Shown: piece by piece, positions 1-64,000 of the stretch
Position numbering within the stretch: position 1 is the first letter of the stretch
Layout of the letters: each line of letters starts with the position of its first letter
Source: Streptomyces deccanensis
GTDB taxonomy: Bacteria; Actinomycetota; Actinomycetes; Streptomycetales; Streptomycetaceae
DNA length: 64,000 nucleotides
NCBI RefSeq assembly: GCF_022385335.1
Contig: NZ_CP092431.1
Location: 9,610,001 to 9,674,000 of the forward strand
Direction: 5' to 3'
Made by a program: the position numbers and the translations under genes
The notes under the pieces: model-generated
What the model saw: only the letters and a program-made list of their open reading frames with translations
Databases searched by the model: none
Told to the model about the DNA's origin: nothing

Positions 1-2
1 AC

Positions 3-218
3 GACGAGGCGCTCACCGATCTCGCCGCGCACTTCACGGCCGCCCCGCGGGTGTGCGTCGAGCGTCAACCGGGGGCCGGACACAACATCAGCCTCGGACG
101 GGCCGCCCGCGCCTACCATCTGCGGGCACTCGCGTTCCTCGAGGACTGCCTGGTGGCCGGCGAGACGGCCCCCTCACCCCGACCCGTTCAGCCCCGGCCG
201 TCCACCGTGGCCTCCTGA
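3..218 (+). CDS. alpha/beta hydrolase, C-terminal fragment
   Basis: Only the last 71 codons are in the window and the 5' part lies upstream. The visible peptide contains GAGHNISLGR, which fits the C-terminal catalytic histidine segment of alpha/beta-fold hydrolases (Gly-His-Asn after the last core strand), followed by a closing helix (YHLRALAFLEDCL). A short Pro/Arg/Ser tail precedes the TGA. The substrate cannot be inferred. The family call rests on this one motif and on the open frame running into the window edge, so it is moderate. Confidence 0.55.
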   Translation, partial: DEALTDLAAHFTAAPRVCVERQPGAGHNISLGRAARAYHLRALAFLEDCLVAGETAPSPRPVQPRPSTVAS

Positions 219-230
219 CGCGATCCGCAC

Positions 231-254
231 TGTTCGTATTCACACTCATGAACA
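231..254. promoter_or_regulatory. inverted repeat upstream of the GH88 gene
   Basis: TGTTC-N14-GAACA is a perfect 5-bp dyad about 85 bp upstream of the GH88 start. Its GTTC/GAAC half-sites resemble the TGAAC/GTTCA arms of the palindrome upstream of the beta-helix gene (3912-3924), so both could bind the same carbohydrate regulator. This is inference from sequence only; no regulator gene is adjacent. Confidence 0.3.
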
Positions 255-339
255 TTGCCCATGTGGGTGTACTTCACCGGAGCCCCTGTGCAACGCTCGG
301 TCAACTCCTTTCTCCCACTGCACAGTTGGAGGCCCGGAC

Positions 340-1599
340 ATGAGTGTTTCCCGACGGGGTGTGCTGGCCACGGCTGCCGGAGCCGCACTGGTGGGCTCCA
401 CGACGACAGCGACAGCGGCAACGACAGCATCAGCGGCTACGACGACCACGGCTGCCGACGGAGGCCGGAGCCCCCTGCCCGACCCCCACACGCTCCGCGA
501 GGCCGCCGACTTCGCCGTCGACAGGATCCGCACGGTCGCGCCCCGGGTGACCGCCTTCCCGGTCGGGACGAAGTTCGAGAAGTGGGTCTACTCGCAGAAC
601 GGCGACTGGGTCGGCGGCTTCTGGCCGGGCACGCTGTGGATGGCGTGGCTGCACACCGGGGACGACGCCTTCCGCTCCTGGGCCCAGGCGTCGGCGGAGA
701 AGCTGGCGCCCCGGCAGCACGACACGGGCACCCACGACCTCGGCTTCCTCTTCTACCCGTCGTGGGTCACCGCCTGGCGGCTGACCGGCGACGAGAAGTG
801 GCGGACCGGCGCCGTACGGGCCGCCGACTCGCTGATCCAGCGGTACAACCCGCGCGGCCGGTTCATCCGCGCCTGGGGCGCGCTGACCGAACCGAGGAAC
901 GCGGGCCGGGTCATCATCGACACGATGATGAACCTCGACCTGCTCGCCTTCGCGAGCCGGCAGACCGGCGACCCGAAGTACCTGGACATCGCCGTCGAGC
1001 ACGCGAGGACCACGCAGCGGGTGTTCCCGCGCCCGGACGGCTCCACCCCGCACGTGTTCGACTTCGACCCGGACACGGGCGCGCCCATCGGTCCCAACAC
1101 CGTGCAGGGCTACAGCCCCACGTCGTGCTGGGCCCGGGGGCAGGCATGGGGACTGTACGGATTCACCACGATGTACCGCCGGACCGGCGACGGAGAGTTC
1201 CTCGCCACCGCACGCCGGCTCGCGGACTACGCGGTGCGGTCCCTCACCCCGGACCACGTCCCGGTGTGGGACTACCGGGCGCCGCAGCACCCCCACGACA
1301 TCAAGGACGCGTCGGCCGGTGCGATCACCGCCTGCGGACTGCTCGACCTGGCCGCCGCCACCGGCACACGCGCGTACCGCGACGTCGCGCTGCGCCTCCT
1401 CGGCGCGCTGGCGAGGACCTGCCTGACCAGGGAATCGACCCGCGCGGAGGCGGTCGTGGCTCGCTGCACCCGCCACCGCCCGAACGAGGACGGCATCGAG
1501 ATCTCCCTCCCGTACGCCGACTACTACCTGCTCGAAGGCATCCTGCGCGTGCTGCGCCCGCGCGCCGTCGACCGCGCGATCGACCTGTCCACGGTCTGA
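340..1599 (+). CDS. Tat-exported GH88 unsaturated glucuronyl hydrolase
   Basis: This 419-aa protein is predicted to remove unsaturated uronic acid from oligosaccharides made by polysaccharide lyases. A Tat signal (SRRGVLA at residues 4-10, then an Ala/Thr-rich stretch) predicts export. The GH88 alpha/alpha-barrel region runs from about residue 50 to 410, with motifs GGFWPGTLWMAW and GTHDLGFLFYPSW. Asp133 and Asp194 are 61 residues apart, the same spacing as the two key aspartates of the Bacillus enzyme (Asp88 and Asp149), so the catalytic pair looks intact. The ATG follows GGAGG with a 7-nt spacer. Nearby beta-helix and PfkB kinase genes suggest a small uronate-polysaccharide locus. Family assignment is good; the exact substrate (glycosaminoglycan, rhamnogalacturonan or other) is open. 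Confidence 0.85.
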   Translation: MSVSRRGVLATAAGAALVGSTTTATAATTASAATTTTAADGGRSPLPDPHTLREAADFAVDRIRTVAPRVTAFPVGTKFEKWVYSQNGDWVGGFWPGTLWMAWLHTGDDAFRSWAQASAEKLAPRQHDTGTHDLGFLFYPSWVTAWRLTGDEKWRTGAVRAADSLIQRYNPRGRFIRAWGALTEPRNAGRVIIDTMMNLDLLAFASRQTGDPKYLDIAVEHARTTQRVFPRPDGSTPHVFDFDPDTGAPIGPNTVQGYSPTSCWARGQAWGLYGFTTMYRRTGDGEFLATARRLADYAVRSLTPDHVPVWDYRAPQHPHDIKDASAGAITACGLLDLAAATGTRAYRDVALRLLGALARTCLTRESTRAEAVVARCTRHRPNEDGIEISLPYADYYLLEGILRVLRPRAVDRAIDLSTV

Positions 1600-1600
1600 G

Positions 1601-1662
1601 CGCCACCCCGCCCCGCCACGACGCCACCCCGCCCCGCCACGACGCCACCCCGCCGCGCCGCC
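1601..1662. repeat. three tandem 21-bp GC-rich repeats after the GH88 stop
   Basis: CGCCACCCCGCCCCGCCACGA-like units begin at 1601, 1622 and 1643, immediately after the GH88 TGA. The first two are identical and the third diverges at its end. The repeats lie outside any supported gene, and no hairpin is obvious. Confidence 0.7.
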
Positions 1663-1815
1663 GCCCCGACGGCCCACCGACCCGTTCGCCGCACCTGTCG
1701 CCCACGTTCGGGTGTACGGCTCGGGCCCGCGTTGCGGTCGGCCGCCGGGTTCGGAAGATGGGGCCGGGCCTCACCGGGCGCGTCGACCGACGCGGGTGAG
1801 CGGGAGGAGCCCGAC

Positions 1816-2119
1816 ATGCCCGCAGTGCATGCCGAAGTGCCGGTCCTGATCGTCGGCGGCGGGCCGGTCGGCCTCACCGCCCGCGCCCTCCTCGAACGCT
1901 GGGGCGTGCGCGCCCTGCACAACTGGGCCTCGTACTCGGCGTCGCCCACGCCTCCACCGCGGTCCTCACCGAGAACGGCGGCCCACCCGAGCCACGCGAC
2001 CCGCCGACGGGTTGGTGCCCGCTGGAGCGAGGGCCCGCCGGCCGGCTCCGCGCTCCGCCGGGCCCTGACCGCCATCACCGGCTCCCGGCCCTGTCCCGGG
2101 AGGGACCCGGTCGGGCCGG
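1816..2119 (+). pseudogene. remnant of an FAD-dependent aromatic monooxygenase
   Basis: An ATG at 1816 opens a frame with the classical N-terminus of PHBH-type FAD hydroxylases, VPVLIVGGGPVGLTARALLERWG, that is, the GxGxxG dinucleotide site. Homology then stops after about 35 codons. From about 1923 a different frame reads LGLVLGVAHASTAVLTENG, which resembles the late LGY-Y-SPAVV-DG segment of the same family. The simplest reading is an internal deletion of most of the gene plus a frameshift, leaving both ends. It abuts the convergent beta-helix gene. The FAD motif is clear; identification of the C-terminal piece is weaker. Confidence 0.5.
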
Positions 2120-3877
2120 TCAGCCCGCGATGGAGTCCAGTTGCTCCGCCGCCGGCCGCAGGGCGTTCACATGGGTGGACGACGGCATGCACGTGCGCTG
2201 GGCCTCGTACAGGTTGCGGGGGCGTACGGCGTGCGGGCTGCCGTACAGCTCCAGCCGCGCGTGCAGATCACCCGTGAGGTCGGGGACGTCGATCTGGTCG
2301 AACTCCCTGACCTCGTCGATGCCGACGGTGGCGGAGTACGGCGCCAGGCCGTCGATCCGCACCATCCCCGCGCGGGCGTTGGTGACCCGGATGTTCCAGT
2401 GGGTGAAGCGGGCGCCGAACAGGGGGCCCGCGCTGGCGTCGCCGCCGTGCCGGCCGTCGTTGTTCACGGTGATGTCGGTGCGGACGTTGGCGAAGGGCAG
2501 GCCGCGGTGGCTGTCGAAGGTGCCCGTCCGCATGTCGCCGCGTGACCACACGTTGTACGAGGACAGCCCCTCCACGTTGATGCCGTGCAGTTGGGTGCCG
2601 GCGGGTGCGGGGCCGGTGGGCTCCTCGATGGTGAAGTCCTCGACGAGGTTGTCGTGCGAGCCCTCGCGGCAGAAGTAGGGGTGGTGGTAGCCGCGGCCGG
2701 TGACACGTGTCCGTCGCAGGGTGCACGCGGAGGCGGACACGAGACCGAAGCCGTTGTCGACGTGGCGGACCGTCACGTCGTCCACCCAGCAGTCGTAGGC
2801 GCACTGGAGCACCACCCCGTTGTGGCCCCTGTCCAGCAGATGCGGCCGCTGGGGAGTCTCCGCCGCCTCCAGCGTCAGGCCCTCCACCCCCGAGCCGGTC
2901 AACTCCGGTACGTGCGTGGTCAGTTGGGGGTTCCACTCCGGTCGGACGTCGAGCGGCAGCGGGCGTTCGAGGGTGACTTTCCGGCCCCGGACCCGGGTGA
3001 CGCGGACGGGCCACTCGTAGGGGACGTACGACGTCAGCTTGGTCTTGTCGTCCCAGACGTAGGCCTCCGGCCCGGGGCCGCCTCCGCACATGTGCTCCAG
3101 CAGCGTGTGGTCCGCGTCGTCGGCGAGTCGCAGCAGCACCAGGGCGCCGGGACGCAGCGACGACGCGTCCGTCACCGTGATCGTCCAACTGCCCCGCCGG
3201 GCCGGGGCGACCGCCGTGAGCGGGCGCCACTCGTCGCGCCGGTTGCCCGTCCAGCCCTCGTAGGGCCACGCCCTCGCCCTGATCGCCGCGACGAGGGACT
3301 CCCAACGGGCCCTGGGCGCAAGCCAGATCAGGCCGCCCGCCCACGACCACCCCGACTTGTCACCCCCGTAGCGGGAGCCGTAGGGCCCGATCAGCTCCGT
3401 GAGGTTCTTCGTCGCGTACAGCGTCGTACGGCCGCTTCCGGCGCCCTTGAGGACCACGTGCGACCGGTCCAGACGGATCACGTCGTCGATCCGGAACGTG
3501 CCGGACGGGACGGTGACCGTGCCGCCGCCGGCCCGCCCGGCGGCGGCGATCGCGCGGTTGATCGCGGGGGCGCAGTCGGTGCTGCCGTCCGCCACCGCGC
3601 CGAAGTCGCGTACGTCGGCGACGACCGGCCGACGGGGCGGACGGGTCGCCCCGCCGTGGCAGCCCGCGCGGCCGATGTACGGAATCTGCGGGTGTGTGAA
3701 CGGAGTGCGCCTGAACTCCCGCCACAGAGGTGGGATCGCGGCGGGCCCGGACCCCGCTCCGGCCGCGGCGGCGGTCCCGGCGCCGACCGCCACGGCGACG
3801 GCGCTCCCCAGCAGGGTCCGTCTGGTCATGCTCATGACATTTCGGCCGCCGTGTGCGGCCCCGTGTGCGTCTCTCAT
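2120..3877 (-). CDS. Tat-exported right-handed beta-helix (pectate-lyase-like) protein
   Basis: A 585-aa secreted protein. The N-terminus carries MTRRTLLGS and an Ala/Gly hydrophobic stretch, a Tat signal. It is followed by VRDFGAVADGSTDCAPAINRAIAAAG, the hallmark opening of the pectate-lyase-superfamily (Pfam PF12708-like) single-stranded beta-helix, and by FRIDDVIRLDRSHVVLKGAGSGRTTL, a typical coil. The chosen start (3877) has GGAAGGG about 9 nt upstream on the minus strand; two ATGs at 3835 and 3829 lie nearer the Tat motif but have poorer ribosome sites. Its place next to GH88 and a sugar kinase suggests action on a uronate-containing polysaccharide. Whether it is a lyase, a glycosidase or only a binding beta-helix cannot be decided from motifs. 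Confidence 0.7.
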   Translation of the reverse strand: MRDAHGAAHGGRNVMSMTRRTLLGSAVAVAVGAGTAAAAGAGSGPAAIPPLWREFRRTPFTHPQIPYIGRAGCHGGATRPPRRPVVADVRDFGAVADGSTDCAPAINRAIAAAGRAGGGTVTVPSGTFRIDDVIRLDRSHVVLKGAGSGRTTLYATKNLTELIGPYGSRYGGDKSGWSWAGGLIWLAPRARWESLVAAIRARAWPYEGWTGNRRDEWRPLTAVAPARRGSWTITVTDASSLRPGALVLLRLADDADHTLLEHMCGGGPGPEAYVWDDKTKLTSYVPYEWPVRVTRVRGRKVTLERPLPLDVRPEWNPQLTTHVPELTGSGVEGLTLEAAETPQRPHLLDRGHNGVVLQCAYDCWVDDVTVRHVDNGFGLVSASACTLRRTRVTGRGYHHPYFCREGSHDNLVEDFTIEEPTGPAPAGTQLHGINVEGLSSYNVWSRGDMRTGTFDSHRGLPFANVRTDITVNNDGRHGGDASAGPLFGARFTHWNIRVTNARAGMVRIDGLAPYSATVGIDEVREFDQIDVPDLTGDLHARLELYGSPHAVRPRNLYEAQRTCMPSSTHVNALRPAAEQLDSIAG

Positions 3878-3911
3878 GTCCGTTCGCCCTTCCCATGGTG
3901 TTTCATGGATG

Positions 3912-3924
3912 TGAACGACGTTCA
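3912..3924. promoter_or_regulatory. perfect palindrome TGAACGACGTTCA upstream of the beta-helix gene
   Basis: A 13-bp palindrome with a single central base lies 35-47 bp upstream of the beta-helix start, where an operator would be expected. Its half-sites resemble those at 231-254 upstream of GH88. The regulator is unknown. Confidence 0.45.
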
Positions 3925-4014
3925 TATGTGCGCTGAGCGGTGAGCATGCCACGCCGCTCCTGAGGGCGAAAGGGGCTGCGCGCTGTTTGTCGGCCGCCGG
4001 GCAGGCCGTGCGGC

Positions 4015-4938
4015 TCACCCGCCCCGCATCCACGCCCGCGTCCCGAACGACGCGCACGCCCGCGAGGCCACCACCGCCGCCTCTCCCAGAGCCTCGACGA
4101 ACCCGTGCGACGTCAGCCCGTCCAGCCCCGCGAGGCCATGGGCGAGGGCCCCGTGCAGGACGTCACCCGCACCCAGCGTGTCCGCCACCCGGACGGTGGG
4201 AACGGCCACCGTGCCCCCGCCGTCCGGACCCGCCCAGACGAGCGGCCGCCCGCCCCGGCTGACCGCCGCCCGGCCGACCCCGTGGTCCCGCAGGAACCGC
4301 AGGGTGTCGGCGGGCGCGCTCCCCGGCGCACCCGTACCGGGCGGGTTGAAGTCCTCCGAGCAGACGGCCACGTCGATCGACGGCAACAGCCTCTCCGTAC
4401 CGGCCTTCCAGCTCCCGCCGTCGAGCACGGTCCGACGACCGGCCGCCCGCGCCACCCGGGCCGCGGCCACGGCCAGCTCCATGTGGTGGCCGTCGAACTC
4501 CACGACGTCGCAGTCCGCCACCCACGCGTCGAGGCCGTCCGGCGGGTCGATCCGGTGGCCCCGCGCGTTGGTCGAGGCGACGGCCCGGTCGCCGCTCGAC
4601 GCGGTCACCAGCACCGACGACACGGCCGGCGGTTCGACCGAATCGGCCGCCAGGTCCACCACGGTCACGCCCAGCCGGTCCAGATCCGCCGCGACGGCGA
4701 CCCCCAGCGGATGGCGGCCGATCGCGGTGAGCAGCGTGGCCGTACCGCCCAGATGGGCGAAGGTCACCGCCGCGTTCGCCGCCGGGCCGCCCGCGGCCAC
4801 GAGCTGCTCACGAGCCGTCAGCTTCTCGTTCGGCCCCGGCACCCGGTCGACGAGCTGTACGACGTCCAAGGTGCACAACCCGACGAACAGCCCCCGACGA
4901 CGCCCCCGCACACCCGCCGTCCCGCTTCGTGACTCCAC
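4015..4938 (-). CDS. PfkB-family carbohydrate kinase
   Basis: A 307-aa ribokinase-fold sugar kinase that would phosphorylate a sugar with ATP in the cytosol. The N-terminal glycine-rich region AAGGPAANAAVTFAHLGG (substrate/dimer region) and the C-terminal PfkB signature DTLGAGDVLHGALAHGL with the catalytic Asp of GAGD are both present. The GTG start at 4938 follows GGAGAAAGGGG with a 7-nt spacer; longer upstream reading frames have no ribosome site. It lies 137 bp upstream of the beta-helix gene on the same strand, and GH88 lies nearby. A 2-keto-3-deoxygluconate-type kinase would fit a uronate pathway, but that specificity is inference only. Confidence 0.8.
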   Translation of the reverse strand: MESRSGTAGVRGRRRGLFVGLCTLDVVQLVDRVPGPNEKLTAREQLVAAGGPAANAAVTFAHLGGTATLLTAIGRHPLGVAVAADLDRLGVTVVDLAADSVEPPAVSSVLVTASSGDRAVASTNARGHRIDPPDGLDAWVADCDVVEFDGHHMELAVAAARVARAAGRRTVLDGGSWKAGTERLLPSIDVAVCSEDFNPPGTGAPGSAPADTLRFLRDHGVGRAAVSRGGRPLVWAGPDGGGTVAVPTVRVADTLGAGDVLHGALAHGLAGLDGLTSHGFVEALGEAAVVASRACASFGTRAWMRGG

Positions 4939-5457
4939 CGAGGTGCCCCTTTCTCCGCCGCGAAACCGACAAACCGATAAGTCCATGAACGATCGAACTG
5001 TCGGAGCCCCGGCCGCCGCAGCCGGCACGGCCACCGCCAGTCGTCCCGCGCGATCGGCGGCCTCGATCCCCGCAGGGCGGACGGTACGCCGACCGAGGAG
5101 GCGCTGCCGCCGTCGGCCCGGGCGACGGCCGGGGAGGCCGTGCCGCGGACGCGACCGGCTCACCTCCCACGGCCGTACCGTGAAGTCGGCTCCGCCGGTG
5201 GCCGGTCGGCGGCCGTCGGGCCGGCCTCCCACCGGCAGGACAGGCACCTGCGGGGCACGGCGACCGCGGCGTCCGGACGAGGTGTGAAACCGGGCGCCCA
5301 CGAGGCAGGTGACGTGGCAGGGTAGGGGCTCGGGTGTTCCGGGTGGTCACGCGCCGTGCCCGGCGTGCCCGGCGCACAATGAAGCTGGAAGCAGTGCCCC
5401 GCAGTCGATCTGTGAGCCCATGGACCACGGCTTTCGGTCGTACGGAGAGAAGGAACG
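4939..5457. other. intergenic region between divergent kinase and SpoIIE genes
   Basis: About 520 bp of GC-rich DNA separates the divergently transcribed PfkB kinase and SpoIIE-type phosphatase. Short open frames occur on both strands, but none combines a ribosome site with recognisable sequence. It presumably holds both promoters; no convincing -35/-10 pair or palindrome was found. Confidence 0.4.
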
Positions 5458-7848
5458 ATGGGCGAGCACGGTGTCGCCACGGCCGCGGTCGACGCCAGGG
5501 GACTGGTGGTCGCGTGGAGCGCCGGCGCGCGACGGGTGCTCGGCTACGAGCCCGGCGAGGTGCTCGGCCACCACGCGGCCGACCTGCTGGCCCGGGCCCT
5601 TCCCGCCCCGGCGCGGAGCCGTCTCACCGAACCGGCCGACTGGCACGGCCTCGTGCACGCACGCCACCGGGACGGCCACGACGTGGAACTGGAGCTGGAG
5701 GCGCACCCCCTGCTGGACTCCGCCGGCCGGACCCAGTGGTTCCTGACGGCCACGGTGCCGGAGCCCGCCGCCCGACTGCGCCGATGGGCCCTCGACCAGC
5801 TCCCCGTCCCGATCGCGCTCTTCGACCAGGACGGGCTCGCGGTGTCCGCGAACTCCGCCATGGAGGCGGTGATGGGCAGACCGCAGCAGGACCTCCTCGG
5901 CCGGCGCGTGGGGGTGTCCGCCGACGGACAGCGCCGGCTGCCGGGCTTCGAGGGGCTCGACGAGGCGGTGCGGCGGGTGCTGCGGACGGGTGAGCCGATG
6001 CCGTTCGAGGCCTGGCTCCGCGCGCCGGGCGAGGCACACGAACACGCGTGGCTGGTCTCCCTCAGCCCGTTGAAGGACGCCTCGGGTGACGTACGGGGCA
6101 TGTGCCTCGCGGCGATCGACAGCACGGAGCAGTTCCTGGCCCGCCGACGCCTGAGCATGCTCAACGAGTCCAGCAACCGCATCGGCTCCACCCTCGACGT
6201 CACCCGTACCGCCGAGGAACTCGCCGAGGTGTGCACGGACCATCTCGCCGACTTCGTCGTCGTGGACCTGCTGGACTCGGTGCTCGCCGGCGAGGAGGCC
6301 GCCCCCTCGCCCGATGCCGCCCCGCTGGTCTTCCGCCGCGCCGCCCACCGGTCCGTGCTGGAGGGCTGCCCCGAGGCCGTCGTCCCCGTCGGCAGCACGC
6401 ACTCCTACGACGAGGGGTCGCCCTCGGGCCGCGCGCTGGCCACCGGCCGTGCCCTGCTGTACGAGGTCGACGACGTCACCGGGCTGCGGTGGTCGGGGGG
6501 CTCATCGGAGCGGGCCCGCAGCATCGAGACGCACGGCATCCACTCGATCATGGCCGTGCCCCTGCGCGCCCGCGGCCTCACCCTCGGCCTGTCGATCCTC
6601 TCCCGCCACCGCACGGCCGAACCCTTCGGCGAGGACGACCTGCTGCTGGCCGAGGAACTCGCCGCCCGCGCCGCCGTCTGCGTCGACAACGCCCGCCGCT
6701 ACACCCGCGAGCGGGCCATCGCCCTGGAACTGCAACGCAGCCTCCTGCCCCACCGCGCGCCCCGGCAGGCCGCCGTCGAGGTCGCCTCCCGCTACCAGCC
6801 GGCCAGCACCCGTGCCGGCATCGGGGGCGACTGGTTCGACGTCATCCCGCTGTCCGGCGCCCGCGTGGGGCTGGTCGTGGGCGATGTCGTCGGCCACGGC
6901 GTGCAGGCGTCCGCCACCATGGGCCGGCTCCGGACGGCCGTACGCACCCTGGCCGACGTCGACCTCGCCCCCGACGAACTGCTCACCCAGCTCGACGACA
7001 TCGTGCTCCGGCTGGACTCCGAGCGGACGGCGGACGAGTCCGAGGACGCGGAGAGCCCCGGCGAGATCGGGGCCACCTGCCTGTACGCCGTGTACGACCC
7101 CGTCGCGCGCCGCTGCTCCATGGCCCGGGCCGGCCACCCGCCACCGGCCCTGATCGCCCCCGACGGCGAGGCGGCCTTCCTCGACCTGCCGATCGGGCCG
7201 CCGCTGGGCGTGGGAGGGCTGCCCTTCGAGACCGCGGAGTTCGACGTCCCCGAGGGCAGCGTGTTCGCCCTCTACACCGACGGCCTCGTCCAGGCGGCCG
7301 GACGCGACCTCGACGACGGACTCGACCGGCTGCGCCAGGCCCTGTGCGGCGCGGGCCGTCCGCTGGAGGAGACCTGCGACGGAGTCCTGGGGAGCCTGCT
7401 GACGGACCGCCCCGTCGACGACGTCGCCCTGCTGCTGGCCCGGACCCGGGCCCTGGACGCGGACCGGGTCGCCGCCTGGGACGTTCCCGCCGACCCCGCC
7501 TTCGTGGGGCAGGCCCGCAAACTGGCCTGCGACCAGCTCGCCGCCTGGCAGCTGGAGGAGCTCACCTTCGTCACGGAACTCGTCGTCAGCGAGCTGGTCA
7601 CCAACGCCATCCGGTACGGCGGGTCCCCGATCCAGCTGCGGCTGATCCGTGAGGCCACCCTCATCTGCGAGGTATCGGACTCCAGCGCCACCGCTCCGCA
7701 CATGCGCCGGGCCCGTGCCTTCGACGAGGGCGGCCGCGGCCTGCTGCTCGTCGCACAGCTCACCCAGCGCTGGGGCAGCCGCCACACCCGCGCGGGCAAG
7801 ACCATCTGGGCCGAGCAGCCCCTCCCCGACGAGGGCCGGACGACCTGA
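5458..7848 (+). CDS. PAS-PAS-GAF-SpoIIE phosphatase with C-terminal HATPase domain
   Basis: A 796-aa cytosolic signalling protein. Residues 1-100 and about 105-215 look like two PAS domains, about 235-430 a GAF domain, and about 440-650 a PP2C-type SpoIIE domain (GIGGDWFDVIPLSG, VVGDVVGHGVQASATM, ALYTDGLVQ) whose aspartates would bind Mn/Mg. Residues about 665-790 form a GHKL ATPase of the anti-sigma kinase type (LVVSELVTNAIRYGG as the N-box, GGRGLLLVAQL as the G-box). Such multi-domain proteins dephosphorylate anti-anti-sigma factors and may also carry kinase activity. The ATG follows AAGGA closely. No partner sigma or anti-sigma gene is adjacent, so it is an orphan here. Confidence 0.88.
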   Translation: MGEHGVATAAVDARGLVVAWSAGARRVLGYEPGEVLGHHAADLLARALPAPARSRLTEPADWHGLVHARHRDGHDVELELEAHPLLDSAGRTQWFLTATVPEPAARLRRWALDQLPVPIALFDQDGLAVSANSAMEAVMGRPQQDLLGRRVGVSADGQRRLPGFEGLDEAVRRVLRTGEPMPFEAWLRAPGEAHEHAWLVSLSPLKDASGDVRGMCLAAIDSTEQFLARRRLSMLNESSNRIGSTLDVTRTAEELAEVCTDHLADFVVVDLLDSVLAGEEAAPSPDAAPLVFRRAAHRSVLEGCPEAVVPVGSTHSYDEGSPSGRALATGRALLYEVDDVTGLRWSGGSSERARSIETHGIHSIMAVPLRARGLTLGLSILSRHRTAEPFGEDDLLLAEELAARAAVCVDNARRYTRERAIALELQRSLLPHRAPRQAAVEVASRYQPASTRAGIGGDWFDVIPLSGARVGLVVGDVVGHGVQASATMGRLRTAVRTLADVDLAPDELLTQLDDIVLRLDSERTADESEDAESPGEIGATCLYAVYDPVARRCSMARAGHPPPALIAPDGEAAFLDLPIGPPLGVGGLPFETAEFDVPEGSVFALYTDGLVQAAGRDLDDGLDRLRQALCGAGRPLEETCDGVLGSLLTDRPVDDVALLLARTRALDADRVAAWDVPADPAFVGQARKLACDQLAAWQLEELTFVTELVVSELVTNAIRYGGSPIQLRLIREATLICEVSDSSATAPHMRRARAFDEGGRGLLLVAQLTQRWGSRHTRAGKTIWAEQPLPDEGRTT

Positions 7849-7911
7849 CGGCCGGACGCACCCTGGCGGACACCCCTCGCGCCGGAGCGGCGCCGACGAC
7901 CGTGGGACTTC

Positions 7912-7970
7912 TTGACCCCCGGTCGGCCCTCCACGATGCTGTGTTGCGGTACGCGCTCTGCGTATCGCAA
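7912..7970 (+). promoter_or_regulatory. promoter and operator of mscR copy 1
   Basis: TTGACC at 7912-7917, a 17-nt spacer and GATGCT at 7935-7940 form a -35/-10-like pair. Four bases further on lies a 27-bp dyad, TTGCGGTACGC-N5-GCGTATCGCAA (7944-7970), with one mismatch. It is the longest and most symmetric copy of the TTGC/GCAA sequence that recurs throughout the betaine island. Its position over the expected transcription start suggests repression. Confidence 0.6.
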
Positions 7971-8015
7971 TGAGAAACGTCAGACTCAGGTTCTCGTACC
8001 AGCCGAGGAGTGGTC

Positions 8016-9104
8016 ATGGCTCACCAGGTCCGTGCTGTCGTCGCCCGGGGCAAGGGCGCCCCCGTCAGCCTGGAAACGATCGTCGTGCCCGACCCCGGCC
8101 CCGGTGAGGCGCTGGTGAAGGTGCAGGCGTGCGGGGTCTGCCACACCGACCTGCACTACCGGGAGGGCGGGATCAGCGACGACTTCCCCTTCCTGCTGGG
8201 CCACGAGGCGGCGGGTGTGGTGGAGGCGGTGGGGGAGGGCGTCACGGATGTCGCTCCCGGTGACTTCGTGATCCTCAACTGGCGTGCCGTGTGCGGGAGT
8301 TGTCGGGCGTGTCGGCGCGGGCGGCCCTGGTACTGCTTCGCCACGCACAACGCGACGCAGAAGATGACGCTGGCCTCGACCGGTCAGGAGCTGTCGCCGG
8401 CTCTCGGTATCGGTGCCTTCGCGGAGAAGACCCTCGTGGCCGCCGGTCAGTGCACCAAGGTCGACCCGGCCGCCGCCCCGGCGGTCGCCGGACTGCTGGG
8501 CTGCGGAGTGATGGCGGGCATCGGCGCCGCGATCAACACCGGGAACGTCGGGCGGGGCGACACGGTCGCCGTCATCGGCTGCGGTGGGGTCGGGGCCGCG
8601 GCGGTCCTCGGTTCCGAGCTGGCGGGCGCGGCGAAGATCATCGCGGTGGACATCGACGACCGGAAGCTGACCACCGCCAAGAGCATCGGTGCCACCCACA
8701 CGGTCAACTCCAAGGAGACCGACCCCGTCGAGGCGATCCGTGAGCTGACCGGTGGCTTCGGTGCCGACGTCGTGATCGAGGCGGTCGGCCGCCCGGAGAC
8801 GTACAAGCAGGCCTTCTACGCCCGCGACCTCGCCGGGACGGTCGTCCTCGTCGGCGTCCCCACCCCGGAGATGAAGCTCGAACTGCCCCTCCTCGACGTC
8901 TTCGGCCGCGGCGGCGCCCTGAAGTCCTCCTGGTACGGCGACTGCCTGCCCGACCGCGACTTCCCCATGCTCATCGATCTCTACCTCCAGAACCGCCTGG
9001 ACCTGGACACCTTCGTCACGGAGACCATCGCGCTCGACGAGGTCGAGAAGGCCTTCGAGCGGATGCACGGCGGCGACGTCCTGCGCTCGGTGGTGGTTCT
9101 CTGA
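8016..9104 (+). CDS. mscR: S-(hydroxymethyl)mycothiol dehydrogenase (formaldehyde detoxification), copy 1
   Basis: A 362-aa zinc-containing medium-chain alcohol dehydrogenase that oxidises the mycothiol-formaldehyde adduct with NAD. Visible features are the catalytic-zinc segments [14 protein letters not shown] and [15 protein letters not shown], the structural-zinc cysteines in [15 protein letters not shown], and the Rossmann motif [12 protein letters not shown]. The ending [22 protein letters not shown] is characteristic of the mycothiol group. The start at 8016 follows GAGGAG. It stands alone between an operator-type promoter and a strong terminator. A second copy lies at 34257. Betaine demethylation by Rieske oxygenases releases formaldehyde, which explains its presence here. 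Confidence 0.85.
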
Positions 9105-9151
9105 CAGCCGGGCAGCCCGCGGCCGCGTAGGCGCAGCCGCGGCGAGTGCGA

Positions 9152-9189
9152 ACGAGCCGTGGCCGGGGGTGTCCCCGGCCACGGCTCGT
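9152..9189 (+). terminator. strong hairpin terminator after mscR copy 1
   Basis: A perfect 17-bp stem (ACGAGCCGTGGCCGGGG and its complement) with a GTGT loop lies 48 bp after the mscR stop. No U-tract follows, as is usual for Streptomyces. Confidence 0.75.
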
Positions 9190-9234
9190 GTGCTCCGGGG
9201 GGACTTCGAGGGGCGACCATCTGCGACGCGACCC

Positions 9235-9298
9235 TTGACACCCTCTCCGAAGCGTCTGATTGTGTTGCCCATAGTGCATCACGGTGCATCATCCGCAA
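9235..9298 (+). promoter_or_regulatory. promoter and operators of the BCCT transporter gene
   Basis: Consensus TTGACA (9235-9240), a 17-nt spacer and GATTGT (9258-9263) are followed directly by two 15-bp island motifs, TTGCCCATAGTGCAT (9265-9279) and GTGCATCATCCGCAA (9284-9298). The arrangement matches the other promoters of the betaine island. Confidence 0.6.
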
Positions 9299-9413
9299 CC
9301 GGATTCGGATGGCGTCCACACCCCTTCGCCCCCATGCCTCCTCACTCGCCCGGTCGCGCACCCTCCGTCCGCGACAGCGAGCGTCCCCTGCCGTCTGTGG
9401 AAAGGACGAACCG

Positions 9414-11171
9414 ATGAGCAGTACCCGCGAACAGAACGGGAGTCCAGGTCATCCCGCCGGGGAGGAACTGCCGGGAGCCGGTGCGGCCGCCGCCCACCCC
9501 CGGACCGACCTCGTCGTCTTCGGTGTCGCCGCGGCCCTCACCCTGGCCTTCGTCGTGTGGGGAGCCACCGCGACGGACTCGCTGGAGAGCGTGTCCGGGA
9601 AGCTGCTGGACGGGACGATCCGCAACGGCGGCTGGGCCTTCGTCCTCGCCGCCTCCGGCTTCGTGGTCTTCGCCCTCTGGCTGGCGATGAGCCGCTACGG
9701 GCGGATCACCCTCGGAAAGGAGGGGGAGGAGCCGGAGTTCCGCACCGTCTCGTGGATCGCCATGATGTTCAGCGCGGGCATGGGCATCGGCCTGATGTTC
9801 TACGGAGTGAGCGAGCCGCTCTCCCATTTCGTCACGCCGCCGCCGGGCACCGACCCGGCCGATGCCAACCAGGCCATGGAGACCGCCATGGCCACCACCC
9901 TCTTCCACTGGACGCTCCACCCGTGGGCGATGTACGCGGTCGTGGGTCTCGCCATCGCCTACAGCACCTTCCGGCGCGGCCGCCGGCAGCTGATCAGCGC
10001 GGTGTTCACGCCGTTGCTCGGTGAGAAGCGGGTGAACGGCTGGCCCGGTCGGGCCATCGACATCCTCGCCATCTTCGCCACCCTCTTCGGCTCGGCGGCG
10101 TCCCTGGGGCTCGGCGCCCTCCAGATCGGCAGCGGCTTCACGGGGCTGGGCTGGCTGGGGTCGGTCGGCACCGGACTGCTGGTCGTCGTGATCGCGGTGC
10201 TGACCGTGGCGTTCGTCGCCTCGGCGGCGTCCGGGATCGAGAAGGGCATCCAGTGGCTGTCCAACACCAACATGGTGCTGGCGGTGGGGCTCGCCCTCTT
10301 CGTCTTCCTGGTCGGCCCGACCATCTTCATCCTCGATCTGCTGCCCACCTCCGTCGGTGCCTTCTTCGGCGACCTGGCCCAGATGGCGGGCCGCACCGAG
10401 GCGTCGAGCGGCGAGGGCGTCGCCGACTGGCTGGCCGGCTGGACCGTCTTCTACTGGGCGTGGTGGATCTCCTGGACGCCCTTCGTCGGCATGTTCATCG
10501 CGCGCATCAGCCGAGGCCGCACCATCCGGCAGTTCGTCGGTGGCGTCATCCTGGTGCCCAGCAGCGTCAGCCTGCTCTGGTTCGCGGTCTTCGGCGGCTC
10601 GGCGATGCACCTCCAGGAGGCGGGTCGTCTCAATGACGCGGCGACCGCCCAGGGCCAGCTCTTCGACGTGCTCCAGCAGTACCCGGTCGCCACGGTGACG
10701 TGCGTCGTCGTCATGGTCCTCGTCGGCATCTTCTTCGTCTCCGGCGCCGACGCCGCCTCCATCGTGATGGGGACGCTCTCGCAGCGGGGCTCGCTCGAAC
10801 CCTCCCGGCGCGTCGTGGTGTTCTGGGGCGTGCTGACCGGAGCGGTCGCCGCCGTCATGCTGCTCATCGGCGGCGGCAAGGGCGACGCGCTCACCGGGCT
10901 GCAGAACCTCACCATCCTCGCGGCGGCCCCCTTCACCCTGGTGATGATCGGGTTGTGCGTCGCGCTCAACCGGGATCTGCGCCACGATCCGCTCATCATC
11001 CGCGGACGCATGGGCAAGGAGGCGGTCGAGACGGCCGTCATCGTCGGCCACGAGAAGTACGACGGGGACTTCGAACTCCGCATCGGCCCCGCCGCGTGCA
11101 ATGACGAGACGCGGACCGAACAGCCCGAGCGGACCGAGGAGTCCGCGCGGCCCACCACCTCCGCCGTCTGA
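9414..11171 (+). CDS. betT: BCCT-family glycine betaine/choline transporter
   Basis: A 585-aa integral membrane protein with about 12 hydrophobic segments, predicted to import a quaternary ammonium compound coupled to an ion gradient. It has the family hallmarks: GMGIGLMFYGVSEPLSHF, the tryptophan-rich TTLFHWTLHPWAMYAVVG, and FYWAWWISWTPFVGMFIARISRGRTIRQF, which covers the aromatic substrate site. The hydrophilic N- and C-terminal tails are short; the C-tail is Glu/Thr-rich. The ATG at 9414 follows AAAGGA with a 7-nt spacer. It has its own operator-containing promoter. BCCT carriers cannot be reliably split by eye into betaine, choline or carnitine types; context favours betaine or choline. 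Confidence 0.88.
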   Translation: MSSTREQNGSPGHPAGEELPGAGAAAAHPRTDLVVFGVAAALTLAFVVWGATATDSLESVSGKLLDGTIRNGGWAFVLAASGFVVFALWLAMSRYGRITLGKEGEEPEFRTVSWIAMMFSAGMGIGLMFYGVSEPLSHFVTPPPGTDPADANQAMETAMATTLFHWTLHPWAMYAVVGLAIAYSTFRRGRRQLISAVFTPLLGEKRVNGWPGRAIDILAIFATLFGSAASLGLGALQIGSGFTGLGWLGSVGTGLLVVVIAVLTVAFVASAASGIEKGIQWLSNTNMVLAVGLALFVFLVGPTIFILDLLPTSVGAFFGDLAQMAGRTEASSGEGVADWLAGWTVFYWAWWISWTPFVGMFIARISRGRTIRQFVGGVILVPSSVSLLWFAVFGGSAMHLQEAGRLNDAATAQGQLFDVLQQYPVATVTCVVVMVLVGIFFVSGADAASIVMGTLSQRGSLEPSRRVVVFWGVLTGAVAAVMLLIGGGKGDALTGLQNLTILAAAPFTLVMIGLCVALNRDLRHDPLIIRGRMGKEAVETAVIVGHEKYDGDFELRIGPAACNDETRTEQPERTEESARPTTSAV

Positions 11172-11261
11172 GACCGCCTCACCCGCCGCCCGGCGGTGGC
11201 GTGGCACCGCCCTGCGCGGTCCATGCCCCCGCCGGGCTGTTGTTGTTCTATGTGAGGCGAG

Positions 11262-11379
11262 TTTTGGATACCGCAACGTCGTGAAGTGACCCGGAGGGGC
11301 TTCTGGATGCCTTGACAAGGGTTCTGGGCGACCCCAGACTGATGTTGCGCTTACCGCAAACCGTTTCGTTATACGCACC
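11262..11379 (+). promoter_or_regulatory. promoter and operators of the Rieske ferredoxin-reductase operon
   Basis: TTGACA (11312-11317), a 17-nt spacer and CAGACT (11335-11340) precede TTGCGCTTACCGCAA (11345-11359), a perfect TTGCG-N5-CGCAA palindrome. A weaker copy, TTCGTTATACGCACC (11365-11379), follows, and TTTTGGATACCGCAA (11262-11276) lies upstream of the -35 box. Three sites around one promoter would allow cooperative binding. Confidence 0.6.
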
Positions 11380-11388
11380 CGAGGTGTC

Positions 11389-11751
11389 ATGATGATTCCC
11401 GCGTGCCGCCTCGCGGATCTCCCGCGAGGTGAGGCCTTCCGGCTCGACACCGACCCGCCGGTGTCGGTGTTCCACACCGACGACGGCGAGGTCTACGCCA
11501 TCGACGACACCTGCACCCACCAGGACGCCTCGCTCGCCGACGGCTGGCTCGAGGGCTGCGAGGTGGAATGCCCCCTGCATGCCTCCAAGTTCGACCTGCG
11601 CACCGGCGCCGTCGACTCCCCACCGGCCAAGCTGCCGGTGCGGACGCACGAGGTCGTCGTCGAGGACGGCATGATCTACGTCCGGCTCTCCACGGACGCC
11701 CCCAACCTGCCGCCCTGCATCTCCGCCCGGCTCGCCGGGGGTCCCGCGTGA
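11389..11751 (+). CDS. Rieske [2Fe-2S] ferredoxin
   Basis: A 120-aa soluble Rieske ferredoxin, probably the electron carrier between the FAD reductase encoded next and a Rieske oxygenase. The cluster ligands are Cys42-X-His44 (CTH) and Cys61-X2-His64 (CPLH), with the usual spacing. Two ATG codons lie in tandem; GAGGTG is 4 nt from the first and 7 nt from the second, so 11392 is an equally good start. The gene overlaps the reductase by 4 bp (GTGA), so the two are translationally coupled. The second oxygenase/reductase set near 36-38 kb has no ferredoxin of its own, so this protein may serve both. Confidence 0.88.
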   Translation: MMIPACRLADLPRGEAFRLDTDPPVSVFHTDDGEVYAIDDTCTHQDASLADGWLEGCEVECPLHASKFDLRTGAVDSPPAKLPVRTHEVVVEDGMIYVRLSTDAPNLPPCISARLAGGPA

Positions 11752-12911
11752 GGACCGTCGCCGTGGTCGGCGCCTCCCTCGCCGGCCTCTCGGCGGCACG
11801 CTCCCTGCGCAAGCAGGGCTTCGACGGGCGCCTGGTCGTCATCGGCGACGAGCCGCACCGCCCCTACGACCGGCCCCCGCTCTCCAAGGAGTTCCTGGCC
11901 GGCACCCTCGGCGAGGCCGAACTCGCCCTGGAGACGGAGGACGAGGACCTGGCGGCCGAGTGGCTGCTCGGCACCCGCGCCACCGGGCTCGACCACACGG
12001 CGCGCGCCGTCCGCCTCGCCGACGGACGTGAGGTGCGCGCCGACGGCTTCGTCATCGCCACCGGCGCCGTGGCGCGGGCCCTGCCCGGCTCCGACGGCCT
12101 CGCCGGCGTGCACACCCTGCGCACCCTGGACGACGCCCGCGCCCTGCGGGACGAACTGGCCCGAGGCGGACGCCTGGTGGTGATCGGCGGCGGCTTCATC
12201 GGCGCCGAGGTCGCCTCCACCGCGTACGCCCTGGGCCTCGACGTGACCGTCGTGGAGGCGGCCGCGACGCCGCTCGCCGGACCGCTCGGCGCCACCATGG
12301 GCGCCGTCGTCTCCGGCCTCCACGCCGACCACGGCGTACGGCTGTTGTGCGGCGTCGGGGTCAAGGGCCTCAGCGGCGAGCACCGGGTCGACGCCGTCCT
12401 GCTGGAGGACGGCCGCAGCGTCCCCGCCAACATCGTCGTCGTCGGCGTCGGGGCCCGCCCCTGCGTCGAGTGGCTCGCCGGCTCCGGCATCGCGCTCGAC
12501 AACGGGGTGAAGTGCGGCGCCGACGGCCGCACCAGCCTCGCCGGTGTGGTCGCGGTCGGCGACTGCGCCAACTGGTACGACCCCCGCGCGGGCCACCACC
12601 GCCGCGTGGAGCACTGGACCGGGGCGCGCGAGCGCCCGGAAGCCGCAGTCGCCACGCTGCTGGCGGGGGGCGCGGTCGAGCCGGGCGTGCCCAGGCCTCC
12701 GTACTTCTGGTCCGACCAGTACGGCGTCCGCATCCAGTTCGCCGGCCACGCGGGGGAGGCCGACAGTGTCACCGTCGAGGCGGGCGCGGCCGACGACCGC
12801 GACGTCCTCGCCGTCTACCGGCGGGCCGGCCGGCCGGTCGCCGTGCTCGGGATGAACCAGCCACGGCTGTTCATGCGGGTGCGCAAGGAACTGGCCGCCG
12901 CCACATCTTGA
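11748..12911 (+). CDS. FAD-dependent ferredoxin reductase of a Rieske oxygenase system, copy 1
   Basis: A 387-aa flavoprotein of the rhodocoxin/BenD-like NAD(P)H:ferredoxin reductase family. It has an N-terminal FAD site ([19 protein letters not shown], then [14 protein letters not shown]), a central NADH site ([14 protein letters not shown]) and the FAD-binding GVVAVGDCANW motif. The C-terminal reductase domain includes [16 protein letters not shown]. The GTG start overlaps the ferredoxin stop. It would pass electrons from NAD(P)H through the Rieske ferredoxin to the oxygenase at 13042. Pseudomonas GbcB is a different reductase type, so the electron chain here is a three-component variant. 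Copy 2 is at 37252. Confidence 0.87.
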   Translation: MRTVAVVGASLAGLSAARSLRKQGFDGRLVVIGDEPHRPYDRPPLSKEFLAGTLGEAELALETEDEDLAAEWLLGTRATGLDHTARAVRLADGREVRADGFVIATGAVARALPGSDGLAGVHTLRTLDDARALRDELARGGRLVVIGGGFIGAEVASTAYALGLDVTVVEAAATPLAGPLGATMGAVVSGLHADHGVRLLCGVGVKGLSGEHRVDAVLLEDGRSVPANIVVVGVGARPCVEWLAGSGIALDNGVKCGADGRTSLAGVVAVGDCANWYDPRAGHHRRVEHWTGARERPEAAVATLLAGGAVEPGVPRPPYFWSDQYGVRIQFAGHAGEADSVTVEAGAADDRDVLAVYRRAGRPVAVLGMNQPRLFMRVRKELAAATS

Positions 12912-12974
12912 CACCACCCCGGCGTCACCCCATGCTGCGGTTGCCCACAGCGCGCAGCGTTGCTCCATACACAA
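12908..12974 (+). promoter_or_regulatory. promoter and operators of Rieske oxygenase 1
   Basis: TTGACA (12908-12913) overlaps the reductase stop codon. After a 17-nt spacer CATGCT (12931-12936) can serve as -10. Two island motifs follow: TTGCCCACAGCGCGC (12941-12955) and TTGCTCCATACACAA (12960-12974). The oxygenase therefore appears to have its own regulated promoter rather than depending on the ferredoxin operon. Confidence 0.58.
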
Positions 12975-13041
12975 CGCCGACCGGAGTCGTCCCTCCCGGC
13001 GCCCGCCTGACCCCTCCGCGACGTTCCCCGAGGAGTGCCCC

Positions 13042-14187
13042 GTGACCTCGACCGGTCTGCCCGACAGCCTGATCGCCACTCTTCCCGGCTCCTCCTACAC
13101 CGATCCGGTGGTCTTCGCCCAGGAGCAGGAGCACATCTTCGAGACCATGTGGTTCTGCGTCGCCCGCGCCTCCGAGCTGGCCAAGCCCGGCGCCTTCCGC
13201 ACCGTCGACGTGGGCCGCGAGAGCATCCTCGTCACCCGGGCCCGGGACCAGTCGATCCGCGCGTACTTCAATGTCTGCCGGCACCGGGGGGCCAAGCTCT
13301 GCCTGGAGGAGTCCGGCGAGGTCAAGCGGGCCTTCCAATGCCCGTACCACGCCTGGACGTACGGCCTGGACGGCAAGCTCGTCGCGGCGCCCAACCTGAC
13401 CAAGATGCCCGACGTGGGCCGTACCGAGTACGGGCTGGTGAGCGTCGCCGTACGGGAATGGCTCGGTTATGTCTGGGTCTGTCTCGCGGAGAACCCGCCG
13501 TCCTTCGAGGAGGACGTCATCGGTGAGGTGATCGCCCGCCTCGGCGACGTCGAGTCGATCGAGCGCTACGACATCGACAGCCTCTCCGTCGGTCGCCGGA
13601 TCACGTACGACGTGAAGGCGAACTGGAAGCTGATCATCGAGAACTTCATGGAGTGCTACCACTGCGCCACGATCCATCCCGAACTGACCGAGGTGCTGCC
13701 GGAGTTCGCGGACGGGTACGCCGCCCAGTACTACGTCGGTCATGGCGCGGAGTTCGGCGAGGAGGTCCAGGGGTTCACGGTCGACGGCTCCGAGGGGCTG
13801 GACCGTATCCCCGGTGTCGCCGAGGAGCAGGACCGCCGCTACTACGCGATCACCGTCAAGCCCCAGGTGTTCATCAACCTCGTGCCCGACCACGTGATCT
13901 TCCACCGGATGTACCCGGTGTCCGTGGACCGCACGATCGTCGAGTGCGACTGGCTGTATCTGCCGCACGTCGTCGAGAGCGGCAAGGACGTCAGCCGGTC
14001 CGTGGAACTCTTCGACCGGGTCAATCTCCAGGACTTCGAGGCCTGTGAGCGGACCCAGCCCGGCATGAGCTCCCGGCTCTACGCCAAGGGCGGTGTGCTG
14101 GTGCCCAGCGAGCACCACATCGGCGCGTTCCACGACTGGGTGAACGAGCGCCTCGGCACCCCCCCAGGGGTGACTCAGCCCAGGTAA
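13042..14187 (+). CDS. Rieske non-haem iron oxygenase, probable glycine betaine demethylase, copy 1
   Basis: A 381-aa oxygenase alpha subunit. The Rieske cluster ligands are Cys79-X-His81 and Cys100-X2-His103. The catalytic domain contains NWKLIIENFMECYHCATIHPEL with His207 and His212 as probable mononuclear iron ligands. This form belongs to the GbcA/stachydrine-demethylase group acting on N-methylated quaternary amines, releasing formaldehyde from each N-methyl. The GTG start follows GAGGAG by 6 nt. Its 3' end overlaps the convergent IclR gene by 13 bp. The copy at 36013 is nearly identical through the core of both domains but diverges at the ends. Betaine is the best guess for substrate from the pathway context. 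Confidence 0.85.
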   Translation: MTSTGLPDSLIATLPGSSYTDPVVFAQEQEHIFETMWFCVARASELAKPGAFRTVDVGRESILVTRARDQSIRAYFNVCRHRGAKLCLEESGEVKRAFQCPYHAWTYGLDGKLVAAPNLTKMPDVGRTEYGLVSVAVREWLGYVWVCLAENPPSFEEDVIGEVIARLGDVESIERYDIDSLSVGRRITYDVKANWKLIIENFMECYHCATIHPELTEVLPEFADGYAAQYYVGHGAEFGEEVQGFTVDGSEGLDRIPGVAEEQDRRYYAITVKPQVFINLVPDHVIFHRMYPVSVDRTIVECDWLYLPHVVESGKDVSRSVELFDRVNLQDFEACERTQPGMSSRLYAKGGVLVPSEHHIGAFHDWVNERLGTPPGVTQPR

Positions 14188-14978
14188 CCCATGCGGTGGC
14201 TGATCTCGGCCGCGCCCTTGAGCAGCGCCGGGGACATCTCGTGCAGCCGCTCCTCGGTGAACCGGTAGGAGGGGCCGGAGGCGCTGAGGGCGGCGATGAC
14301 CTCGCCGTCCCGGTTGCGCACCGGCGCGGCCATGGCGTGCAGACCGATCTCCAGCTCCTCCAGTGTGAAGGCGTAGCCCCGCTCCCGTGCGGCCGCGAGG
14401 TTCTTCTCCAGCTTCGTCTTCGCGGTGATGGTGTGCGGGGTGACCTTCTTCAGGCCCGCGTCGGCGAGCAGCGCGGCCCGCTCCTTGGCCGGCATGTGGG
14501 CGAGGAGGATCTTGCCGCTCGACGTGGCGTGCAGGGGGGTCAGCTGGCCCACCCAGTTGTGCGCGGTGATGGCTCCCGGTCCGCGCACCTGGTACAGGTT
14601 GATCGCGTAATGCTCCTGCATCACGGCGATGTTGACGGTCTCGCCGATCTCCTCGGCCAGCCGCTCGCAGACGGGACGGCCCTGCTGGGTGATGTCGATA
14701 CGCCCCGTGACCGCGCCGGCCAGCCGCACGATGCCGAAACCGAGCCGGTACTTGCCGCGCTCGCCGGCCTGCTCCACCAGACCGCGCGCCTCCAGGGCGC
14801 CGAGGAGACGGAAGGCCGTGGACTTGTGCACGTCGATCTCGCCCGCCACCTCGCTGACGCCGGCTTCGCCGCGCTGAGCGAGGATCTCCAGGACGCTGAT
14901 GGCGCGGTCCACCGACTGCACACCGCCCGCGCCCGCGTGTGAATTCGACGTTTCTGTCTCAAGGCTGAAGTTGCTCAC
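14175..14978 (-). CDS. IclR-family transcriptional regulator, copy 1
   Basis: A 267-aa regulator. The N-terminal winged helix-turn-helix is at about residues 20-85 ([51 protein letters not shown]), followed by an IclR effector domain ([14 protein letters not shown], ending in [12 protein letters not shown]). The GTG at 14978 has no ribosome site. Instead a TATAGT box lies exactly 6 nt upstream of it, so the transcript is probably leaderless. It is divergent from betA and convergent with Rieske oxygenase 1. The paralogue at 33319 is very similar, and both are the natural candidates to bind the TTGC-N7-GCAA motif. The effector may be choline, betaine or dimethylglycine; this cannot be read from the sequence. 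Confidence 0.87.
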
Positions 14979-14984
14979 AGTGAA

Positions 14985-15078
14985 ACTATACGCGCAGTAA
15001 ACAACACACTTGCAAGTAACCGCCCCGAAATGAAGTTCCCCAAGTTGCGCGGTTCGCAACCTGGTGCGTATAGCGCGA
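14985..15078. promoter_or_regulatory. divergent iclR1/betA control region
   Basis: On the minus strand TATAGT (complement of 14985-14990) lies 6 nt before the iclR GTG. Towards betA there is a perfect TTGCGCGGTTCGCAA palindrome (15045-15059) and a weaker GTGCGTATAGCGCGA (15064-15078), both about 50-85 bp upstream of the betA ATG. The sites are placed so that one bound regulator could control both genes, including autoregulation. Confidence 0.58.
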
Positions 15079-15128
15079 CCGGGTCTAGCATGCCTCGCAT
15101 ATCTACGGCGCGAGCGAGACGAGGCACC

Positions 15129-16799
15129 ATGGCCCCTGTGCAGTACGACTTCGTCATCGTCGGTGGTGGTTCCGCGGGCAGTGCACTGGCAAACAGGCTG
15201 TCCGCCGACCCGGCGAACCGAGTGCTGGTCCTGGAGGCGGGCCGGACGGACTTCCCGTGGGACGTCTTCATCCACATGCCCGCGGCGCTGACGTACCCGA
15301 TCGGCAGCCGCTTCTACGACTGGAAGTACGAGTCCGAGCCCGAGCCCCACATGGGCGGCCGCCGCGTCTACCACGCGCGCGGCAAGGTGCTGGGCGGCTC
15401 CAGCAGCATCAACGGCATGATCTTCCAGCGCGGCAACCCCATGGACTACGAGCGCTGGGCGGCCGACCCGGGCATGGAGACCTGGGACTACGCGCACTGT
15501 CTGCCCTACTTCCGGCGCATGGAGAACTGTCTCGCGGCCGACCCCGACGACGAGTTCCGCGGCCACGACGGCCCCCTCGTCCTGGAGCGCGGCCCGGCGA
15601 CCAACCCCCTCTTCGGCGCCTTCCTGAAAGCCACCGAGGAGGCGGGCTACGCCCCCACCGACGACGTCAACGGCTACAGACAGGAAGGCTTCGCCAAGTT
15701 CGACCGGAACGTCCACCGAGGTCGTCGGCTCTCGGCCTCGAAGGCCTATCTGAAGCCCGTCCGCAGACGTCCCAACCTCACGGTCACCACCCGCGCCCTC
15801 GTCACCCGCGTCCTCTTCGAGGGCAAGAAGGCCGTCGGCGTCGAGTACCAGCGCGGCAAGGGCGCCCCCCAGCAGGTCCGCGCCAAGGAGGTCATCCTCT
15901 GCGGCGGCGCGATCAACTCCCCGCAGCTCCTCCAGCTCTCCGGCGTGGGCAACGCCGCCGAACTCCGCGCGCTGGGCATCGACGTCGTCCACGACCTCCC
16001 GGGCGTCGGCGAGAACATGCAGGACCACCTGGAGGTCTACATCCAGTACGCCTGCACGCAGCCCGTCTCCATGCAGCCGTACCTGGCGAAGTGGCGCGCG
16101 CCCTTCATCGGGCTCCAGTGGCTCTTCCGCAAGGGCCCGGCCGCGACCAACCACTTCGAGGCCGGCGGGTTCGCCCGCAGCAACGACGACGTCGACTACC
16201 CCAACCTGATGTTCCACTTCCTGCCGATCGCGGTCCGCTACGACGGCTCGGTGCCGGCCGGCGGCCACGGCTACCAGGTGCACGTCGGACCCATGTACTC
16301 GGACGCCATCGGCTCGGTGAAGATCAAGAGCAAGGACCCGCGGCAGCACCCCGCCCTGCGCTTCAACTACCTCTCCACCGAGCAGGACCGCCGCGAGTGG
16401 GTCGAGGCGATCCGGGTGGCGCGCAAGGTCCTCAACCAGCCCGCGCTCGCCCCCTACAACGGCGGTGAGATCTCGCCCGGACCGTCCGTCGAGTCGGACG
16501 AGGAGATCCTCGCCTGGGTCGCCAAGGACGGCGAGACCGCCCTGCACCCGTCCTGCACCTGCAAGATGGGCACCGACGAGATGTCCGTCGTCGACCCCAC
16601 CAGCATGCGCGTGCACGGCGTCGACGGTCTGCGCGTGGTGGACGCCTCCGTCATGCCCTACGTCACCAACGGCAACATCTACGCGCCGGTGATGATGATC
16701 GCCGAGAAGGCCGCCGACCTGATCCTCGGCAAGGAGCCGCTGCCGGCGTCGAAGGCCGCGTACTACCGCCACCGCGACGTCCAGAAGCAGGCGGACTAG
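15129..16799 (+). CDS. betA: choline dehydrogenase (GMC oxidoreductase)
   Basis: A 556-aa FAD enzyme of the glucose-methanol-choline family, expected to oxidise choline to betaine aldehyde. Its features are the FAD dinucleotide site [18 protein letters not shown], the GMC signature [21 protein letters not shown], the second signature [16 protein letters not shown], and the BetA-type C-terminal HPSCTCKMG carrying the active-site histidine, ending with [20 protein letters not shown]. The ATG at 15129 follows GAGG by 4 nt. The MetF-like gene starts 3 bp after the stop, so the two form an operon. The island also contains BetB, which completes the betaine synthesis branch. Confidence 0.87.
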
Positions 16800-16802
16800 A
16801 CC

Positions 16803-17639
16803 TTGGGCACCGGAGGGCTCCGCGCACTGCTGAGAACCGTCCGCTACGAGGTGCTGCCGGCGAAGGCCACCGAGGAGAAGGTCCTCGCCCATGTCCCGCG
16901 CGACGTCGTCGTCACCGTCACGGCGTCGCCGGTCAAGGGCCTGGAACCGACCCTCGACCTCGCCGGCAGGCTCGCCGCGCACGGCTACCGTGTCGTCCCG
17001 CACGTCCCGGCCCGCCTGCTGCGGGACGACCTGCACCTGAAGGAGGTCGTCGACCGGCTGCGCGAGGCCGGCGTGGACGACGTGTTCGTCCCGGCGGGGG
17101 ACGCCGACCCGCCGGCCGGGTCCTACGACGGGGCGCTGCCCGTGCTCCGGCGGCTGAGCGAGCTGGGCCGCCCCTTCGCCCGGGTCGGCGTCACCGGCTA
17201 TCCCGAGAGCCATCCGCTCATCCACGACGACGTCACCGTCCAGGCGATGTGGGACAAGCGCGAGCACGCCACGTACGTCGTGAGCAACCTCTGCTTCGAC
17301 CCGCGGGTGCTGGGGGACTGGCTCGTGCGGGTACGGCGCCGGGGCGTGACCCTGCCCGTGCATGTGGGCGTCGCGGGGCCCGTGCAGCGGACGAAGCTGC
17401 TGGCCATGGCGACGAAGATCGGGGTGGGGGAGTCGACCCGCTTCCTCACCCAGCACGCCTCGTGGTTCGTGCGCTTCGCCGCGCCCGGCGGCTACTCGCC
17501 CGAGAAACTGCTCACCCGCACGGAGAGCGCCCTCACCGACCCCGCGTCCGGGGTCGCGGGCCTGCACCTGTTCACCTTCAACCAGATCGCGGAGACGGAG
17601 AGCTGGCGGCGGGCCCTGCTGGACCGGCTGGAGGGCTGA
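16803..17639 (+). CDS. methylenetetrahydrofolate reductase-like protein
   Basis: A 278-aa TIM-barrel protein resembling MetF-type 5,10-methylenetetrahydrofolate reductases, with VVTVTASPVKGLEPTLDLAGRLAAHGYRVVPHVPARLL near the N-terminus and GVTGYPESHPL in the middle, as expected for the FAD/folate barrel. It is directly coupled to betA with 3 bp between genes, and TTG at 16803 is the only start close enough to use the GGCGGA ahead of it. Dimethylglycine and sarcosine oxidation load methylene groups on tetrahydrofolate; this enzyme could reduce some to methyl-THF. It is less similar to canonical MetF than expected for a housekeeping copy, so it may be a pathway-specific paralogue. Confidence 0.75.
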   Translation: MGTGGLRALLRTVRYEVLPAKATEEKVLAHVPRDVVVTVTASPVKGLEPTLDLAGRLAAHGYRVVPHVPARLLRDDLHLKEVVDRLREAGVDDVFVPAGDADPPAGSYDGALPVLRRLSELGRPFARVGVTGYPESHPLIHDDVTVQAMWDKREHATYVVSNLCFDPRVLGDWLVRVRRRGVTLPVHVGVAGPVQRTKLLAMATKIGVGESTRFLTQHASWFVRFAAPGGYSPEKLLTRTESALTDPASGVAGLHLFTFNQIAETESWRRALLDRLEG

Positions 17640-17678
17640 GCGTCCCTCCCGCATGCCGAACGCCGAACGCGGAACGCC

Positions 17679-17713
17679 GAACGCCGGACGGGCTGGGAGC
17701 CCGTCCGGCGTTC
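17679..17713. terminator. bidirectional hairpin terminator
   Basis: GAACGCCGGACGGGCT and its exact complement form a 16-bp stem around a GGG loop, between the convergent MetF-like and purU genes, preceded by short GAACGCC repeats. Its right arm (17698-17714) is identical to 29598-29614 inside the soxD-soxA linker, so it belongs to a dispersed Streptomyces hairpin repeat. Confidence 0.8.
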
Positions 17714-17761
17714 GTGTCGTGCCGTGTCGTACCCGTCGTTCGTATACGGAGGCCGTTCCGC

Positions 17762-18643
17762 TCAGCGGAAGACGACCGTGCGGTTGCCCTCGACCATCAC
17801 CCGGCTCTCGCTGTGCCACTTCACCGCGTGCGCGAGCACCTGGGCCTCCACGTCCCGGCCGACCGTGACCAGTTCGCCGGGATCCAGCGAGTGGTCCACC
17901 CGCACCACGTCCTGCTCGATGATCTGCCCCTCGTCCAGGTCCGACGTCACGTAGTGCGCCGTCGCGCCGACGAGCTTCACCCCGCGGTCGTAGGCCTGGT
18001 CGTAGGGGCGCGCGCCCTTGAAGCTGGGCAGGAAGGAGTGGTGGATGTTGATGGCGCGACCCTCCAGCTCCTTGCACAGGTCGTCGGAGAGGATCTGCAT
18101 GTAGCGGGCCAGGACGACCAGGTCGACGTCCAGCTCACGGACGAGTTCGAGCAGCCGCGCCTCGGCCTCGGGCTTGGTCTCCCGGGTCACCGGCACATGG
18201 TGGAAGGGGATGTCGTACGTCTCCGCGAGCTTCTCGAACTCCCGGTGGTTGGAGACGATCGCGGGGATCTCGATGTTGAGCGCGCCCGCCCGCTGCCGGA
18301 AGAGAAGGTCGTTCAGGCAGTGCCCGAACTTGGACACCATGATCAGGGTCCGGGTCGGCGTGGCGGCGTCGCTGAGGGACCACGAGATGCCGTAGGCCTG
18401 GGCGACGGGACCGAAGCGGTAACGCAGGCCGTCCAGGTCGACGTTCGGGTCGGAGACGTCGAAGTGGACGCGCATGAAGAAGCGGCCCTGAAGTCGGTCG
18501 TCGAACTGCTGGCTTTCCAGGATGTTTCCGGAGTTCCTGACGAGATAGCCGCTCACGGCGTGGACCAGCCCGGCACTGTCGGGGCAGGAAAGGGTCAGGA
18601 CGAACTCACGGCCAGGCTGCGGGCGGGGGAACCTCATGGACAC
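17762..18643 (-). CDS. purU: formyltetrahydrofolate deformylase
   Basis: A 293-aa enzyme hydrolysing 10-formyl-THF to formate and THF. An N-terminal ACT domain (FVLTLSCPDSAGLVHAVSGYLV, about residues 12-90) precedes a formyltransferase-fold catalytic domain with HHSFLPSFKGARPYDQAYDRGVKLVGATAHYVTSDLDEGQIIEQ, the PurU signature. The GTG at 18643 follows GGAGG by 5 nt; an ATG two codons later is less well placed. It is transcribed divergently from betB with island motifs between. In this context it would recycle THF loaded by dimethylglycine and sarcosine oxidation, via FolD, releasing formate. Confidence 0.9.
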   Translation of the reverse strand: MSMRFPRPQPGREFVLTLSCPDSAGLVHAVSGYLVRNSGNILESQQFDDRLQGRFFMRVHFDVSDPNVDLDGLRYRFGPVAQAYGISWSLSDAATPTRTLIMVSKFGHCLNDLLFRQRAGALNIEIPAIVSNHREFEKLAETYDIPFHHVPVTRETKPEAEARLLELVRELDVDLVVLARYMQILSDDLCKELEGRAINIHHSFLPSFKGARPYDQAYDRGVKLVGATAHYVTSDLDEGQIIEQDVVRVDHSLDPGELVTVGRDVEAQVLAHAVKWHSESRVMVEGNRTVVFR

Positions 18644-18657
18644 GGTGGCCTCCGTTG

Positions 18658-18834
18658 GTGCGTATTGCACAACAAGGTGAGCGATACGCAACATGGTCGG
18701 CTCGACGTCGCTTGTGGTCAAGGGTGGACGGGCAAGCGATCGCATGGCCAAATCGTCATCGGCGAACATCTTGACGTCCGTCTGGCCAGGCGACAGGGTG
18801 TTCCATCACAAGCAATCGGGTGCACGATGCGCAA
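18658..18834. promoter_or_regulatory. divergent purU/betB control region with three operator-like sites
   Basis: Near purU lie GTGCGTATTGCACAA (18658-18672) and GTGAGCGATACGCAA (18677-18691). Near betB lies GTGCACGATGCGCAA (18820-18834), downstream of a TTGACG box at about 18771-18776 with a 17-nt spacer. All fit the 15-bp KTGC-N7-GCAA pattern of the island. Confidence 0.55.
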
Positions 18835-18860
18835 CGAATTTCAGTCGGAAGGCTCGGCGC

Positions 18861-23454
<4,594 letters not shown>

Positions 23455-23466
23455 GGAGCACTGACC

Positions 23467-24444
23467 ATGGCAAGGCAAGCAAGACGATGGAGAGCCGGCG
23501 CGGCCGGTATCGCGGTCCTCGGTCTCACCCTCACCGCGTGCGGCGGTGCGAAGGTCGGTGAGGACTCCTCGGACGCGGGCGGCTCGGGCAGCTCCGCCAA
23601 GTGCGGCACCTTCAACATCGCGGTCAACCCGTGGGTCGGCTACGAGGCGAACGCGGCGGTCATCGCCTACGTCGCGGAGAACGACCTCGGCTGCAAGGTC
23701 ACCAAGAAGGACCTGAAGGAGGAGATCGCCTGGCAGGGCTTCGGGACCGGTGAGGTGGACGCGGTCGTGGAGAACTGGGGCCACGACGACCTGAAGAAGA
23801 AGTACATCACCGACCAGAAGACCGCCGTGGACGCCGGCGCGACCGGCAACGAGGGCCTGATCGGCTGGTACGTGCCGCCGTGGCTCGCCAAGGCGCACCC
23901 GGACATCACCAACTGGGAGAACCTCAACAAGTACGCGGCGAAGTTCAAGACGTCCGAGTCCGGCGGCAAGGGCCAACTCCTCGACGGAGACCCGTCCTTC
24001 GTCACCAACGACGAGGCCCTCGTCAAGAACCTGGACCTGGACTACAAGGTCGTGTACGCGGGCAGCGAGACCGCCCTCATCCAGACCTTCCGCAAGGCGG
24101 AGAAGAACAAGGAATGGGTGATCGGGTACTTCTACGAGCCCCAGTGGTTCATGTCCGAGGTGCCGCTGGTCAAGGTGAAGCTGCCCGACTACAAGGCGGG
24201 CTGTGACGCCGACGCCGAGAAGGTCGCCTGCGACTACCCCGTCTACACCCTGGACAAGATCGTCAGCAAGAAGTTCGCCGACTCGGGCAGCCCGGCCTAC
24301 GACCTGGTGAAGAACTTCAGCTGGACCAACGACGACCAGAACATCGTGGCGAAGTACATCGCCGTCGACAAGATGACCCCCGAGGCCGCGGCCAAGAAGT
24401 GGGTCGAGGCCAACCGCGTCAAGGTGGACGCCTGGCTCAAGTAG
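23467..24444 (+). CDS. glycine betaine-binding lipoprotein
   Basis: A 325-aa solute-binding protein of the OpuAC/ProX type. The signal peptide ends in the lipobox LTAC with Cys25, so it is anchored on the outer face of the membrane. Motifs such as NPWVGYEANAAVIAYV and VVENWGHDDLKKKYI contain the tryptophan and tyrosine residues that these proteins use to cage the quaternary ammonium group. The ATG follows AAGGAG by 8 nt. Last gene of the transporter operon, followed by a hairpin terminator. Confidence 0.9.
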   Translation: MARQARRWRAGAAGIAVLGLTLTACGGAKVGEDSSDAGGSGSSAKCGTFNIAVNPWVGYEANAAVIAYVAENDLGCKVTKKDLKEEIAWQGFGTGEVDAVVENWGHDDLKKKYITDQKTAVDAGATGNEGLIGWYVPPWLAKAHPDITNWENLNKYAAKFKTSESGGKGQLLDGDPSFVTNDEALVKNLDLDYKVVYAGSETALIQTFRKAEKNKEWVIGYFYEPQWFMSEVPLVKVKLPDYKAGCDADAEKVACDYPVYTLDKIVSKKFADSGSPAYDLVKNFSWTNDDQNIVAKYIAVDKMTPEAAAKKWVEANRVKVDAWLK

Positions 24445-24479
24445 TACCGGCGACCGGACGCGGGAATCCGGTCGGAACA

Positions 24480-24524
24480 CGCCCGGTGGGCGGTGCGCGA
24501 GGGTTGCGCGCCGCCCACCGGGCG
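24480..24524 (+). terminator. hairpin terminator after the betaine ABC operon
   Basis: A nearly perfect 19-20 bp GC-rich inverted repeat (CGCCCGGTGGGCGGTGCGCG and complement, with a one-base bulge) around an AGGGTT loop, 36 bp after the binding protein stop. Confidence 0.75.
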
Positions 24525-24575
24525 TCTCCGTGTCCGGGCCCGTTATCCGGCCTGTTTTCCGAGGTCCCGGGACCC

Positions 24576-27120
<2,545 letters not shown>

Positions 27121-27157
27121 CACCCCGCCACGACCCAAGAGGGAAGGAACGCCGCCG

Positions 27158-28018
27158 GTGAACGCAACACTGCTCGACGGCAAGGCGACCGCCGCCGACA
27201 TCCGCCGCGAACTCACGGAGCGCGTGGCCAAGTTGACCGCCACCGACGGCCGCCCGCCCGGCCTCGGCACCGTCCTGGTCGGCGAGGACCCAGGCAGCCA
27301 CGCCTACGTCGCCGGCAAGCACCGCGACTGCGCCCAGGTCGGCATCGCCTCCATCCGCCGCGACCTGCCCGCCGACGCCACCCAGCAGCAGGTCGAGGAC
27401 GTCATCGACGAGCTGAACGCCGACCCCGCCTGCACCGGCTACATCGTCCAGCTCCCCCTGCCGCGCCACCTCGACGCGAACGCCGTACTGGAACGCATGG
27501 ACCCGGCCAAGGACGCCGACGGCCTGCACCCCGTCAACCTCGGCCGGCTCACCCTCGGCGTCGACGCCCCCCTGCCCTGCACCCCCCGCGGCATCGTCGA
27601 ACTCCTGCGCCGCCACGAGGTGCCGCTCGCCGGCGCCCGGGTTTGCGTGGTGGGGCGGGGCATCACGGTCGGCCGTCCCATCGGCCTGCTGCTCACCCGC
27701 CGCTCCGAGAACGCCACCGTGACCCTGTGCCACACCGGCACCCAGGGCCTTGCCTGGCACACCCGCGAGGCCGACATCGTCATCGCGGCGGCCGGCTCAC
27801 CCGGCCTGATCACCAAGGACATGCTGCGCCCCGGCGCGGCCGTCCTGGACGTCGGCATCACCCGCACCGACCAGGGCCTGGTCGGCGACATCCACCCGGA
27901 CGCCGCCCAGGTCGCCGGCTGGATCGCGCCGATGCCCGGCGGAGTGGGCCCCATGACCCGCGCGATGTTGCTGGCCAACGTCGTCGAGGCCGCCGAGCGG
28001 AACGGAGACGTCCGATGA
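27158..28018 (+). CDS. folD: methylenetetrahydrofolate dehydrogenase/cyclohydrolase
   Basis: A 286-aa bifunctional enzyme converting 5,10-methylene-THF to 10-formyl-THF. The catalytic YVAGK (Tyr-X3-Lys) motif, LPLPRHLD, the NADP-binding [13 protein letters not shown] and the signature [16 protein letters not shown] are all present. The GTG at 27158 follows GGAAGGA by 9 nt. It overlaps soxB by 4 bp. Its location between dimethylglycine oxidase and sarcosine oxidase indicates a pathway-dedicated copy that oxidises the methylene-THF they make; PurU can then release formate. Confidence 0.93.
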
Positions 28019-29247
28019 GCCCCCGCACCCCCGGTGCCGACCTGCCCGAGCACCCCGCATGGCTGTGGCGCGACCCCGAGCCGAAGAAGTCGTACGACGT
28101 GGTGATCGTCGGCGGCGGCGGACACGGCCTGGCCACCGCCCACTACCTGGCCCGGAACCACGGCATCACCAACGTCGCCGTGCTGGAGAAGGGCTGGCTC
28201 GGCGGCGGCAACATGGCCCGCAACACCACGATCATCCGCTCGAACTACCTGTGGGACGAGAGCGCCGGCATCTACGAGCACGCGCTCAAGCTCTGGGAGG
28301 GCCTGGAGGAGGAGCTCGACTACCCGATCCTCTTCTCCCAGCGCGGGGTGCTGAACCTCGCGCACAGCCTCCAGGACGTCCGCGACAGCGTGCGCCGTGT
28401 GGAGGCCAACCGCCTCAACGGCGTGGACGCGGAATGGCTCGACGCCGACGGCGTCAAGGACGTCTGCCCCATCGTCAACATCTCCCAGGACGTGCGCTAC
28501 CCGGTCCTGGGCGCCACCTACCAGCCGCGCGCGGGCATCGCCAAGCACGACCACGTGGCCTGGGGCCTGGCCCGCTCCGCCGACGCGGCCGGTATCGACA
28601 TCATCCAGAACTGCGAGGTCACCGGTCTCGACGTGGTCGACAACCGCGTCGTCGGCGTCCGCACCACCCGGGGCCGCATCGCGGCCGGCAAGGTCGCGCT
28701 CTGCTCGGCGGGCCACACCTCGGTCCTCGCCGCCATGGCGGGCATCCAACTGCCCGTCCAGAGCCACCCGTTGCAGGCCCTGGTCTCCGAACTCCTGGAA
28801 CCGGTGCACCCCACGGTCGTGATGTCCAACGCCGTCCATGTGTACGTCAGCCAGGCGCACAAGGGCGAGCTGGTGATGGGGGCGGGCATCGACGCGTACA
28901 ACTCGTACACCCAGCGCGGCGCCTTCCACATCATCGAGGAGCAGATGGCCGCGGCCCTGGAGCTCTTCCCCATCTTCGCCCGCGCGCACGTCCTGCGCAC
29001 CTGGGGCGGCATCGTCGACGTCAGCCCCGACGCCTCGCCGATCGTAGGGCTCAGCCCCGTCGACAACCTCTACCTCAACTGCGGCTGGGGGACGGGCGGC
29101 TTCAAGGCCACCCCGGGCGTCGGCTGGGTCTACGCCCACACCATCGCCCACGACACCCCGCACGCCCTCAACGCCCCCTTCTCGCTCGACCGTTTCACCA
29201 CCGGCGCGCTCGTCGACGAGCACGGCGCGGCCGCGGTGGCCCACTAG
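28015..29247 (+). CDS. soxB: heterotetrameric sarcosine oxidase beta subunit
   Basis: A 410-aa flavoprotein subunit. An N-terminal FAD site ([22 protein letters not shown]) is followed by the SoxB-specific [32 protein letters not shown] contains His178/His180, in the region where relatives attach FMN covalently to a histidine. [18 protein letters not shown] and [14 protein letters not shown] close the flavin pocket. The start overlaps the folD stop (ATGA). It works with the D, A and G subunits to oxidise sarcosine to glycine, giving methylene-THF and peroxide. Confidence 0.92.
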
Positions 29248-29259
29248 GGAGCCCCACAG

Positions 29260-32200
29260 ATGCTGCTCATCACCTGCCCGTGGTGCGGGCCCCGCGACGA
29301 GGCCGAGTTCCACTACGGCGGCCAGGCCCACGTGGCCTACCCGGAGACCCCCTCCGCCCTCACCGACGAGGAGTGGGCCCGCTACCTCTTCTTCCGCGAC
29401 AACACCAAGGGCCCCTTCGCCGAACGCTGGAGCCACGCGGCGGGCTGCCGCCGCTGGTTCAACGCGATCCGCGACACGTCCACGAACGAGATCCTGTCGG
29501 TGTACCGCGCGGGGGAGCCCCGCCCGGCCACCCCGGAGCCGAGGCCGGTCACGGCCCAGCCGAGCCCGGTCACGTCCCAGCCGCGTCCGGCATCACCAGC
29601 CCGTCCGGCGTTCGAGGACGAGGCCGTTCAGGCCGAAGGGGGGCCCGGGGGCGCAGCCCCCGGAAGCGGGGTCGCAGGGGCGCAGCCCCTTGAGGATGGG
29701 ACGGGTAGGGGCGGCGGGGGCGAGCCGACCCAACCGTTCCGGCACCCCACCCGAGGCCGCATCGACCGCGACACCCCCCTCACCTTCACCTTCGACGGCA
29801 CCGAGTACCAGGGCCACCGAGGCGACACCCTCGCCTCCGCCCTCCTCGCCAACGGCGTCATCGAAGCCGGCACCAGCATCAAACTCGGCCGCCCCCGAGG
29901 CATCTTCTCCGCCGGCGTCGAAGAGCCCAACGCGATCATCCAGATCGAGGCACCCTTCCCCGAGCCGATGCTCCCCGCAACCACCGTCGAGCTCTACGAC
30001 GGCCTGGTCGCCACCAGCCTCCCCGGCCAGGGCCGCCTCGCCACAGAACCCGACCCCGCCCGCTACGACGCCGTACACACCCACTGCGACCTCCTGGTCG
30101 TGGGCGCGGGCCCGGCCGGCCTCGCGGCCGCCGCCGCGGCGGCGCACAGCGGCGCCCGCGTCATCCTCGCCGACGACCAGCCGGAACCCGGCGGCAGCCT
30201 CCTCGGCACCGCCGAACACCTCGACTGGGTGGGCGAGACGGCCGCCGCGCTCGACGCCGCCCCCGAGGTCCGCGTCCTGCACAGCACCACCGTCTTCGGC
30301 TACTACGACGACAACCACCTCCTCGCCGTCGAGCGCCGCACCAACCACCTCGGCGGCGCGGCCCCCGACCACGTCTCCCGGGAACGCGTCTGGCGCATCC
30401 GCGCCCGCCGCGTCGTCCTCGCGACCGGCGCCCACGAACGCTCCCTCGCCTTCGCGGACAACGACCGCCCCGGCGTGATGCTGGCCTCCTCGGCCCGCAC
30501 CCACGTCAACCGCCACGGTGCCCTGCCCGGCCGCCGCGCGGTCGTCCTCACCACCAACGACAGCGCCTACGCGGCCGCCCTGGACCTCGCCTCGGCGGGC
30601 CTGGACATCACGGCGATCGTCGACACCCGCCCCGAACCGGGGGAGTGGGCCGAGCGCGCCAGGGCCGCGGGCATCGAGGTCCTGGCCGGACACGCCGTCA
30701 CCGGCACCGAGGGCGAGCCCCGCCTCACCGCCGTGACCGTCGCCCCGTACGGCGAGCCCGGCGGGCAGCGGGAGTTCGCCGTCGACCTGCTGCTGGTCTC
30801 CGGCGGCTGGAACCCGGTGGCGCACCTGTTCAGCCAGGCCGGCGGCAAGCTCCGCCACGACGAGGCGCTGGGCTCCTTCGTGCCCGACACCTGCCGCCAG
30901 GCCGTCGAGGTCGTGGGCGCCGCGAGCGGCCTCTTCGACACCGCCGGCGTCCTCGCCCAGGGCGCCGCCGCCGGTGCCCGCGCGATCGAGGCCGAGGGCT
31001 ACACGGCCGAGGCGCCCCGCCTCCCCGCGATCGCCCCGCAGCCCGCCGGCACACCGCCGATGCACGTCTACGTCGTCCCGGGCGACTCGGACGCCCCCCG
31101 CTTCGTCGACCTCCAACGCGACGTCACGGTGGCCGACCTGGCCCGCGCGACCGGCGCCGGCCTGCGCTCGGTGGAGCACACCAAGCGGTACACCACCGCC
31201 GGCACGGCCAACGACCAGGGCAAGACCTCCGGCGTGCTGGCCAGCGGGGTCGTCGCCGAACTCCTCGGTGTGGACGTCTCCTCCCTCGGCACGACCACCT
31301 TCCGCCCGCCGTACACCCCGGTCTCCTTCGCCGCCCTCGCGGGCCGCGACCGGGGCGTGCTCAGCGACCCGGTCCGGACGACCGCCCTGCACGACTGGCA
31401 CGTCGGGCACGGCGCGCTGTTCGAGAACGTCGGCCAGTGGAAGCGCCCCTGGTACTACCCGAGGGACGGCGAGGACATGGAGACCGCCGTGCTGCGCGAG
31501 TGCGCCGCCACCCGTGAGGGCGTGGGCTTCATGGACGCCTCCACCCTCGGCAAGATCGACGTCCAGGGCCCGGACGCCGGGGTCTTCCTCGACCTGCTCT
31601 ACACCAACATGATGAGCACCCTGAAGGTCGGCATGATCCGCTACGGCGTCATGTGCCGCCCGGACGGCATGGTCTTCGACGACGGCACGGTCATCCGGGT
31701 CGACCGCGACCGGTTCCTGGTCACCACGACGACCGGCAACGCCGCCACCGTGCTCGACTGGATGGAGGAGTGGCTCCAGACGGAGTGGCCCGAGCTGAAG
31801 GTCCACTGCACCTCCGTGACCGAACAGTGGGCCACCGTCGCCCTGGTCGGCCCGAAGTCCCGTGAGGTCCTCGGCTCCCTCGCCCCCGGACTCGCCGTCG
31901 CCAACGAGGACTTCCCGTTCATGGCCTGGCGCGAGACCACCGTCGCGGGCATCGAGGCCCGGGTCTGCCGGATCAGCTTCTCCGGTGAACTCGCCTACGA
32001 GATCAACGTCTCGCCGTGGGAGGCACTGACCCTCTGGGAGGCGCTGTACGAGGCCGGCGCCCCGTACGGCATCACCCCGTACGGCACCGAGACCATGCAC
32101 GTCCTGCGCGCCGAGAAGGGCTACCCGATCATCGGCCAGGACACCGACGGCACCGTCACCCCGCAGGACCTCGGGATGAGCTGGGTCGTCTCGAAGAAGA

Positions 32201-32547
32201 AGTCGGACTTCATCGGCAAGCGGTCCCACACCCGCCCCGACGCCGTCCGGCCCGACCGCAAGCACCTGGTCGGCCTCCTCCCCGAGGACCCGGGCACCTT
32301 CCTCCCCGAGGGCACCCACCTGGTCGCCGACAGCGTGCTGCCGGCCCCGCCCGTCCCGATGCTCGGTCACGTCACCTCCAGCTACCGCAGCGCCGCCCTC
32401 GGCCGGACCTTCGCGCTCGCCCTGGTCAAGGGCGGCCGGGACCGCGTCGGCGAGCGGCTGTACGCCCCCGTGGGCGACCGACTGGTCCCCGTGACCGTCG
32501 CGAGCCCCGTCCTCTACGACCCCGAGGGAGCCCGCCGCGATGGCTGA
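29260..32547 (+). CDS. soxDA: fused sarcosine oxidase delta-alpha subunit (SoxD-SoxA)
   Basis: A 1095-aa protein in which two normally separate subunits share one frame. Residues 1-90 are SoxD: LLITCPWCGPRDEAEF with zinc-binding cysteines, later HAAGCRRWFNAIRDT. Residues 91-156 are a low-complexity linker rich in Pro, Gly, Ala and Glu. SoxA begins at about residue 157 (TQPFRHPTRGRIDRDTPLTF), with a ferredoxin-like N-domain, a dinucleotide site (LVVGAGPAGLAAAAAAAHSG), and a C-terminal GcvT-like folate domain (RISFSGELAYEINVSPWE, EKGYPIIGQDTDGTVTP). No ATG or GTG and no ribosome site occur in frame near the SoxA start; its expected first codon reads CCG. An overlap of 8 bp couples it to soxG. 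Sequencing error seems unlikely because the frame is open throughout. Confidence 0.88.
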   Translation: MLLITCPWCGPRDEAEFHYGGQAHVAYPETPSALTDEEWARYLFFRDNTKGPFAERWSHAAGCRRWFNAIRDTSTNEILSVYRAGEPRPATPEPRPVTAQPSPVTSQPRPASPARPAFEDEAVQAEGGPGGAAPGSGVAGAQPLEDGTGRGGGGEPTQPFRHPTRGRIDRDTPLTFTFDGTEYQGHRGDTLASALLANGVIEAGTSIKLGRPRGIFSAGVEEPNAIIQIEAPFPEPMLPATTVELYDGLVATSLPGQGRLATEPDPARYDAVHTHCDLLVVGAGPAGLAAAAAAAHSGARVILADDQPEPGGSLLGTAEHLDWVGETAAALDAAPEVRVLHSTTVFGYYDDNHLLAVERRTNHLGGAAPDHVSRERVWRIRARRVVLATGAHERSLAFADNDRPGVMLASSARTHVNRHGALPGRRAVVLTTNDSAYAAALDLASAGLDITAIVDTRPEPGEWAERARAAGIEVLAGHAVTGTEGEPRLTAVTVAPYGEPGGQREFAVDLLLVSGGWNPVAHLFSQAGGKLRHDEALGSFVPDTCRQAVEVVGAASGLFDTAGVLAQGAAAGARAIEAEGYTAEAPRLPAIAPQPAGTPPMHVYVVPGDSDAPRFVDLQRDVTVADLARATGAGLRSVEHTKRYTTAGTANDQGKTSGVLASGVVAELLGVDVSSLGTTTFRPPYTPVSFAALAGRDRGVLSDPVRTTALHDWHVGHGALFENVGQWKRPWYYPRDGEDMETAVLRECAATREGVGFMDASTLGKIDVQGPDAGVFLDLLYTNMMSTLKVGMIRYGVMCRPDGMVFDDGTVIRVDRDRFLVTTTTGNAATVLDWMEEWLQTEWPELKVHCTSVTEQWATVALVGPKSREVLGSLAPGLAVANEDFPFMAWRETTVAGIEARVCRISFSGELAYEINVSPWEALTLWEALYEAGAPYGITPYGTETMHVLRAEKGYPIIGQDTDGTVTPQDLGMSWVVSKKKSDFIGKRSHTRPDAVRPDRKHLVGLLPEDPGTFLPEGTHLVADSVLPAPPVPMLGHVTSSYRSAALGRTFALALVKGGRDRVGERLYAPVGDRLVPVTVASPVLYDPEGARRDG
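29598..29724. repeat. dispersed intergenic-type repeat encoding the SoxD-SoxA linker
   Basis: The segment starts with AGCCCGTCCGGCGTTCG, identical over 17 bases to one arm of the terminator hairpin at 17698-17714. It continues with paired GGGGGCGCAGCCCCC and GGGGCGCAGCCCC hairpin-like stretches and a GGACGGGTAGGGGCGGCGGGGGC tail. I recognise this layout as a repeat normally found between Streptomyces genes. Here it is translated (residues about 114-155 of soxDA). Confidence 0.65.
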
Positions 32548-33142
32548 CACCGCCCCGACCTCCCGGCCCCGCAGCCCGCTCGCCGGGGCCGCCGACCGGC
32601 TGGCCGCCGCCACCCGCACCTCCGGGGGCAGGCTCCGGCTGGCCGAACTCCCCTTCCTCACCCAGCTCGACGTACGCCTCGACGCCAAGGAGGCGGCCGC
32701 CGACGCCGTCGGCCTCGCGCTGGGCCTCCCGCTGCCGCTGGAGCCCAACACCGTCGCCCGCGCGGGGGAGTTGACCGCGCTGTGGCTCGGCCCCGACGAG
32801 TGGCTGCTCGTGGGGCCGCCGGGCGGCGAGCGCGAGCTGGAGAGCCGGATCCGGGAGGCCGCCGGCGAGGAGCCGGTCTCCGTGACCGACGTCTCCGCGC
32901 AGCGCACCACGGTCCTCGTCGCGGGCGCCGCCGCCCGCGACCTGCTGGCCCACGGCTGCGCGCTGGACCTGCACCCGAGGGCCTTCGGCCCCGGGCGCTG
33001 CGCCCAGACCACCCTGGCCCGCACCCAGGTCGTCCTGGTCGCACGGGAAGAGCCCAGCGCGGGCTTCTGGGTCCTGGTCCGCTCGTCGTTCGCCGGCTAT
33101 CTGGCCGACTGGCTGCTCGACGCGGCGACGGAGTACGTCTGA
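32540..33142 (+). CDS. soxG: sarcosine oxidase gamma subunit
   Basis: A 200-aa subunit of heterotetrameric sarcosine oxidase, which stabilises the complex around the folate-binding part of SoxA. It has the family features LPFLTQLDVRLDAKE, LWLGPDEWLLVGPPG, VSVTDVSAQRTTVLVAGAAARDLLAHGCALDLHPRAFGPG, and CAQTTLARTQVVL. The ATG lies 8 bp inside the end of soxDA. Last gene of the operon, followed by a perfect hairpin. Confidence 0.9.
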   Translation: MADTAPTSRPRSPLAGAADRLAAATRTSGGRLRLAELPFLTQLDVRLDAKEAAADAVGLALGLPLPLEPNTVARAGELTALWLGPDEWLLVGPPGGERELESRIREAAGEEPVSVTDVSAQRTTVLVAGAAARDLLAHGCALDLHPRAFGPGRCAQTTLARTQVVLVAREEPSAGFWVLVRSSFAGYLADWLLDAATEYV

Positions 33143-33183
33143 GAGACGGGCCAGTACCCGTCACCGCGTCGAAAGTCGAGCAC

Positions 33184-33217
33184 ACGGCCGCGCCCTGCTG
33201 GAGCAGGGCGCGGCCGT
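33184..33217. terminator. perfect 16-bp hairpin after soxG
   Basis: ACGGCCGCGCCCTGCT and its exact complement around a GG loop, 42 bp after the soxG stop and between convergent soxG and iclR2, so it may serve both. Confidence 0.8.
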
Positions 33218-33268
33218 CGTGGAGTCGGCGCGCCCCGGCGCGGTCGCCGCCACCGGACTGTCCGCGGC

Positions 33269-33332
33269 GGTCAGCCCGGACAAGGGTCAGCCCGGACGTT
33301 GGTTAGCCCGGACATTGGTCAGCCCAGATACC
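33269..33332. repeat. four tandem 16-bp repeats at the 3' end of iclR2
   Basis: GGTCAGCCCGGACAAG, GGTCAGCCCGGACGTT, GGTTAGCCCGGACATT and GGTCAGCCCAGATACC lie head to tail with exactly 16-bp period. The last unit contains the iclR2 stop (33319-33321) and final codons, so the array looks like an expansion of the gene end into the intergenic space. Confidence 0.75.
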
Positions 33333-34116
33333 CCATCCTGCGGCTGATCTCCTCGGCGCCCCGCGTCAGGACGGGCACGAGTTCGCGGACGCGGTCCTCG
33401 GTGAAGCGGTAGGCCGGGCCGGAGGCGCTGAGCGCGGCGATGACCTCGCCCTCGCGGGAGCGGATCGGGGCCGCCATGGCGTGCAGGCCGATCTCCAACT
33501 CCTCCAGCGTGACCGCGTACCCGCGTTCGCGCGTCGTGTCGAGGTCCTTCTCCAGCTTCGTCCTGGTCGTCAGCGTGTGCGGCGTCAGCCGGCGCAGTCC
33601 GGACGCCTCCAGCACCTCGGTCCGCTGCCGCTCCGGGAGGTGGGCCAGCAGGATCTTGCCGCTGGACGTGGCGTGCAGGGGGGTGAGCTGGCCGACCCAG
33701 TTGTGGGTGCCGACCGCGCCCGGACCGCGCACCTGGTGGAGGTTGACCGCGTAGTGCTCCTGGAGCACGGCGATGTTGACGGTCTCGCCGATCTCCTCGC
33801 TGAGCCGTTCGCACACCTGCCGGCCCTGCTGGGTGATGTCGAGCCGGCCCGTGACGGCGCCGGCGAGCCGCACGATGCCGAAGCCGAGCCGGTACTTGCC
33901 CCGCTCGGCCGTCTGCTCGACCAGCCCGCGTGCCTCCAGCGCCCCGAGCAGCCGGAAGGCGGTCGACTTGTGGACGTCGATCTCGGCGGCGACCTCACTG
34001 ACACCGGCCTCGCCGCGCTGGGCGAGGATCTCCAGCACGCTGACGGCACGGTCGACGGACTGCACACCGTTCACCGCGGAACCCGTCGTTGCGCCCTCTG
34101 CCGCGTAGTTGCTCAT
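33319..34116 (-). CDS. IclR-family transcriptional regulator, copy 2
   Basis: A 265-aa regulator very similar to copy 1 (14175), with an almost identical helix-turn-helix ([31 protein letters not shown]) and the same effector-domain motifs ([26 protein letters not shown]). Identical recognition helices predict the same operator, while the N-terminal tails differ. The ATG at 34116 lies 6 nt after TATGGT with no ribosome site, so this messenger too is probably leaderless. It is divergent from mscR copy 2, whose promoter holds two operator-like sites. The two regulators may form heterodimers or respond to different intermediates. Confidence 0.88.
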   Translation of the reverse strand: MSNYAAEGATTGSAVNGVQSVDRAVSVLEILAQRGEAGVSEVAAEIDVHKSTAFRLLGALEARGLVEQTAERGKYRLGFGIVRLAGAVTGRLDITQQGRQVCERLSEEIGETVNIAVLQEHYAVNLHQVRGPGAVGTHNWVGQLTPLHATSSGKILLAHLPERQRTEVLEASGLRRLTPHTLTTRTKLEKDLDTTRERGYAVTLEELEIGLHAMAAPIRSREGEVIAALSASGPAYRFTEDRVRELVPVLTRGAEEISRRMGYLG

Positions 34117-34122
34117 GGCGAA

Positions 34123-34219
34123 ACCATAGTCGGCCCGGCCAACCTCTTGACAGTGGGTGTCCGCGAGGAGACAGTTTGGTCGTCGTTGCTCATAGCGAAT
34201 GCAGTTGCGCTATATGAAA
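34123..34219. promoter_or_regulatory. divergent iclR2/mscR2 control region
   Basis: On the minus strand TATGGT (complement of 34123-34128) serves iclR2. On the plus strand TTGACA (34147-34152) precedes TTGCTCATAGCGAAT (34186-34200) and TTGCGCTATATGAAA (34205-34219), two half-symmetric island motifs before mscR2. A -10 box is not convincing. Confidence 0.5.
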
Positions 34220-34256
34220 CTCAACGATCCTTCCTTCCTCGACGAGGAGATCGACC

Positions 34257-35342
34257 GTGACACACGAGGTACGCGCCGTCGTCGCCCGCAAGAAGGGCGC
34301 CCCGGTCTCGGTGGAGACCGTCCTGGTGCCGGACCCCGGCCCCGGTGAGGCGCTGGTACGGGTGCAGGCCTGCGGCGTCTGCCACACCGACCTGCACTAC
34401 CGGGAGGGCGGGATCAACGACGAGTTCCCGTTCCTGCTCGGCCACGAGGCGGCGGGCGTGGTGGAGTCGGTCGGCGAGGGCGTCACCGACGTCGCCCCCG
34501 GCGACTTCGTCGTCCTCAACTGGCGTGCCGTCTGCGGCACCTGCCGTGCCTGTCGCAGGGGCAGGCCCTGGTACTGCTTCGCCACGCACAACGCCGTCCA
34601 GCCGATGACCCTGGCCGACGGCACCCCGCTCTCCCCGGCCCTCGGCATCGGCGCCTTCGCCGAGAAGACCCTGGTCGCCGCAGGACAGTGCACCAAGGTG
34701 GACCCCATGGCCTCACCGGCCGCCGCCGGGCTCCTCGGCTGCGGTGTGATGGCCGGGTTCGGTGCCGCCGTCAACACCGGTGGCGTGGGACGCGGTGACT
34801 CCATCGCCGTGATCGGCTGCGGCGGCGTGGGCATGGCCGCGATCGCGGGCGCCAAGGTCGCCGGAGCCGGCCGCATCATCGCCGTCGACGTCGACGAGCG
34901 GAAGCTGAAGTGGGCCGAGCGGTTCGGCGCCACCGACACCGTCGACTCCTCGAAGACGGACGCCGTCGAGGCGATCCGCGAACTCACCGGCGGCTTCGGC
35001 GCCGACGTGGTCGTGGACGCCGTCGGCCGCCCCGAGACCTTCAAGCAGGCCTTCTACGCACGCGACCTGGCCGGCACGGCCGTCCTGGTGGGTGTCCCCA
35101 CGCCCGAGCTGAAGCTCGAACTGCCCCTGCTCGACGTCTTCGGCCGCGGCGGCGCGCTGAAGTCCTCCTGGTACGGCGACTGCCTGCCCTCCCGCGACTT
35201 CCCCGCCCTGATCGACCTCTACCTCCAGGGCCGTTTCGACCTGGGCGAGTTCGTCACCGAGACCATCGGCCTGGACGACGTCGAGGCCGCGTTCGCCAAG
35301 ATGCACCACGGCGACGTCCTGCGTTCGGTGGTGGTCCTGTGA
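34257..35342 (+). CDS. mscR: S-(hydroxymethyl)mycothiol dehydrogenase, copy 2
   Basis: A 361-aa zinc alcohol dehydrogenase with the same motifs as copy 1: [56 protein letters not shown] and [13 protein letters not shown]. The GTG follows GAGGAG by 7 nt. Unlike copy 1 it is coupled by a 4-bp GTGA overlap to an MBL-fold hydrolase gene, and a Rieske oxygenase follows. This order places formaldehyde oxidation, formyl-mycothiol hydrolysis and the formaldehyde-producing oxygenase in one transcription unit. Confidence 0.87.
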
Positions 35343-35971
35343 CCGCCCGCGTCGAGCGCCTCGTCACCTCCGGCACCTTCGCCCTGGACGGCGGCACCTG
35401 GGACGTCGACAACAACGTCTGGCTGATCGGCGACGACGAGGAGGTCCTCGTCGTGGACGCCGCGCACGACGCGGACGCCATCGCGGCCGCCGTCGGCGAC
35501 CGTCGCCTGGTCGCCGTCGTGTGCACCCACGCCCACAACGACCACGTCAACGCCGCCCCGGCCCTGGCCGCCCGCCACGGCGCGCCCATCATGCTCCACC
35601 CCGCCGACACCGTCCTGTGGAAGATGGCGCACGGCGAGGAGGCGCCCGACTTCCGCGAACTGGCCGCGGGCGAGACCCTGCGCGTCGCAGGCGTCGAGCT
35701 GACGGTGCTGCACACCCCCGGCCACTCGCCCGGCGCGGTCTGCCTCCACGCCCCCGCGCTGAACGCCCTGTTCTCCGGGGACACCCTCTTCCAGGGCGGC
35801 CCCGGGGCCACCGGCCGCTCCTTCTCTGACTTCGGCACCATCGTCGCCTCCATCCGGGACCGGCTGCTGACGCTCCCCGCCGACACCACCGTCCACACCG
35901 GGCACGGCGACACCACCACGATCGGGGCCGAGGCGCCCCACCTCGACGACTGGATCACCCGCGGCCACTGA
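35339..35971 (+). CDS. MBL-fold hydrolase, possible S-formylmycothiol hydrolase
   Basis: A 210-aa metallo-beta-lactamase-fold protein. The metal site is complete: THAHNDH (His64, His66, Asp68, His69), a later histidine in [10 protein letters not shown], the aspartate of FSGDTLF and a histidine in TGHGDTT. The GTG overlaps the mscR2 stop. Mycobacteria also place an MBL-fold gene next to mscR, and the product of MscR, S-formylmycothiol, needs hydrolysis to formate and mycothiol. That role is inferred from context; glyoxalase II-like activity is the alternative. Confidence 0.75.
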
Positions 35972-36012
35972 ACCGCCCGCCACCGCTTCCCGATTCCTCC
36001 GAAGGTGACTCG

Positions 36013-37146
36013 ATGACCCTCACGAACCTGCCGCCCAGCCTGATCCCCACGCTGTCCGGCGCGTACTACACGGACCCCGGAGTCTTCGCCCAGGAGCAGG
36101 AGCGGGTCTTCGAGGCCATGTGGTTCTGTGTCGCCCGCGCCTCCGAACTGGCGAAGCCCGGTGCCTTCCGCACCTACCAGGTCGGACGCGAGAGCGTCCT
36201 CGTCTCCCGCTCCCGCGACGGCTCGGTCAGGGCCTTCCTCAACATCTGCCGGCACCGGGGGGCCAAGCTCTGCCTGGAGGAGTCCGGCGAGGTCAAGCGG
36301 GCCTTCCAATGCCCGTACCACGCCTGGACGTACGGCCTGGACGGCAAGCTGGTGGCCGCGCCCAACCTGACCTCGATGCCGGACATCGACCGGACCGAGT
36401 ACGGCCTGATCAACGTCCATGTGCGGGAGTGGCTCGGCTATGTCTGGGTCTGCCTGGCCGACGAGCCGCCGTCCTTCGAGGCCGACGTGCTGGGCGCGGT
36501 CGTCGAGCGGCTCGGCGACCTGGAGTCGATCGAGCGCTACGACATCGACAGCCTCTCCGTCGGTCGCCGGATCACCTACGACGTGAAGGCGAACTGGAAG
36601 CTGATCATCGAGAACTTCATGGAGTGCTACCACTGCGCCACGATCCATCCCGAACTCACCGAGGTGCTGCCGGAGTTCGCGGACGGGTACGCCGCCCAGT
36701 ACTACGTGGGCCACGGCGCGGAGTTCGGCGAGGAGGTCCAGGGGTTCACGGTCGACGGCTCTGAGGGCCTGGACCGCATTCCGGGAGTCGCCGAGGACCA
36801 GGACCGCCGCTATTACGCGATCACCGTCCGGCCGCAGGTCTTCATCAACCTCGTTCCCGACCACGTGATCTTCCACCGCATGTACCCGATGGCGGCAGAC
36901 CGCACGATCGTCGAGTGTGACTGGCTGTACCTGCCGCACGTCGTCGACAGCGGCAAGGACGTGGAGCGTTCGGTGGAGCTCTTCCACCGGGTCAACCAGC
37001 AGGACTTCGACGCCTGCGAGCGCACCCAGCCGGCGATGAGCTCGAAGGCGTACGCCAAGGGCGGGGTCCTGGTGCCCAGCGAGCACCACATCGGCGAGTT
37101 CCACACCTGGCTGCAGAACAAGCTCGACGTCGGACCCACGCGCTGA
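36013..37146 (+). CDS. Rieske non-haem iron oxygenase, probable glycine betaine demethylase, copy 2
   Basis: A 377-aa oxygenase with the same residue numbering as copy 1: Rieske ligands Cys79, His81, Cys100 and His103, probable iron ligands His207 and His212. Two core stretches are almost identical to copy 1 at the DNA level (36245-36350 without a mismatch), but the first 70 and last 15 residues differ. It lies 41 bp after the MBL hydrolase, in the same transcription unit as mscR2, and its reductase follows from a separate promoter. It could be a second betaine demethylase or act on a related quaternary amine such as stachydrine or carnitine. Confidence 0.85.
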   Translation: MTLTNLPPSLIPTLSGAYYTDPGVFAQEQERVFEAMWFCVARASELAKPGAFRTYQVGRESVLVSRSRDGSVRAFLNICRHRGAKLCLEESGEVKRAFQCPYHAWTYGLDGKLVAAPNLTSMPDIDRTEYGLINVHVREWLGYVWVCLADEPPSFEADVLGAVVERLGDLESIERYDIDSLSVGRRITYDVKANWKLIIENFMECYHCATIHPELTEVLPEFADGYAAQYYVGHGAEFGEEVQGFTVDGSEGLDRIPGVAEDQDRRYYAITVRPQVFINLVPDHVIFHRMYPMAADRTIVECDWLYLPHVVDSGKDVERSVELFHRVNQQDFDACERTQPAMSSKAYAKGGVLVPSEHHIGEFHTWLQNKLDVGPTR

Positions 37147-37165
37147 CCCCGCCCCGTTCCGCCCC

Positions 37166-37229
37166 TTGACACCCCCCGATTCCACCGAAACCATGTTGCG
37201 CATGGCGCCCGTTGTTGTGTCATGTGCGA
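37166..37229 (+). promoter_or_regulatory. promoter and operators of ferredoxin reductase 2
   Basis: TTGACA (37166-37171), a 17-nt spacer and AACCAT (37189-37194) are followed by TTGCGCATGGCGCCC (37196-37210) and TTGTGTCATGTGCGA (37215-37229), weaker copies of the island motif in the usual position. Confidence 0.5.
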
Positions 37230-37251
37230 CATCCTCTCGTCTGGAGCCCGC

Positions 37252-38433
37252 ATGAGGAGCATCACCGTCGTCGGAGCGTCGCTGGCGGGCGTGAGCACGG
37301 TCCGCGCGCTGCGCGCGGAGGGCTACGACGGCGAGATCGTCGTCGTGGGGGAGGAGCGCCACGCTCCATACGACCGTCCGCCGCTGTCCAAGGACTTCCT
37401 CAAGGGCGAGGTCGACGCCGACGCGCTCGCCCTCGGCGACCCCGACGAGTACGACGACCTGGACGTGCACTGGCTGCTCGGCGAGCGGGCGGTGCGCCTC
37501 GACCCCACCGCCCGGACCGTCACCCTGACCGGGGGCCGTCAGGTGCGCACCCACGGCGTGGTCGTCGCCACCGGCGCGAGCCCGCGCACCCTCCCCGGCT
37601 CCGACGGGTTGGCCGGCGTCCACACCCTGCGCACCCTCGACGACGCCCTCGCCCTGCGGTCCGAACTGCTGACCGGCCTGCCCAGGCTCGTCGTCATCGG
37701 CGCCGGCTTCATCGGCGCCGAGGTGGCCTCCACGGCCCACCGGCTCGGGCTGCACGTCACCGTCGTCGAGGCGGCCGAGGTGCCGCTGGAGCGCCAACTC
37801 GGCCGCGAGATGGGCCTGGTCTGCTCCTCCCTGCACACCGATCACGGCGTCGCCCTGCTGTGCGGCACCGGCGTCGCCGAACTCCTCGGCGAGGACCGGG
37901 TCACCGGCGTACGGCTGGCGGACGGACGGGTGCTGCCCGCCGACGTCGTCGTGGTCGGCGTGGGTGTACGGCCCAACACCGACTGGCTCGCCGGCTCCGG
38001 GGTGCTGGTGGACGACGGCGTGGTGTGCGACGCCGGCTGCGCGACCACCGTCCCCGGCGTCGTGGCCGTCGGCGACGTGGCCCGCTGCCCCCACCCGTTC
38101 ACCGGACGGCACGCCCGCGTCGAACACTGGAGCAACGCCACCGAGCAGGCGAAGACCGCCGCCCGCACCCTGCTGACCGGCGTGTCCGCGCCCGCCCCGC
38201 TCACCGCCCCGTACTTCTGGTCCGACCAGTACCGCACCCGCATCCAGCTCGCCGGGTACGTCGTCCCGGGCGCCGAGCCCGAGGTCGTCGAGGGCGATCT
38301 CGACAGCCGTACCTTCACGGCCGTCTACCGGTACGGGGGCGACCCCGTGGCGGTGCTCTCCCTCAACCAGCCGAAGTTCTTCAACCGACTCCGCCGCACG
38401 CTCGTCCCCGTCGCCGCGGCCGCCGTGTCCTGA
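37252..38433 (+). CDS. FAD-dependent ferredoxin reductase of a Rieske oxygenase system, copy 2
   Basis: A 393-aa reductase with an FAD site ([33 protein letters not shown]), an NADH site ([14 protein letters not shown]) and [11 protein letters not shown]. The C-terminal part, [16 protein letters not shown], matches copy 1 at 11748. The ATG at 37252 follows GGAG by 5 nt. No ferredoxin gene accompanies it, so it must use the ferredoxin at 11389 or another one. It is probably co-expressed with Rieske oxygenase 2 and followed by glyA. Confidence 0.86.
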
Positions 38434-38497
38434 GCGCCCCGCCCGGGAGCGTCCCGCCCTCACCTCCTCCCTCCGGAACCCGCACAGGAGACCGCTG

Positions 38498-39754
38498 ATG
38501 ACCCTCTTCAACCAGTCGCTGCACGACCTGGACCCCGAGGTCGCCGCCGCCGTCGACGCCGAGCTGCACCGCCAGCAGTCCACCCTGGAGATGATCGCGT
38601 CCGAGAACTTCGCCCCCGTCGCGGTTCTGGAGGCGCAGGGCTCGGTCCTCACCAACAAGTACGCCGAGGGCTACCCGGGCCGCCGCTACTACGGCGGCTG
38701 CGAGCACGTCGACGTCGCCGAGCAGATCGCCATCGACCGGGTGAAGGACCTGTTCGGCGCCGAGTACGCCAACGTGCAGCCGCACTCCGGCGCCTCCGCC
38801 AACCAGGCCGCGCTCTTCGCGCTGGCCCAGCCGGGCGACACCATCCTGGGTCTGGACCTGGCGCACGGCGGGCACCTCACCCACGGCATGAAGATCAACT
38901 TCTCGGGCAAGCAGTTCCACGTCGTGCCCTACCACGTGGACGACTCGGGTCTCGTCGACATGGACGAGGTCGAACAGCTGGCCAAGGCCCACAACCCCAA
39001 GGTGATCATCGCCGGTTGGTCGGCGTACCCGCGTCAGCTGGACTTCGCGGAGTTCCGCCGGATCGCCGACGAGGTCGGCGCCCACCTGTGGGTCGACATG
39101 GCGCACTTCGCGGGTCTGGTCGCGGCCGGGCTGCACCCGAACCCCGTGCCGTACGCCGACGTGGTCACCTCCACCACCCACAAGACCCTCGGCGGGCCGC
39201 GCGGCGGCATCATCCTGGCGAAGAAGGAGTTCGCGAAGAAGCTCAACTCGTCGGTGTTCCCGGGCTTCCAGGGCGGTCCGCTGGAGCACGTCATCGCGGC
39301 GAAGGCGGTGTCCTTCAAGGTCGCGGCGAGCGAGGAGTTCAAGGAGCGCCAGCGGCGCACGGTCGAGGGCGCGCGGATCCTGGCGGAGCGCCTGACGGCC
39401 CCGGATGCCCGTGAGGCCGGCGTCGACGTCCTGTCCGGCGGCACCGACGTGCACCTCATCCTCGTCGACCTGCGCGACTCCGAACTGGACGGGCAGCAGG
39501 CCGAGGACCGCCTGCACGAGGTCGGCATCACCGTCAACCGCAACGCCGTCCCCAACGACCCGCGCCCGCCGATGGTCACCTCCGGCCTGCGCATCGGCAC
39601 GCCGGCCCTGGCCACCCGCGGCTTCACCGCCGAGGACTTCACCGAGGTCGCCGACGTCATCGCCGAGGCCCTCAAGCCGGCCTACGACGCCGAGGCCCTC
39701 AAGACCCGGGTCAAGGCACTCGCCGACAAGCACCCGCTCTACCCCGGTCTGTGA
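38498..39754 (+). CDS. glyA: serine hydroxymethyltransferase
   Basis: A 418-aa PLP enzyme. Recognisable segments are [55 protein letters not shown] and the PLP-lysine motif [14 protein letters not shown]. In this island it would combine glycine (end product of sarcosine oxidation) with methylene-THF to give serine, thus consuming a one-carbon unit generated upstream. It is followed by serine dehydratase. As a chromosome normally carries a housekeeping glyA elsewhere, this is probably a catabolic copy. Confidence 0.93.
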
Positions 39755-39823
39755 CCGACAACCTCCCGCAGGGGGCGTGCCGTCACCGACCGGTACGTCC
39801 CCTCCGACTCCACGGAGCGTGGC

Positions 39824-41206
39824 GTGGCAATCAGCGTCTTCGACCTGTTCTCCATCGGCATCGGCCCGTCCAGCTCCCACACCGTGGGCCCGATGCGCGC
39901 CGCCGGGATGTTCGTCAGGCGGCTGAAGCAGGACGGGGCGCTGGCCCAGACCGCCGCCGTACGGGCGGAGTTGTTCGGCTCCCTCGGCGCCACCGGGCAC
40001 GGCCACGGCACACCCAAGGCGGTCCTGCTCGGCCTGGAGGGCAACGAGCCGCACACCGTCGACGTCGGCCGGGCCGACCTGGACGTCGAGCGGATCCGCG
40101 CCACCGGGCGACTCCATCTCCTGGGCGCCGAGATCGGCCCCGCCCACGAGATCGGGTTCGACACCGCGACCGATCTGGTCCTGCACCGCAGGCGCTCACT
40201 GCCGTACCACGCCAACGGCATGATCCTCGTCGCGTACGACGCCGACGGGGCGCCGCTGTTGGAGAAGACGTACTACTCCGTCGGCGGCGGTTTCGTGGTC
40301 GACGAGGAAGCCGCCGGAGCGGACCGCATCAAGCTCGACGACACCGTGCTGCCCCACCCGTTCAGCACCGGCGACGAACTGCTGCGGCTCACCCGGGAGA
40401 CCGGCCTGTCGATCTCCGCGCTGATGCTGGAGAACGAGAAGGCATGGCGCACCGAGGAGGAGATACGCGCGGGCCTGCTGGAGATCTGGCACGTCATGGA
40501 GGCGTGTATCGCGCGCGGTCTGGGCCGTGAGGGCATCCTCCCCGGCGGTCTGAAGGTCCGTCGCCGGGCAGCGGCGGCCGCGCGCGCCCTGCGCAGCGAG
40601 GGCGACCCGTTGGCCCGCGCGATGGAGTGGATCACGCTGTACGCGATGGCCGTGAACGAGGAGAACGCCGCCGGGGGCCGCGTGGTCACCGCGCCGACGA
40701 ACGGCGCGGCCGGCATCATCCCCGCCGTCCTCCACTACTTCCTGGAGTTCGTGCCGGGCGCCGACGACGACGGCATCGTGCGGTTCCTGCTCGCCGCCGG
40801 CGCGATCGGCATGCTCTTCAAGGAGAACGCCTCCATCTCCGGCGCCGAGGTCGGCTGCCAGGGCGAGGTCGGCTCCGCCTGCTCCATGGCCGCCGGGGGC
40901 CTCGCCGAGGTCCTCGGCGGCAGCCCCGAACAGGTCGAGAACGCCGCCGAGATCGGCATGGAACACAACCTCGGCCTCACCTGCGACCCCGTCGGCGGCC
41001 TCGTCCAGATCCCCTGCATCGAACGCAACGGCATGGCCGCGGTGAAGGCCGTCACCGCCGCGCGCATGGCGCTGCGCGGCGACGGCCGGCACCACGTCTC
41101 CCTCGACAAGGTCATCAAGACCATGAAGGAGACCGGCGCCGACATGAAGGTCAAGTACAAGGAGACCGCCCGCGGCGGCCTCGCCGTCAACGTCATCGAG
41201 TGCTGA
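39824..41206 (+). CDS. sdaA: L-serine ammonia-lyase (iron-sulfur type)
   Basis: A 460-aa single-chain L-serine dehydratase producing pyruvate and ammonia. The N-terminal beta domain starts [25 protein letters not shown] and the alpha domain contains [41 protein letters not shown] and [19 protein letters not shown]; the conserved cysteines would hold the [4Fe-4S] cluster. The GTG start follows GGAG by 6 nt, 69 bp after glyA. It completes the route from betaine to central metabolism. Confidence 0.92.
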
Positions 41207-41299
41207 GCGGCCTCGGGTGAGAACGCGGGAAGGCGCCCCGCGAGTCTTCACGCGGTCGGCGTGGGGAGTTCACCTCTTCGCCCACCCCCGCGGCGATGG

Positions 41300-41318
41300 G
41301 TTGGTAAGGCTTGCCTTA
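41300..41318 (+). promoter_or_regulatory. iron box (DmdR1/IdeR-type operator)
   Basis: GTTGGTAAGGCTTGCCTTA matches the actinobacterial iron-regulator consensus TWAGGTWAGSCTWACCTWA at 16 of 19 positions. It lies 39-57 bp upstream of the lipoprotein start, where an iron-dependent repressor would block transcription. The match was scored by eye. Confidence 0.65.
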
Positions 41319-41356
41319 TATTTTGATCGTTCCGCCCTCCGCAAGACAGGACCACC

Positions 41357-42880
41357 ATGCGCACCACCCCCCGCCGCCTCCTGGCAGCCCTCACCCTCAC
41401 CCCGCTGCTGGCCGGTTGCTTCGCCGGAGGCGAGGAGGGGGCCGGCGCGAGCGGCGGGTCCGGAGGCGGGGGCCGCCTGCGGATAGCGCTCGCCGTGCCG
41501 CCGGTGCAGGCTCTGTCGCCGTACAGCAACGACGCCACCGTGCTCAGCAAGCTCTCCGTCGCCGAAGGCCTCACCGCCCTGGACCGGAACGGTGCCGCCG
41601 CCCCCGCCCTGGCCAAGTCCTGGACCCGCGAGAACGACACGACCTGGGTCTTCGAGTTGCGCGAGGCCACGTTCCAGGACGGCACCGACGTCACCGCCGA
41701 GTCGGTCGTCAACGCCCTCGACCACGCGAACGAGGCCGAGACCAAGCCCCGCGTACTGAGCGACGTGTCGCTCACCGCCGAGGCCGACGACGCCGACACC
41801 GTCACCATCACCACCAAGACCGCCGACCCGGTCCTCCCGCTGCGGCTGGCCAGCCCCGCCCTCGGCATCCTCGCCGAGAAGGCGTACGCCGACGACGGCA
41901 CCGTCAGCCCCGTCGGCACCGGCACCGGCCCCTTCGAGATCACCCGGCTCACCGGCAAGACGAAGGCCGCGCTCAGCCGTTACGACGGGTACTGGGGCGG
42001 CAAGGCCAAGGCGTCCGGGATCGACGTCACCTGGATCGCCGACGGCACCGCCCGCGCCAACGCCCTGCGCGGCGGCGACGTCGACATAGCCGAGTGGATC
42101 CCCACCGCCCAGGCCAAGCTCCTCGACGAGAACACCCGGCACGAAGTGCCCTCCGTGCGCACCGACAGCCTCGTCCTCAACACCGGCAGCGGCCTGTTCA
42201 CCGACGCCGGTCTGCGCGCCGCCGCCCGTGAGGCGGTGGACGGCGAGGTCCTCGTCGACTCCGTCTTCGACGGCTACGCCGACCCCGCGCAGGGCCTGTT
42301 CGGGCCGGCCGTCCCCTGGGCCGCCGACCGGCGGGTCGAGGTGACCGGCCGGGCGAAGGCCGCGACCACCGCACAGGTGAAGGCCGAGACGAAGGGCAGG
42401 ACCCTGCGCCTGGCCACGTACACCAACCGCGCCGAACTCCCCGAGGCCGCCACCGTCCTCCAACAGCAGCTGGAGAAGGCCGGGTTCACGGTGAAGCAGG
42501 ACGTGCGCGAGTACACCCAGATGGAGGCCGACCTCCTCGCGGGCGAGTACGACGCCCTCGTCTTCTCCCGGGTCACGCTCCTCGACACCGGCGACGCGGT
42601 CGCCTACCTCGCCAGCGACTACACCGGCGACGGCGTCTACAACATCGCCGGCCTGAAGGACGCCGCGGTCGACCGGGCCGTCGCGTCCGCCGCCGGGGAG
42701 GGCGACACGGCCGAGCGGCAGAAGAAGGTCATGCGGGCCGAGGCGGAGATCCTGCGCACCGACGCCGTCGTGCCCCTGGTCCACGAGAAGGTCGTCCAGG
42801 GCATCTCCGCCGATGTCGAGGGCGTCCTCCTCGACCCCCGTGAGCGTTCGCTGGTCGACGTCGACACCCGGCTGAAGTAG
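41357..42880 (+). CDS. peptide/nickel-type ABC transporter substrate-binding lipoprotein
   Basis: A 507-aa family-5 solute-binding protein. The signal peptide ends in lipobox LAGC with Cys21, followed by a Gly/Ser/Glu linker. Motifs such as LAKSWTRENDTTWVFELREATFQDGTDVTAESVVNALD are standard for the DppA/NikA/OppA family. The upstream iron box suggests that the ligand is a metal complex or metallophore rather than a nutrient peptide. The permease gene follows after only 6 bp. Confidence 0.88.
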   Translation: MRTTPRRLLAALTLTPLLAGCFAGGEEGAGASGGSGGGGRLRIALAVPPVQALSPYSNDATVLSKLSVAEGLTALDRNGAAAPALAKSWTRENDTTWVFELREATFQDGTDVTAESVVNALDHANEAETKPRVLSDVSLTAEADDADTVTITTKTADPVLPLRLASPALGILAEKAYADDGTVSPVGTGTGPFEITRLTGKTKAALSRYDGYWGGKAKASGIDVTWIADGTARANALRGGDVDIAEWIPTAQAKLLDENTRHEVPSVRTDSLVLNTGSGLFTDAGLRAAAREAVDGEVLVDSVFDGYADPAQGLFGPAVPWAADRRVEVTGRAKAATTAQVKAETKGRTLRLATYTNRAELPEAATVLQQQLEKAGFTVKQDVREYTQMEADLLAGEYDALVFSRVTLLDTGDAVAYLASDYTGDGVYNIAGLKDAAVDRAVASAAGEGDTAERQKKVMRAEAEILRTDAVVPLVHEKVVQGISADVEGVLLDPRERSLVDVDTRLK

Positions 42881-42886
42881 CCGCCG

Positions 42887-44701
42887 ATGAGCAGCACGTC
42901 GACGGCCGGTGTCCACGGCCCGCCCACGCGATGGCGGGCGGGCGCCGGCCGCCTCGCCGCCGGAACGGCCCTCCTGACGGCCGTGGCCTTCCTGCCGTGG
43001 CTGTCCGGCGTCGACCCCGCCCTGACCGTGCTGCGCGCCCGCGCCGCCGACCAGGACCCCACCCCGGCCCAGCTGTCCGCCGTACGCGAGCAACTGGGCC
43101 TGGACGAGGGGCCGTTCGCCCATCTCGGACACTGGCTGAGCGGACTGGCGCACGGGGACGCGGGCACCTCCTGGGTGTCGGGCGATCCGGTACTGCCCCA
43201 GGTGACGACGGCCCTCGCGGTCTCCGTCACGCTGATGCTCGGCGCCCTGGTGGTCACGATCGCCGTGGCCGCGGCGGTCTGCGCCCGCACCCTCCACCTC
43301 GGATCCCGGCGAAGGCTGCGCCACAAGCGGGCGGGCACCGCGGCCGCCGTGCCGGCCGCCCTGCCCAAGTTCCTGCTCGCCTCGTTGCTCGCGACGGTCT
43401 TCGGGGTGTGGCTGGGCTGGTTCCCGTCCCAGGGCTGGGAGGGACCGCGATCGATGGTGCTGCCCGCTCTCGCCCTCGGCATCCCCTCCGGCGCCATGAT
43501 CGGCGGGCTGCTCGACCAGGCCCTGCCCGCCGCCTTCAACGAACCCTGGGCACGCACCTGGCGCGCCTACGGCTGCTCGGGCGGCCGCATCGCCCGCACG
43601 GCACTGCGCACCGCCCTCGCCGGTGTGCTCCCGCAGCTCCTGCCGACCGTCGTCGCCCTGGTCGGCGGCGCGGTCGCGGTCGAGAAGATCTTCAACATCC
43701 CGGGACTCGGCCGTCTCTCGCTGGACGCGGCCACCGCCCAGGACATGCCGCCGCTCCAGACGGCGACCCTGACCCTGGTGCTGCTCGGCGTCTGCGCCGG
43801 CCTCCTGATCCAGGTCCTGCGGCACGCCCTGCTCGGTCCCGCCCTGCGGGACGGTGCCCTGCCCGCCCTGCACCCGCCCAGGCTCCCGCGCTCACGCTCG
43901 CTGCCCTGGATCGTCGGACTCTGTGCCACGACCCTCCTCGCCGTGGTCGTGGCCGGCCTCCTGCGGGACCCGTCGCACGTCGAGACGACGGCGAGGCTGC
44001 TGTCCCCGTCCCTCGCGCACCCTCTCGGCACCGACTCGCTCGGCCGCGACCTGCTGGCCCGGCTGGGTCACGGAGCCCTCCGTACGGTCGGTGTGGCGCT
44101 CGCGGTCACGGTGGTCAGTGCCGTCGTCGGCCTGGTGATCGGCACGACCGCCCAGCTGGGGGCGGGCCTGACCGAAGTGGTCTCGACGATGCCGGCCGTC
44201 CTCGCCGGACTGCTCACCACCGCCGTGACCGGCCCGTCGGTCTGGGGCGCCGCGTGCGCGGTGTGCGTGGTGGCCTGGACACCGTACGCCGCCCAGTCCG
44301 CCGCCCTGCTGGAACAGGAACGGGCCAGCGGCCACCTCCTCGCGTCGATCTCCTTCGGCGCGGGCCCCACCTACCTGCTCCGCCACCACCTGCTGCCCGC
44401 CGTCCTGCCGGCCCTGGTGCGCAACGCCCTGCTCCGCCTGCCCACCACGGTCCTCGTCCTCGCCTCCCTCGGCTTCCTCGGCCTGGGCGAACAGCCGCCC
44501 ACTCCCGAGTGGGGCCGCCTCCTCTCGGAGAACCAGCCCTACGCGGAACTGGCCCCCTGGACCGTCATGGGCCCGTCCGCCGCCCTCGTCCTCCTCTCGG
44601 TCCTCTCCATCTCCACCACGACCTGGAGCCGCGGCCGGCCCCGGGGCGCGGCCGGGGTCACGGCTTCCGCGCCACCGCCCCCAACTGCGGTACGACCGTA
44701 G
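42887..44701 (+). CDS. fused DppB-DppC-type ABC permease
   Basis: A 604-aa membrane protein containing both permease subunits of a peptide/nickel transporter. The N-terminal half looks like DppB (LREQLGLDEGPF-type segment near residue 65, EKIFNIPGLGRLSLDAATAQDMP near 270). The C-terminal half begins SLAHPLGTDSLGRDLLARLGHGALRTVGVAL, the DppC signature, and carries an EAA-like loop (SFGAGPTYLLRHHLLPAVLPALVRNALL). Normally these are two proteins. No ATPase gene follows; the next gene is convergent and overlaps it by 44 bp. The ATPase must be encoded elsewhere or has been lost. Confidence 0.85.
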   Translation: MSSTSTAGVHGPPTRWRAGAGRLAAGTALLTAVAFLPWLSGVDPALTVLRARAADQDPTPAQLSAVREQLGLDEGPFAHLGHWLSGLAHGDAGTSWVSGDPVLPQVTTALAVSVTLMLGALVVTIAVAAAVCARTLHLGSRRRLRHKRAGTAAAVPAALPKFLLASLLATVFGVWLGWFPSQGWEGPRSMVLPALALGIPSGAMIGGLLDQALPAAFNEPWARTWRAYGCSGGRIARTALRTALAGVLPQLLPTVVALVGGAVAVEKIFNIPGLGRLSLDAATAQDMPPLQTATLTLVLLGVCAGLLIQVLRHALLGPALRDGALPALHPPRLPRSRSLPWIVGLCATTLLAVVVAGLLRDPSHVETTARLLSPSLAHPLGTDSLGRDLLARLGHGALRTVGVALAVTVVSAVVGLVIGTTAQLGAGLTEVVSTMPAVLAGLLTTAVTGPSVWGAACAVCVVAWTPYAAQSAALLEQERASGHLLASISFGAGPTYLLRHHLLPAVLPALVRNALLRLPTTVLVLASLGFLGLGEQPPTPEWGRLLSENQPYAELAPWTVMGPSAALVLLSVLSISTTTWSRGRPRGAAGVTASAPPPPTAVRP

Positions 44702-45473
44702 GCTCGTCACCGGGGTCGGGACGCCACAGCGAGCACGGGACGAGGCCCGGCTCCAGGAGGGTGAGGCCGTCGAAGTACCGGGCGACCTCCGCGCCGCCGC
44801 GCGCGGTGACCGGTGGCTTGGCGTGCGCGTTCCAGAACTCCATGGCTTCCAGCTGGAGTTCGCCGCCGAACTCCGGCTCGGTGGTGGGGTGCGTCAGCAC
44901 GAGGAAGCTGCCGGGGGCGAGCGGTTCGAGGAGCCGGTGGCACATGGCGCGGGCCTCGGCGTCGTCGAGGACGAAGTTGAGGATGCCGAGCAGCATCAGC
45001 GCGACGGGCTCGCCGAAGTCGAGGGTCTCCCCGGCGACGCGCAGGATCGTGTCCGGGTCATGGGCGTCGGCGTCGATGTAGGCCGCGGCGCCTTCCTCGG
45101 TGCTGGTCAGCCGGGTGCGGGCGTACGCGAGCACGATGGGGTCGTTGTCGACGTACACGATCCTCGACGAGGGTGCGACGCGCTGGGCGATCTCGTGGGT
45201 GTTCTCCAGTGCGGGCAGCCCCGTGCCGATGTCGAGGAACTGGCGTATGCCCCGCTCCTCGGCCAGATGGCGCACCGCGCGGACGAGGAACCGCCGGTCG
45301 GCGGAGGCGATGTGGCGGATGACGGGGATCAGTCCGGCGACGTGGTCCCCGACCTGCCGGTCGACCTCGTAGTTGTCCGTGCCGCCCTGCCAGTAATTCC
45401 AGACGCGGGCGTTGTGCGCGGTCGTGGTGTCCGGGAGTTCGCGTGCGGTGTCGGCGGCCTGGTTCTCGCTCAC
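44658..45473 (-). CDS. SAM-dependent methyltransferase (Methyltransf_19/DUF574 type)
   Basis: A 271-aa protein of a family greatly expanded in Streptomyces. Hallmarks are TTAHNARVWNYWQGGTDNYEVDRQVGDHV at the N-terminus, RQFLDIGTGLPALENTHEIAQ (SAM-binding loop I), RIVYVDNDPIVLAYARTRL and a C-terminal GLTLLEPGLVPCSLWRP. The GTG at 45473 follows AGGAGAGG; a longer frame upstream lacks a ribosome site. The substrate is unknown. Its 3' end overlaps the fused permease gene on the other strand by 44 bp. Confidence 0.85.
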   Translation of the reverse strand: MSENQAADTARELPDTTTAHNARVWNYWQGGTDNYEVDRQVGDHVAGLIPVIRHIASADRRFLVRAVRHLAEERGIRQFLDIGTGLPALENTHEIAQRVAPSSRIVYVDNDPIVLAYARTRLTSTEEGAAAYIDADAHDPDTILRVAGETLDFGEPVALMLLGILNFVLDDAEARAMCHRLLEPLAPGSFLVLTHPTTEPEFGGELQLEAMEFWNAHAKPPVTARGGAEVARYFDGLTLLEPGLVPCSLWRPDPGDEPTVVPQLGAVARKP

Positions 45474-45694
45474 GTGGTCCTCTCCTGGCACGCCCAAGGA
45501 TCCGATGACGGTGGGCAGTTGGGGCCCGTGTGGCGTGACATGGCGTCATTGTGCCGCCGCCCTTCGGCTGGTGTTCGTGCACACCCCTAGACATCCGATG
45601 TATTTACCGGCAACGATGATCGCGGCCCCGACCGAGGTCGATGTGGCTGCGCAACTGCCGTGAAAGAGCCGATGAATGGCCGGGAGATCTCACA

Positions 45695-48600
45695 GTGATC
45701 GATGAAGCTCAGCCGCAGAGACGAAGCCTCCTCAAGTTCGGTGGGGCACTCGCCTTCGCACCTCTGGCCACCGGGCTGACGGGCACCACCGCCACGGCAC
45801 AGCCGGCCGCCGGGAGCCGAGCCTCGGAGGCCGTCCGGTGGCCGACCCTGTCGCGTGACGCCCTGCGCTACACCGTCCCCGCCACGAACTGGGAGGCGCA
45901 GGCCCTGCCGATCGGCAACGGCAGGCTCGGCGCCATGCTCTTCGCCGATCCCCACGAGGAGCGCATCCAGTTCAACGAACAGAGCCTGTGGGGCGGGCTG
46001 AACGACTACGACAACGCCCTCGCCGGAAAGCCGGACAGCGACTTCGACACCGGCATGAACGGCTTCGGCTCGTACCGGGACTTCGGCGACCTCACGGTCA
46101 CCTTCGCCGCCGCGCCCAGGGCCAGGGTCACGGCGCCGGGCGGACCGTACAACAGCTCACCGTCGGAGGGGGTCGACAAGTCCCACGACGGCGAGACGGG
46201 CACCAAGTGGTGCATCGACCGGCCCGGCGCGAAGGTGCGGTGGCAGGTCGAGCTGCCCGCTCCCGTGGAGGTCGCCTCGTACCGTCTGACGAGCGCCAAC
46301 GACGTGCCGCAACGCGACCCGCAGGAGTGGACGCTCTCCGGTTCCACCGACGGCGAGGCCTGGACCGTGCTGGACAGCCGCACCCTCGCGGCGCCCTTCG
46401 AGAGCCGCTTCCAGACCAAGCGGTTCGACTGCGCGGACCCGGCGGCCTACCGCTTCTACCGGTTCGACTTCGTCCCCAAGGCGGGCGTCAGCCACTTCCA
46501 GGTCGCCGAGATCGGCCTGACGGGCGTCGACCTCGGCGCGTCCGGGGCGGTGTACGTGTCGTCGCCGGGCGGACGCTCCGGCGGGTCGTCCCAGGACGCA
46601 GGCCCTGCCTCCGGCGCCCGGTCCACGGACGTCTCCCGTTCGGTGGACCGGGACCCGGCCACCGTCTGGCGGGTCACGGGCACCTCACCCGAGCTGGTCT
46701 GGCAGGCCGACCTGCCCCGCGCCGTCGCCCTCACCTCGTACACCCTGACCGCGGCCCCGAACCGCCCGCGGGAGGACCCCCGGCAGTGGACGCTGGAGGC
46801 GTCGAAGGACGGCAGCACCTGGACGACCCTCGACACCCGGCGGTACGGCACGCCGTTCGCCGACCGGGGCGAGACCCGCACCTTCCGGTTCACCAACACC
46901 ACCGCCTACCGCGTCTACCGGCTCACCCTGACCCCCGACTCCGCCGCCGACGGCTGCCAGATCGCCGAGATCGCCCTGGCGAACGAGGACTTCGACACGC
47001 GCACCCGGCCCGTGGTCGTCGACTACCGGCGCGCCCTCGACTTCGTGGACGGCGTCCACGTCACCCGCTTCGGCGCACCGGGGCAGCGCGTCGTCCGGGA
47101 GGCCTTCGCAAGCCGCGCCGCCGACGTCATGGTCTTCCGGTACACGACGGAGGCGGCCGAAGGGCTCTCGGGGGCGATCTCACTGACCTCCGGTCAGGAA
47201 CAGGCCCCGACGACCGTGGACGCCCGCGCACGGCGGATCGCCTTCAGCGGTGTCATGGGCAACGGCCTCAAGCACGCGTGCACCGTCCGTGCCGTGCACA
47301 CCGACGGAGACTTCACCGCCGACGGGTCGGTGCTCCGGTTCAGCGGATGCACGACGCTGACGCTGCTCCTGGACGCCCGCACCGACTACCGGCTCGACGC
47401 AGCCGCCGGGTGGCGCGGAGCCGATCCGCAGGCGGCGATCGACCGGGCGCTCGACAAGGCCGCCGCCCGCTCCTACACCGCACTGCGCAAACGGCACACC
47501 ACCGACACGCGCGCCCTGATGAACCGGGTCTCGGTCGACTGGGGCACCTCCGAGGACGCCGTCGTCGCGCTGCCGACCGACGCCCGGCTGGCCCGCTACG
47601 CGGCGGGCGGGGAGGACCCGACCCTCGAACAGACGATGTTCGACTACGGCCGCTACCTGCTGATCAGTTCCTCCCGCCCGAAGGGCCTGCCCGCCAACCT
47701 CCAGGGCCTGTGGAACGACAGCAACCAGCCTGCCTGGGCCGCCGACTACCACACCAACATCAACATCCAGATGAACTACTGGGGCGCGGAGACGACGAAC
47801 CTGCCCGAGTGCCACGAGGCACTCGTCGGGTTCATCGAGCAGGTCGCGGTGCCCAGCCGGGTCGCCACCCGCAACGCCTTCGGCGCGGACACCCGCGGCT
47901 GGACCGCCCGCACCAGCCAGAGCATCTTCGGCGGCAACGCCTGGGAGTGGAACACCGTCGCCAGCGCCTGGTACGCCCAACACCTCTACGAACACTGGGC
48001 GTTCACCCAGGACCTGACATATCTGCGCGACCTCGCCCACCCGATGATCAAGGAGATCTGCCAGTTCTGGGAGGACCACCTCAAAGAACGCGCGGACGGC
48101 CTCCTCGTCGCGCCGAACGGCTGGTCCCCGGAGCACGGGCCCCGCGAGGACGGCGTCATGTACGACCAGCAGATCATCTGGGACCTGTTCCAGAACTACC
48201 TCGACTGCGAGGCGGTCCTCGACGCGGACCCCGCCTACCGGGACAAGGTAGCGGACATGCAGGCCCGTCTGGCGCCGAACAAGATCGGCAAGTGGGGCCA
48301 ACTGCAGGAGTGGCAGGAGGACATCGACAGCCCCACCGACATCCACCGCCACACCTCACACCTCTTCGCGGTCTACCCCGGTCGCCAGATCACCCCGAAG
48401 ACGCCCGACTTCGCCGCCGCCGCCCTCGTCTCCCTCAAGGCCCGATGCGGCGAGAAGGAAGGCGTCCCGTTCACCGCCGCGACGGTGTCGGGCGACAGCC
48501 GCCGCTCCTGGACCTGGCCCTGGCGTGCGGCCCTCTTCGCCCGCCTCGGCGACGGGCACCGCGCCCGGATCATGCTGCGCGGACTGTTGACCTACAACAC

Positions 48601-48913
48601 GCTGCCCAACCTGTTCTGCAACCACCCGCCCTTCCAGATGGACGGCAACTTCGGCATCTCCGGAGCCGTCGCGGAGATGCTCCTGCAGAGCCACGACGGA
48701 AGCATCCACCTGCTGCCCGCCCTGCCCGACGCCTGGAAGGCCAAGGGCTCCTTCACCGGCCTGCGCGCCCGCGGCGGCTACGAGGTGAGCTGCGAGTGGC
48801 GCGACGGGAAGGTCACGTCGTACGAGATCGTGGGCGACCGGGCGCGGAACCGGAACAAGGTCACCGTCCGGGTGAACGGCACCGACCTCAGGGTGAGACC
48901 GCGCAGGCCCTGA
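45695..48913 (+). CDS. Tat-exported GH95 alpha-L-fucosidase-like enzyme with discoidin-like insertions
   Basis: A 1072-aa secreted glycosidase. The Tat signal (RRSLLKFGG) is followed by the GH95 N-domain ([39 protein letters not shown]). The GH95 sequence is then interrupted at about residues 155-435 by two related modules with the pattern of F5/8 type C domains ([41 protein letters not shown]). Catalytic-domain motifs follow, including [57 protein letters not shown] and [13 protein letters not shown]. The GTG follows GGGAG by 8 nt. The modules probably bind carbohydrate. Fucose specificity is a family default; GH95 also has galactosidases. Confidence 0.87.
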
Positions 48914-48916
48914 CGG

Positions 48917-49210
48917 TCACGCGGGCTTGGCGGCGGCATCGACCGGGGTGTCGGTGTCGTCCGCCTCGCTCCGCGCCATGTGCAGAAAACGCCGGATCGC
49001 CTCGACCGACATGTCGAGCGCCTCGGACGCCGACTGCTCGTCACCGAACACCTGCACCGCCTCGGTGACGGCCACGGCGAGCTCGGCCTCCGCCTTGCGG
49101 ACCTTGCCCTCCGCCTTGTCCACGGTGTCGACGACCGACAACTGGCGGCGCTGCTTCTCCTGAAGCCGCTGTTTACGGGAGAGGGTTCTGTCAACGTTCT
49201 GCACAGTCAT
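48917..49210 (-). CDS. small helical protein of unknown function
   Basis: A 97-residue protein, highly charged and helical. The N-terminal half (DRTLSRKQRLQEKQRRQLSVVDTVDKAEGKVRKAEAEL) should form a coiled coil or basic helix. The second half (FGDEQSASEALDMSVEAIRRFLHMARSEAD) has the periodicity of a helix-turn-helix. The C-terminus is acidic and disordered. The ATG at 49210 lacks a clear ribosome site; another ATG lies 12 bp upstream. It is convergent with, and 3 bp from, the GH95 gene. A DNA-binding role is possible but unproven. Confidence 0.6.
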   Translation of the reverse strand: MTVQNVDRTLSRKQRLQEKQRRQLSVVDTVDKAEGKVRKAEAELAVAVTEAVQVFGDEQSASEALDMSVEAIRRFLHMARSEADDTDTPVDAAAKPA

Positions 49211-49329
49211 GCCCAAGATCATAAGGGCCTGGGCATGCCCCCAACTCCTGGGCGTGGGACCCTTCCCCGGTCACCTCTGAACCCGCGGGTGCGCCCGCAG
49301 GGGGCGGACTCCACCCCGGGAAAGGGATC

Positions 49330-50352
49330 ATGCGTTCTCTGACGTTCGTCTACGGCACGGGGCGCAGCGGCTCGACCGCGCTCTCGCGCATCCTCAACGC
49401 CCACCCCGACGTACTGAGCCTGAACGAGTACATGGCCTCGGTGGGTGACGCCTCCTTCCCCACGGGGCAGGTGAGCGGCGGGGAGTTCTGGCAGACGCTC
49501 TCCCGGCCCGCGCCGCATTTCGAGCGCATGACCCGCAGCGGGCTGCCGCTGCCGGAGTTCCTCCACACCCGAGTCCCCGGCCGGTACGCGGCGTCCACGT
49601 CGGGCATCCCCGCGCTCTCCCTGATGGTGCTGCCCCACCTCACCGACGACCCGGACGCGCTCCTCGACGAACTCGGCGCGACCGTGGTCCGGTGGCCGGA
49701 ACGCCCCGCCGCCGAGCACCACCGGGCCCTGTTCGGTCTGCTCTGCGCCCGGTTCGGACGCACCGCCGTCGTCGAGCGCTCCGGCTACTCGACCGGCTGG
49801 GCACCGGGGCTGCGGGCGACCTTCCCCGAGGCCAGGTTCGTGCACATGTTCCGCGACGGCCCGGACTGCGCCCTGTCCATGAGCCGCCACCCCGGGTACC
49901 GCACGATCTGCCTGCTCCGTGAGATCAGGACCCGCTCCGGTGTCGACAGCCTCGCCGATCTGACCCCCGATCACGTCCGCGCGTTGCCCCCCGACCTGGC
50001 ACCCCTGCTCGACGACCGCTTCGACCCCTCCCTCGTACGCGACCGTCCCATCCCCCTGCGGACCTTCGGCACTCTGTGGTCCGAACTCGTCACCGAGGGA
50101 ACGGAGTTCCTCCGCCTGCTCCCCGAAGACCGGCGCGCCACCCTCTCCTACGAGGGCCTCCTGGACCACCCCGCCGAAGAGCTGACCCGCCTGGCCCGGT
50201 TCATCGGCGTGGCCCCCGACCCCCAGTGGCTGCACGCCGGATCGGCCCTGCTCGACCACGGCCGACGAGGCTCCGCCGCCACCCTGCCCGCCACCGAACG
50301 CGCGGCCCTGCGCGACGCCTGTGCCCCGGGAACCCGCGCCTTGGTGTCATAG
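49330..50352 (+). CDS. PAPS-dependent sulfotransferase family protein
   Basis: A 340-aa cytosolic sulfotransferase-fold protein. FVYGTGRSGSTALSRIL (about residues 6-22) is the 5'-phosphosulfate-binding loop, and RFVHMFRDGPDCALSMSRHPGYR (about residues 172-194) matches the 3'-phosphate-binding segment. The region SYEGLLDHPAEELTRLARFIGV is the standard C-terminal helix. The acceptor is unknown. No biosynthetic cluster surrounds it; it is transcribed alone. Confidence 0.82.
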   Translation: MRSLTFVYGTGRSGSTALSRILNAHPDVLSLNEYMASVGDASFPTGQVSGGEFWQTLSRPAPHFERMTRSGLPLPEFLHTRVPGRYAASTSGIPALSLMVLPHLTDDPDALLDELGATVVRWPERPAAEHHRALFGLLCARFGRTAVVERSGYSTGWAPGLRATFPEARFVHMFRDGPDCALSMSRHPGYRTICLLREIRTRSGVDSLADLTPDHVRALPPDLAPLLDDRFDPSLVRDRPIPLRTFGTLWSELVTEGTEFLRLLPEDRRATLSYEGLLDHPAEELTRLARFIGVAPDPQWLHAGSALLDHGRRGSAATLPATERAALRDACAPGTRALVS

Positions 50353-50464
50353 CGTTCACCCGCTGTCGATTGCAACGCGCTGGCGCGATGTGTTGCGTTG
50401 ATAGCCTGCTCGTTGCAACGAAATCACGCAGTTGACCTGCCCCTATAGCTATATCGCGCAATAA

Positions 50465-50515
50465 CTACGTTGCCGAACCTATGAACGCAACGTAGCGTTT
50501 CCGTATCGAGAAACG
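50465..50515. promoter_or_regulatory. two adjacent palindromes upstream of the GtrA-like gene
   Basis: CTACGTTGC-N13-GCAACGTAG (50465-50495) is followed directly by CGTTTC-N8-GAAACG (50496-50515), ending 25 bp before the start codon. Several further GCAACG/CGTTGC copies lie in 50370-50425, and TATAGCTATA at 50444-50453. The second palindrome resembles TetR-type operators. No regulator gene adjoins. Confidence 0.5.
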
Positions 50516-50540
50516 GTGCGCGATCGCGAGGGGGCAGGTC

Positions 50541-51182
50541 ATGGGGACAGCGCACAGCCGACGGCAGGCGGCGCCCGGCGCAGGCGCGGCCTTCGCCCGC
50601 TTCGTGCTCTGCGGCGGGGGAGTGGGCCTCGCCTCCAGCTTCGCCGTGGGGGCTCTCGCCTCCTGGGTCCCCTGGATCCTGGCCAACGCCTTGGTCACGG
50701 CAGCGTCCACGCTGCTCGCCACCGAGTTGCACGCCCGCTTCACCTTCGGCGCGGGTGGGCGCGCGACCTGGCGTCAGCACGCGCAGTCGGCCGGCTCCGC
50801 GGCGGCGGCGTACGCGGTGACCTGTGGGGCGATGGTCGTCCTGCACCTCCTGGTGGCGGCGCCCGGGGCGATGCTCGAACAGGCCGTCTACCTGTCGGCC
50901 TCCGCCCTCGCCGGCGTCGCCCGGTTCGCGGTGCTGCGCCTCGTCGTCTTCGCCCGCGACCGCTCGCGACCGGGTCGGACCCGCTCGCGAGCGGACGCGG
51001 GCGTCGGGTCGCGCACAGCGGAAGGCCCGCGTCGCGTCGCCCCCGCTCACCCGGCCGGATGGAATCGCTGCAGCCGGGCGAGTGCAATGCGACGGCGGGC
51101 ATCCGTCCGCGTGTGCGAAGGGCGGAAGGCTGTCGCACATGCTCACACCACACGCGCGACCAGCGTGGCGGCGACACGGTGA
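50541..51182 (+). CDS. GtrA-like membrane protein
   Basis: A 213-aa protein with four hydrophobic segments between about residues 18 and 135 (FVLCGGGVGLASSFAVGAL, WILANALVTAASTLLATELH, SAAAAYAVTCGAMVVLHLL, VYLSASALAGVARFAVLRLVVF). The pattern RFVLCGGG and ELHARFTFG fits the GtrA family, implicated in moving polyprenyl-linked sugars across membranes. After residue 138 the sequence is a long Arg/Ser/Ala tail without conservation, which overlaps the next gene by 44 bp, so the true C-terminus may have been altered. An elaborate array of palindromes lies upstream. Confidence 0.6.
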   Translation: MGTAHSRRQAAPGAGAAFARFVLCGGGVGLASSFAVGALASWVPWILANALVTAASTLLATELHARFTFGAGGRATWRQHAQSAGSAAAAYAVTCGAMVVLHLLVAAPGAMLEQAVYLSASALAGVARFAVLRLVVFARDRSRPGRTRSRADAGVGSRTAEGPRRVAPAHPAGWNRCSRASAMRRRASVRVCEGRKAVAHAHTTRATSVAATR

Positions 51183-53175
51183 ACGCCCCCGCCGGCCCTT
51201 CCCGGCCCGGGCCGGCACCGTCGCCGCCGCCGTCCTGGCACTCCTGCTCTCCTTCCCCGGCACCGCCACCGCGGCTCCGGGCGACCTCGATCCCACCTTC
51301 AGCGGCGACGGCAGGGTGCTCACCGGCTTCGCCGACGACGATCACGCAGGCGACGTGGCCGTACAGCCCGACGGGAAGATCGTGTCGGTCGGCGCCTCCG
51401 CCGACTACTCCGTGACGGAGAGCCACTTCGCCCTGACCCGGCACAACCCCGACGGCACCCCCGACACCGGGTTCGACGGCGACGGCCGGGTCACGACCCC
51501 GATCAACAACATGGGCCCCGACTTCCAGTGGAGCGAGGCCAACGCCGTGACGCTCCAGCCCGACGGCAAGATCGTCGTGGCGGGCATGAGCTGGCGGGAG
51601 TACGAGAACTGCTGCTGGTTCGTGGTGGCCCGCTACGACGCCGACGGCACGCTGGACGACACCTTCAGCGGCGACGGCAGGGTCTTCGCCGACATCGGCG
51701 GCCCCACCGAGGCCCTCGACGTGGCGATCGACGCCGACGGCAGGATCGTGGCGGCCGGCTACAGCGGGGGATTCGTCGCAGCGGCCCGCTTCGACGCCCA
51801 GGGCACCCCCGACACCTCGTTCGGCGGCGACGGCGTGGTGACCGTCGACCCGACACCCAACACCCAGGAGGCGGGCGGCGACGCCCGCAGCCTGGCGCTC
51901 CAGTCCGACGGGAAGATCGTCGTCGGGGGCGAGGTGGGATCGACCAGCTTCGACTTCCTGCTGATGCGCCTCAACGCCGACGGCACCGTGGACAACGGCT
52001 TCGGCACCGCCGGCATCGTCCGCACCGACTTCGGCGCCTACGACGGAGTGCGGTCACTGGCGATCCAGCCCGACGGCAGGATCGTCGCCGGCGGCTCCAG
52101 CGACGACCGGGTCGCCCTGGCCCGCTACACCACCAACGGCACGCTCGACACGAGCTTCGACGGGGACGGCCGGGTCCTCACGCCCGGCGCGTTCGCCTAC
52201 GACATGGCGCTCCAGTCGGACGGACGGATCGTCACCGCCGGTGGCACGAACGGCGACTTCGCCGTGCTGCGCCACAACCCCGACGGCAGCCAGGACAGCG
52301 GCTTCGGCACCGGGGGCGTCGCGACCGCCGACTTCGGCGGCAGCGACAGTGCCCGCGGGGTGACCCTCCAGACCGACGGCAGGATCGTCGCCGCGGGCGG
52401 GGGCGGACCGAACGCCGACTTCGCCCTGGCCCGCTTCGAGGGCGGCGGCACCGTCCCGCCGCCCCCGACCGGCGTCGACCTGTCGGTGACGAAGTCCGGC
52501 CCCACCACGGCCGCCATCGGTGACCGTCCCACCTACACCGTGCGAGTGACCAACAACAGCACCACGACCTCCGCCACCAACGTCTCCCTGTCCGACACGC
52601 TCAGCGGAGTCGCCGCCTCGGTCGTCTCGGCGACCACCACCTCGGGCACCTGCACCACGACGGCGACCGCCGCGAACTGTTCCCTGGGCACCCTCGCCCC
52701 CGGAGCGGCCGCCACGGTGACGGTCGCCGCCGAACCCCGGGCCACCGGCACCCTCACCGACCGGGCCACGGCCGGCGCCACCCAGACCGACCCGAACACC
52801 GGCAACAACACCGCCACGGCGACCACCACGGTCAACAACTCCCGTGGCTGCACCCGTATCGGCACCAGCGGCAACGACAGCATCACCGGCACCTTCGGCA
52901 ACGACGTGATCTGCGCCCTCGGCGGCGACGACACCGTGAACGCGGGCTCCGGCAACGACACCGTCCACGGCGGTCACGGCAACGACCGCGTCGACGGAGG
53001 CAACGGCAACGACACCCTCAACGCGGGGCCCGGCACCGACAACCTGATCGGCAACTTCGGCACCGACAACCTCAACACGGTCGACCAGGTCTCCGGCAAC
53101 GACACCGCCAACGGCGGCCCCAACACGGACACCTGCACCACGGACGCGGGCGACATCCGCGTCAGCTGCCCCTGA
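51139..53175 (+). CDS. secreted delta-60 repeat protein with DUF11 and RTX-like repeats
   Basis: A 678-aa exported protein. A basic n-region and hydrophobic stretch end at GTATAA. About eight to nine delta-60 (DUF5122) repeats follow up to residue about 440, each with the pattern ALQPDGKIVVAG...FALARYN-DGT-D-FGG-G-V. Residues about 445-570 form a DUF11-type beta-sandwich (VDLSVTKSGPTTAAIGDRPTYTVRVTN). The C-terminus carries hemolysin-type calcium-binding nonapeptides (GNDSITGTFGND, GGDDTVNAGSGNDTVHGGHGNDRVDGG). The ATG at 51139 follows GGAAGG by 9 nt. Probably a cell-surface or extracellular structural protein; no catalytic site is visible. Confidence 0.82.
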   Translation: MLTPHARPAWRRHGERPRRPFPARAGTVAAAVLALLLSFPGTATAAPGDLDPTFSGDGRVLTGFADDDHAGDVAVQPDGKIVSVGASADYSVTESHFALTRHNPDGTPDTGFDGDGRVTTPINNMGPDFQWSEANAVTLQPDGKIVVAGMSWREYENCCWFVVARYDADGTLDDTFSGDGRVFADIGGPTEALDVAIDADGRIVAAGYSGGFVAAARFDAQGTPDTSFGGDGVVTVDPTPNTQEAGGDARSLALQSDGKIVVGGEVGSTSFDFLLMRLNADGTVDNGFGTAGIVRTDFGAYDGVRSLAIQPDGRIVAGGSSDDRVALARYTTNGTLDTSFDGDGRVLTPGAFAYDMALQSDGRIVTAGGTNGDFAVLRHNPDGSQDSGFGTGGVATADFGGSDSARGVTLQTDGRIVAAGGGGPNADFALARFEGGGTVPPPPTGVDLSVTKSGPTTAAIGDRPTYTVRVTNNSTTTSATNVSLSDTLSGVAASVVSATTTSGTCTTTATAANCSLGTLAPGAAATVTVAAEPRATGTLTDRATAGATQTDPNTGNNTATATTTVNNSRGCTRIGTSGNDSITGTFGNDVICALGGDDTVNAGSGNDTVHGGHGNDRVDGGNGNDTLNAGPGTDNLIGNFGTDNLNTVDQVSGNDTANGGPNTDTCTTDAGDIRVSCP

Positions 53176-54256
53176 CCCGCCCCTCGTCCTCCGGGCCCCG
53201 CGCATCGCCGTGCGGGGCCCGGAGCAGTGCCTCCAGCGGGTACGGGGTCGCCCGGCTCTCGTGGCGGAAGCGGTCGTAGAAGTCCCCCATCACCGCGGCG
53301 ACCGGCGCGTGCCGGGCCAGGATCGCCCTGATCGTCTCGGGGGCGTCCGCCGGGAGCTCTCCCCGGGCGCAGGCGCGCACGAACTCCTTACGTTCCGCCG
53401 GGGCGTACCCGTACAGGGCGACGGCCAGCCAGTTCACCAGGTGGGTGACGGAGTAGCACCGGTCGTAGGTGCGGTGCGCGTCGTAGAACTCCGCCTCCCC
53501 CGGGGCGAGTTCGAAGCTCGACGCGAGTGAGAGGCCGTAGTCGGCGAAGTAGAGTTGGCGGCCGTCGGTCAGGATGTTCTGGAAGTGCGCGTCGAAGTGC
53601 AGCAGCCCGCGGTCGTTCATGAACGACACGCCGGCTTCCAACTCCTCCTCCACCATGGCACAGGCCCGCTCGGCCGCCTCGCCACCGGCCTCGATCCGGG
53701 CGCCCAGCCAGTCGTGCAGGTTCTGCGGGATGTACTCCAGGAACAGCGCGAGGCTCGCCGAGGAGTGCCGCAGTTCCTCGATCCGGCGACGTATCCCCGA
53801 GCCGCCGCCCCAGTAGGCCACGGCCCGTTCCACGTCGGCCAGTTCCTCGGGGAGCGGCCGACCGTCATCGGGGAGGACACGCCAGTGATACATCAGGGGG
53901 AAGCCTTCGTGCTCGCCCGCGACCACCCAGTCCGTCGTCATGGTGTGCACGGCCAGCTCCCGCCAGGCCCCGAACCCCGGCCCGCCGACGCTGCCCACGC
54001 CGTACTGGCAGTGGACCGGCAGCCCGAAAAGGTTCGCCGTGGAGTGGGCGTGCTCCGGGCGTCGTTCGAGATCGGTCAGGCGGACCTGCTTGACGAAGAC
54101 CGGTGTTCCGTCGACGTCCAGCAGGAACGACGTGCCGCCGATGCCGGTGCCGAGTGGGGCGGCGGTGTCGACCAGCTCCCGCAGTTCACGGTCGCCGCAC
54201 CGCGCCAGCGTCGCGGAGACGGTGCGGTGCGTGGTCAGGCGGGTGTCGCGGGGCAT
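53162..54256 (-). CDS. protein kinase-like phosphotransferase
   Basis: A 364-aa protein with a kinase-like fold. GTGIGGTSFLLDVDGTPVFVKQV near residues 36-58 resembles the glycine-rich loop and the ATP-anchoring lysine. LLHFDAHFQNILTDGRQLYFADYGLSL near residues 219-245 carries the catalytic HxDxxxxN and the DFG-like DYG. Such divergent kinases occur in Streptomyces with small unknown partners. It starts 2 bp after the gene at 54259-54903 and is coupled to it; its end overlaps the delta-60 gene by 14 bp. The substrate is unknown. Confidence 0.7.
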   Translation of the reverse strand: MPRDTRLTTHRTVSATLARCGDRELRELVDTAAPLGTGIGGTSFLLDVDGTPVFVKQVRLTDLERRPEHAHSTANLFGLPVHCQYGVGSVGGPGFGAWRELAVHTMTTDWVVAGEHEGFPLMYHWRVLPDDGRPLPEELADVERAVAYWGGGSGIRRRIEELRHSSASLALFLEYIPQNLHDWLGARIEAGGEAAERACAMVEEELEAGVSFMNDRGLLHFDAHFQNILTDGRQLYFADYGLSLASSFELAPGEAEFYDAHRTYDRCYSVTHLVNWLAVALYGYAPAERKEFVRACARGELPADAPETIRAILARHAPVAAVMGDFYDRFRHESRATPYPLEALLRAPHGDARGPEDEGRVRGS

Positions 54257-54258
54257 GG

Positions 54259-54903
54259 CTAGGTCCGGTCCAGGCCGGCGAGGCGTAGCGCTCTGGTCAT
54301 GGCGGGGCGGTCCAGTTCACGCCAGTCGGGTTCATTGACGAGCGACATCAGCAGGTCCGGCGTGAGCCGGTAGCCCTCGGCGTGCGCCAGCAGTGTCTCG
54401 GCGTCCTGGGTGGACAGGGCGCCGTGGTCCTCGTCGGCGATCGTCCTGAGCACGTCCTTGCGGTCGACGAAGCGGCTCATACCGCAGTCGAGCCCGTCGT
54501 CGTGGAGGGTCGCCGGGTAGGGAGCGCGAGCCCACGCGCCGTCCTCGAACCAGTAGACACAGCCCAGTTGATTGCCCGACAGCAGATCCCGGAGCTCCTC
54601 GTGGGGAAGCCAGTCGGGGGCGCCGGCGAGCATGTCGATCGGCGGCTCGTGCCACTTGACCCCGCTCGACTCGTCCTCGCCGAAGAGCACGTACCGCCCC
54701 GCACCGCGCGGCGCGAAGCCCCACCAGGTGCAGCCGCAGTCGTCCAGGTGGAGCCCCTCGTCGTCCACCCAGGTCCCCACGCGGTGGTGACGCTCCTCCT
54801 CGTCCGCGGTGGTCGCCTCCAGCACGGCGATCAAGGCCCACCGCGCCCACAGCACGTCCGCGGTCGGCAGATCCCCGCCCAGCCCGGGCCGGTTGATATC
54901 CAT
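54259..54903 (-). CDS. hypothetical protein coupled to the kinase-like gene
   Basis: I do not recognise this 214-aa acidic protein. The N-terminal half is rich in Trp, Cys and Gly (LHLDDCGCTWWGFAPRGAGRYVLFGEDESS) and the C-terminal half is helical (TIADEDHGALSTQDAETLLAHAEGYRLTPDLL). There is no signal peptide or membrane segment. The ATG follows GGAGG by 7 nt and its stop is 2 bp before the kinase-like start, so the two probably act together. Coding is supported by the ribosome site and coupling. Confidence 0.65.
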   Translation of the reverse strand: MDINRPGLGGDLPTADVLWARWALIAVLEATTADEEERHHRVGTWVDDEGLHLDDCGCTWWGFAPRGAGRYVLFGEDESSGVKWHEPPIDMLAGAPDWLPHEELRDLLSGNQLGCVYWFEDGAWARAPYPATLHDDGLDCGMSRFVDRKDVLRTIADEDHGALSTQDAETLLAHAEGYRLTPDLLMSLVNEPDWRELDRPAMTRALRLAGLDRT

Positions 54904-55066
54904 GTCCTGTCCTCCGGCCTCGACATCACCAGGTCGACCATGATCGGAGCAAGACTCTCATAGGCAGAACAGGCCGACGGATTGACGGATTCGTCTCCAC
55001 CCCGGCCGGGCAGTGAACCGCTACTGTCATGAGCACGACTAACCTTCCCCCACAAGGAGGTCGATC

Positions 55067-55636
55067 ATGCACATCCGTACGCTGACCGGCGGCCTGACAG
55101 CGGCCCTGATGGTGTCCCTGTCCCTGTCCCTCACCGGCGGCCAGGCCGTCGCCGCCGCCCCCGACGCGGCCGACGCCCGCCTGGCCGCCCGTGTCCTCAC
55201 CTACGACGCGGGCGGCTCCGCCGAGTTCAGGAGCGCCGTCGACCGGGGCGCGGCGATCTGGAACGAGAGCGTCGACGCCGTCGAACTACGGCCGGCGGCG
55301 GCCGGGCAACGCGCCAACATCCGGGTCCTCGCGGACAACGGCTGGCCGCGCGCCCAGACCACCACCCTGGGCAACGGCACCGTCTACATCGGGCGCCAGG
55401 CCGTCCAGCAGGGCTACGACACGATCAGGATCTCCGCCCACGAACTCGGGCACATCCTGGGCCTGCCCGACCGCAAGCCCGGACCGTGCTCCAGCCTGAT
55501 GTCCGGCTCCACCGCCGGCACCGCGTGCACGAACCCGTACCCGAACGCGGCGGAGAAGGCGGAGGTCGAGGGCAACTTCGGCGGCCTGCTCGCCGACCGG
55601 ACCCCGGCGACGTTCCCCGCGACGATCGTGGACTGA
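55067..55636 (+). CDS. snpA: snapalysin-type extracellular small neutral protease
   Basis: A 189-aa secreted zinc protease (peptidase family M7). A Sec signal peptide (residues 1 to about 30, ending AVAAAP) leads into a short mature enzyme. The metzincin motif is HELGHILGLPD with His125, Glu126, His129 and the third zinc ligand Asp135, exactly HExxHxxGxxD. A disulfide is likely between the cysteines of GPCSSLM and TACTNPY. The ATG follows AAGGAGGT by 5 nt. In other Streptomyces a divergent LysR activator gene controls snpA; here the divergent neighbour is an unrelated unknown gene. Confidence 0.9.
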   Translation: MHIRTLTGGLTAALMVSLSLSLTGGQAVAAAPDAADARLAARVLTYDAGGSAEFRSAVDRGAAIWNESVDAVELRPAAAGQRANIRVLADNGWPRAQTTTLGNGTVYIGRQAVQQGYDTIRISAHELGHILGLPDRKPGPCSSLMSGSTAGTACTNPYPNAAEKAEVEGNFGGLLADRTPATFPATIVD

Positions 55637-55653
55637 CCCGCACGACCGCTGCC

Positions 55654-55718
55654 CGGCCGACCGGCCAAGTCCGCCTGGCCGGCCGAGTCCGGCCGACCGA
55701 TCGAGTCCGCCTGGCCGG
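55654..55718. repeat. two 29-bp direct repeats, 36-bp period
   Basis: Units at 55654-55682 and 55690-55718 share CGGCCGACCG-N2-C-N-AGTCCGCCTGGCCGG with two differences. They lie just after the snpA stop in the gap before the cupin gene; no gene is visible there. Confidence 0.6.
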
Positions 55719-55863
55719 GCAGCGGGGTCGTTCCGGTGAGGTCGAGAACGCGTCGACTTTCGACCGGACGTGTGCGGATCCAGCGGATTCCGGCTCAACG
55801 GCCCCTGGGGCGGCCTATGTTCACGGCGACGACCACGTCTTCCCCGCCTTGCAGGAGGCCCGC

Positions 55864-56298
55864 ATGCGCCGCACGTTCCGTACCGTCGTCGCCGCCGCGG
55901 TGACGGCCGCCGCCCTCGTGGCGGGCGGCACCGCGCACGCCACGCCGGCGGGACCGGGGGTCACCGGCCGTGTGCTCAGCCGGACCACCGCGAACGGCAC
56001 CGACTACATCCTGCGGGAGGTCACCATCCCGCCCGGCCAGGCCACCGGCTGGCACTACCACGACGGACCGCTCTACGGCGTCGTGAAGGAGGGCACCCTC
56101 AGCCACTACGACTCCACCTGCGAGACCGACGGCGTCTACCGCGCCGGCGACCGCATCCAGGAACCGGCCGGCCCGGACTACGTCCACATCGGCCGCAACC
56201 TGGGCGACACCCCGCTCGTGCTGGTCGTCCTCTACGTCCTGCCCCAAGGAGCCCCGTTCTCCGAGGACGCCCCGAACCCGGGCTGCTCCTTCGAGTGA
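55864..56298 (+). CDS. secreted cupin-domain protein
   Basis: A 144-aa protein with a Sec signal peptide (RRTFRTVVAAAVTAAALVAGGTAHA) and one cupin barrel. ATGWHYHDGPLYGVVKEGTLSHYD is cupin motif 1 with the two metal-binding histidines, and GPDYVHIGRNLGDTPLVLVVLYV is motif 2. The ATG follows AGGAGG by 5 nt. Function unknown; exported cupins of this kind occur widely in actinobacteria. It is convergent with the methyltransferase gene, only 6 bp apart. Confidence 0.82.
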   Translation: MRRTFRTVVAAAVTAAALVAGGTAHATPAGPGVTGRVLSRTTANGTDYILREVTIPPGQATGWHYHDGPLYGVVKEGTLSHYDSTCETDGVYRAGDRIQEPAGPDYVHIGRNLGDTPLVLVVLYVLPQGAPFSEDAPNPGCSFE

Positions 56299-56304
56299 CC
56301 CCGG

Positions 56305-57099
56305 TCAGGCGCGGCGGCCGACGGCGACATAGGTGTTGCCGAAGAACCGCAGGCCGCTCAGGTCCTGTCCGACGTCCGTGAACGCGTCGTCCCAGCGGGC
56401 GATGTCCTCCGGGGTGACGAGGCCCTCGGAGAGCAGGGCGTCACGGGCCGCCCAGGCGGGACCGCGCATGCCGGGCGGGGGCGTCATGACGTTGATGTGG
56501 CCCTCGTAGGCGATGACGTCGAGCCCTGCCGAGGTGAGGAGTTCGTCCAGCCGGGTCCCGACGGCGAGATCGTTGCCCCGGCGACGGTGCAGTTCGCGGT
56601 AGCGCTCGTTCATCTCGTCGTACGCGGCGGGCGCGCCCCGCAACCGGAACCCGGTCGCGTCGACGTCGACCAGGTAGACCACGCCGCCGCCGGGCCTGGC
56701 CAGCTCGGCGAGATGGTCCACGATCGCCTGCTCCCGGCCACCGTTGTGGGCCAGCACATGACGGAGCATCACCACGTCGAAGGCGCCCTCGGCCAGCCCG
56801 GTGGCGTCGGCGGCCCCGGTGCCGGTGTGCACGCGGACGCCCGAGCGCTCGGCCAGCGCGGAGGCGACGGCCAGCGCGTCGGCGTCGCGGTCCACCGCCC
56901 ACACGGAACCCTCGGGCCCGGCGATGTCCGCCAGCCGCACGGACAGCGCCCCCGGCCCGCATCCCACGTCCGCGATCCGCGCCCCGGGCGCCACCCCGGC
57001 CGCCGCCCACAACTCGCGCTCACGCCGCTCGGCCATGTCGGCCATCAGCCGGTAGCGCGCGATCTCCGAGTCGTCGAGGGTCAGTGAGTAGTCGGCCAC
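56305..57099 (-). CDS. SAM-dependent class I methyltransferase
   Basis: A 264-aa methyltransferase. ARIADVGCGPGALSVRLADIAG is motif I, VWAVDRDADALAVA motif II, and FDVVMLRHVLAHNGG the post-II region with the usual methylation-fold order. The GTG at 57099 follows GGGAGGAA by 5 nt; the frame extends upstream but without a ribosome site. The target is unknown and there is no operon partner. Confidence 0.82.
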   Translation of the reverse strand: MADYSLTLDDSEIARYRLMADMAERRERELWAAAGVAPGARIADVGCGPGALSVRLADIAGPEGSVWAVDRDADALAVASALAERSGVRVHTGTGAADATGLAEGAFDVVMLRHVLAHNGGREQAIVDHLAELARPGGGVVYLVDVDATGFRLRGAPAAYDEMNERYRELHRRRGNDLAVGTRLDELLTSAGLDVIAYEGHINVMTPPPGMRGPAWAARDALLSEGLVTPEDIARWDDAFTDVGQDLSGLRFFGNTYVAVGRRA

Positions 57100-57257
57100 C
57101 GCGGTTCCTCCCAGGTTCGTCGGTGGCTCATTGTGCGCGGTGCGACGCCCTCGTGGACCCTGCGGGACGCACACGGCGTTTCGTCCGTCGATCGGCCGGG
57201 CGGCGGGGCCGGATACGCCGTTGATCCGCTGGTCGTCCGCCCCGTAGGTTCGCCCGT

Positions 57258-58139
57258 ATGACGAACGTACGGATCGGTGTGATGTACGACCGCGACTGGG
57301 CCCCGGAAGGACTGCCCGAGTTCGCGCGGAGGGCCGAGGCGCTCGGGGCGGACGACCTGTGGGTGGTGGAGGACCTCGGCTGGAACGGCGGCGTCTCGGC
57401 GGCGGCCGTCGCCCTCGGTGCCACGCACCGCCTGCGGGTGGGCATCGGCATCACTCCCGCCCCGCTGCGCAGCCCGGCACTGCTGGCGATGGAACTGGCC
57501 ACGCTGGCCCGGGCGTTCCCCGGCCGTCTGGTCGCCGGTATCGGGCACGGCGTACGGGAATGGATGGTCCAGGTCGGTGTCGCGCCCCGCTCCCCGCTGG
57601 CGCTCCTGGAGGAGACGATCACCTCCGTCCGCGCGCTCCTGCGCGGTGAGCGCGTCGAACTGACGGGGCGTGAAGTGCGGCTGGACGGAGTGAAGTTGGT
57701 CCACCCGCCGACCGAGGTCCCGCCGGTCGTCGCGGGCGTGGTGCGCCCCCGCTCCCTGGAACTGTCCGGCCGCGTCGCCGACGGCACGCTGATCGCCGAG
57801 GGCCACGGGCCGCGCGACCTGGAACACACCCGCGAGCTGACCGCCAAGGGGGGCGCGACCGCCGACCACACCCTCACCGTCTTCGCCTTCGCGTGCGTCG
57901 GCGACGACCCCGACGAGGTCGCCCGCACCCTCCACCCGCACACCGAGGGCCACGGCGCCTGGCTGGGCCGCCCCCAGGAGGAGGTCTTCACCGTCTCCGG
58001 TGACGCCGGCGGGGCCGTCGACGCCGTCCACGCACTCGCGGCGGCCGGCGCCGACACGGTCGTCCTGCGCTTCGTGGGCGAGGACCCGCTGGGACAGCTG
58101 GAGGCCGTGCTCGCGGCCCGGCGAGAAGCCACCACCTGA
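57258..58139 (+). CDS. luciferase-like (LLM) flavin/F420-dependent oxidoreductase
   Basis: A 293-aa TIM-barrel protein. RIGVMYDRDWAPEGLPEFARRAEALGADDLWVVEDLGW and LRVGIGITPAPLRSPALLAMELATLARAFPGRLVAGIGHG are characteristic of the LLM class, many of which use F420 in actinobacteria. Substrate unknown. Its last codons are the first unit of a tandem repeat array that extends into the intergenic region. A second LLM gene lies downstream on the same strand. Confidence 0.82.
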   Translation: MTNVRIGVMYDRDWAPEGLPEFARRAEALGADDLWVVEDLGWNGGVSAAAVALGATHRLRVGIGITPAPLRSPALLAMELATLARAFPGRLVAGIGHGVREWMVQVGVAPRSPLALLEETITSVRALLRGERVELTGREVRLDGVKLVHPPTEVPPVVAGVVRPRSLELSGRVADGTLIAEGHGPRDLEHTRELTAKGGATADHTLTVFAFACVGDDPDEVARTLHPHTEGHGAWLGRPQEEVFTVSGDAGGAVDAVHALAAAGADTVVLRFVGEDPLGQLEAVLAARREATT

Positions 58140-58244
58140 GCGAGAAGCCACCACCCGAGCGTCGAGAAGCCACCACCTGAGCGAGAAGCCACCACCCGAG
58201 CGTCGAGAAGCCACCACCTGGGCGGCGAGATGCCACCACCTGAG
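58121..58244. repeat. six tandem repeats spanning the LLM gene end
   Basis: GAGAAGCCACCACC starts at 58123, 58142, 58164, 58183 and 58205, with a variant GAGATGCCACCACC at 58227. Spacings alternate 19 and 22 bp at first, so a 41-bp two-unit block has been duplicated. The first unit is coding and contains the stop codon of the upstream gene. Confidence 0.8.
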
Positions 58245-58317
58245 CTTGGCCGGCTCCACTCCGTGACAGGGTCCCCGTCGGCTGTTTTTGATCCGCTCGG
58301 GCGGGGACCCGCCGCTC

Positions 58318-59289
58318 ATGGTGCGAATCGGATACACGATGATGACCGAGCAGGCCGGCCCCCGTGACCTCGTCGACCACGTGGTGCGGGCGGAGGGCGC
58401 GGGGTTCGACTTCTCGGTGACCTCCGACCACTACTTCCCGTGGCTGCGCTCGCAGGGTCACTCACCGTACGCGTGGAGCGTGCTGGGCGCGGCCGCCCAG
58501 GCCACCTCGCGCATTCCGCTGATGACGTACGTGACCTGCCCGTCGTTCCGCTATCACCCGGCGGTGGTGGCGCAGAAGGCGGCGACGATGCAGCTGCTGT
58601 CCGAGGGGCGGTTCCGGCTGGGGCTCGGCTCCGGGGAGAACCTCAACGAACACGTGGTGGGCGGCGGTTGGCCGTCCGTGAACGTACGGCACGAGATGCT
58701 CGAGGAAGCGGTGGAGATCATCCGGGCGCTCTTCGACGGCGGCCATGTGAACCACCACGGCACGCACTACGACGTGGAGTCCGCCCGGCTCTGGGACCTG
58801 CCGGACGACCCTCCGCCGCTCGGCATCGCCGTCTCGGGCGAGCAGTCGTGCTCGCTCGCGGGCCGGCTCGGCGACCTGGTCATCGCCACGGAGCCCGAGG
58901 CCGGGCTGCTCCAGGCGTTCGACCGGCACGGCGGCACGGGCAAGCCGCGCGTGGGCCAGCTCCCGGTCTGCTACGACCCCGACCGCGACACGGCCGTCCG
59001 GCGCGCGCACGACCAGTTCCGCTGGTTCGGCGGCGGCTGGAAGGTCAACTCGGAACTTCCGCACCCGGACTCCTTCGCGGCGGCCACGCAGTACGTCACG
59101 CCCGACGACGTCGCCGCGTCCATCCCGTGCGGCGACGACCCCGAGGCGTTCGTCGAGGCCGTACGCCCGTACGTCGAGGCCGGGTTCACCGAGATCGCCC
59201 TGGTCCAGATCGGCGGCGAGTCCCAGCCCGCGTACCTCGACTGGTCGGAGAAGACCCTGCTGCCCGCCCTGCGCGACACCTTCGCCTGA
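58318..59289 (+). CDS. F420-dependent LLM-class oxidoreductase (FGD-like)
   Basis: A 323-aa luciferase-like oxidoreductase resembling F420-dependent glucose-6-phosphate dehydrogenase relatives: VRIGYTMMTEQAGPRDLVDHVVRAEGAGFDFSVTSDHYFPWL near the N-terminus, then LMTYVTCPSFRYHPAVVAQKAATMQLLSEGRFRLGLGSGENLNEHVVG. The start is uncertain between ATG 58318 and GTG 58321; the ribosome site is weak. The substrate is unknown. Confidence 0.85.
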   Translation: MVRIGYTMMTEQAGPRDLVDHVVRAEGAGFDFSVTSDHYFPWLRSQGHSPYAWSVLGAAAQATSRIPLMTYVTCPSFRYHPAVVAQKAATMQLLSEGRFRLGLGSGENLNEHVVGGGWPSVNVRHEMLEEAVEIIRALFDGGHVNHHGTHYDVESARLWDLPDDPPPLGIAVSGEQSCSLAGRLGDLVIATEPEAGLLQAFDRHGGTGKPRVGQLPVCYDPDRDTAVRRAHDQFRWFGGGWKVNSELPHPDSFAAATQYVTPDDVAASIPCGDDPEAFVEAVRPYVEAGFTEIALVQIGGESQPAYLDWSEKTLLPALRDTFA

Positions 59290-59322
59290 CCCTCCCGCCC
59301 GCGCGGTGTCGCCGGGCAGCGG

Positions 59323-60495
59323 CTACGTCCCCTCGCTCCCGCGCTCCGAGCCGGCCGACCGGTCCCCGTCCGCGGGCTCGGGGTCCTCACCCTGGTCGGC
59401 GGCGGCGGGACGCGCGGCCTTGGCGCCGCCCTTGAAGCGCTCCAGCGTGCGCGCCAACTGCTGGAACGGGGACACCGCCGGCTTCCCCGACGGCTGTGGC
59501 GCGACGGGAGCGGCCTCGGCGGACTCACGGTAGGCCGCGAGCGCCTCATGGGCGCGCTCGGTCGCCTCCCGGTACAGGTCCCGGGACGCGGTCATGGCCT
59601 CCAGCGCCTCGGCGTACATCGCCACCCGCTTCCGCTCCCGGGCGAGTTCCTCCTCGAGAGTGAGCAGGTGCCAGTCGTCCCGCAGCGCCGTGAGGGCCTC
59701 GTCGGCACCGTCCGGCAGCGGGCGCGACAGCGCGGCGAACCGCGTCACCGCCGCGACGAGGTCGACCGGCTCCGAACCGTCCAGGAACACCGTGCGTACG
59801 GCGAAGTCCTCGGCGTCGTAGCCGGACGGGGCCGGGGTGCCGGGCAGCACCACGGCACCTCCGCGCGGCACCTCCGCGTCGTAGTCGCGCAGCGCCCAGT
59901 TGACGACCCGTACCTGGTGCGGGGCGGCACGGTGCTCGACCACACGGTGGCGCAGACTCGGCGACAGCCAGCGCGCCAGGGGCAGTTGCCCGCGCTCGTC
60001 CGTGGTCATCGCCTCGTGGACGACGACATGGACGCACCATCCCCCGCGCCCGGCGTCCCGCAGCACACGCCGTACGTCCTTGTCGTCCTCGGGAAGGGCG
60101 TTGATCCTGCTCAGCGACAGGCCCGTGGCGGCGTCGTGGTCCCAGTCGCCGTACTCCGGCCAGAACCGGGTGACGGGGGACGGCCACGCCGGATCCCACG
60201 GCTGTTCCGCCTCGGCGATCAGGGTCCACTCCCGCCCGCCGCCGAGGTCGGGCGCGAGGCCGAGCCGGGCGCGGACGGTCACCTCGTCGGCGACCCGCCA
60301 TCGGGCCTCGAAGACCCGCTCCGGGGACTCGCCCCCGGGGTCGGGGACTTCGAGGAAGTCGTCGATGACCTGACTGTCCTTGAGCTGCCGCAGAGTGCGA
60401 CGGAGGACGTCCTCCGCGTCGGGTCCGATATGGCGGCCGCGAGCCGGCCACACCGTCGGGGGAGTCGTGGGACGAGCTGTGGGGGAGGTCGGCAT
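59323..60495 (-). CDS. hypothetical protein with C-terminal coiled coil
   Basis: I do not recognise this 390-aa protein. Residues about 25-270 look globular (QVIDDFLEVPDPGGESPERVFEARWRVADEV, ARGGW-type segments, WALRDYDAEVPRGGAVVLPG). Residues about 275-340 are a long charged helix (LEEELARERKRVAMYAEALEAMTASRDLYREATERAHEAL), and the tail is disordered and acidic. No membrane segment. The start at 60495 is the best-placed ATG, but the frame stays open upstream. It is divergent from the gene at 60728. Confidence 0.6.
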   Translation of the reverse strand: MPTSPTARPTTPPTVWPARGRHIGPDAEDVLRRTLRQLKDSQVIDDFLEVPDPGGESPERVFEARWRVADEVTVRARLGLAPDLGGGREWTLIAEAEQPWDPAWPSPVTRFWPEYGDWDHDAATGLSLSRINALPEDDKDVRRVLRDAGRGGWCVHVVVHEAMTTDERGQLPLARWLSPSLRHRVVEHRAAPHQVRVVNWALRDYDAEVPRGGAVVLPGTPAPSGYDAEDFAVRTVFLDGSEPVDLVAAVTRFAALSRPLPDGADEALTALRDDWHLLTLEEELARERKRVAMYAEALEAMTASRDLYREATERAHEALAAYRESAEAAPVAPQPSGKPAVSPFQQLARTLERFKGGAKAARPAAADQGEDPEPADGDRSAGSERGSEGT

Positions 60496-60727
60496 GAGTC
60501 CATCGGGAAGCAGGGGCACGTGCGTCCACCAGTATCCCCGCCGCGACCCCGCGCAGATCACGGGGGGTCCCGCCACCGTTCCCGCGCCGGTCGCGACGGC
60601 CGCCGGCGACGGGGCTTCGAGCCGACCGTCCGGCCAGATCTGCCGCGGCACCGTCCCGAACGAAAAACCCGTTGGTCCGCCGTCGCCGAGCTGCGACGAT
60701 GCCACCTGATTTCCCAGCGGAGGACGT

Positions 60728-61903
60728 TTGTTCGTTTTCGTGTGTGCGGGGTGCGGTGCCACGCTGACCTCCCCGCTGTCCCGGGTCGCTCTGCCGGCCC
60801 ACGCCCATCAGATTTACGGCAACGGCATTCAGTTGCCGGTGCTGATGGAGCCGGGCACGTTCGCGGTGGAAGCGGAGCCCTCGGGCCCGCCATGGCGGAG
60901 GTGGGAGGAGATCGACCCGGACGAGGCGGCGGCCCGTGGCATCCACGCGCCGGTCGAAGCCCTGTCCGACGGCCCGCCCGGCGCGATCGTCATCGCCCCC
61001 GGGGACGTCTGCGGCACCCGGCTGATCCCGGAGAGGGCGGGCGGCTACTGCTGCGGTCTCGACGGGACCCACGGACCCAACATGGCCTGTGAGGCGTGCG
61101 GTCTGCCCGTGGCGAGCCGGATCGACGACTGTTCGCTCTGGCAGGCGGTGTGGCTCGCCCCGAACGCCGTGGACCGCCGCCGCGTCGGCGACGCCGTTCC
61201 GCCGCTGTCCTGGTCCGAGCTGATGGAGACGCCGCTGATCACGCCACCGTCCGAGCCGATCGCCACCTGGGGCGGGCGTGCGGGCGCGAGCCGCTGGTGG
61301 TCGTGGAGCCCGCAGTGGGTGGCGGCGGCCGGCCGGGCCCTCGCCCACCTGCTGGCGGCCTCGGGGCGTCGACCCGTCGCCGTCCCGGACGGCCCGACCG
61401 CGGAGGTGTTCCGACGTGCCCTCGACGCCCTGCTGCCCGCCGGCCCACCGGAGCTGCGCGCCGCCCTGGCGGGACCGGGCCGCCCCGCCGCCGACACCGA
61501 CGCGGACCTCCTCCTCGTCCCGGTCCATCCACAGACGGGCGAGCTGTGGACACCGCCCTGCGAGAACGGCAGGTCCAATGGCAACGGCACGCCCGCCAGT
61601 GGCTCCGACGGGGCCGCCGCCGGACCCACCCCCGTGGCCCCCGCCGACCGCTCGGTGCCGCTCCCGTTCGGGATGTGGCGGTGGCTGGCCTTCCCCGAGC
61701 CGTCGCCGCCCGTCCCCACCTGGGGCGGCAGGAACGCCGAACTCCTCCGCGACTACCCGCCGGAACCACGCCCCCTCCACCCCTTCCGGATCGACTCGGG
61801 AGTCTTCCGGCACACCCTGGTCCGGCTCCCCGCCGCGCGCAGCCCGTGGCTCCGCGAGATCCTGGCCGACCTCATCCACCACATGCGTACCGGTGTCTTC
61901 TAG
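60728..61903 (+). CDS. hypothetical protein with N-terminal zinc-ribbon-like cysteines
   Basis: A 391-aa protein of unknown function. The N-terminus has CAGCGATL and later CCGLDGTHGPNMACEACGLPVASRIDDC, pairs of cysteines that could form a zinc site. A proline-rich disordered stretch divides it at about residues 285-315. The TTG start at 60728 lies 4 nt after GGAGG; a GTG four codons on is the alternative. Its TAG stop forms part of the CTAG target duplication of the insertion sequence, so the coding sequence is intact. Similar genes are common in Streptomyces, but no role is assigned here. Confidence 0.65.
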   Translation: MFVFVCAGCGATLTSPLSRVALPAHAHQIYGNGIQLPVLMEPGTFAVEAEPSGPPWRRWEEIDPDEAAARGIHAPVEALSDGPPGAIVIAPGDVCGTRLIPERAGGYCCGLDGTHGPNMACEACGLPVASRIDDCSLWQAVWLAPNAVDRRRVGDAVPPLSWSELMETPLITPPSEPIATWGGRAGASRWWSWSPQWVAAAGRALAHLLAASGRRPVAVPDGPTAEVFRRALDALLPAGPPELRAALAGPGRPAADTDADLLLVPVHPQTGELWTPPCENGRSNGNGTPASGSDGAAAGPTPVAPADRSVPLPFGMWRWLAFPEPSPPVPTWGGRNAELLRDYPPEPRPLHPFRIDSGVFRHTLVRLPAARSPWLREILADLIHHMRTGVF

Positions 61904-63509
61904 CTTGATCTTTAACCTGTGCGGCGGGGTCGTGGGTTCTCTGACTTCTTCGTTCGCTGTTTCGTAGTGCCGGGTTTGCGGACGGTGTGCACGTCGTGGC
62001 GCGGGGTGGGCCGGGTGTTCTTGCGTCCGGGTGGTCGTCCCGGGCCGGGTCGGGAGGGTTTCGGTGCTTGGGCGGGGCAGGCCGCCTGCGGGCGGAGGTG
62101 CCGAAAGTCGCGGCGGACGCGGGCAGGGGTGAGTCTGTTCGGCGGGCTCGGTTTCTCCCACGGCCGGCGCAGGTCGGCCGCCAGTGGGCGGGCCAGCCGC
62201 AGCTGGGTGTAGACGGCGAGGATCAGCCAGGTCCACCGGTCAGCCGCCTCAGGAGTACGGACCTTCGGGCAGGTCCAGCCCAGGGTCTGCTTGAACAGCC
62301 GGAAGGTGTGCTCGATATCGAAGCGTCGCAGGAAGACCTGCCAGAGCAGGTCGACCTGGGTGTCGGTCGCGTCGGTGCCCGACCACCACAGCCACACCGG
62401 CTTCGGCCTCGCGCCGCTGGGCAGGTACTCGACCTGCAGACGGATCACCGTGCCCTCGATGACTGGCAGAGCGCCCAGCTGGGAGACCCATGCGGAGCGG
62501 TGAGTCAGCCGGGGGTGGAGCCGGTCCCAGGCTCTGGCGATGGCTGTGCCATACAGACGGGTATCGGTCACGGTCGCCGCATCGGGAGTGTTCCAGGTGG
62601 CAGGGTTGCCGAAGACGAACTCGCCGCCGTGGCGGGGCGGACGGCCCCGGGTGCCCGGCTCTCGGGGCGGCGCCGCCCGGCGCAGGACCCGGTCCGAGCG
62701 CATCCGGCCCAGCACCTGCACCGGCAGATCCTTGAGAAGGTAGGCCAGCCGGGGCACGTCGTATCCGGCGTCCACCACGATCAGCACGTCCGGGTCGCCG
62801 TCCTTCCACTGTCCGGCCGCCATCAGCCGCTCGGTCAGCTCACGCAGCTGCCGGGCGGTGACCGTGGCAGCGTCGTCGCCCGGCACCAGACGCAGCGCGT
62901 CCAGCGGCGCGGTCCATGAGCTGCGGCCCGCTTCCAGCGCACAGACCACCGAATACGGCCAGCCGGGGACGGGGATGTGCTGGTCCTTGCCGCGTCCGTA
63001 GGTGTGGCACAGGATCCGCTCGGGTGAGGTGTGAGCGTCGGGGCGCAGCCAGCAGGTGATGTCGGCCGCCAGCACCAGCTCGGCCGTCCGCCGCCCGCGG
63101 AAGCGGCACCGTGGCCAGTGCCCGCCGCAGCCGGGCGATGTCCACCCGGCCCGCGGCCAGGGCGCCATACAGCCCGCCGTGTCCACGGCGATGCTCGCCC
63201 ACCAGCGACAGCTCCACCAGCGAGCGGATTGGGCCATCCGCACACAGCACCGCGTCGGCCAGCTCGAACAGCGCATCCGAACGCCTGGTCAGGCAGGAGT
63301 AGAACTCGCCCCGGAAGCGTGACAGTTCCGCCAACGGCTCTCGCCGGGCATCGCGATGCAGCAAACTCACCCTCACGGCCTTCGTGCTGGACGTGTGTGT
63401 TCCTTGGTCGGAGCACATGTTCAGCCGAGGGCCGCTTTCGTGTACGGCAGTTACCGGACCGAGTGATCAAGTTCGAGACATCATTCGATGCTGGACGTTA
63501 AAGATCAAG
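61904..63509. mobile_element. IS701-like insertion sequence, 1606 bp
   Basis: CTTGATCTTTAAC at 61904-61916 and its exact complement at 63497-63509 are 13-bp terminal inverted repeats. CTAG flanks both sides (61900-61903 and 63510-63513), a 4-bp duplication of the YTAR type expected of IS701-family elements. The single transposase gene nearly fills the element on the minus strand. The insertion fell on the stop codon of the upstream gene without altering its product. Confidence 0.85.
61912..63370 (-). pseudogene. frameshifted IS701-like DDE transposase
   Basis: The N-terminal part starts at GTG 63370 (SLLHRDARREPLAELSRFRGEFYSC) and reads well to LATVPLPRAADGR. One extra base at about 63080-63082 then shifts the frame; LVLAADITCWLRPDAHTSPERILCHTYGRG and everything after it continue in the other frame to the stop at 61912. 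The C-terminal part keeps the DDE-like segments VLIVVDAGYDVPRLAYLL and RRFDIEHTFRLFKQTLGW (glutamate followed by the IS4-like K). A single-base insertion means either an inactivated gene, a sequencing error or, less likely, programmed frameshifting. Confidence 0.8.
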
Positions 63510-63511
63510 CT

Positions 63512-63676
63512 AGGGGGTGTTTCGAAAGTCCTGTGCGGTGCCCGCGGTGTCCGGTGCGTGCTCTCGGCGTGCCGGACGAAAGCCCTCGTACTGGACGTAC
63601 TTGGGCTTTCGGCCGGTGCGGCGAGAGTGCGTGCCGGGCGCCGTGGGTGCTGTGCGGGACTTTTGAAACACCCCCT
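63512..63676. mobile_element. MITE-like hairpin element, 165 bp
   Basis: AGGGGGTGTTTCGAAAGTCC at the left and its complement with one change at the right form 20-bp terminal repeats. Inside, GCTCTCGGCGTGCCGGACG, AAAGCCC and their imperfect complements let nearly the whole element fold into one hairpin. No gene is encoded. The termini suggest a non-autonomous derivative mobilised by a transposase encoded elsewhere; it directly adjoins the insertion sequence. Confidence 0.7.
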
Positions 63677-63715
63677 CGCCGGGCAGGCGGAGATCGGGGC
63701 GCGGCAGCCGGAGCC

Positions 63716-64000
63716 TCAGCGGCGGGCCAGCGCCAGCACGCTCAGGCCGAACATCAGGACGCCCAGGGGCAGATGGACCGTCGGGACATGGGCGATGCCG
63801 AGCACGACCTGGGCCGAGGCGAGCGCGAGGAAGCCCGTGGCGTGCCAGACGGGGCGGGGGGAGCCGCCGCCCGGCTTCCACGCCAGCACCGCCGCGAGGA
63901 CGTACAGCATCGTCGCCCCGTACATCACCCGCGCACCGACACTGTGCAGTGTCTCCCCGTACGGCGAGGTCAACAGCAGTCCGGCGGAGATCGCCTGAAG
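63716..64000 (-). CDS. membrane protein, C-terminal fragment
   Basis: The last 94 residues of a protein whose 5' end lies beyond the window. Three hydrophobic segments are visible (VMYGATMLYVLAAVLAW, ATGFLALASAQVVLGIAHV and LPLGVLMFGLSVLALARR). Histidines in or near the helices (ETLHSVG, GIAHVPTVHLP) could be ligands in a haem-type membrane protein, but this is not diagnostic. The family is not recognised. Confidence 0.6.
   Translation of the reverse strand, partial: LQAISAGLLLTSPYGETLHSVGARVMYGATMLYVLAAVLAWKPGGGSPRPVWHATGFLALASAQVVLGIAHVPTVHLPLGVLMFGLSVLALARR

Follow-up and report, generated by a model that had tools for sequence, protein, structure and literature searches.

A 34-base tandem operator recurs at the main promoters of a probable betaine and choline catabolism island in Streptomyces deccanensis

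The window, by which we mean the whole stretch of 64,000 nucleotides analysed here (Streptomyces deccanensis, GCF_022385335.1, contig NZ_CP092431.1, positions 9,610,001 to 9,674,000), contains a gene island that, to judge from its predicted products, appears to degrade choline and glycine betaine. Coordinates count from the first letter of the window, and features lie on the + strand unless marked (-). The island opens with mscR1, coding for S-(hydroxymethyl)mycothiol dehydrogenase (8016..9104; NCBIfam mycoS_dep_FDH above cut-off), and a BCCT transporter gene named betT in a first-pass annotation of this DNA (9414..11171; above the cut-off of NCBIfam bcct and short of those of the betaine and choline equivalogs), followed by genes for a Rieske-type ferredoxin (11389..11751; NCBIfam PRK09965 above cut-off), ferredoxin reductase 1 (11748..12911; best NCBIfam model HcaD, below cut-off) and the glycine betaine monooxygenase-like Rieske oxygenase 1 (13042..14187; Pfam Rieske and Ring_hydroxyl_A). 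GbcA (NF058607) is the best NCBIfam model for both Rieske oxygenases of the island, which at 223 (Rieske 1) and 222 bits (Rieske 2) stay below its cut-off of 670. Then come the choline dehydrogenase gene betA (15129..16799; NCBIfam betA above cut-off), a methylenetetrahydrofolate-reductase-like gene (16803..17639; NCBIfam fadh2 at 39 bits, far below cut-off), the formyltetrahydrofolate deformylase gene purU (17762..18637, (-); NCBIfam PurU above cut-off, start codon set from the sequence) and the betaine-aldehyde-dehydrogenase-like betB (18861..20330; best NCBIfam model BADH, 590 bits against a cut-off of 669). An ABC transporter (20351..24444) comprises proV, a choW-like permease and a putative binding protein; NCBIfam proV and ABC_choXWV_perm exceed their cut-offs, and an NCBIfam search at 1e-60 gave no match for the third gene. 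The dimethylglycine-oxidase-like gene is joined by folD, soxB, a fused soxD-soxA and soxG (24682..33142; Pfam DAO, FAO_M, GCV_T, SoxD and SO_alpha_A3; NCBIfam FolD and soxB above cut-off, soxG below). The last part holds mscR2 with a gloB-like metallo-hydrolase gene (34257..35971; mycoS_dep_FDH above, GSH_gloB below cut-off) and the genes for Rieske oxygenase 2 and ferredoxin reductase 2 with glyA and sdaA (36013..41206; serine hydroxymethyltransferase and L-serine ammonia-lyase above cut-off), the name of reductase 2 being taken from the gene list of the first-pass annotation.

Two regulator genes are encoded inside the island, iclR1 (14175..14978, (-)), whose product is the predicted operator binder, and its paralogue iclR2 (33319..34116, (-)). 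Both products exceed the gathering cut-offs of Pfam HTH_IclR and IclR_C (PF09339 and PF01614) and belong to the IclR family. The nearly identical recognition helices noticed in the first pass are borne out by 60 of 64 identical residues in the helix-turn-helix (HTH) domain, with 141 of 185 identical in the remainder; the recognition helix reads VHKSTAFR in 34 of 35 sequences. The BhcR equivalog (NF045644) is the top NCBIfam model for both proteins, which score 202.3 (IclR1) and 197.8 bits (IclR2) against its cut-off of 350. The pocket of the glyoxylate-responsive repressors IclR and AllR of Escherichia coli is not reproduced in IclR1: in an alignment against Table 1 of PMC11323563, Gly160, Ala161, Asp212, Ser239 and Ser241 correspond to Ser, Ser, Thr, Ser and Ser. 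Glyoxylate, which IclR, AllR and BhcR would suggest as a ligand, is weakly disfavoured because these pocket residues differ. A tryptophan just before the pocket loop (IclR1 residue 142) is conserved in 34 of 35 sequences; it might form a cage around a methylated amine.

The main promoters of the island carry the same site of about 34 bases, repeated from promoter to promoter. It consists of two pseudo-palindromic boxes whose centres are 19 bp apart, with a box consensus of approximately GTTGCGCAATGCGCAAC including the flanking G and C. The first-pass annotation had proposed a single 15-bp operator of the form TTGC-N7-GCAA; one operator family is indeed what we find, and the 15-mer is only one half of a 34-bp tandem pair. 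Eleven pairs and a weaker twelfth cover nine promoter regions, which are all nine of those in which a site had been claimed. The mscR1 operator (7944..7977; 24.5 bits) begins 3 nt after TTGACC-N17-GATGCT and contains a 27-bp dyad that had been singled out earlier; the dyad is present, and the conserved frame is the 34-bp one, which relatives keep at the mscR promoter (for example, L055 at 10631 and L066 at 1287), so the dyad was dropped as a separate element. The betT operator (9265..9298; 28.3 bits; E 0.04 in the genome-wide model described below) begins 1 nt after the -10 element. Two operators precede the ferredoxin operon, a proximal one (11345..11378; 35.3 bits) and, 102 bp before it, the weaker distal one (11243..11276; 19.9 bits; left out of the training set), and a further one lies at the Rieske 1 promoter (12941..12974; 24.1 bits). 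The iclR1 operator (14971..15004, (-); 25.6 bits) overlaps the iclR1 start codon and lies 74 bp from the betA operator (15045..15078; 26.4 bits). The purU operator (18658..18691, (-); 29.5 bits) begins 1 nt after TTGACC-N17-GACCAT, and that of betB-proVWX occupies 18801..18834 (26.5 bits). The dimethylglycine oxidase operon has its operator at 24608..24641 (31.6 bits); a weak third box sits 19 bp upstream, at 24589. The best pair of the window lies between iclR2 and mscR2 (34186..34219; 37.0 bits), 10 nt after a -10 element, and the last precedes ferredoxin reductase 2 (37196..37229; 23.0 bits). A single box overlaps the iclR2 start codon (34109..34123, (-)); it scores 17.8 bits alone and -5.3 at +19, where it has no partner.

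The signal far beyond chance is the pair at 19-bp spacing, not the bare 15-mer. Exact TTGC-N7-GCAA occurs three times in the window (11345, 15045 and 24627, which were among the copies called clearest in the first pass), against a shuffle mean of 0.30 and with none of 100 shuffles reaching three; with one mismatch allowed, the 14 occurrences in the window are not significant (on average 9.99 per shuffle, and 14 or more in 15 of 100 shuffles). As a stand-alone marker the exact 15-mer was dropped, the genome having 31 places, 28 of them beyond the window and three within. By contrast, when a matrix of the first box was applied with each of 12 hand-picked sites left out in turn, the position 19 bp downstream scored a mean of 11.9 bits, compared with -12.7 +/- 2.8 bits (maximum -4.2) at other offsets, and the partner box was present at 11 of the 12 sites, the exception being 34109.

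The pairs are also concentrated in the island. For the background scan, a pair matrix trained on 11 island pairs was run over the window and over 400 kb of the same genome taken as 20 evenly spaced stretches. Above 20 bits, there are 12 pairs in the island and none in the remaining window or in the background; above 17 bits, the counts are 13, 0 and 1, respectively. No pair above 10 bits occurs in the window outside the island, and a search of the window for such a pair upstream of glyA and sdaA found none. A 34-position model, trained on the very sites that it recovers, returned 16 rows at E<=10 from the 10.1-Mb genome, all inside the island (150 of 1494 first-look candidates were scored). 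Among them are matches to the betT, proximal ferredoxin, Rieske 1, betA, purU, dimethylglycine oxidase, iclR2-mscR2 and reductase 2 operators and a partial match to that of betB; the operators at 7944 and 14971 did not reach E<=10. A matrix scan of this kind had been named in the first pass as a way to refute the proposal, should other regions score equally well; they do not, in the window, the 400 kb or the genome candidates scored, and the proposal survives it.

Relatives retain both the spacing and the association with iclR. In nine genomes, 385 kb of sequence surrounding iclR loci contain 100 pairs that exceed 17 bits at spacing 19 and 1-23 at each of the spacings 15-18 and 20-23, a count that depends on the window matrix because the sites were selected with it; the pairs at spacing 17 (16) and 21 (23) are probably side-lobes of the palindrome. 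Close neighbours of single boxes are exactly 19 bp apart in 52 of 56 cases. The leave-one-out spacing test and a de novo motif are independent of that selection. The motif was derived from 26 intergenic regions of an IclR clade about 58% identical to ours, which accompanies a second cluster; its best 20 window positions all overlap operators, and the best non-operator position scores -0.3. It retrieves both modules of the island (37196 and 34186 as well as 9265, 12941 and 18658), with four of the 11 main operators under the 400-kb background maximum of 13.0 (14971 at 11.2, 24608 at 10.0, 7944 at 9.0 and 18801 at 4.0) and 11243 absent from the matches listed. In this clade all 13 loci (L119-L131) have at least one pair beside iclR, and at L121 iclR is the sole island gene recognised, yet a pair lies upstream of it. 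Identity of betB is 73-75% in the second clade, and that of mscR1 89-91% in most first-type islands. Among 61 genomes of the genus, our own included, 23 have both the operator and a close IclR homologue, two the regulator only, two the operator only and 34 neither (Fisher p 2e-12, computed with relatedness ignored, related genomes being non-independent samples). The regulator-only genomes (G017 and G027, two of 25 regulator genomes, without a model match) have iclR and lack the cluster. The weak matches in the operator-only genomes (L137, L138) look like chance, and the matrix recovers none of them above 15 bits.

Position and conservation within the island recur as well. The iclR1 operator is found at 79 of 80 named loci and the betA operator at 66 of 80, in 64 of these 66 at 73-77 bp from the iclR1 operator, and the paired ferredoxin operators recur in relatives 101-103 bp apart; the Rieske 1 operator, between reductase 1 and Rieske 1, is shown by only 44 of 74 named loci. 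Mean column conservation is 0.91 in the three boxes between proX and dmgO compared with 0.72 outside (nine aligned sequences), 0.84 in the purU-betB operators compared with 0.72 in the flanks (two rows being partial sequences) and, a slight excess, 0.91 compared with 0.85 between iclR1 and betA, where the iclR1 operator was counted as outside. In the alignment upstream of Rieske 1, the operator is not above its flanks (0.87 versus 0.88).

The first-pass annotation had the sites directly follow TTGACM-N17-(-10) promoters at the expected transcription start, and this holds for eight of the 12 pairs, whose operators start 1-4 nt past a TTGAC-N17-(-10) promoter (TTGACG at betB). It does not extend to mscR2, with its 10-nt gap, or to the betA, iclR1 and distal ferredoxin operators, where a search within 60 bp found no TTGAC. 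A wider set of 176 site-gene pairs gave 93 TTGAC finds, of which 84 begin at -34 to -30. As predicted from this geometry, the eight operators should cover the transcription start, and because they begin 1-4 nt after the -10 element we infer repression, the direction of control that the first pass had favoured. Read from the alignment, the betA operator precedes a conserved TAGCAT-like -10 element and overlaps its -35 region.

Because its main promoters share what is very probably a docking site for IclR1 and IclR2, the pathway resembles one regulon under local control, and the earlier proposal of one island-specific operator family, linked to the encoded IclR proteins and placed for repression, is supported by the scans, the co-occurrence, the de novo motif, the fit to the IclR-family motif and the promoter geometry. 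We consider it highly likely that the island is a self-contained regulon in which the tandem operator would be bound by IclR1, and very probably by IclR2, as a repressor that a pathway metabolite would release. IclR1, and very probably IclR2 too, would bind the two palindromic boxes 19 bp apart, with two dimers presumably occupying one face of the DNA as a tetramer. Without inducer, the protein would sit over the promoter or start codon at betA and iclR1 and over the transcription start elsewhere, jointly repressing transport, choline oxidation, betaine demethylation, dimethylglycine and sarcosine oxidation, formaldehyde disposal and its own gene; the releasing metabolite would most likely be glycine betaine, dimethylglycine or sarcosine.

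It is conceivable, if unlikely, that the IclR proteins activate some promoters (betA and iclR1) and repress others, in the manner of BhcR, which in the accessible text of PMC11323563 is reported to activate and is suspected of a dual role. The place of the betA operator on the -35 region of its promoter would suit such activation, whereas the 8/12 operators just past a -10 element suit repression and the iclR1 operator covers the start of iclR1 itself. Somewhat more doubtful is a division of the sites, IclR1 serving the first module and IclR2 that of mscR2 and Rieske 2. The two iclR genes belong to different modules and each has a box where its coding sequence starts, and islands with a single iclR (G040 and G033, one each at E<=1e-80) argue mildly for the division because the Rieske 2-reductase 2 module is absent from the stretches examined there; against it stand the near identity of the HTH domains and the clade motif, which retrieves operators of both modules alike. 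Equally doubtful is a reading in which IclR1 and IclR2 share one DNA code and sense different pathway metabolites, each being able to contribute one dimer per tandem operator, so that every promoter would integrate two signals; looping would be possible, and the conserved operator distances (iclR1-betA and ferredoxin) would allow it between tetramers. Recognition by a DNA-binding protein outside the IclR family is very improbable: IclR binding here is itself a prediction, but the operator and this IclR clade co-occur across the 61 genomes, iclR is the only recognised island gene at L121, the box fits the IclR group-1 consensus and tandem spacings of 18-22 bp have been described for the family (available text of PMC8222616). 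Chance or common ancestry of promoter sequence, for which the insignificant one-mismatch count might speak, is contradicted by the spacing test, the relatives, the background scan and the de novo motif and by operators preceding many unrelated genes, and can practically be dismissed.

The operator type is a known IclR kind, because box and tandem spacing fit the pattern of Suvorova and Gelfand (2021, PMC8222616), whose main text gives the group-1 consensus GKTYCRYW3-4RYGRAMC and predicts, in 94 orthologous groups, tandem sites whose centres are separated by 18-22 nt (mainly 19-21), read as tetramer binding. The 17-mer consensus of our 24 boxes shares 15 of 17 positions with the W3 form of group 1; of the single boxes, 21 of 24 match that form at 12 or more positions, as do 0.5% of window 17-mers. 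The island box differs from that consensus in having G and C, not Y and R, at positions 4 and 14, and its GTT-N11-AAC form is seemingly a subtype named in the main text of PMC8222616. That main text mentions no betaine, choline or sarcosine; its supplementary regulon tables may hold an unnamed entry. In the openly available literature, supplements aside (including PMC8222616, PMC11323563, PMC6904314, PMC6676996, PMC12772271 and PMC3534580), we found no IclR regulator with an assigned operator for this pathway in Streptomyces. In the sponge-derived Streptomyces SM17 and SM18, an IclR-family gene adjoins proP and an osmotic role is suggested; like those of the island, it lies near a proline/betaine transporter gene, and the accessible text of PMC6676996 describes no operator, pathway or test. 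The sarcosine clusters of Arthrobacter and Corynebacterium sp. U-96 likewise combine glyA, soxBDAG, sdaA and purU with dimethylglycine oxidase, and the accessible text of PMC3534580 mentions no regulator or operator. BhcR of Paracoccus denitrificans, which indicates that IclR proteins can activate, resembles IclR1 and IclR2 in family, as their best NCBIfam model and in its setting in glyoxylate/glycine metabolism; according to the accessible text of PMC11323563, it serves a different pathway and keeps G160 and D212, where IclR1 has Ser and Thr.

If our reading is correct, betaine and choline catabolism in actinomycetes would gain a regulator together with a precisely defined operator and a set of targets, all open to direct testing, and the duplicated regulator with its common DNA code is a naturally occurring example of one operator that two sensors may share. 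Since operator and regulator also occur together at a second, compact cluster of betaine type, the combination can aid the annotation of such clusters in other genomes. In other bacteria, choline and betaine catabolism is governed by the AraC-type GbdR and the TetR-type BetI, which share the pathway area with the island regulators and differ from them in family; an IclR-based solution would now stand beside these AraC- and TetR-type regulators.

The TTGC-N7-GCAA copies described in the first-pass annotation are present in the window, but they are weak signals by themselves. Specifically, the motif with one mismatch is no commoner in the window than in shuffled sequences, and exact copies are dispersed across the Streptomyces deccanensis genome. 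Reading the promoter sequences revealed a second, similar 15-mer 4 bp beyond the first. In a leave-one-out test with a matrix built from first boxes only, the partner box at +19 averaged 11.9 bits over 12 hand-picked sites, and other offsets within 45 bp scored −12.7 ± 2.8 bits. Because the +19 partner is present at 11 of these sites (34109, overlapping the iclR2 start codon, lacks it), the operator consists of two boxes spanning 34 bp. A G precedes the first box and a C follows the second in all 12 pairs, so the box is better written GTTGC-N7-GCAAC. The twelfth pair, at 11243, scored 19.9 bits while lying outside the training set, and a weak third box (24589) precedes the dmgO pair at 24608.

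Pairs above 20 bits number 12 in the choline/glycine betaine island; neither the remainder of the window nor 400 kb sampled from the same genome has any, and the top background pair reaches 17.9 bits. A sequence-only 34-mer model, trained on the island sites found and applied to the whole genome (150 of 1,494 first-look candidates scored), gave 16 rows at or below E = 10, every one inside the island; operators 7944 (mscR1) and 14971 (iclR1) were missed at this threshold. One genomic stretch (L110, 16300–17200) was the source of five of the eight best background pairs, its matches appearing AT-rich. Elsewhere in the genome, two TTGCC-N5-GGCAA palindromes start 20 bp apart (G000:C1 8874612–8874646), possibly a tandem operator of a different regulator, and the palindrome TTGCACTCAGTGCAA occurs at two distant places (G000:C1 8347101 and 10047170).

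When 20 stretches from nine related genomes (385 kb) were scanned with the window's matrix, pairs above 17 bits numbered 100 at spacing 19 versus 1 to 23 at neighbouring spacings, and where two strong single boxes lay within 60 bp of each other, the distance was exactly 19 bp in 52 of 56 cases. Of the 80 named loci holding the nearest IclR1 relatives (78 with Streptomyces in the title), 79 have the iclR1 operator and 66 that of betA; the rieske1 operator is present at 44 of the 74 loci of sufficient length. The distance between the iclR1 and betA operators (14971 and 15045 in the window) is 73–77 bp in 64 of 66 loci. Upstream of ferredoxin (11243 and 11345 in the window), 67 of 71 loci carry an operator and 40 carry two more than 30 bp apart, with distances of 101–103 bp in 40 of 45 cases. 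One relative has, distant from its main island, a second, partial module copy with its own operators (L072, G013:C1 540000–559900; proXWV, betB, purU, iclR1, fdx, mbl and mscR).

Of 61 genus genomes, own included, 25 have IclR1 homologues (E ≤ 1e-80) and 25 have operator-model matches (E ≤ 2), 23 of the latter being regulator-bearing. The two regulator-only genomes carry an iclR homologue of the 57–59% class without the betaine cluster; one of these loci (L132) has a 17.7-bit pair and the other (L133) no pair above 15 bits. In the two operator-only genomes the matches are weak (E about 1.8–2.0) and unsupported by the matrix. Homologues of about 54–60% identity lie mostly in a second, compact cluster, in which ferredoxin and reductase diverge from iclR, followed by mscR and a dimethylglycine-oxidase homologue (about 60%); many add a Rieske oxygenase (69–76%) and betB (73–75%), and a monomeric N-methyl amino acid oxidase was identified in both loci tested (L120 and L149, the latter from another genus). 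Each of the 13 such loci L119–L131 has one or more pairs above 17 bits; in 11, two pairs flank iclR, one per side. De novo motif discovery on 26 intergenic regions from this clade, with no window input, gave a motif whose 20 top-scoring positions in the window all fall on operators, covering all 11 main ones, with non-operators starting at −0.3 bits; its background maximum over 400 kb was 13.0, so operators 14971, 24608, 7944 and 18801 (betB) are inseparable by this motif alone. The iclR regions of three genomes outside the genus (IclR homologues of 50–57%) contain pairs of 19.0–30.0 bits (one of 16.3), located close to betT, between fdx and fdr, or ahead of dmgO or iclR. The recognition helix VHKSTAFR is conserved in 34 of 35 proteins.

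The near-identity claimed for the recognition helices of the two paralogues holds: the DNA-binding domains of IclR1 and IclR2 are identical at 60 of 64 residues, so both would be expected to bind common operator sites. Outside this domain 141 of 185 residues agree, and their sensing domains may differ. Two genomes with a single close homologue (G040 and G033) show no Rieske2–reductase2 module in the stretches covered, so the second regulator may accompany this module.

Placement just after TTGACM-N17-(−10) stood for 8 of the 12 window operators, in the form TTGAC[ACG], the first box starting 1–4 nt past the −10, and failed for the other four. At the window-wide TTGAC rate (62, both strands), chance would put about 0.03 in those 12 × 5 positions, although promoters are enriched in TTGAC regardless. 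In 176 site–gene pairs from the window and its relatives, TTGAC was found 93 times, 84 of them between −34 and −30 relative to the operator; at least 83 pairs lack TTGAC, many of which read a divergent pair in the wrong direction. The operators of betA and iclR1 overlap the promoter or start codon. Since a protein on the operator would cover the transcription start point, repression is the simplest reading. The target genes suggest that a methylated intermediate could release the regulator. By residue comparison the ligand pocket differs from the glyoxylate pocket of Escherichia coli IclR, which argues mildly against glyoxylate as ligand.

The 64-kb window occupies 9610001–9674000 of a 10.1-Mb genome, and the island's putative pathway is assigned from family membership and gene order. 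Family-model cut-offs were exceeded by the BCCT transporter, Rieske-type ferredoxin, choline dehydrogenase, formyltetrahydrofolate deformylase, ProV, choline-type permease, FolD, SoxB, serine hydroxymethyltransferase, serine ammonia-lyase and two mycothiol-dependent formaldehyde dehydrogenases. The two Rieske oxygenases matched GbcA best, below cut-off; betaine aldehyde dehydrogenase and SoxG were top family models yet also below cut-off. Pfam backs the dimethylglycine-oxidase-like protein, the fused SoxD–SoxA, IclR1 and IclR2. The soxD–soxA fusion is a single open frame of 1,095 aa (29260–32547), whose join (~29530–29730) resembles a GC-rich repeat of intergenic type that is read in frame. 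In Streptomyces scabies, the top-abundance ferulate-only protein is a putative betaine aldehyde dehydrogenase, SCAB_9141 being listed in PMC6904314.

Our literature search, of partial coverage and confined to main texts, found no operator or regulator assigned to this pathway in Streptomyces. When symmetrised, the box consensus is GTTGCGCAATGCGCAAC, which matches the group-1 IclR consensus of PMC8222616 at 15 of 17 positions; 21 of 24 boxes agree with the latter at 12 or more positions, versus 0.5% of window 17-mers. That paper describes both the box type and, for 94 orthologous groups, tandem sites 18–22 nt apart, so the tandem architecture is an IclR-family trait. The predicted assignment to this pathway, which has strong comparative support, appears new.
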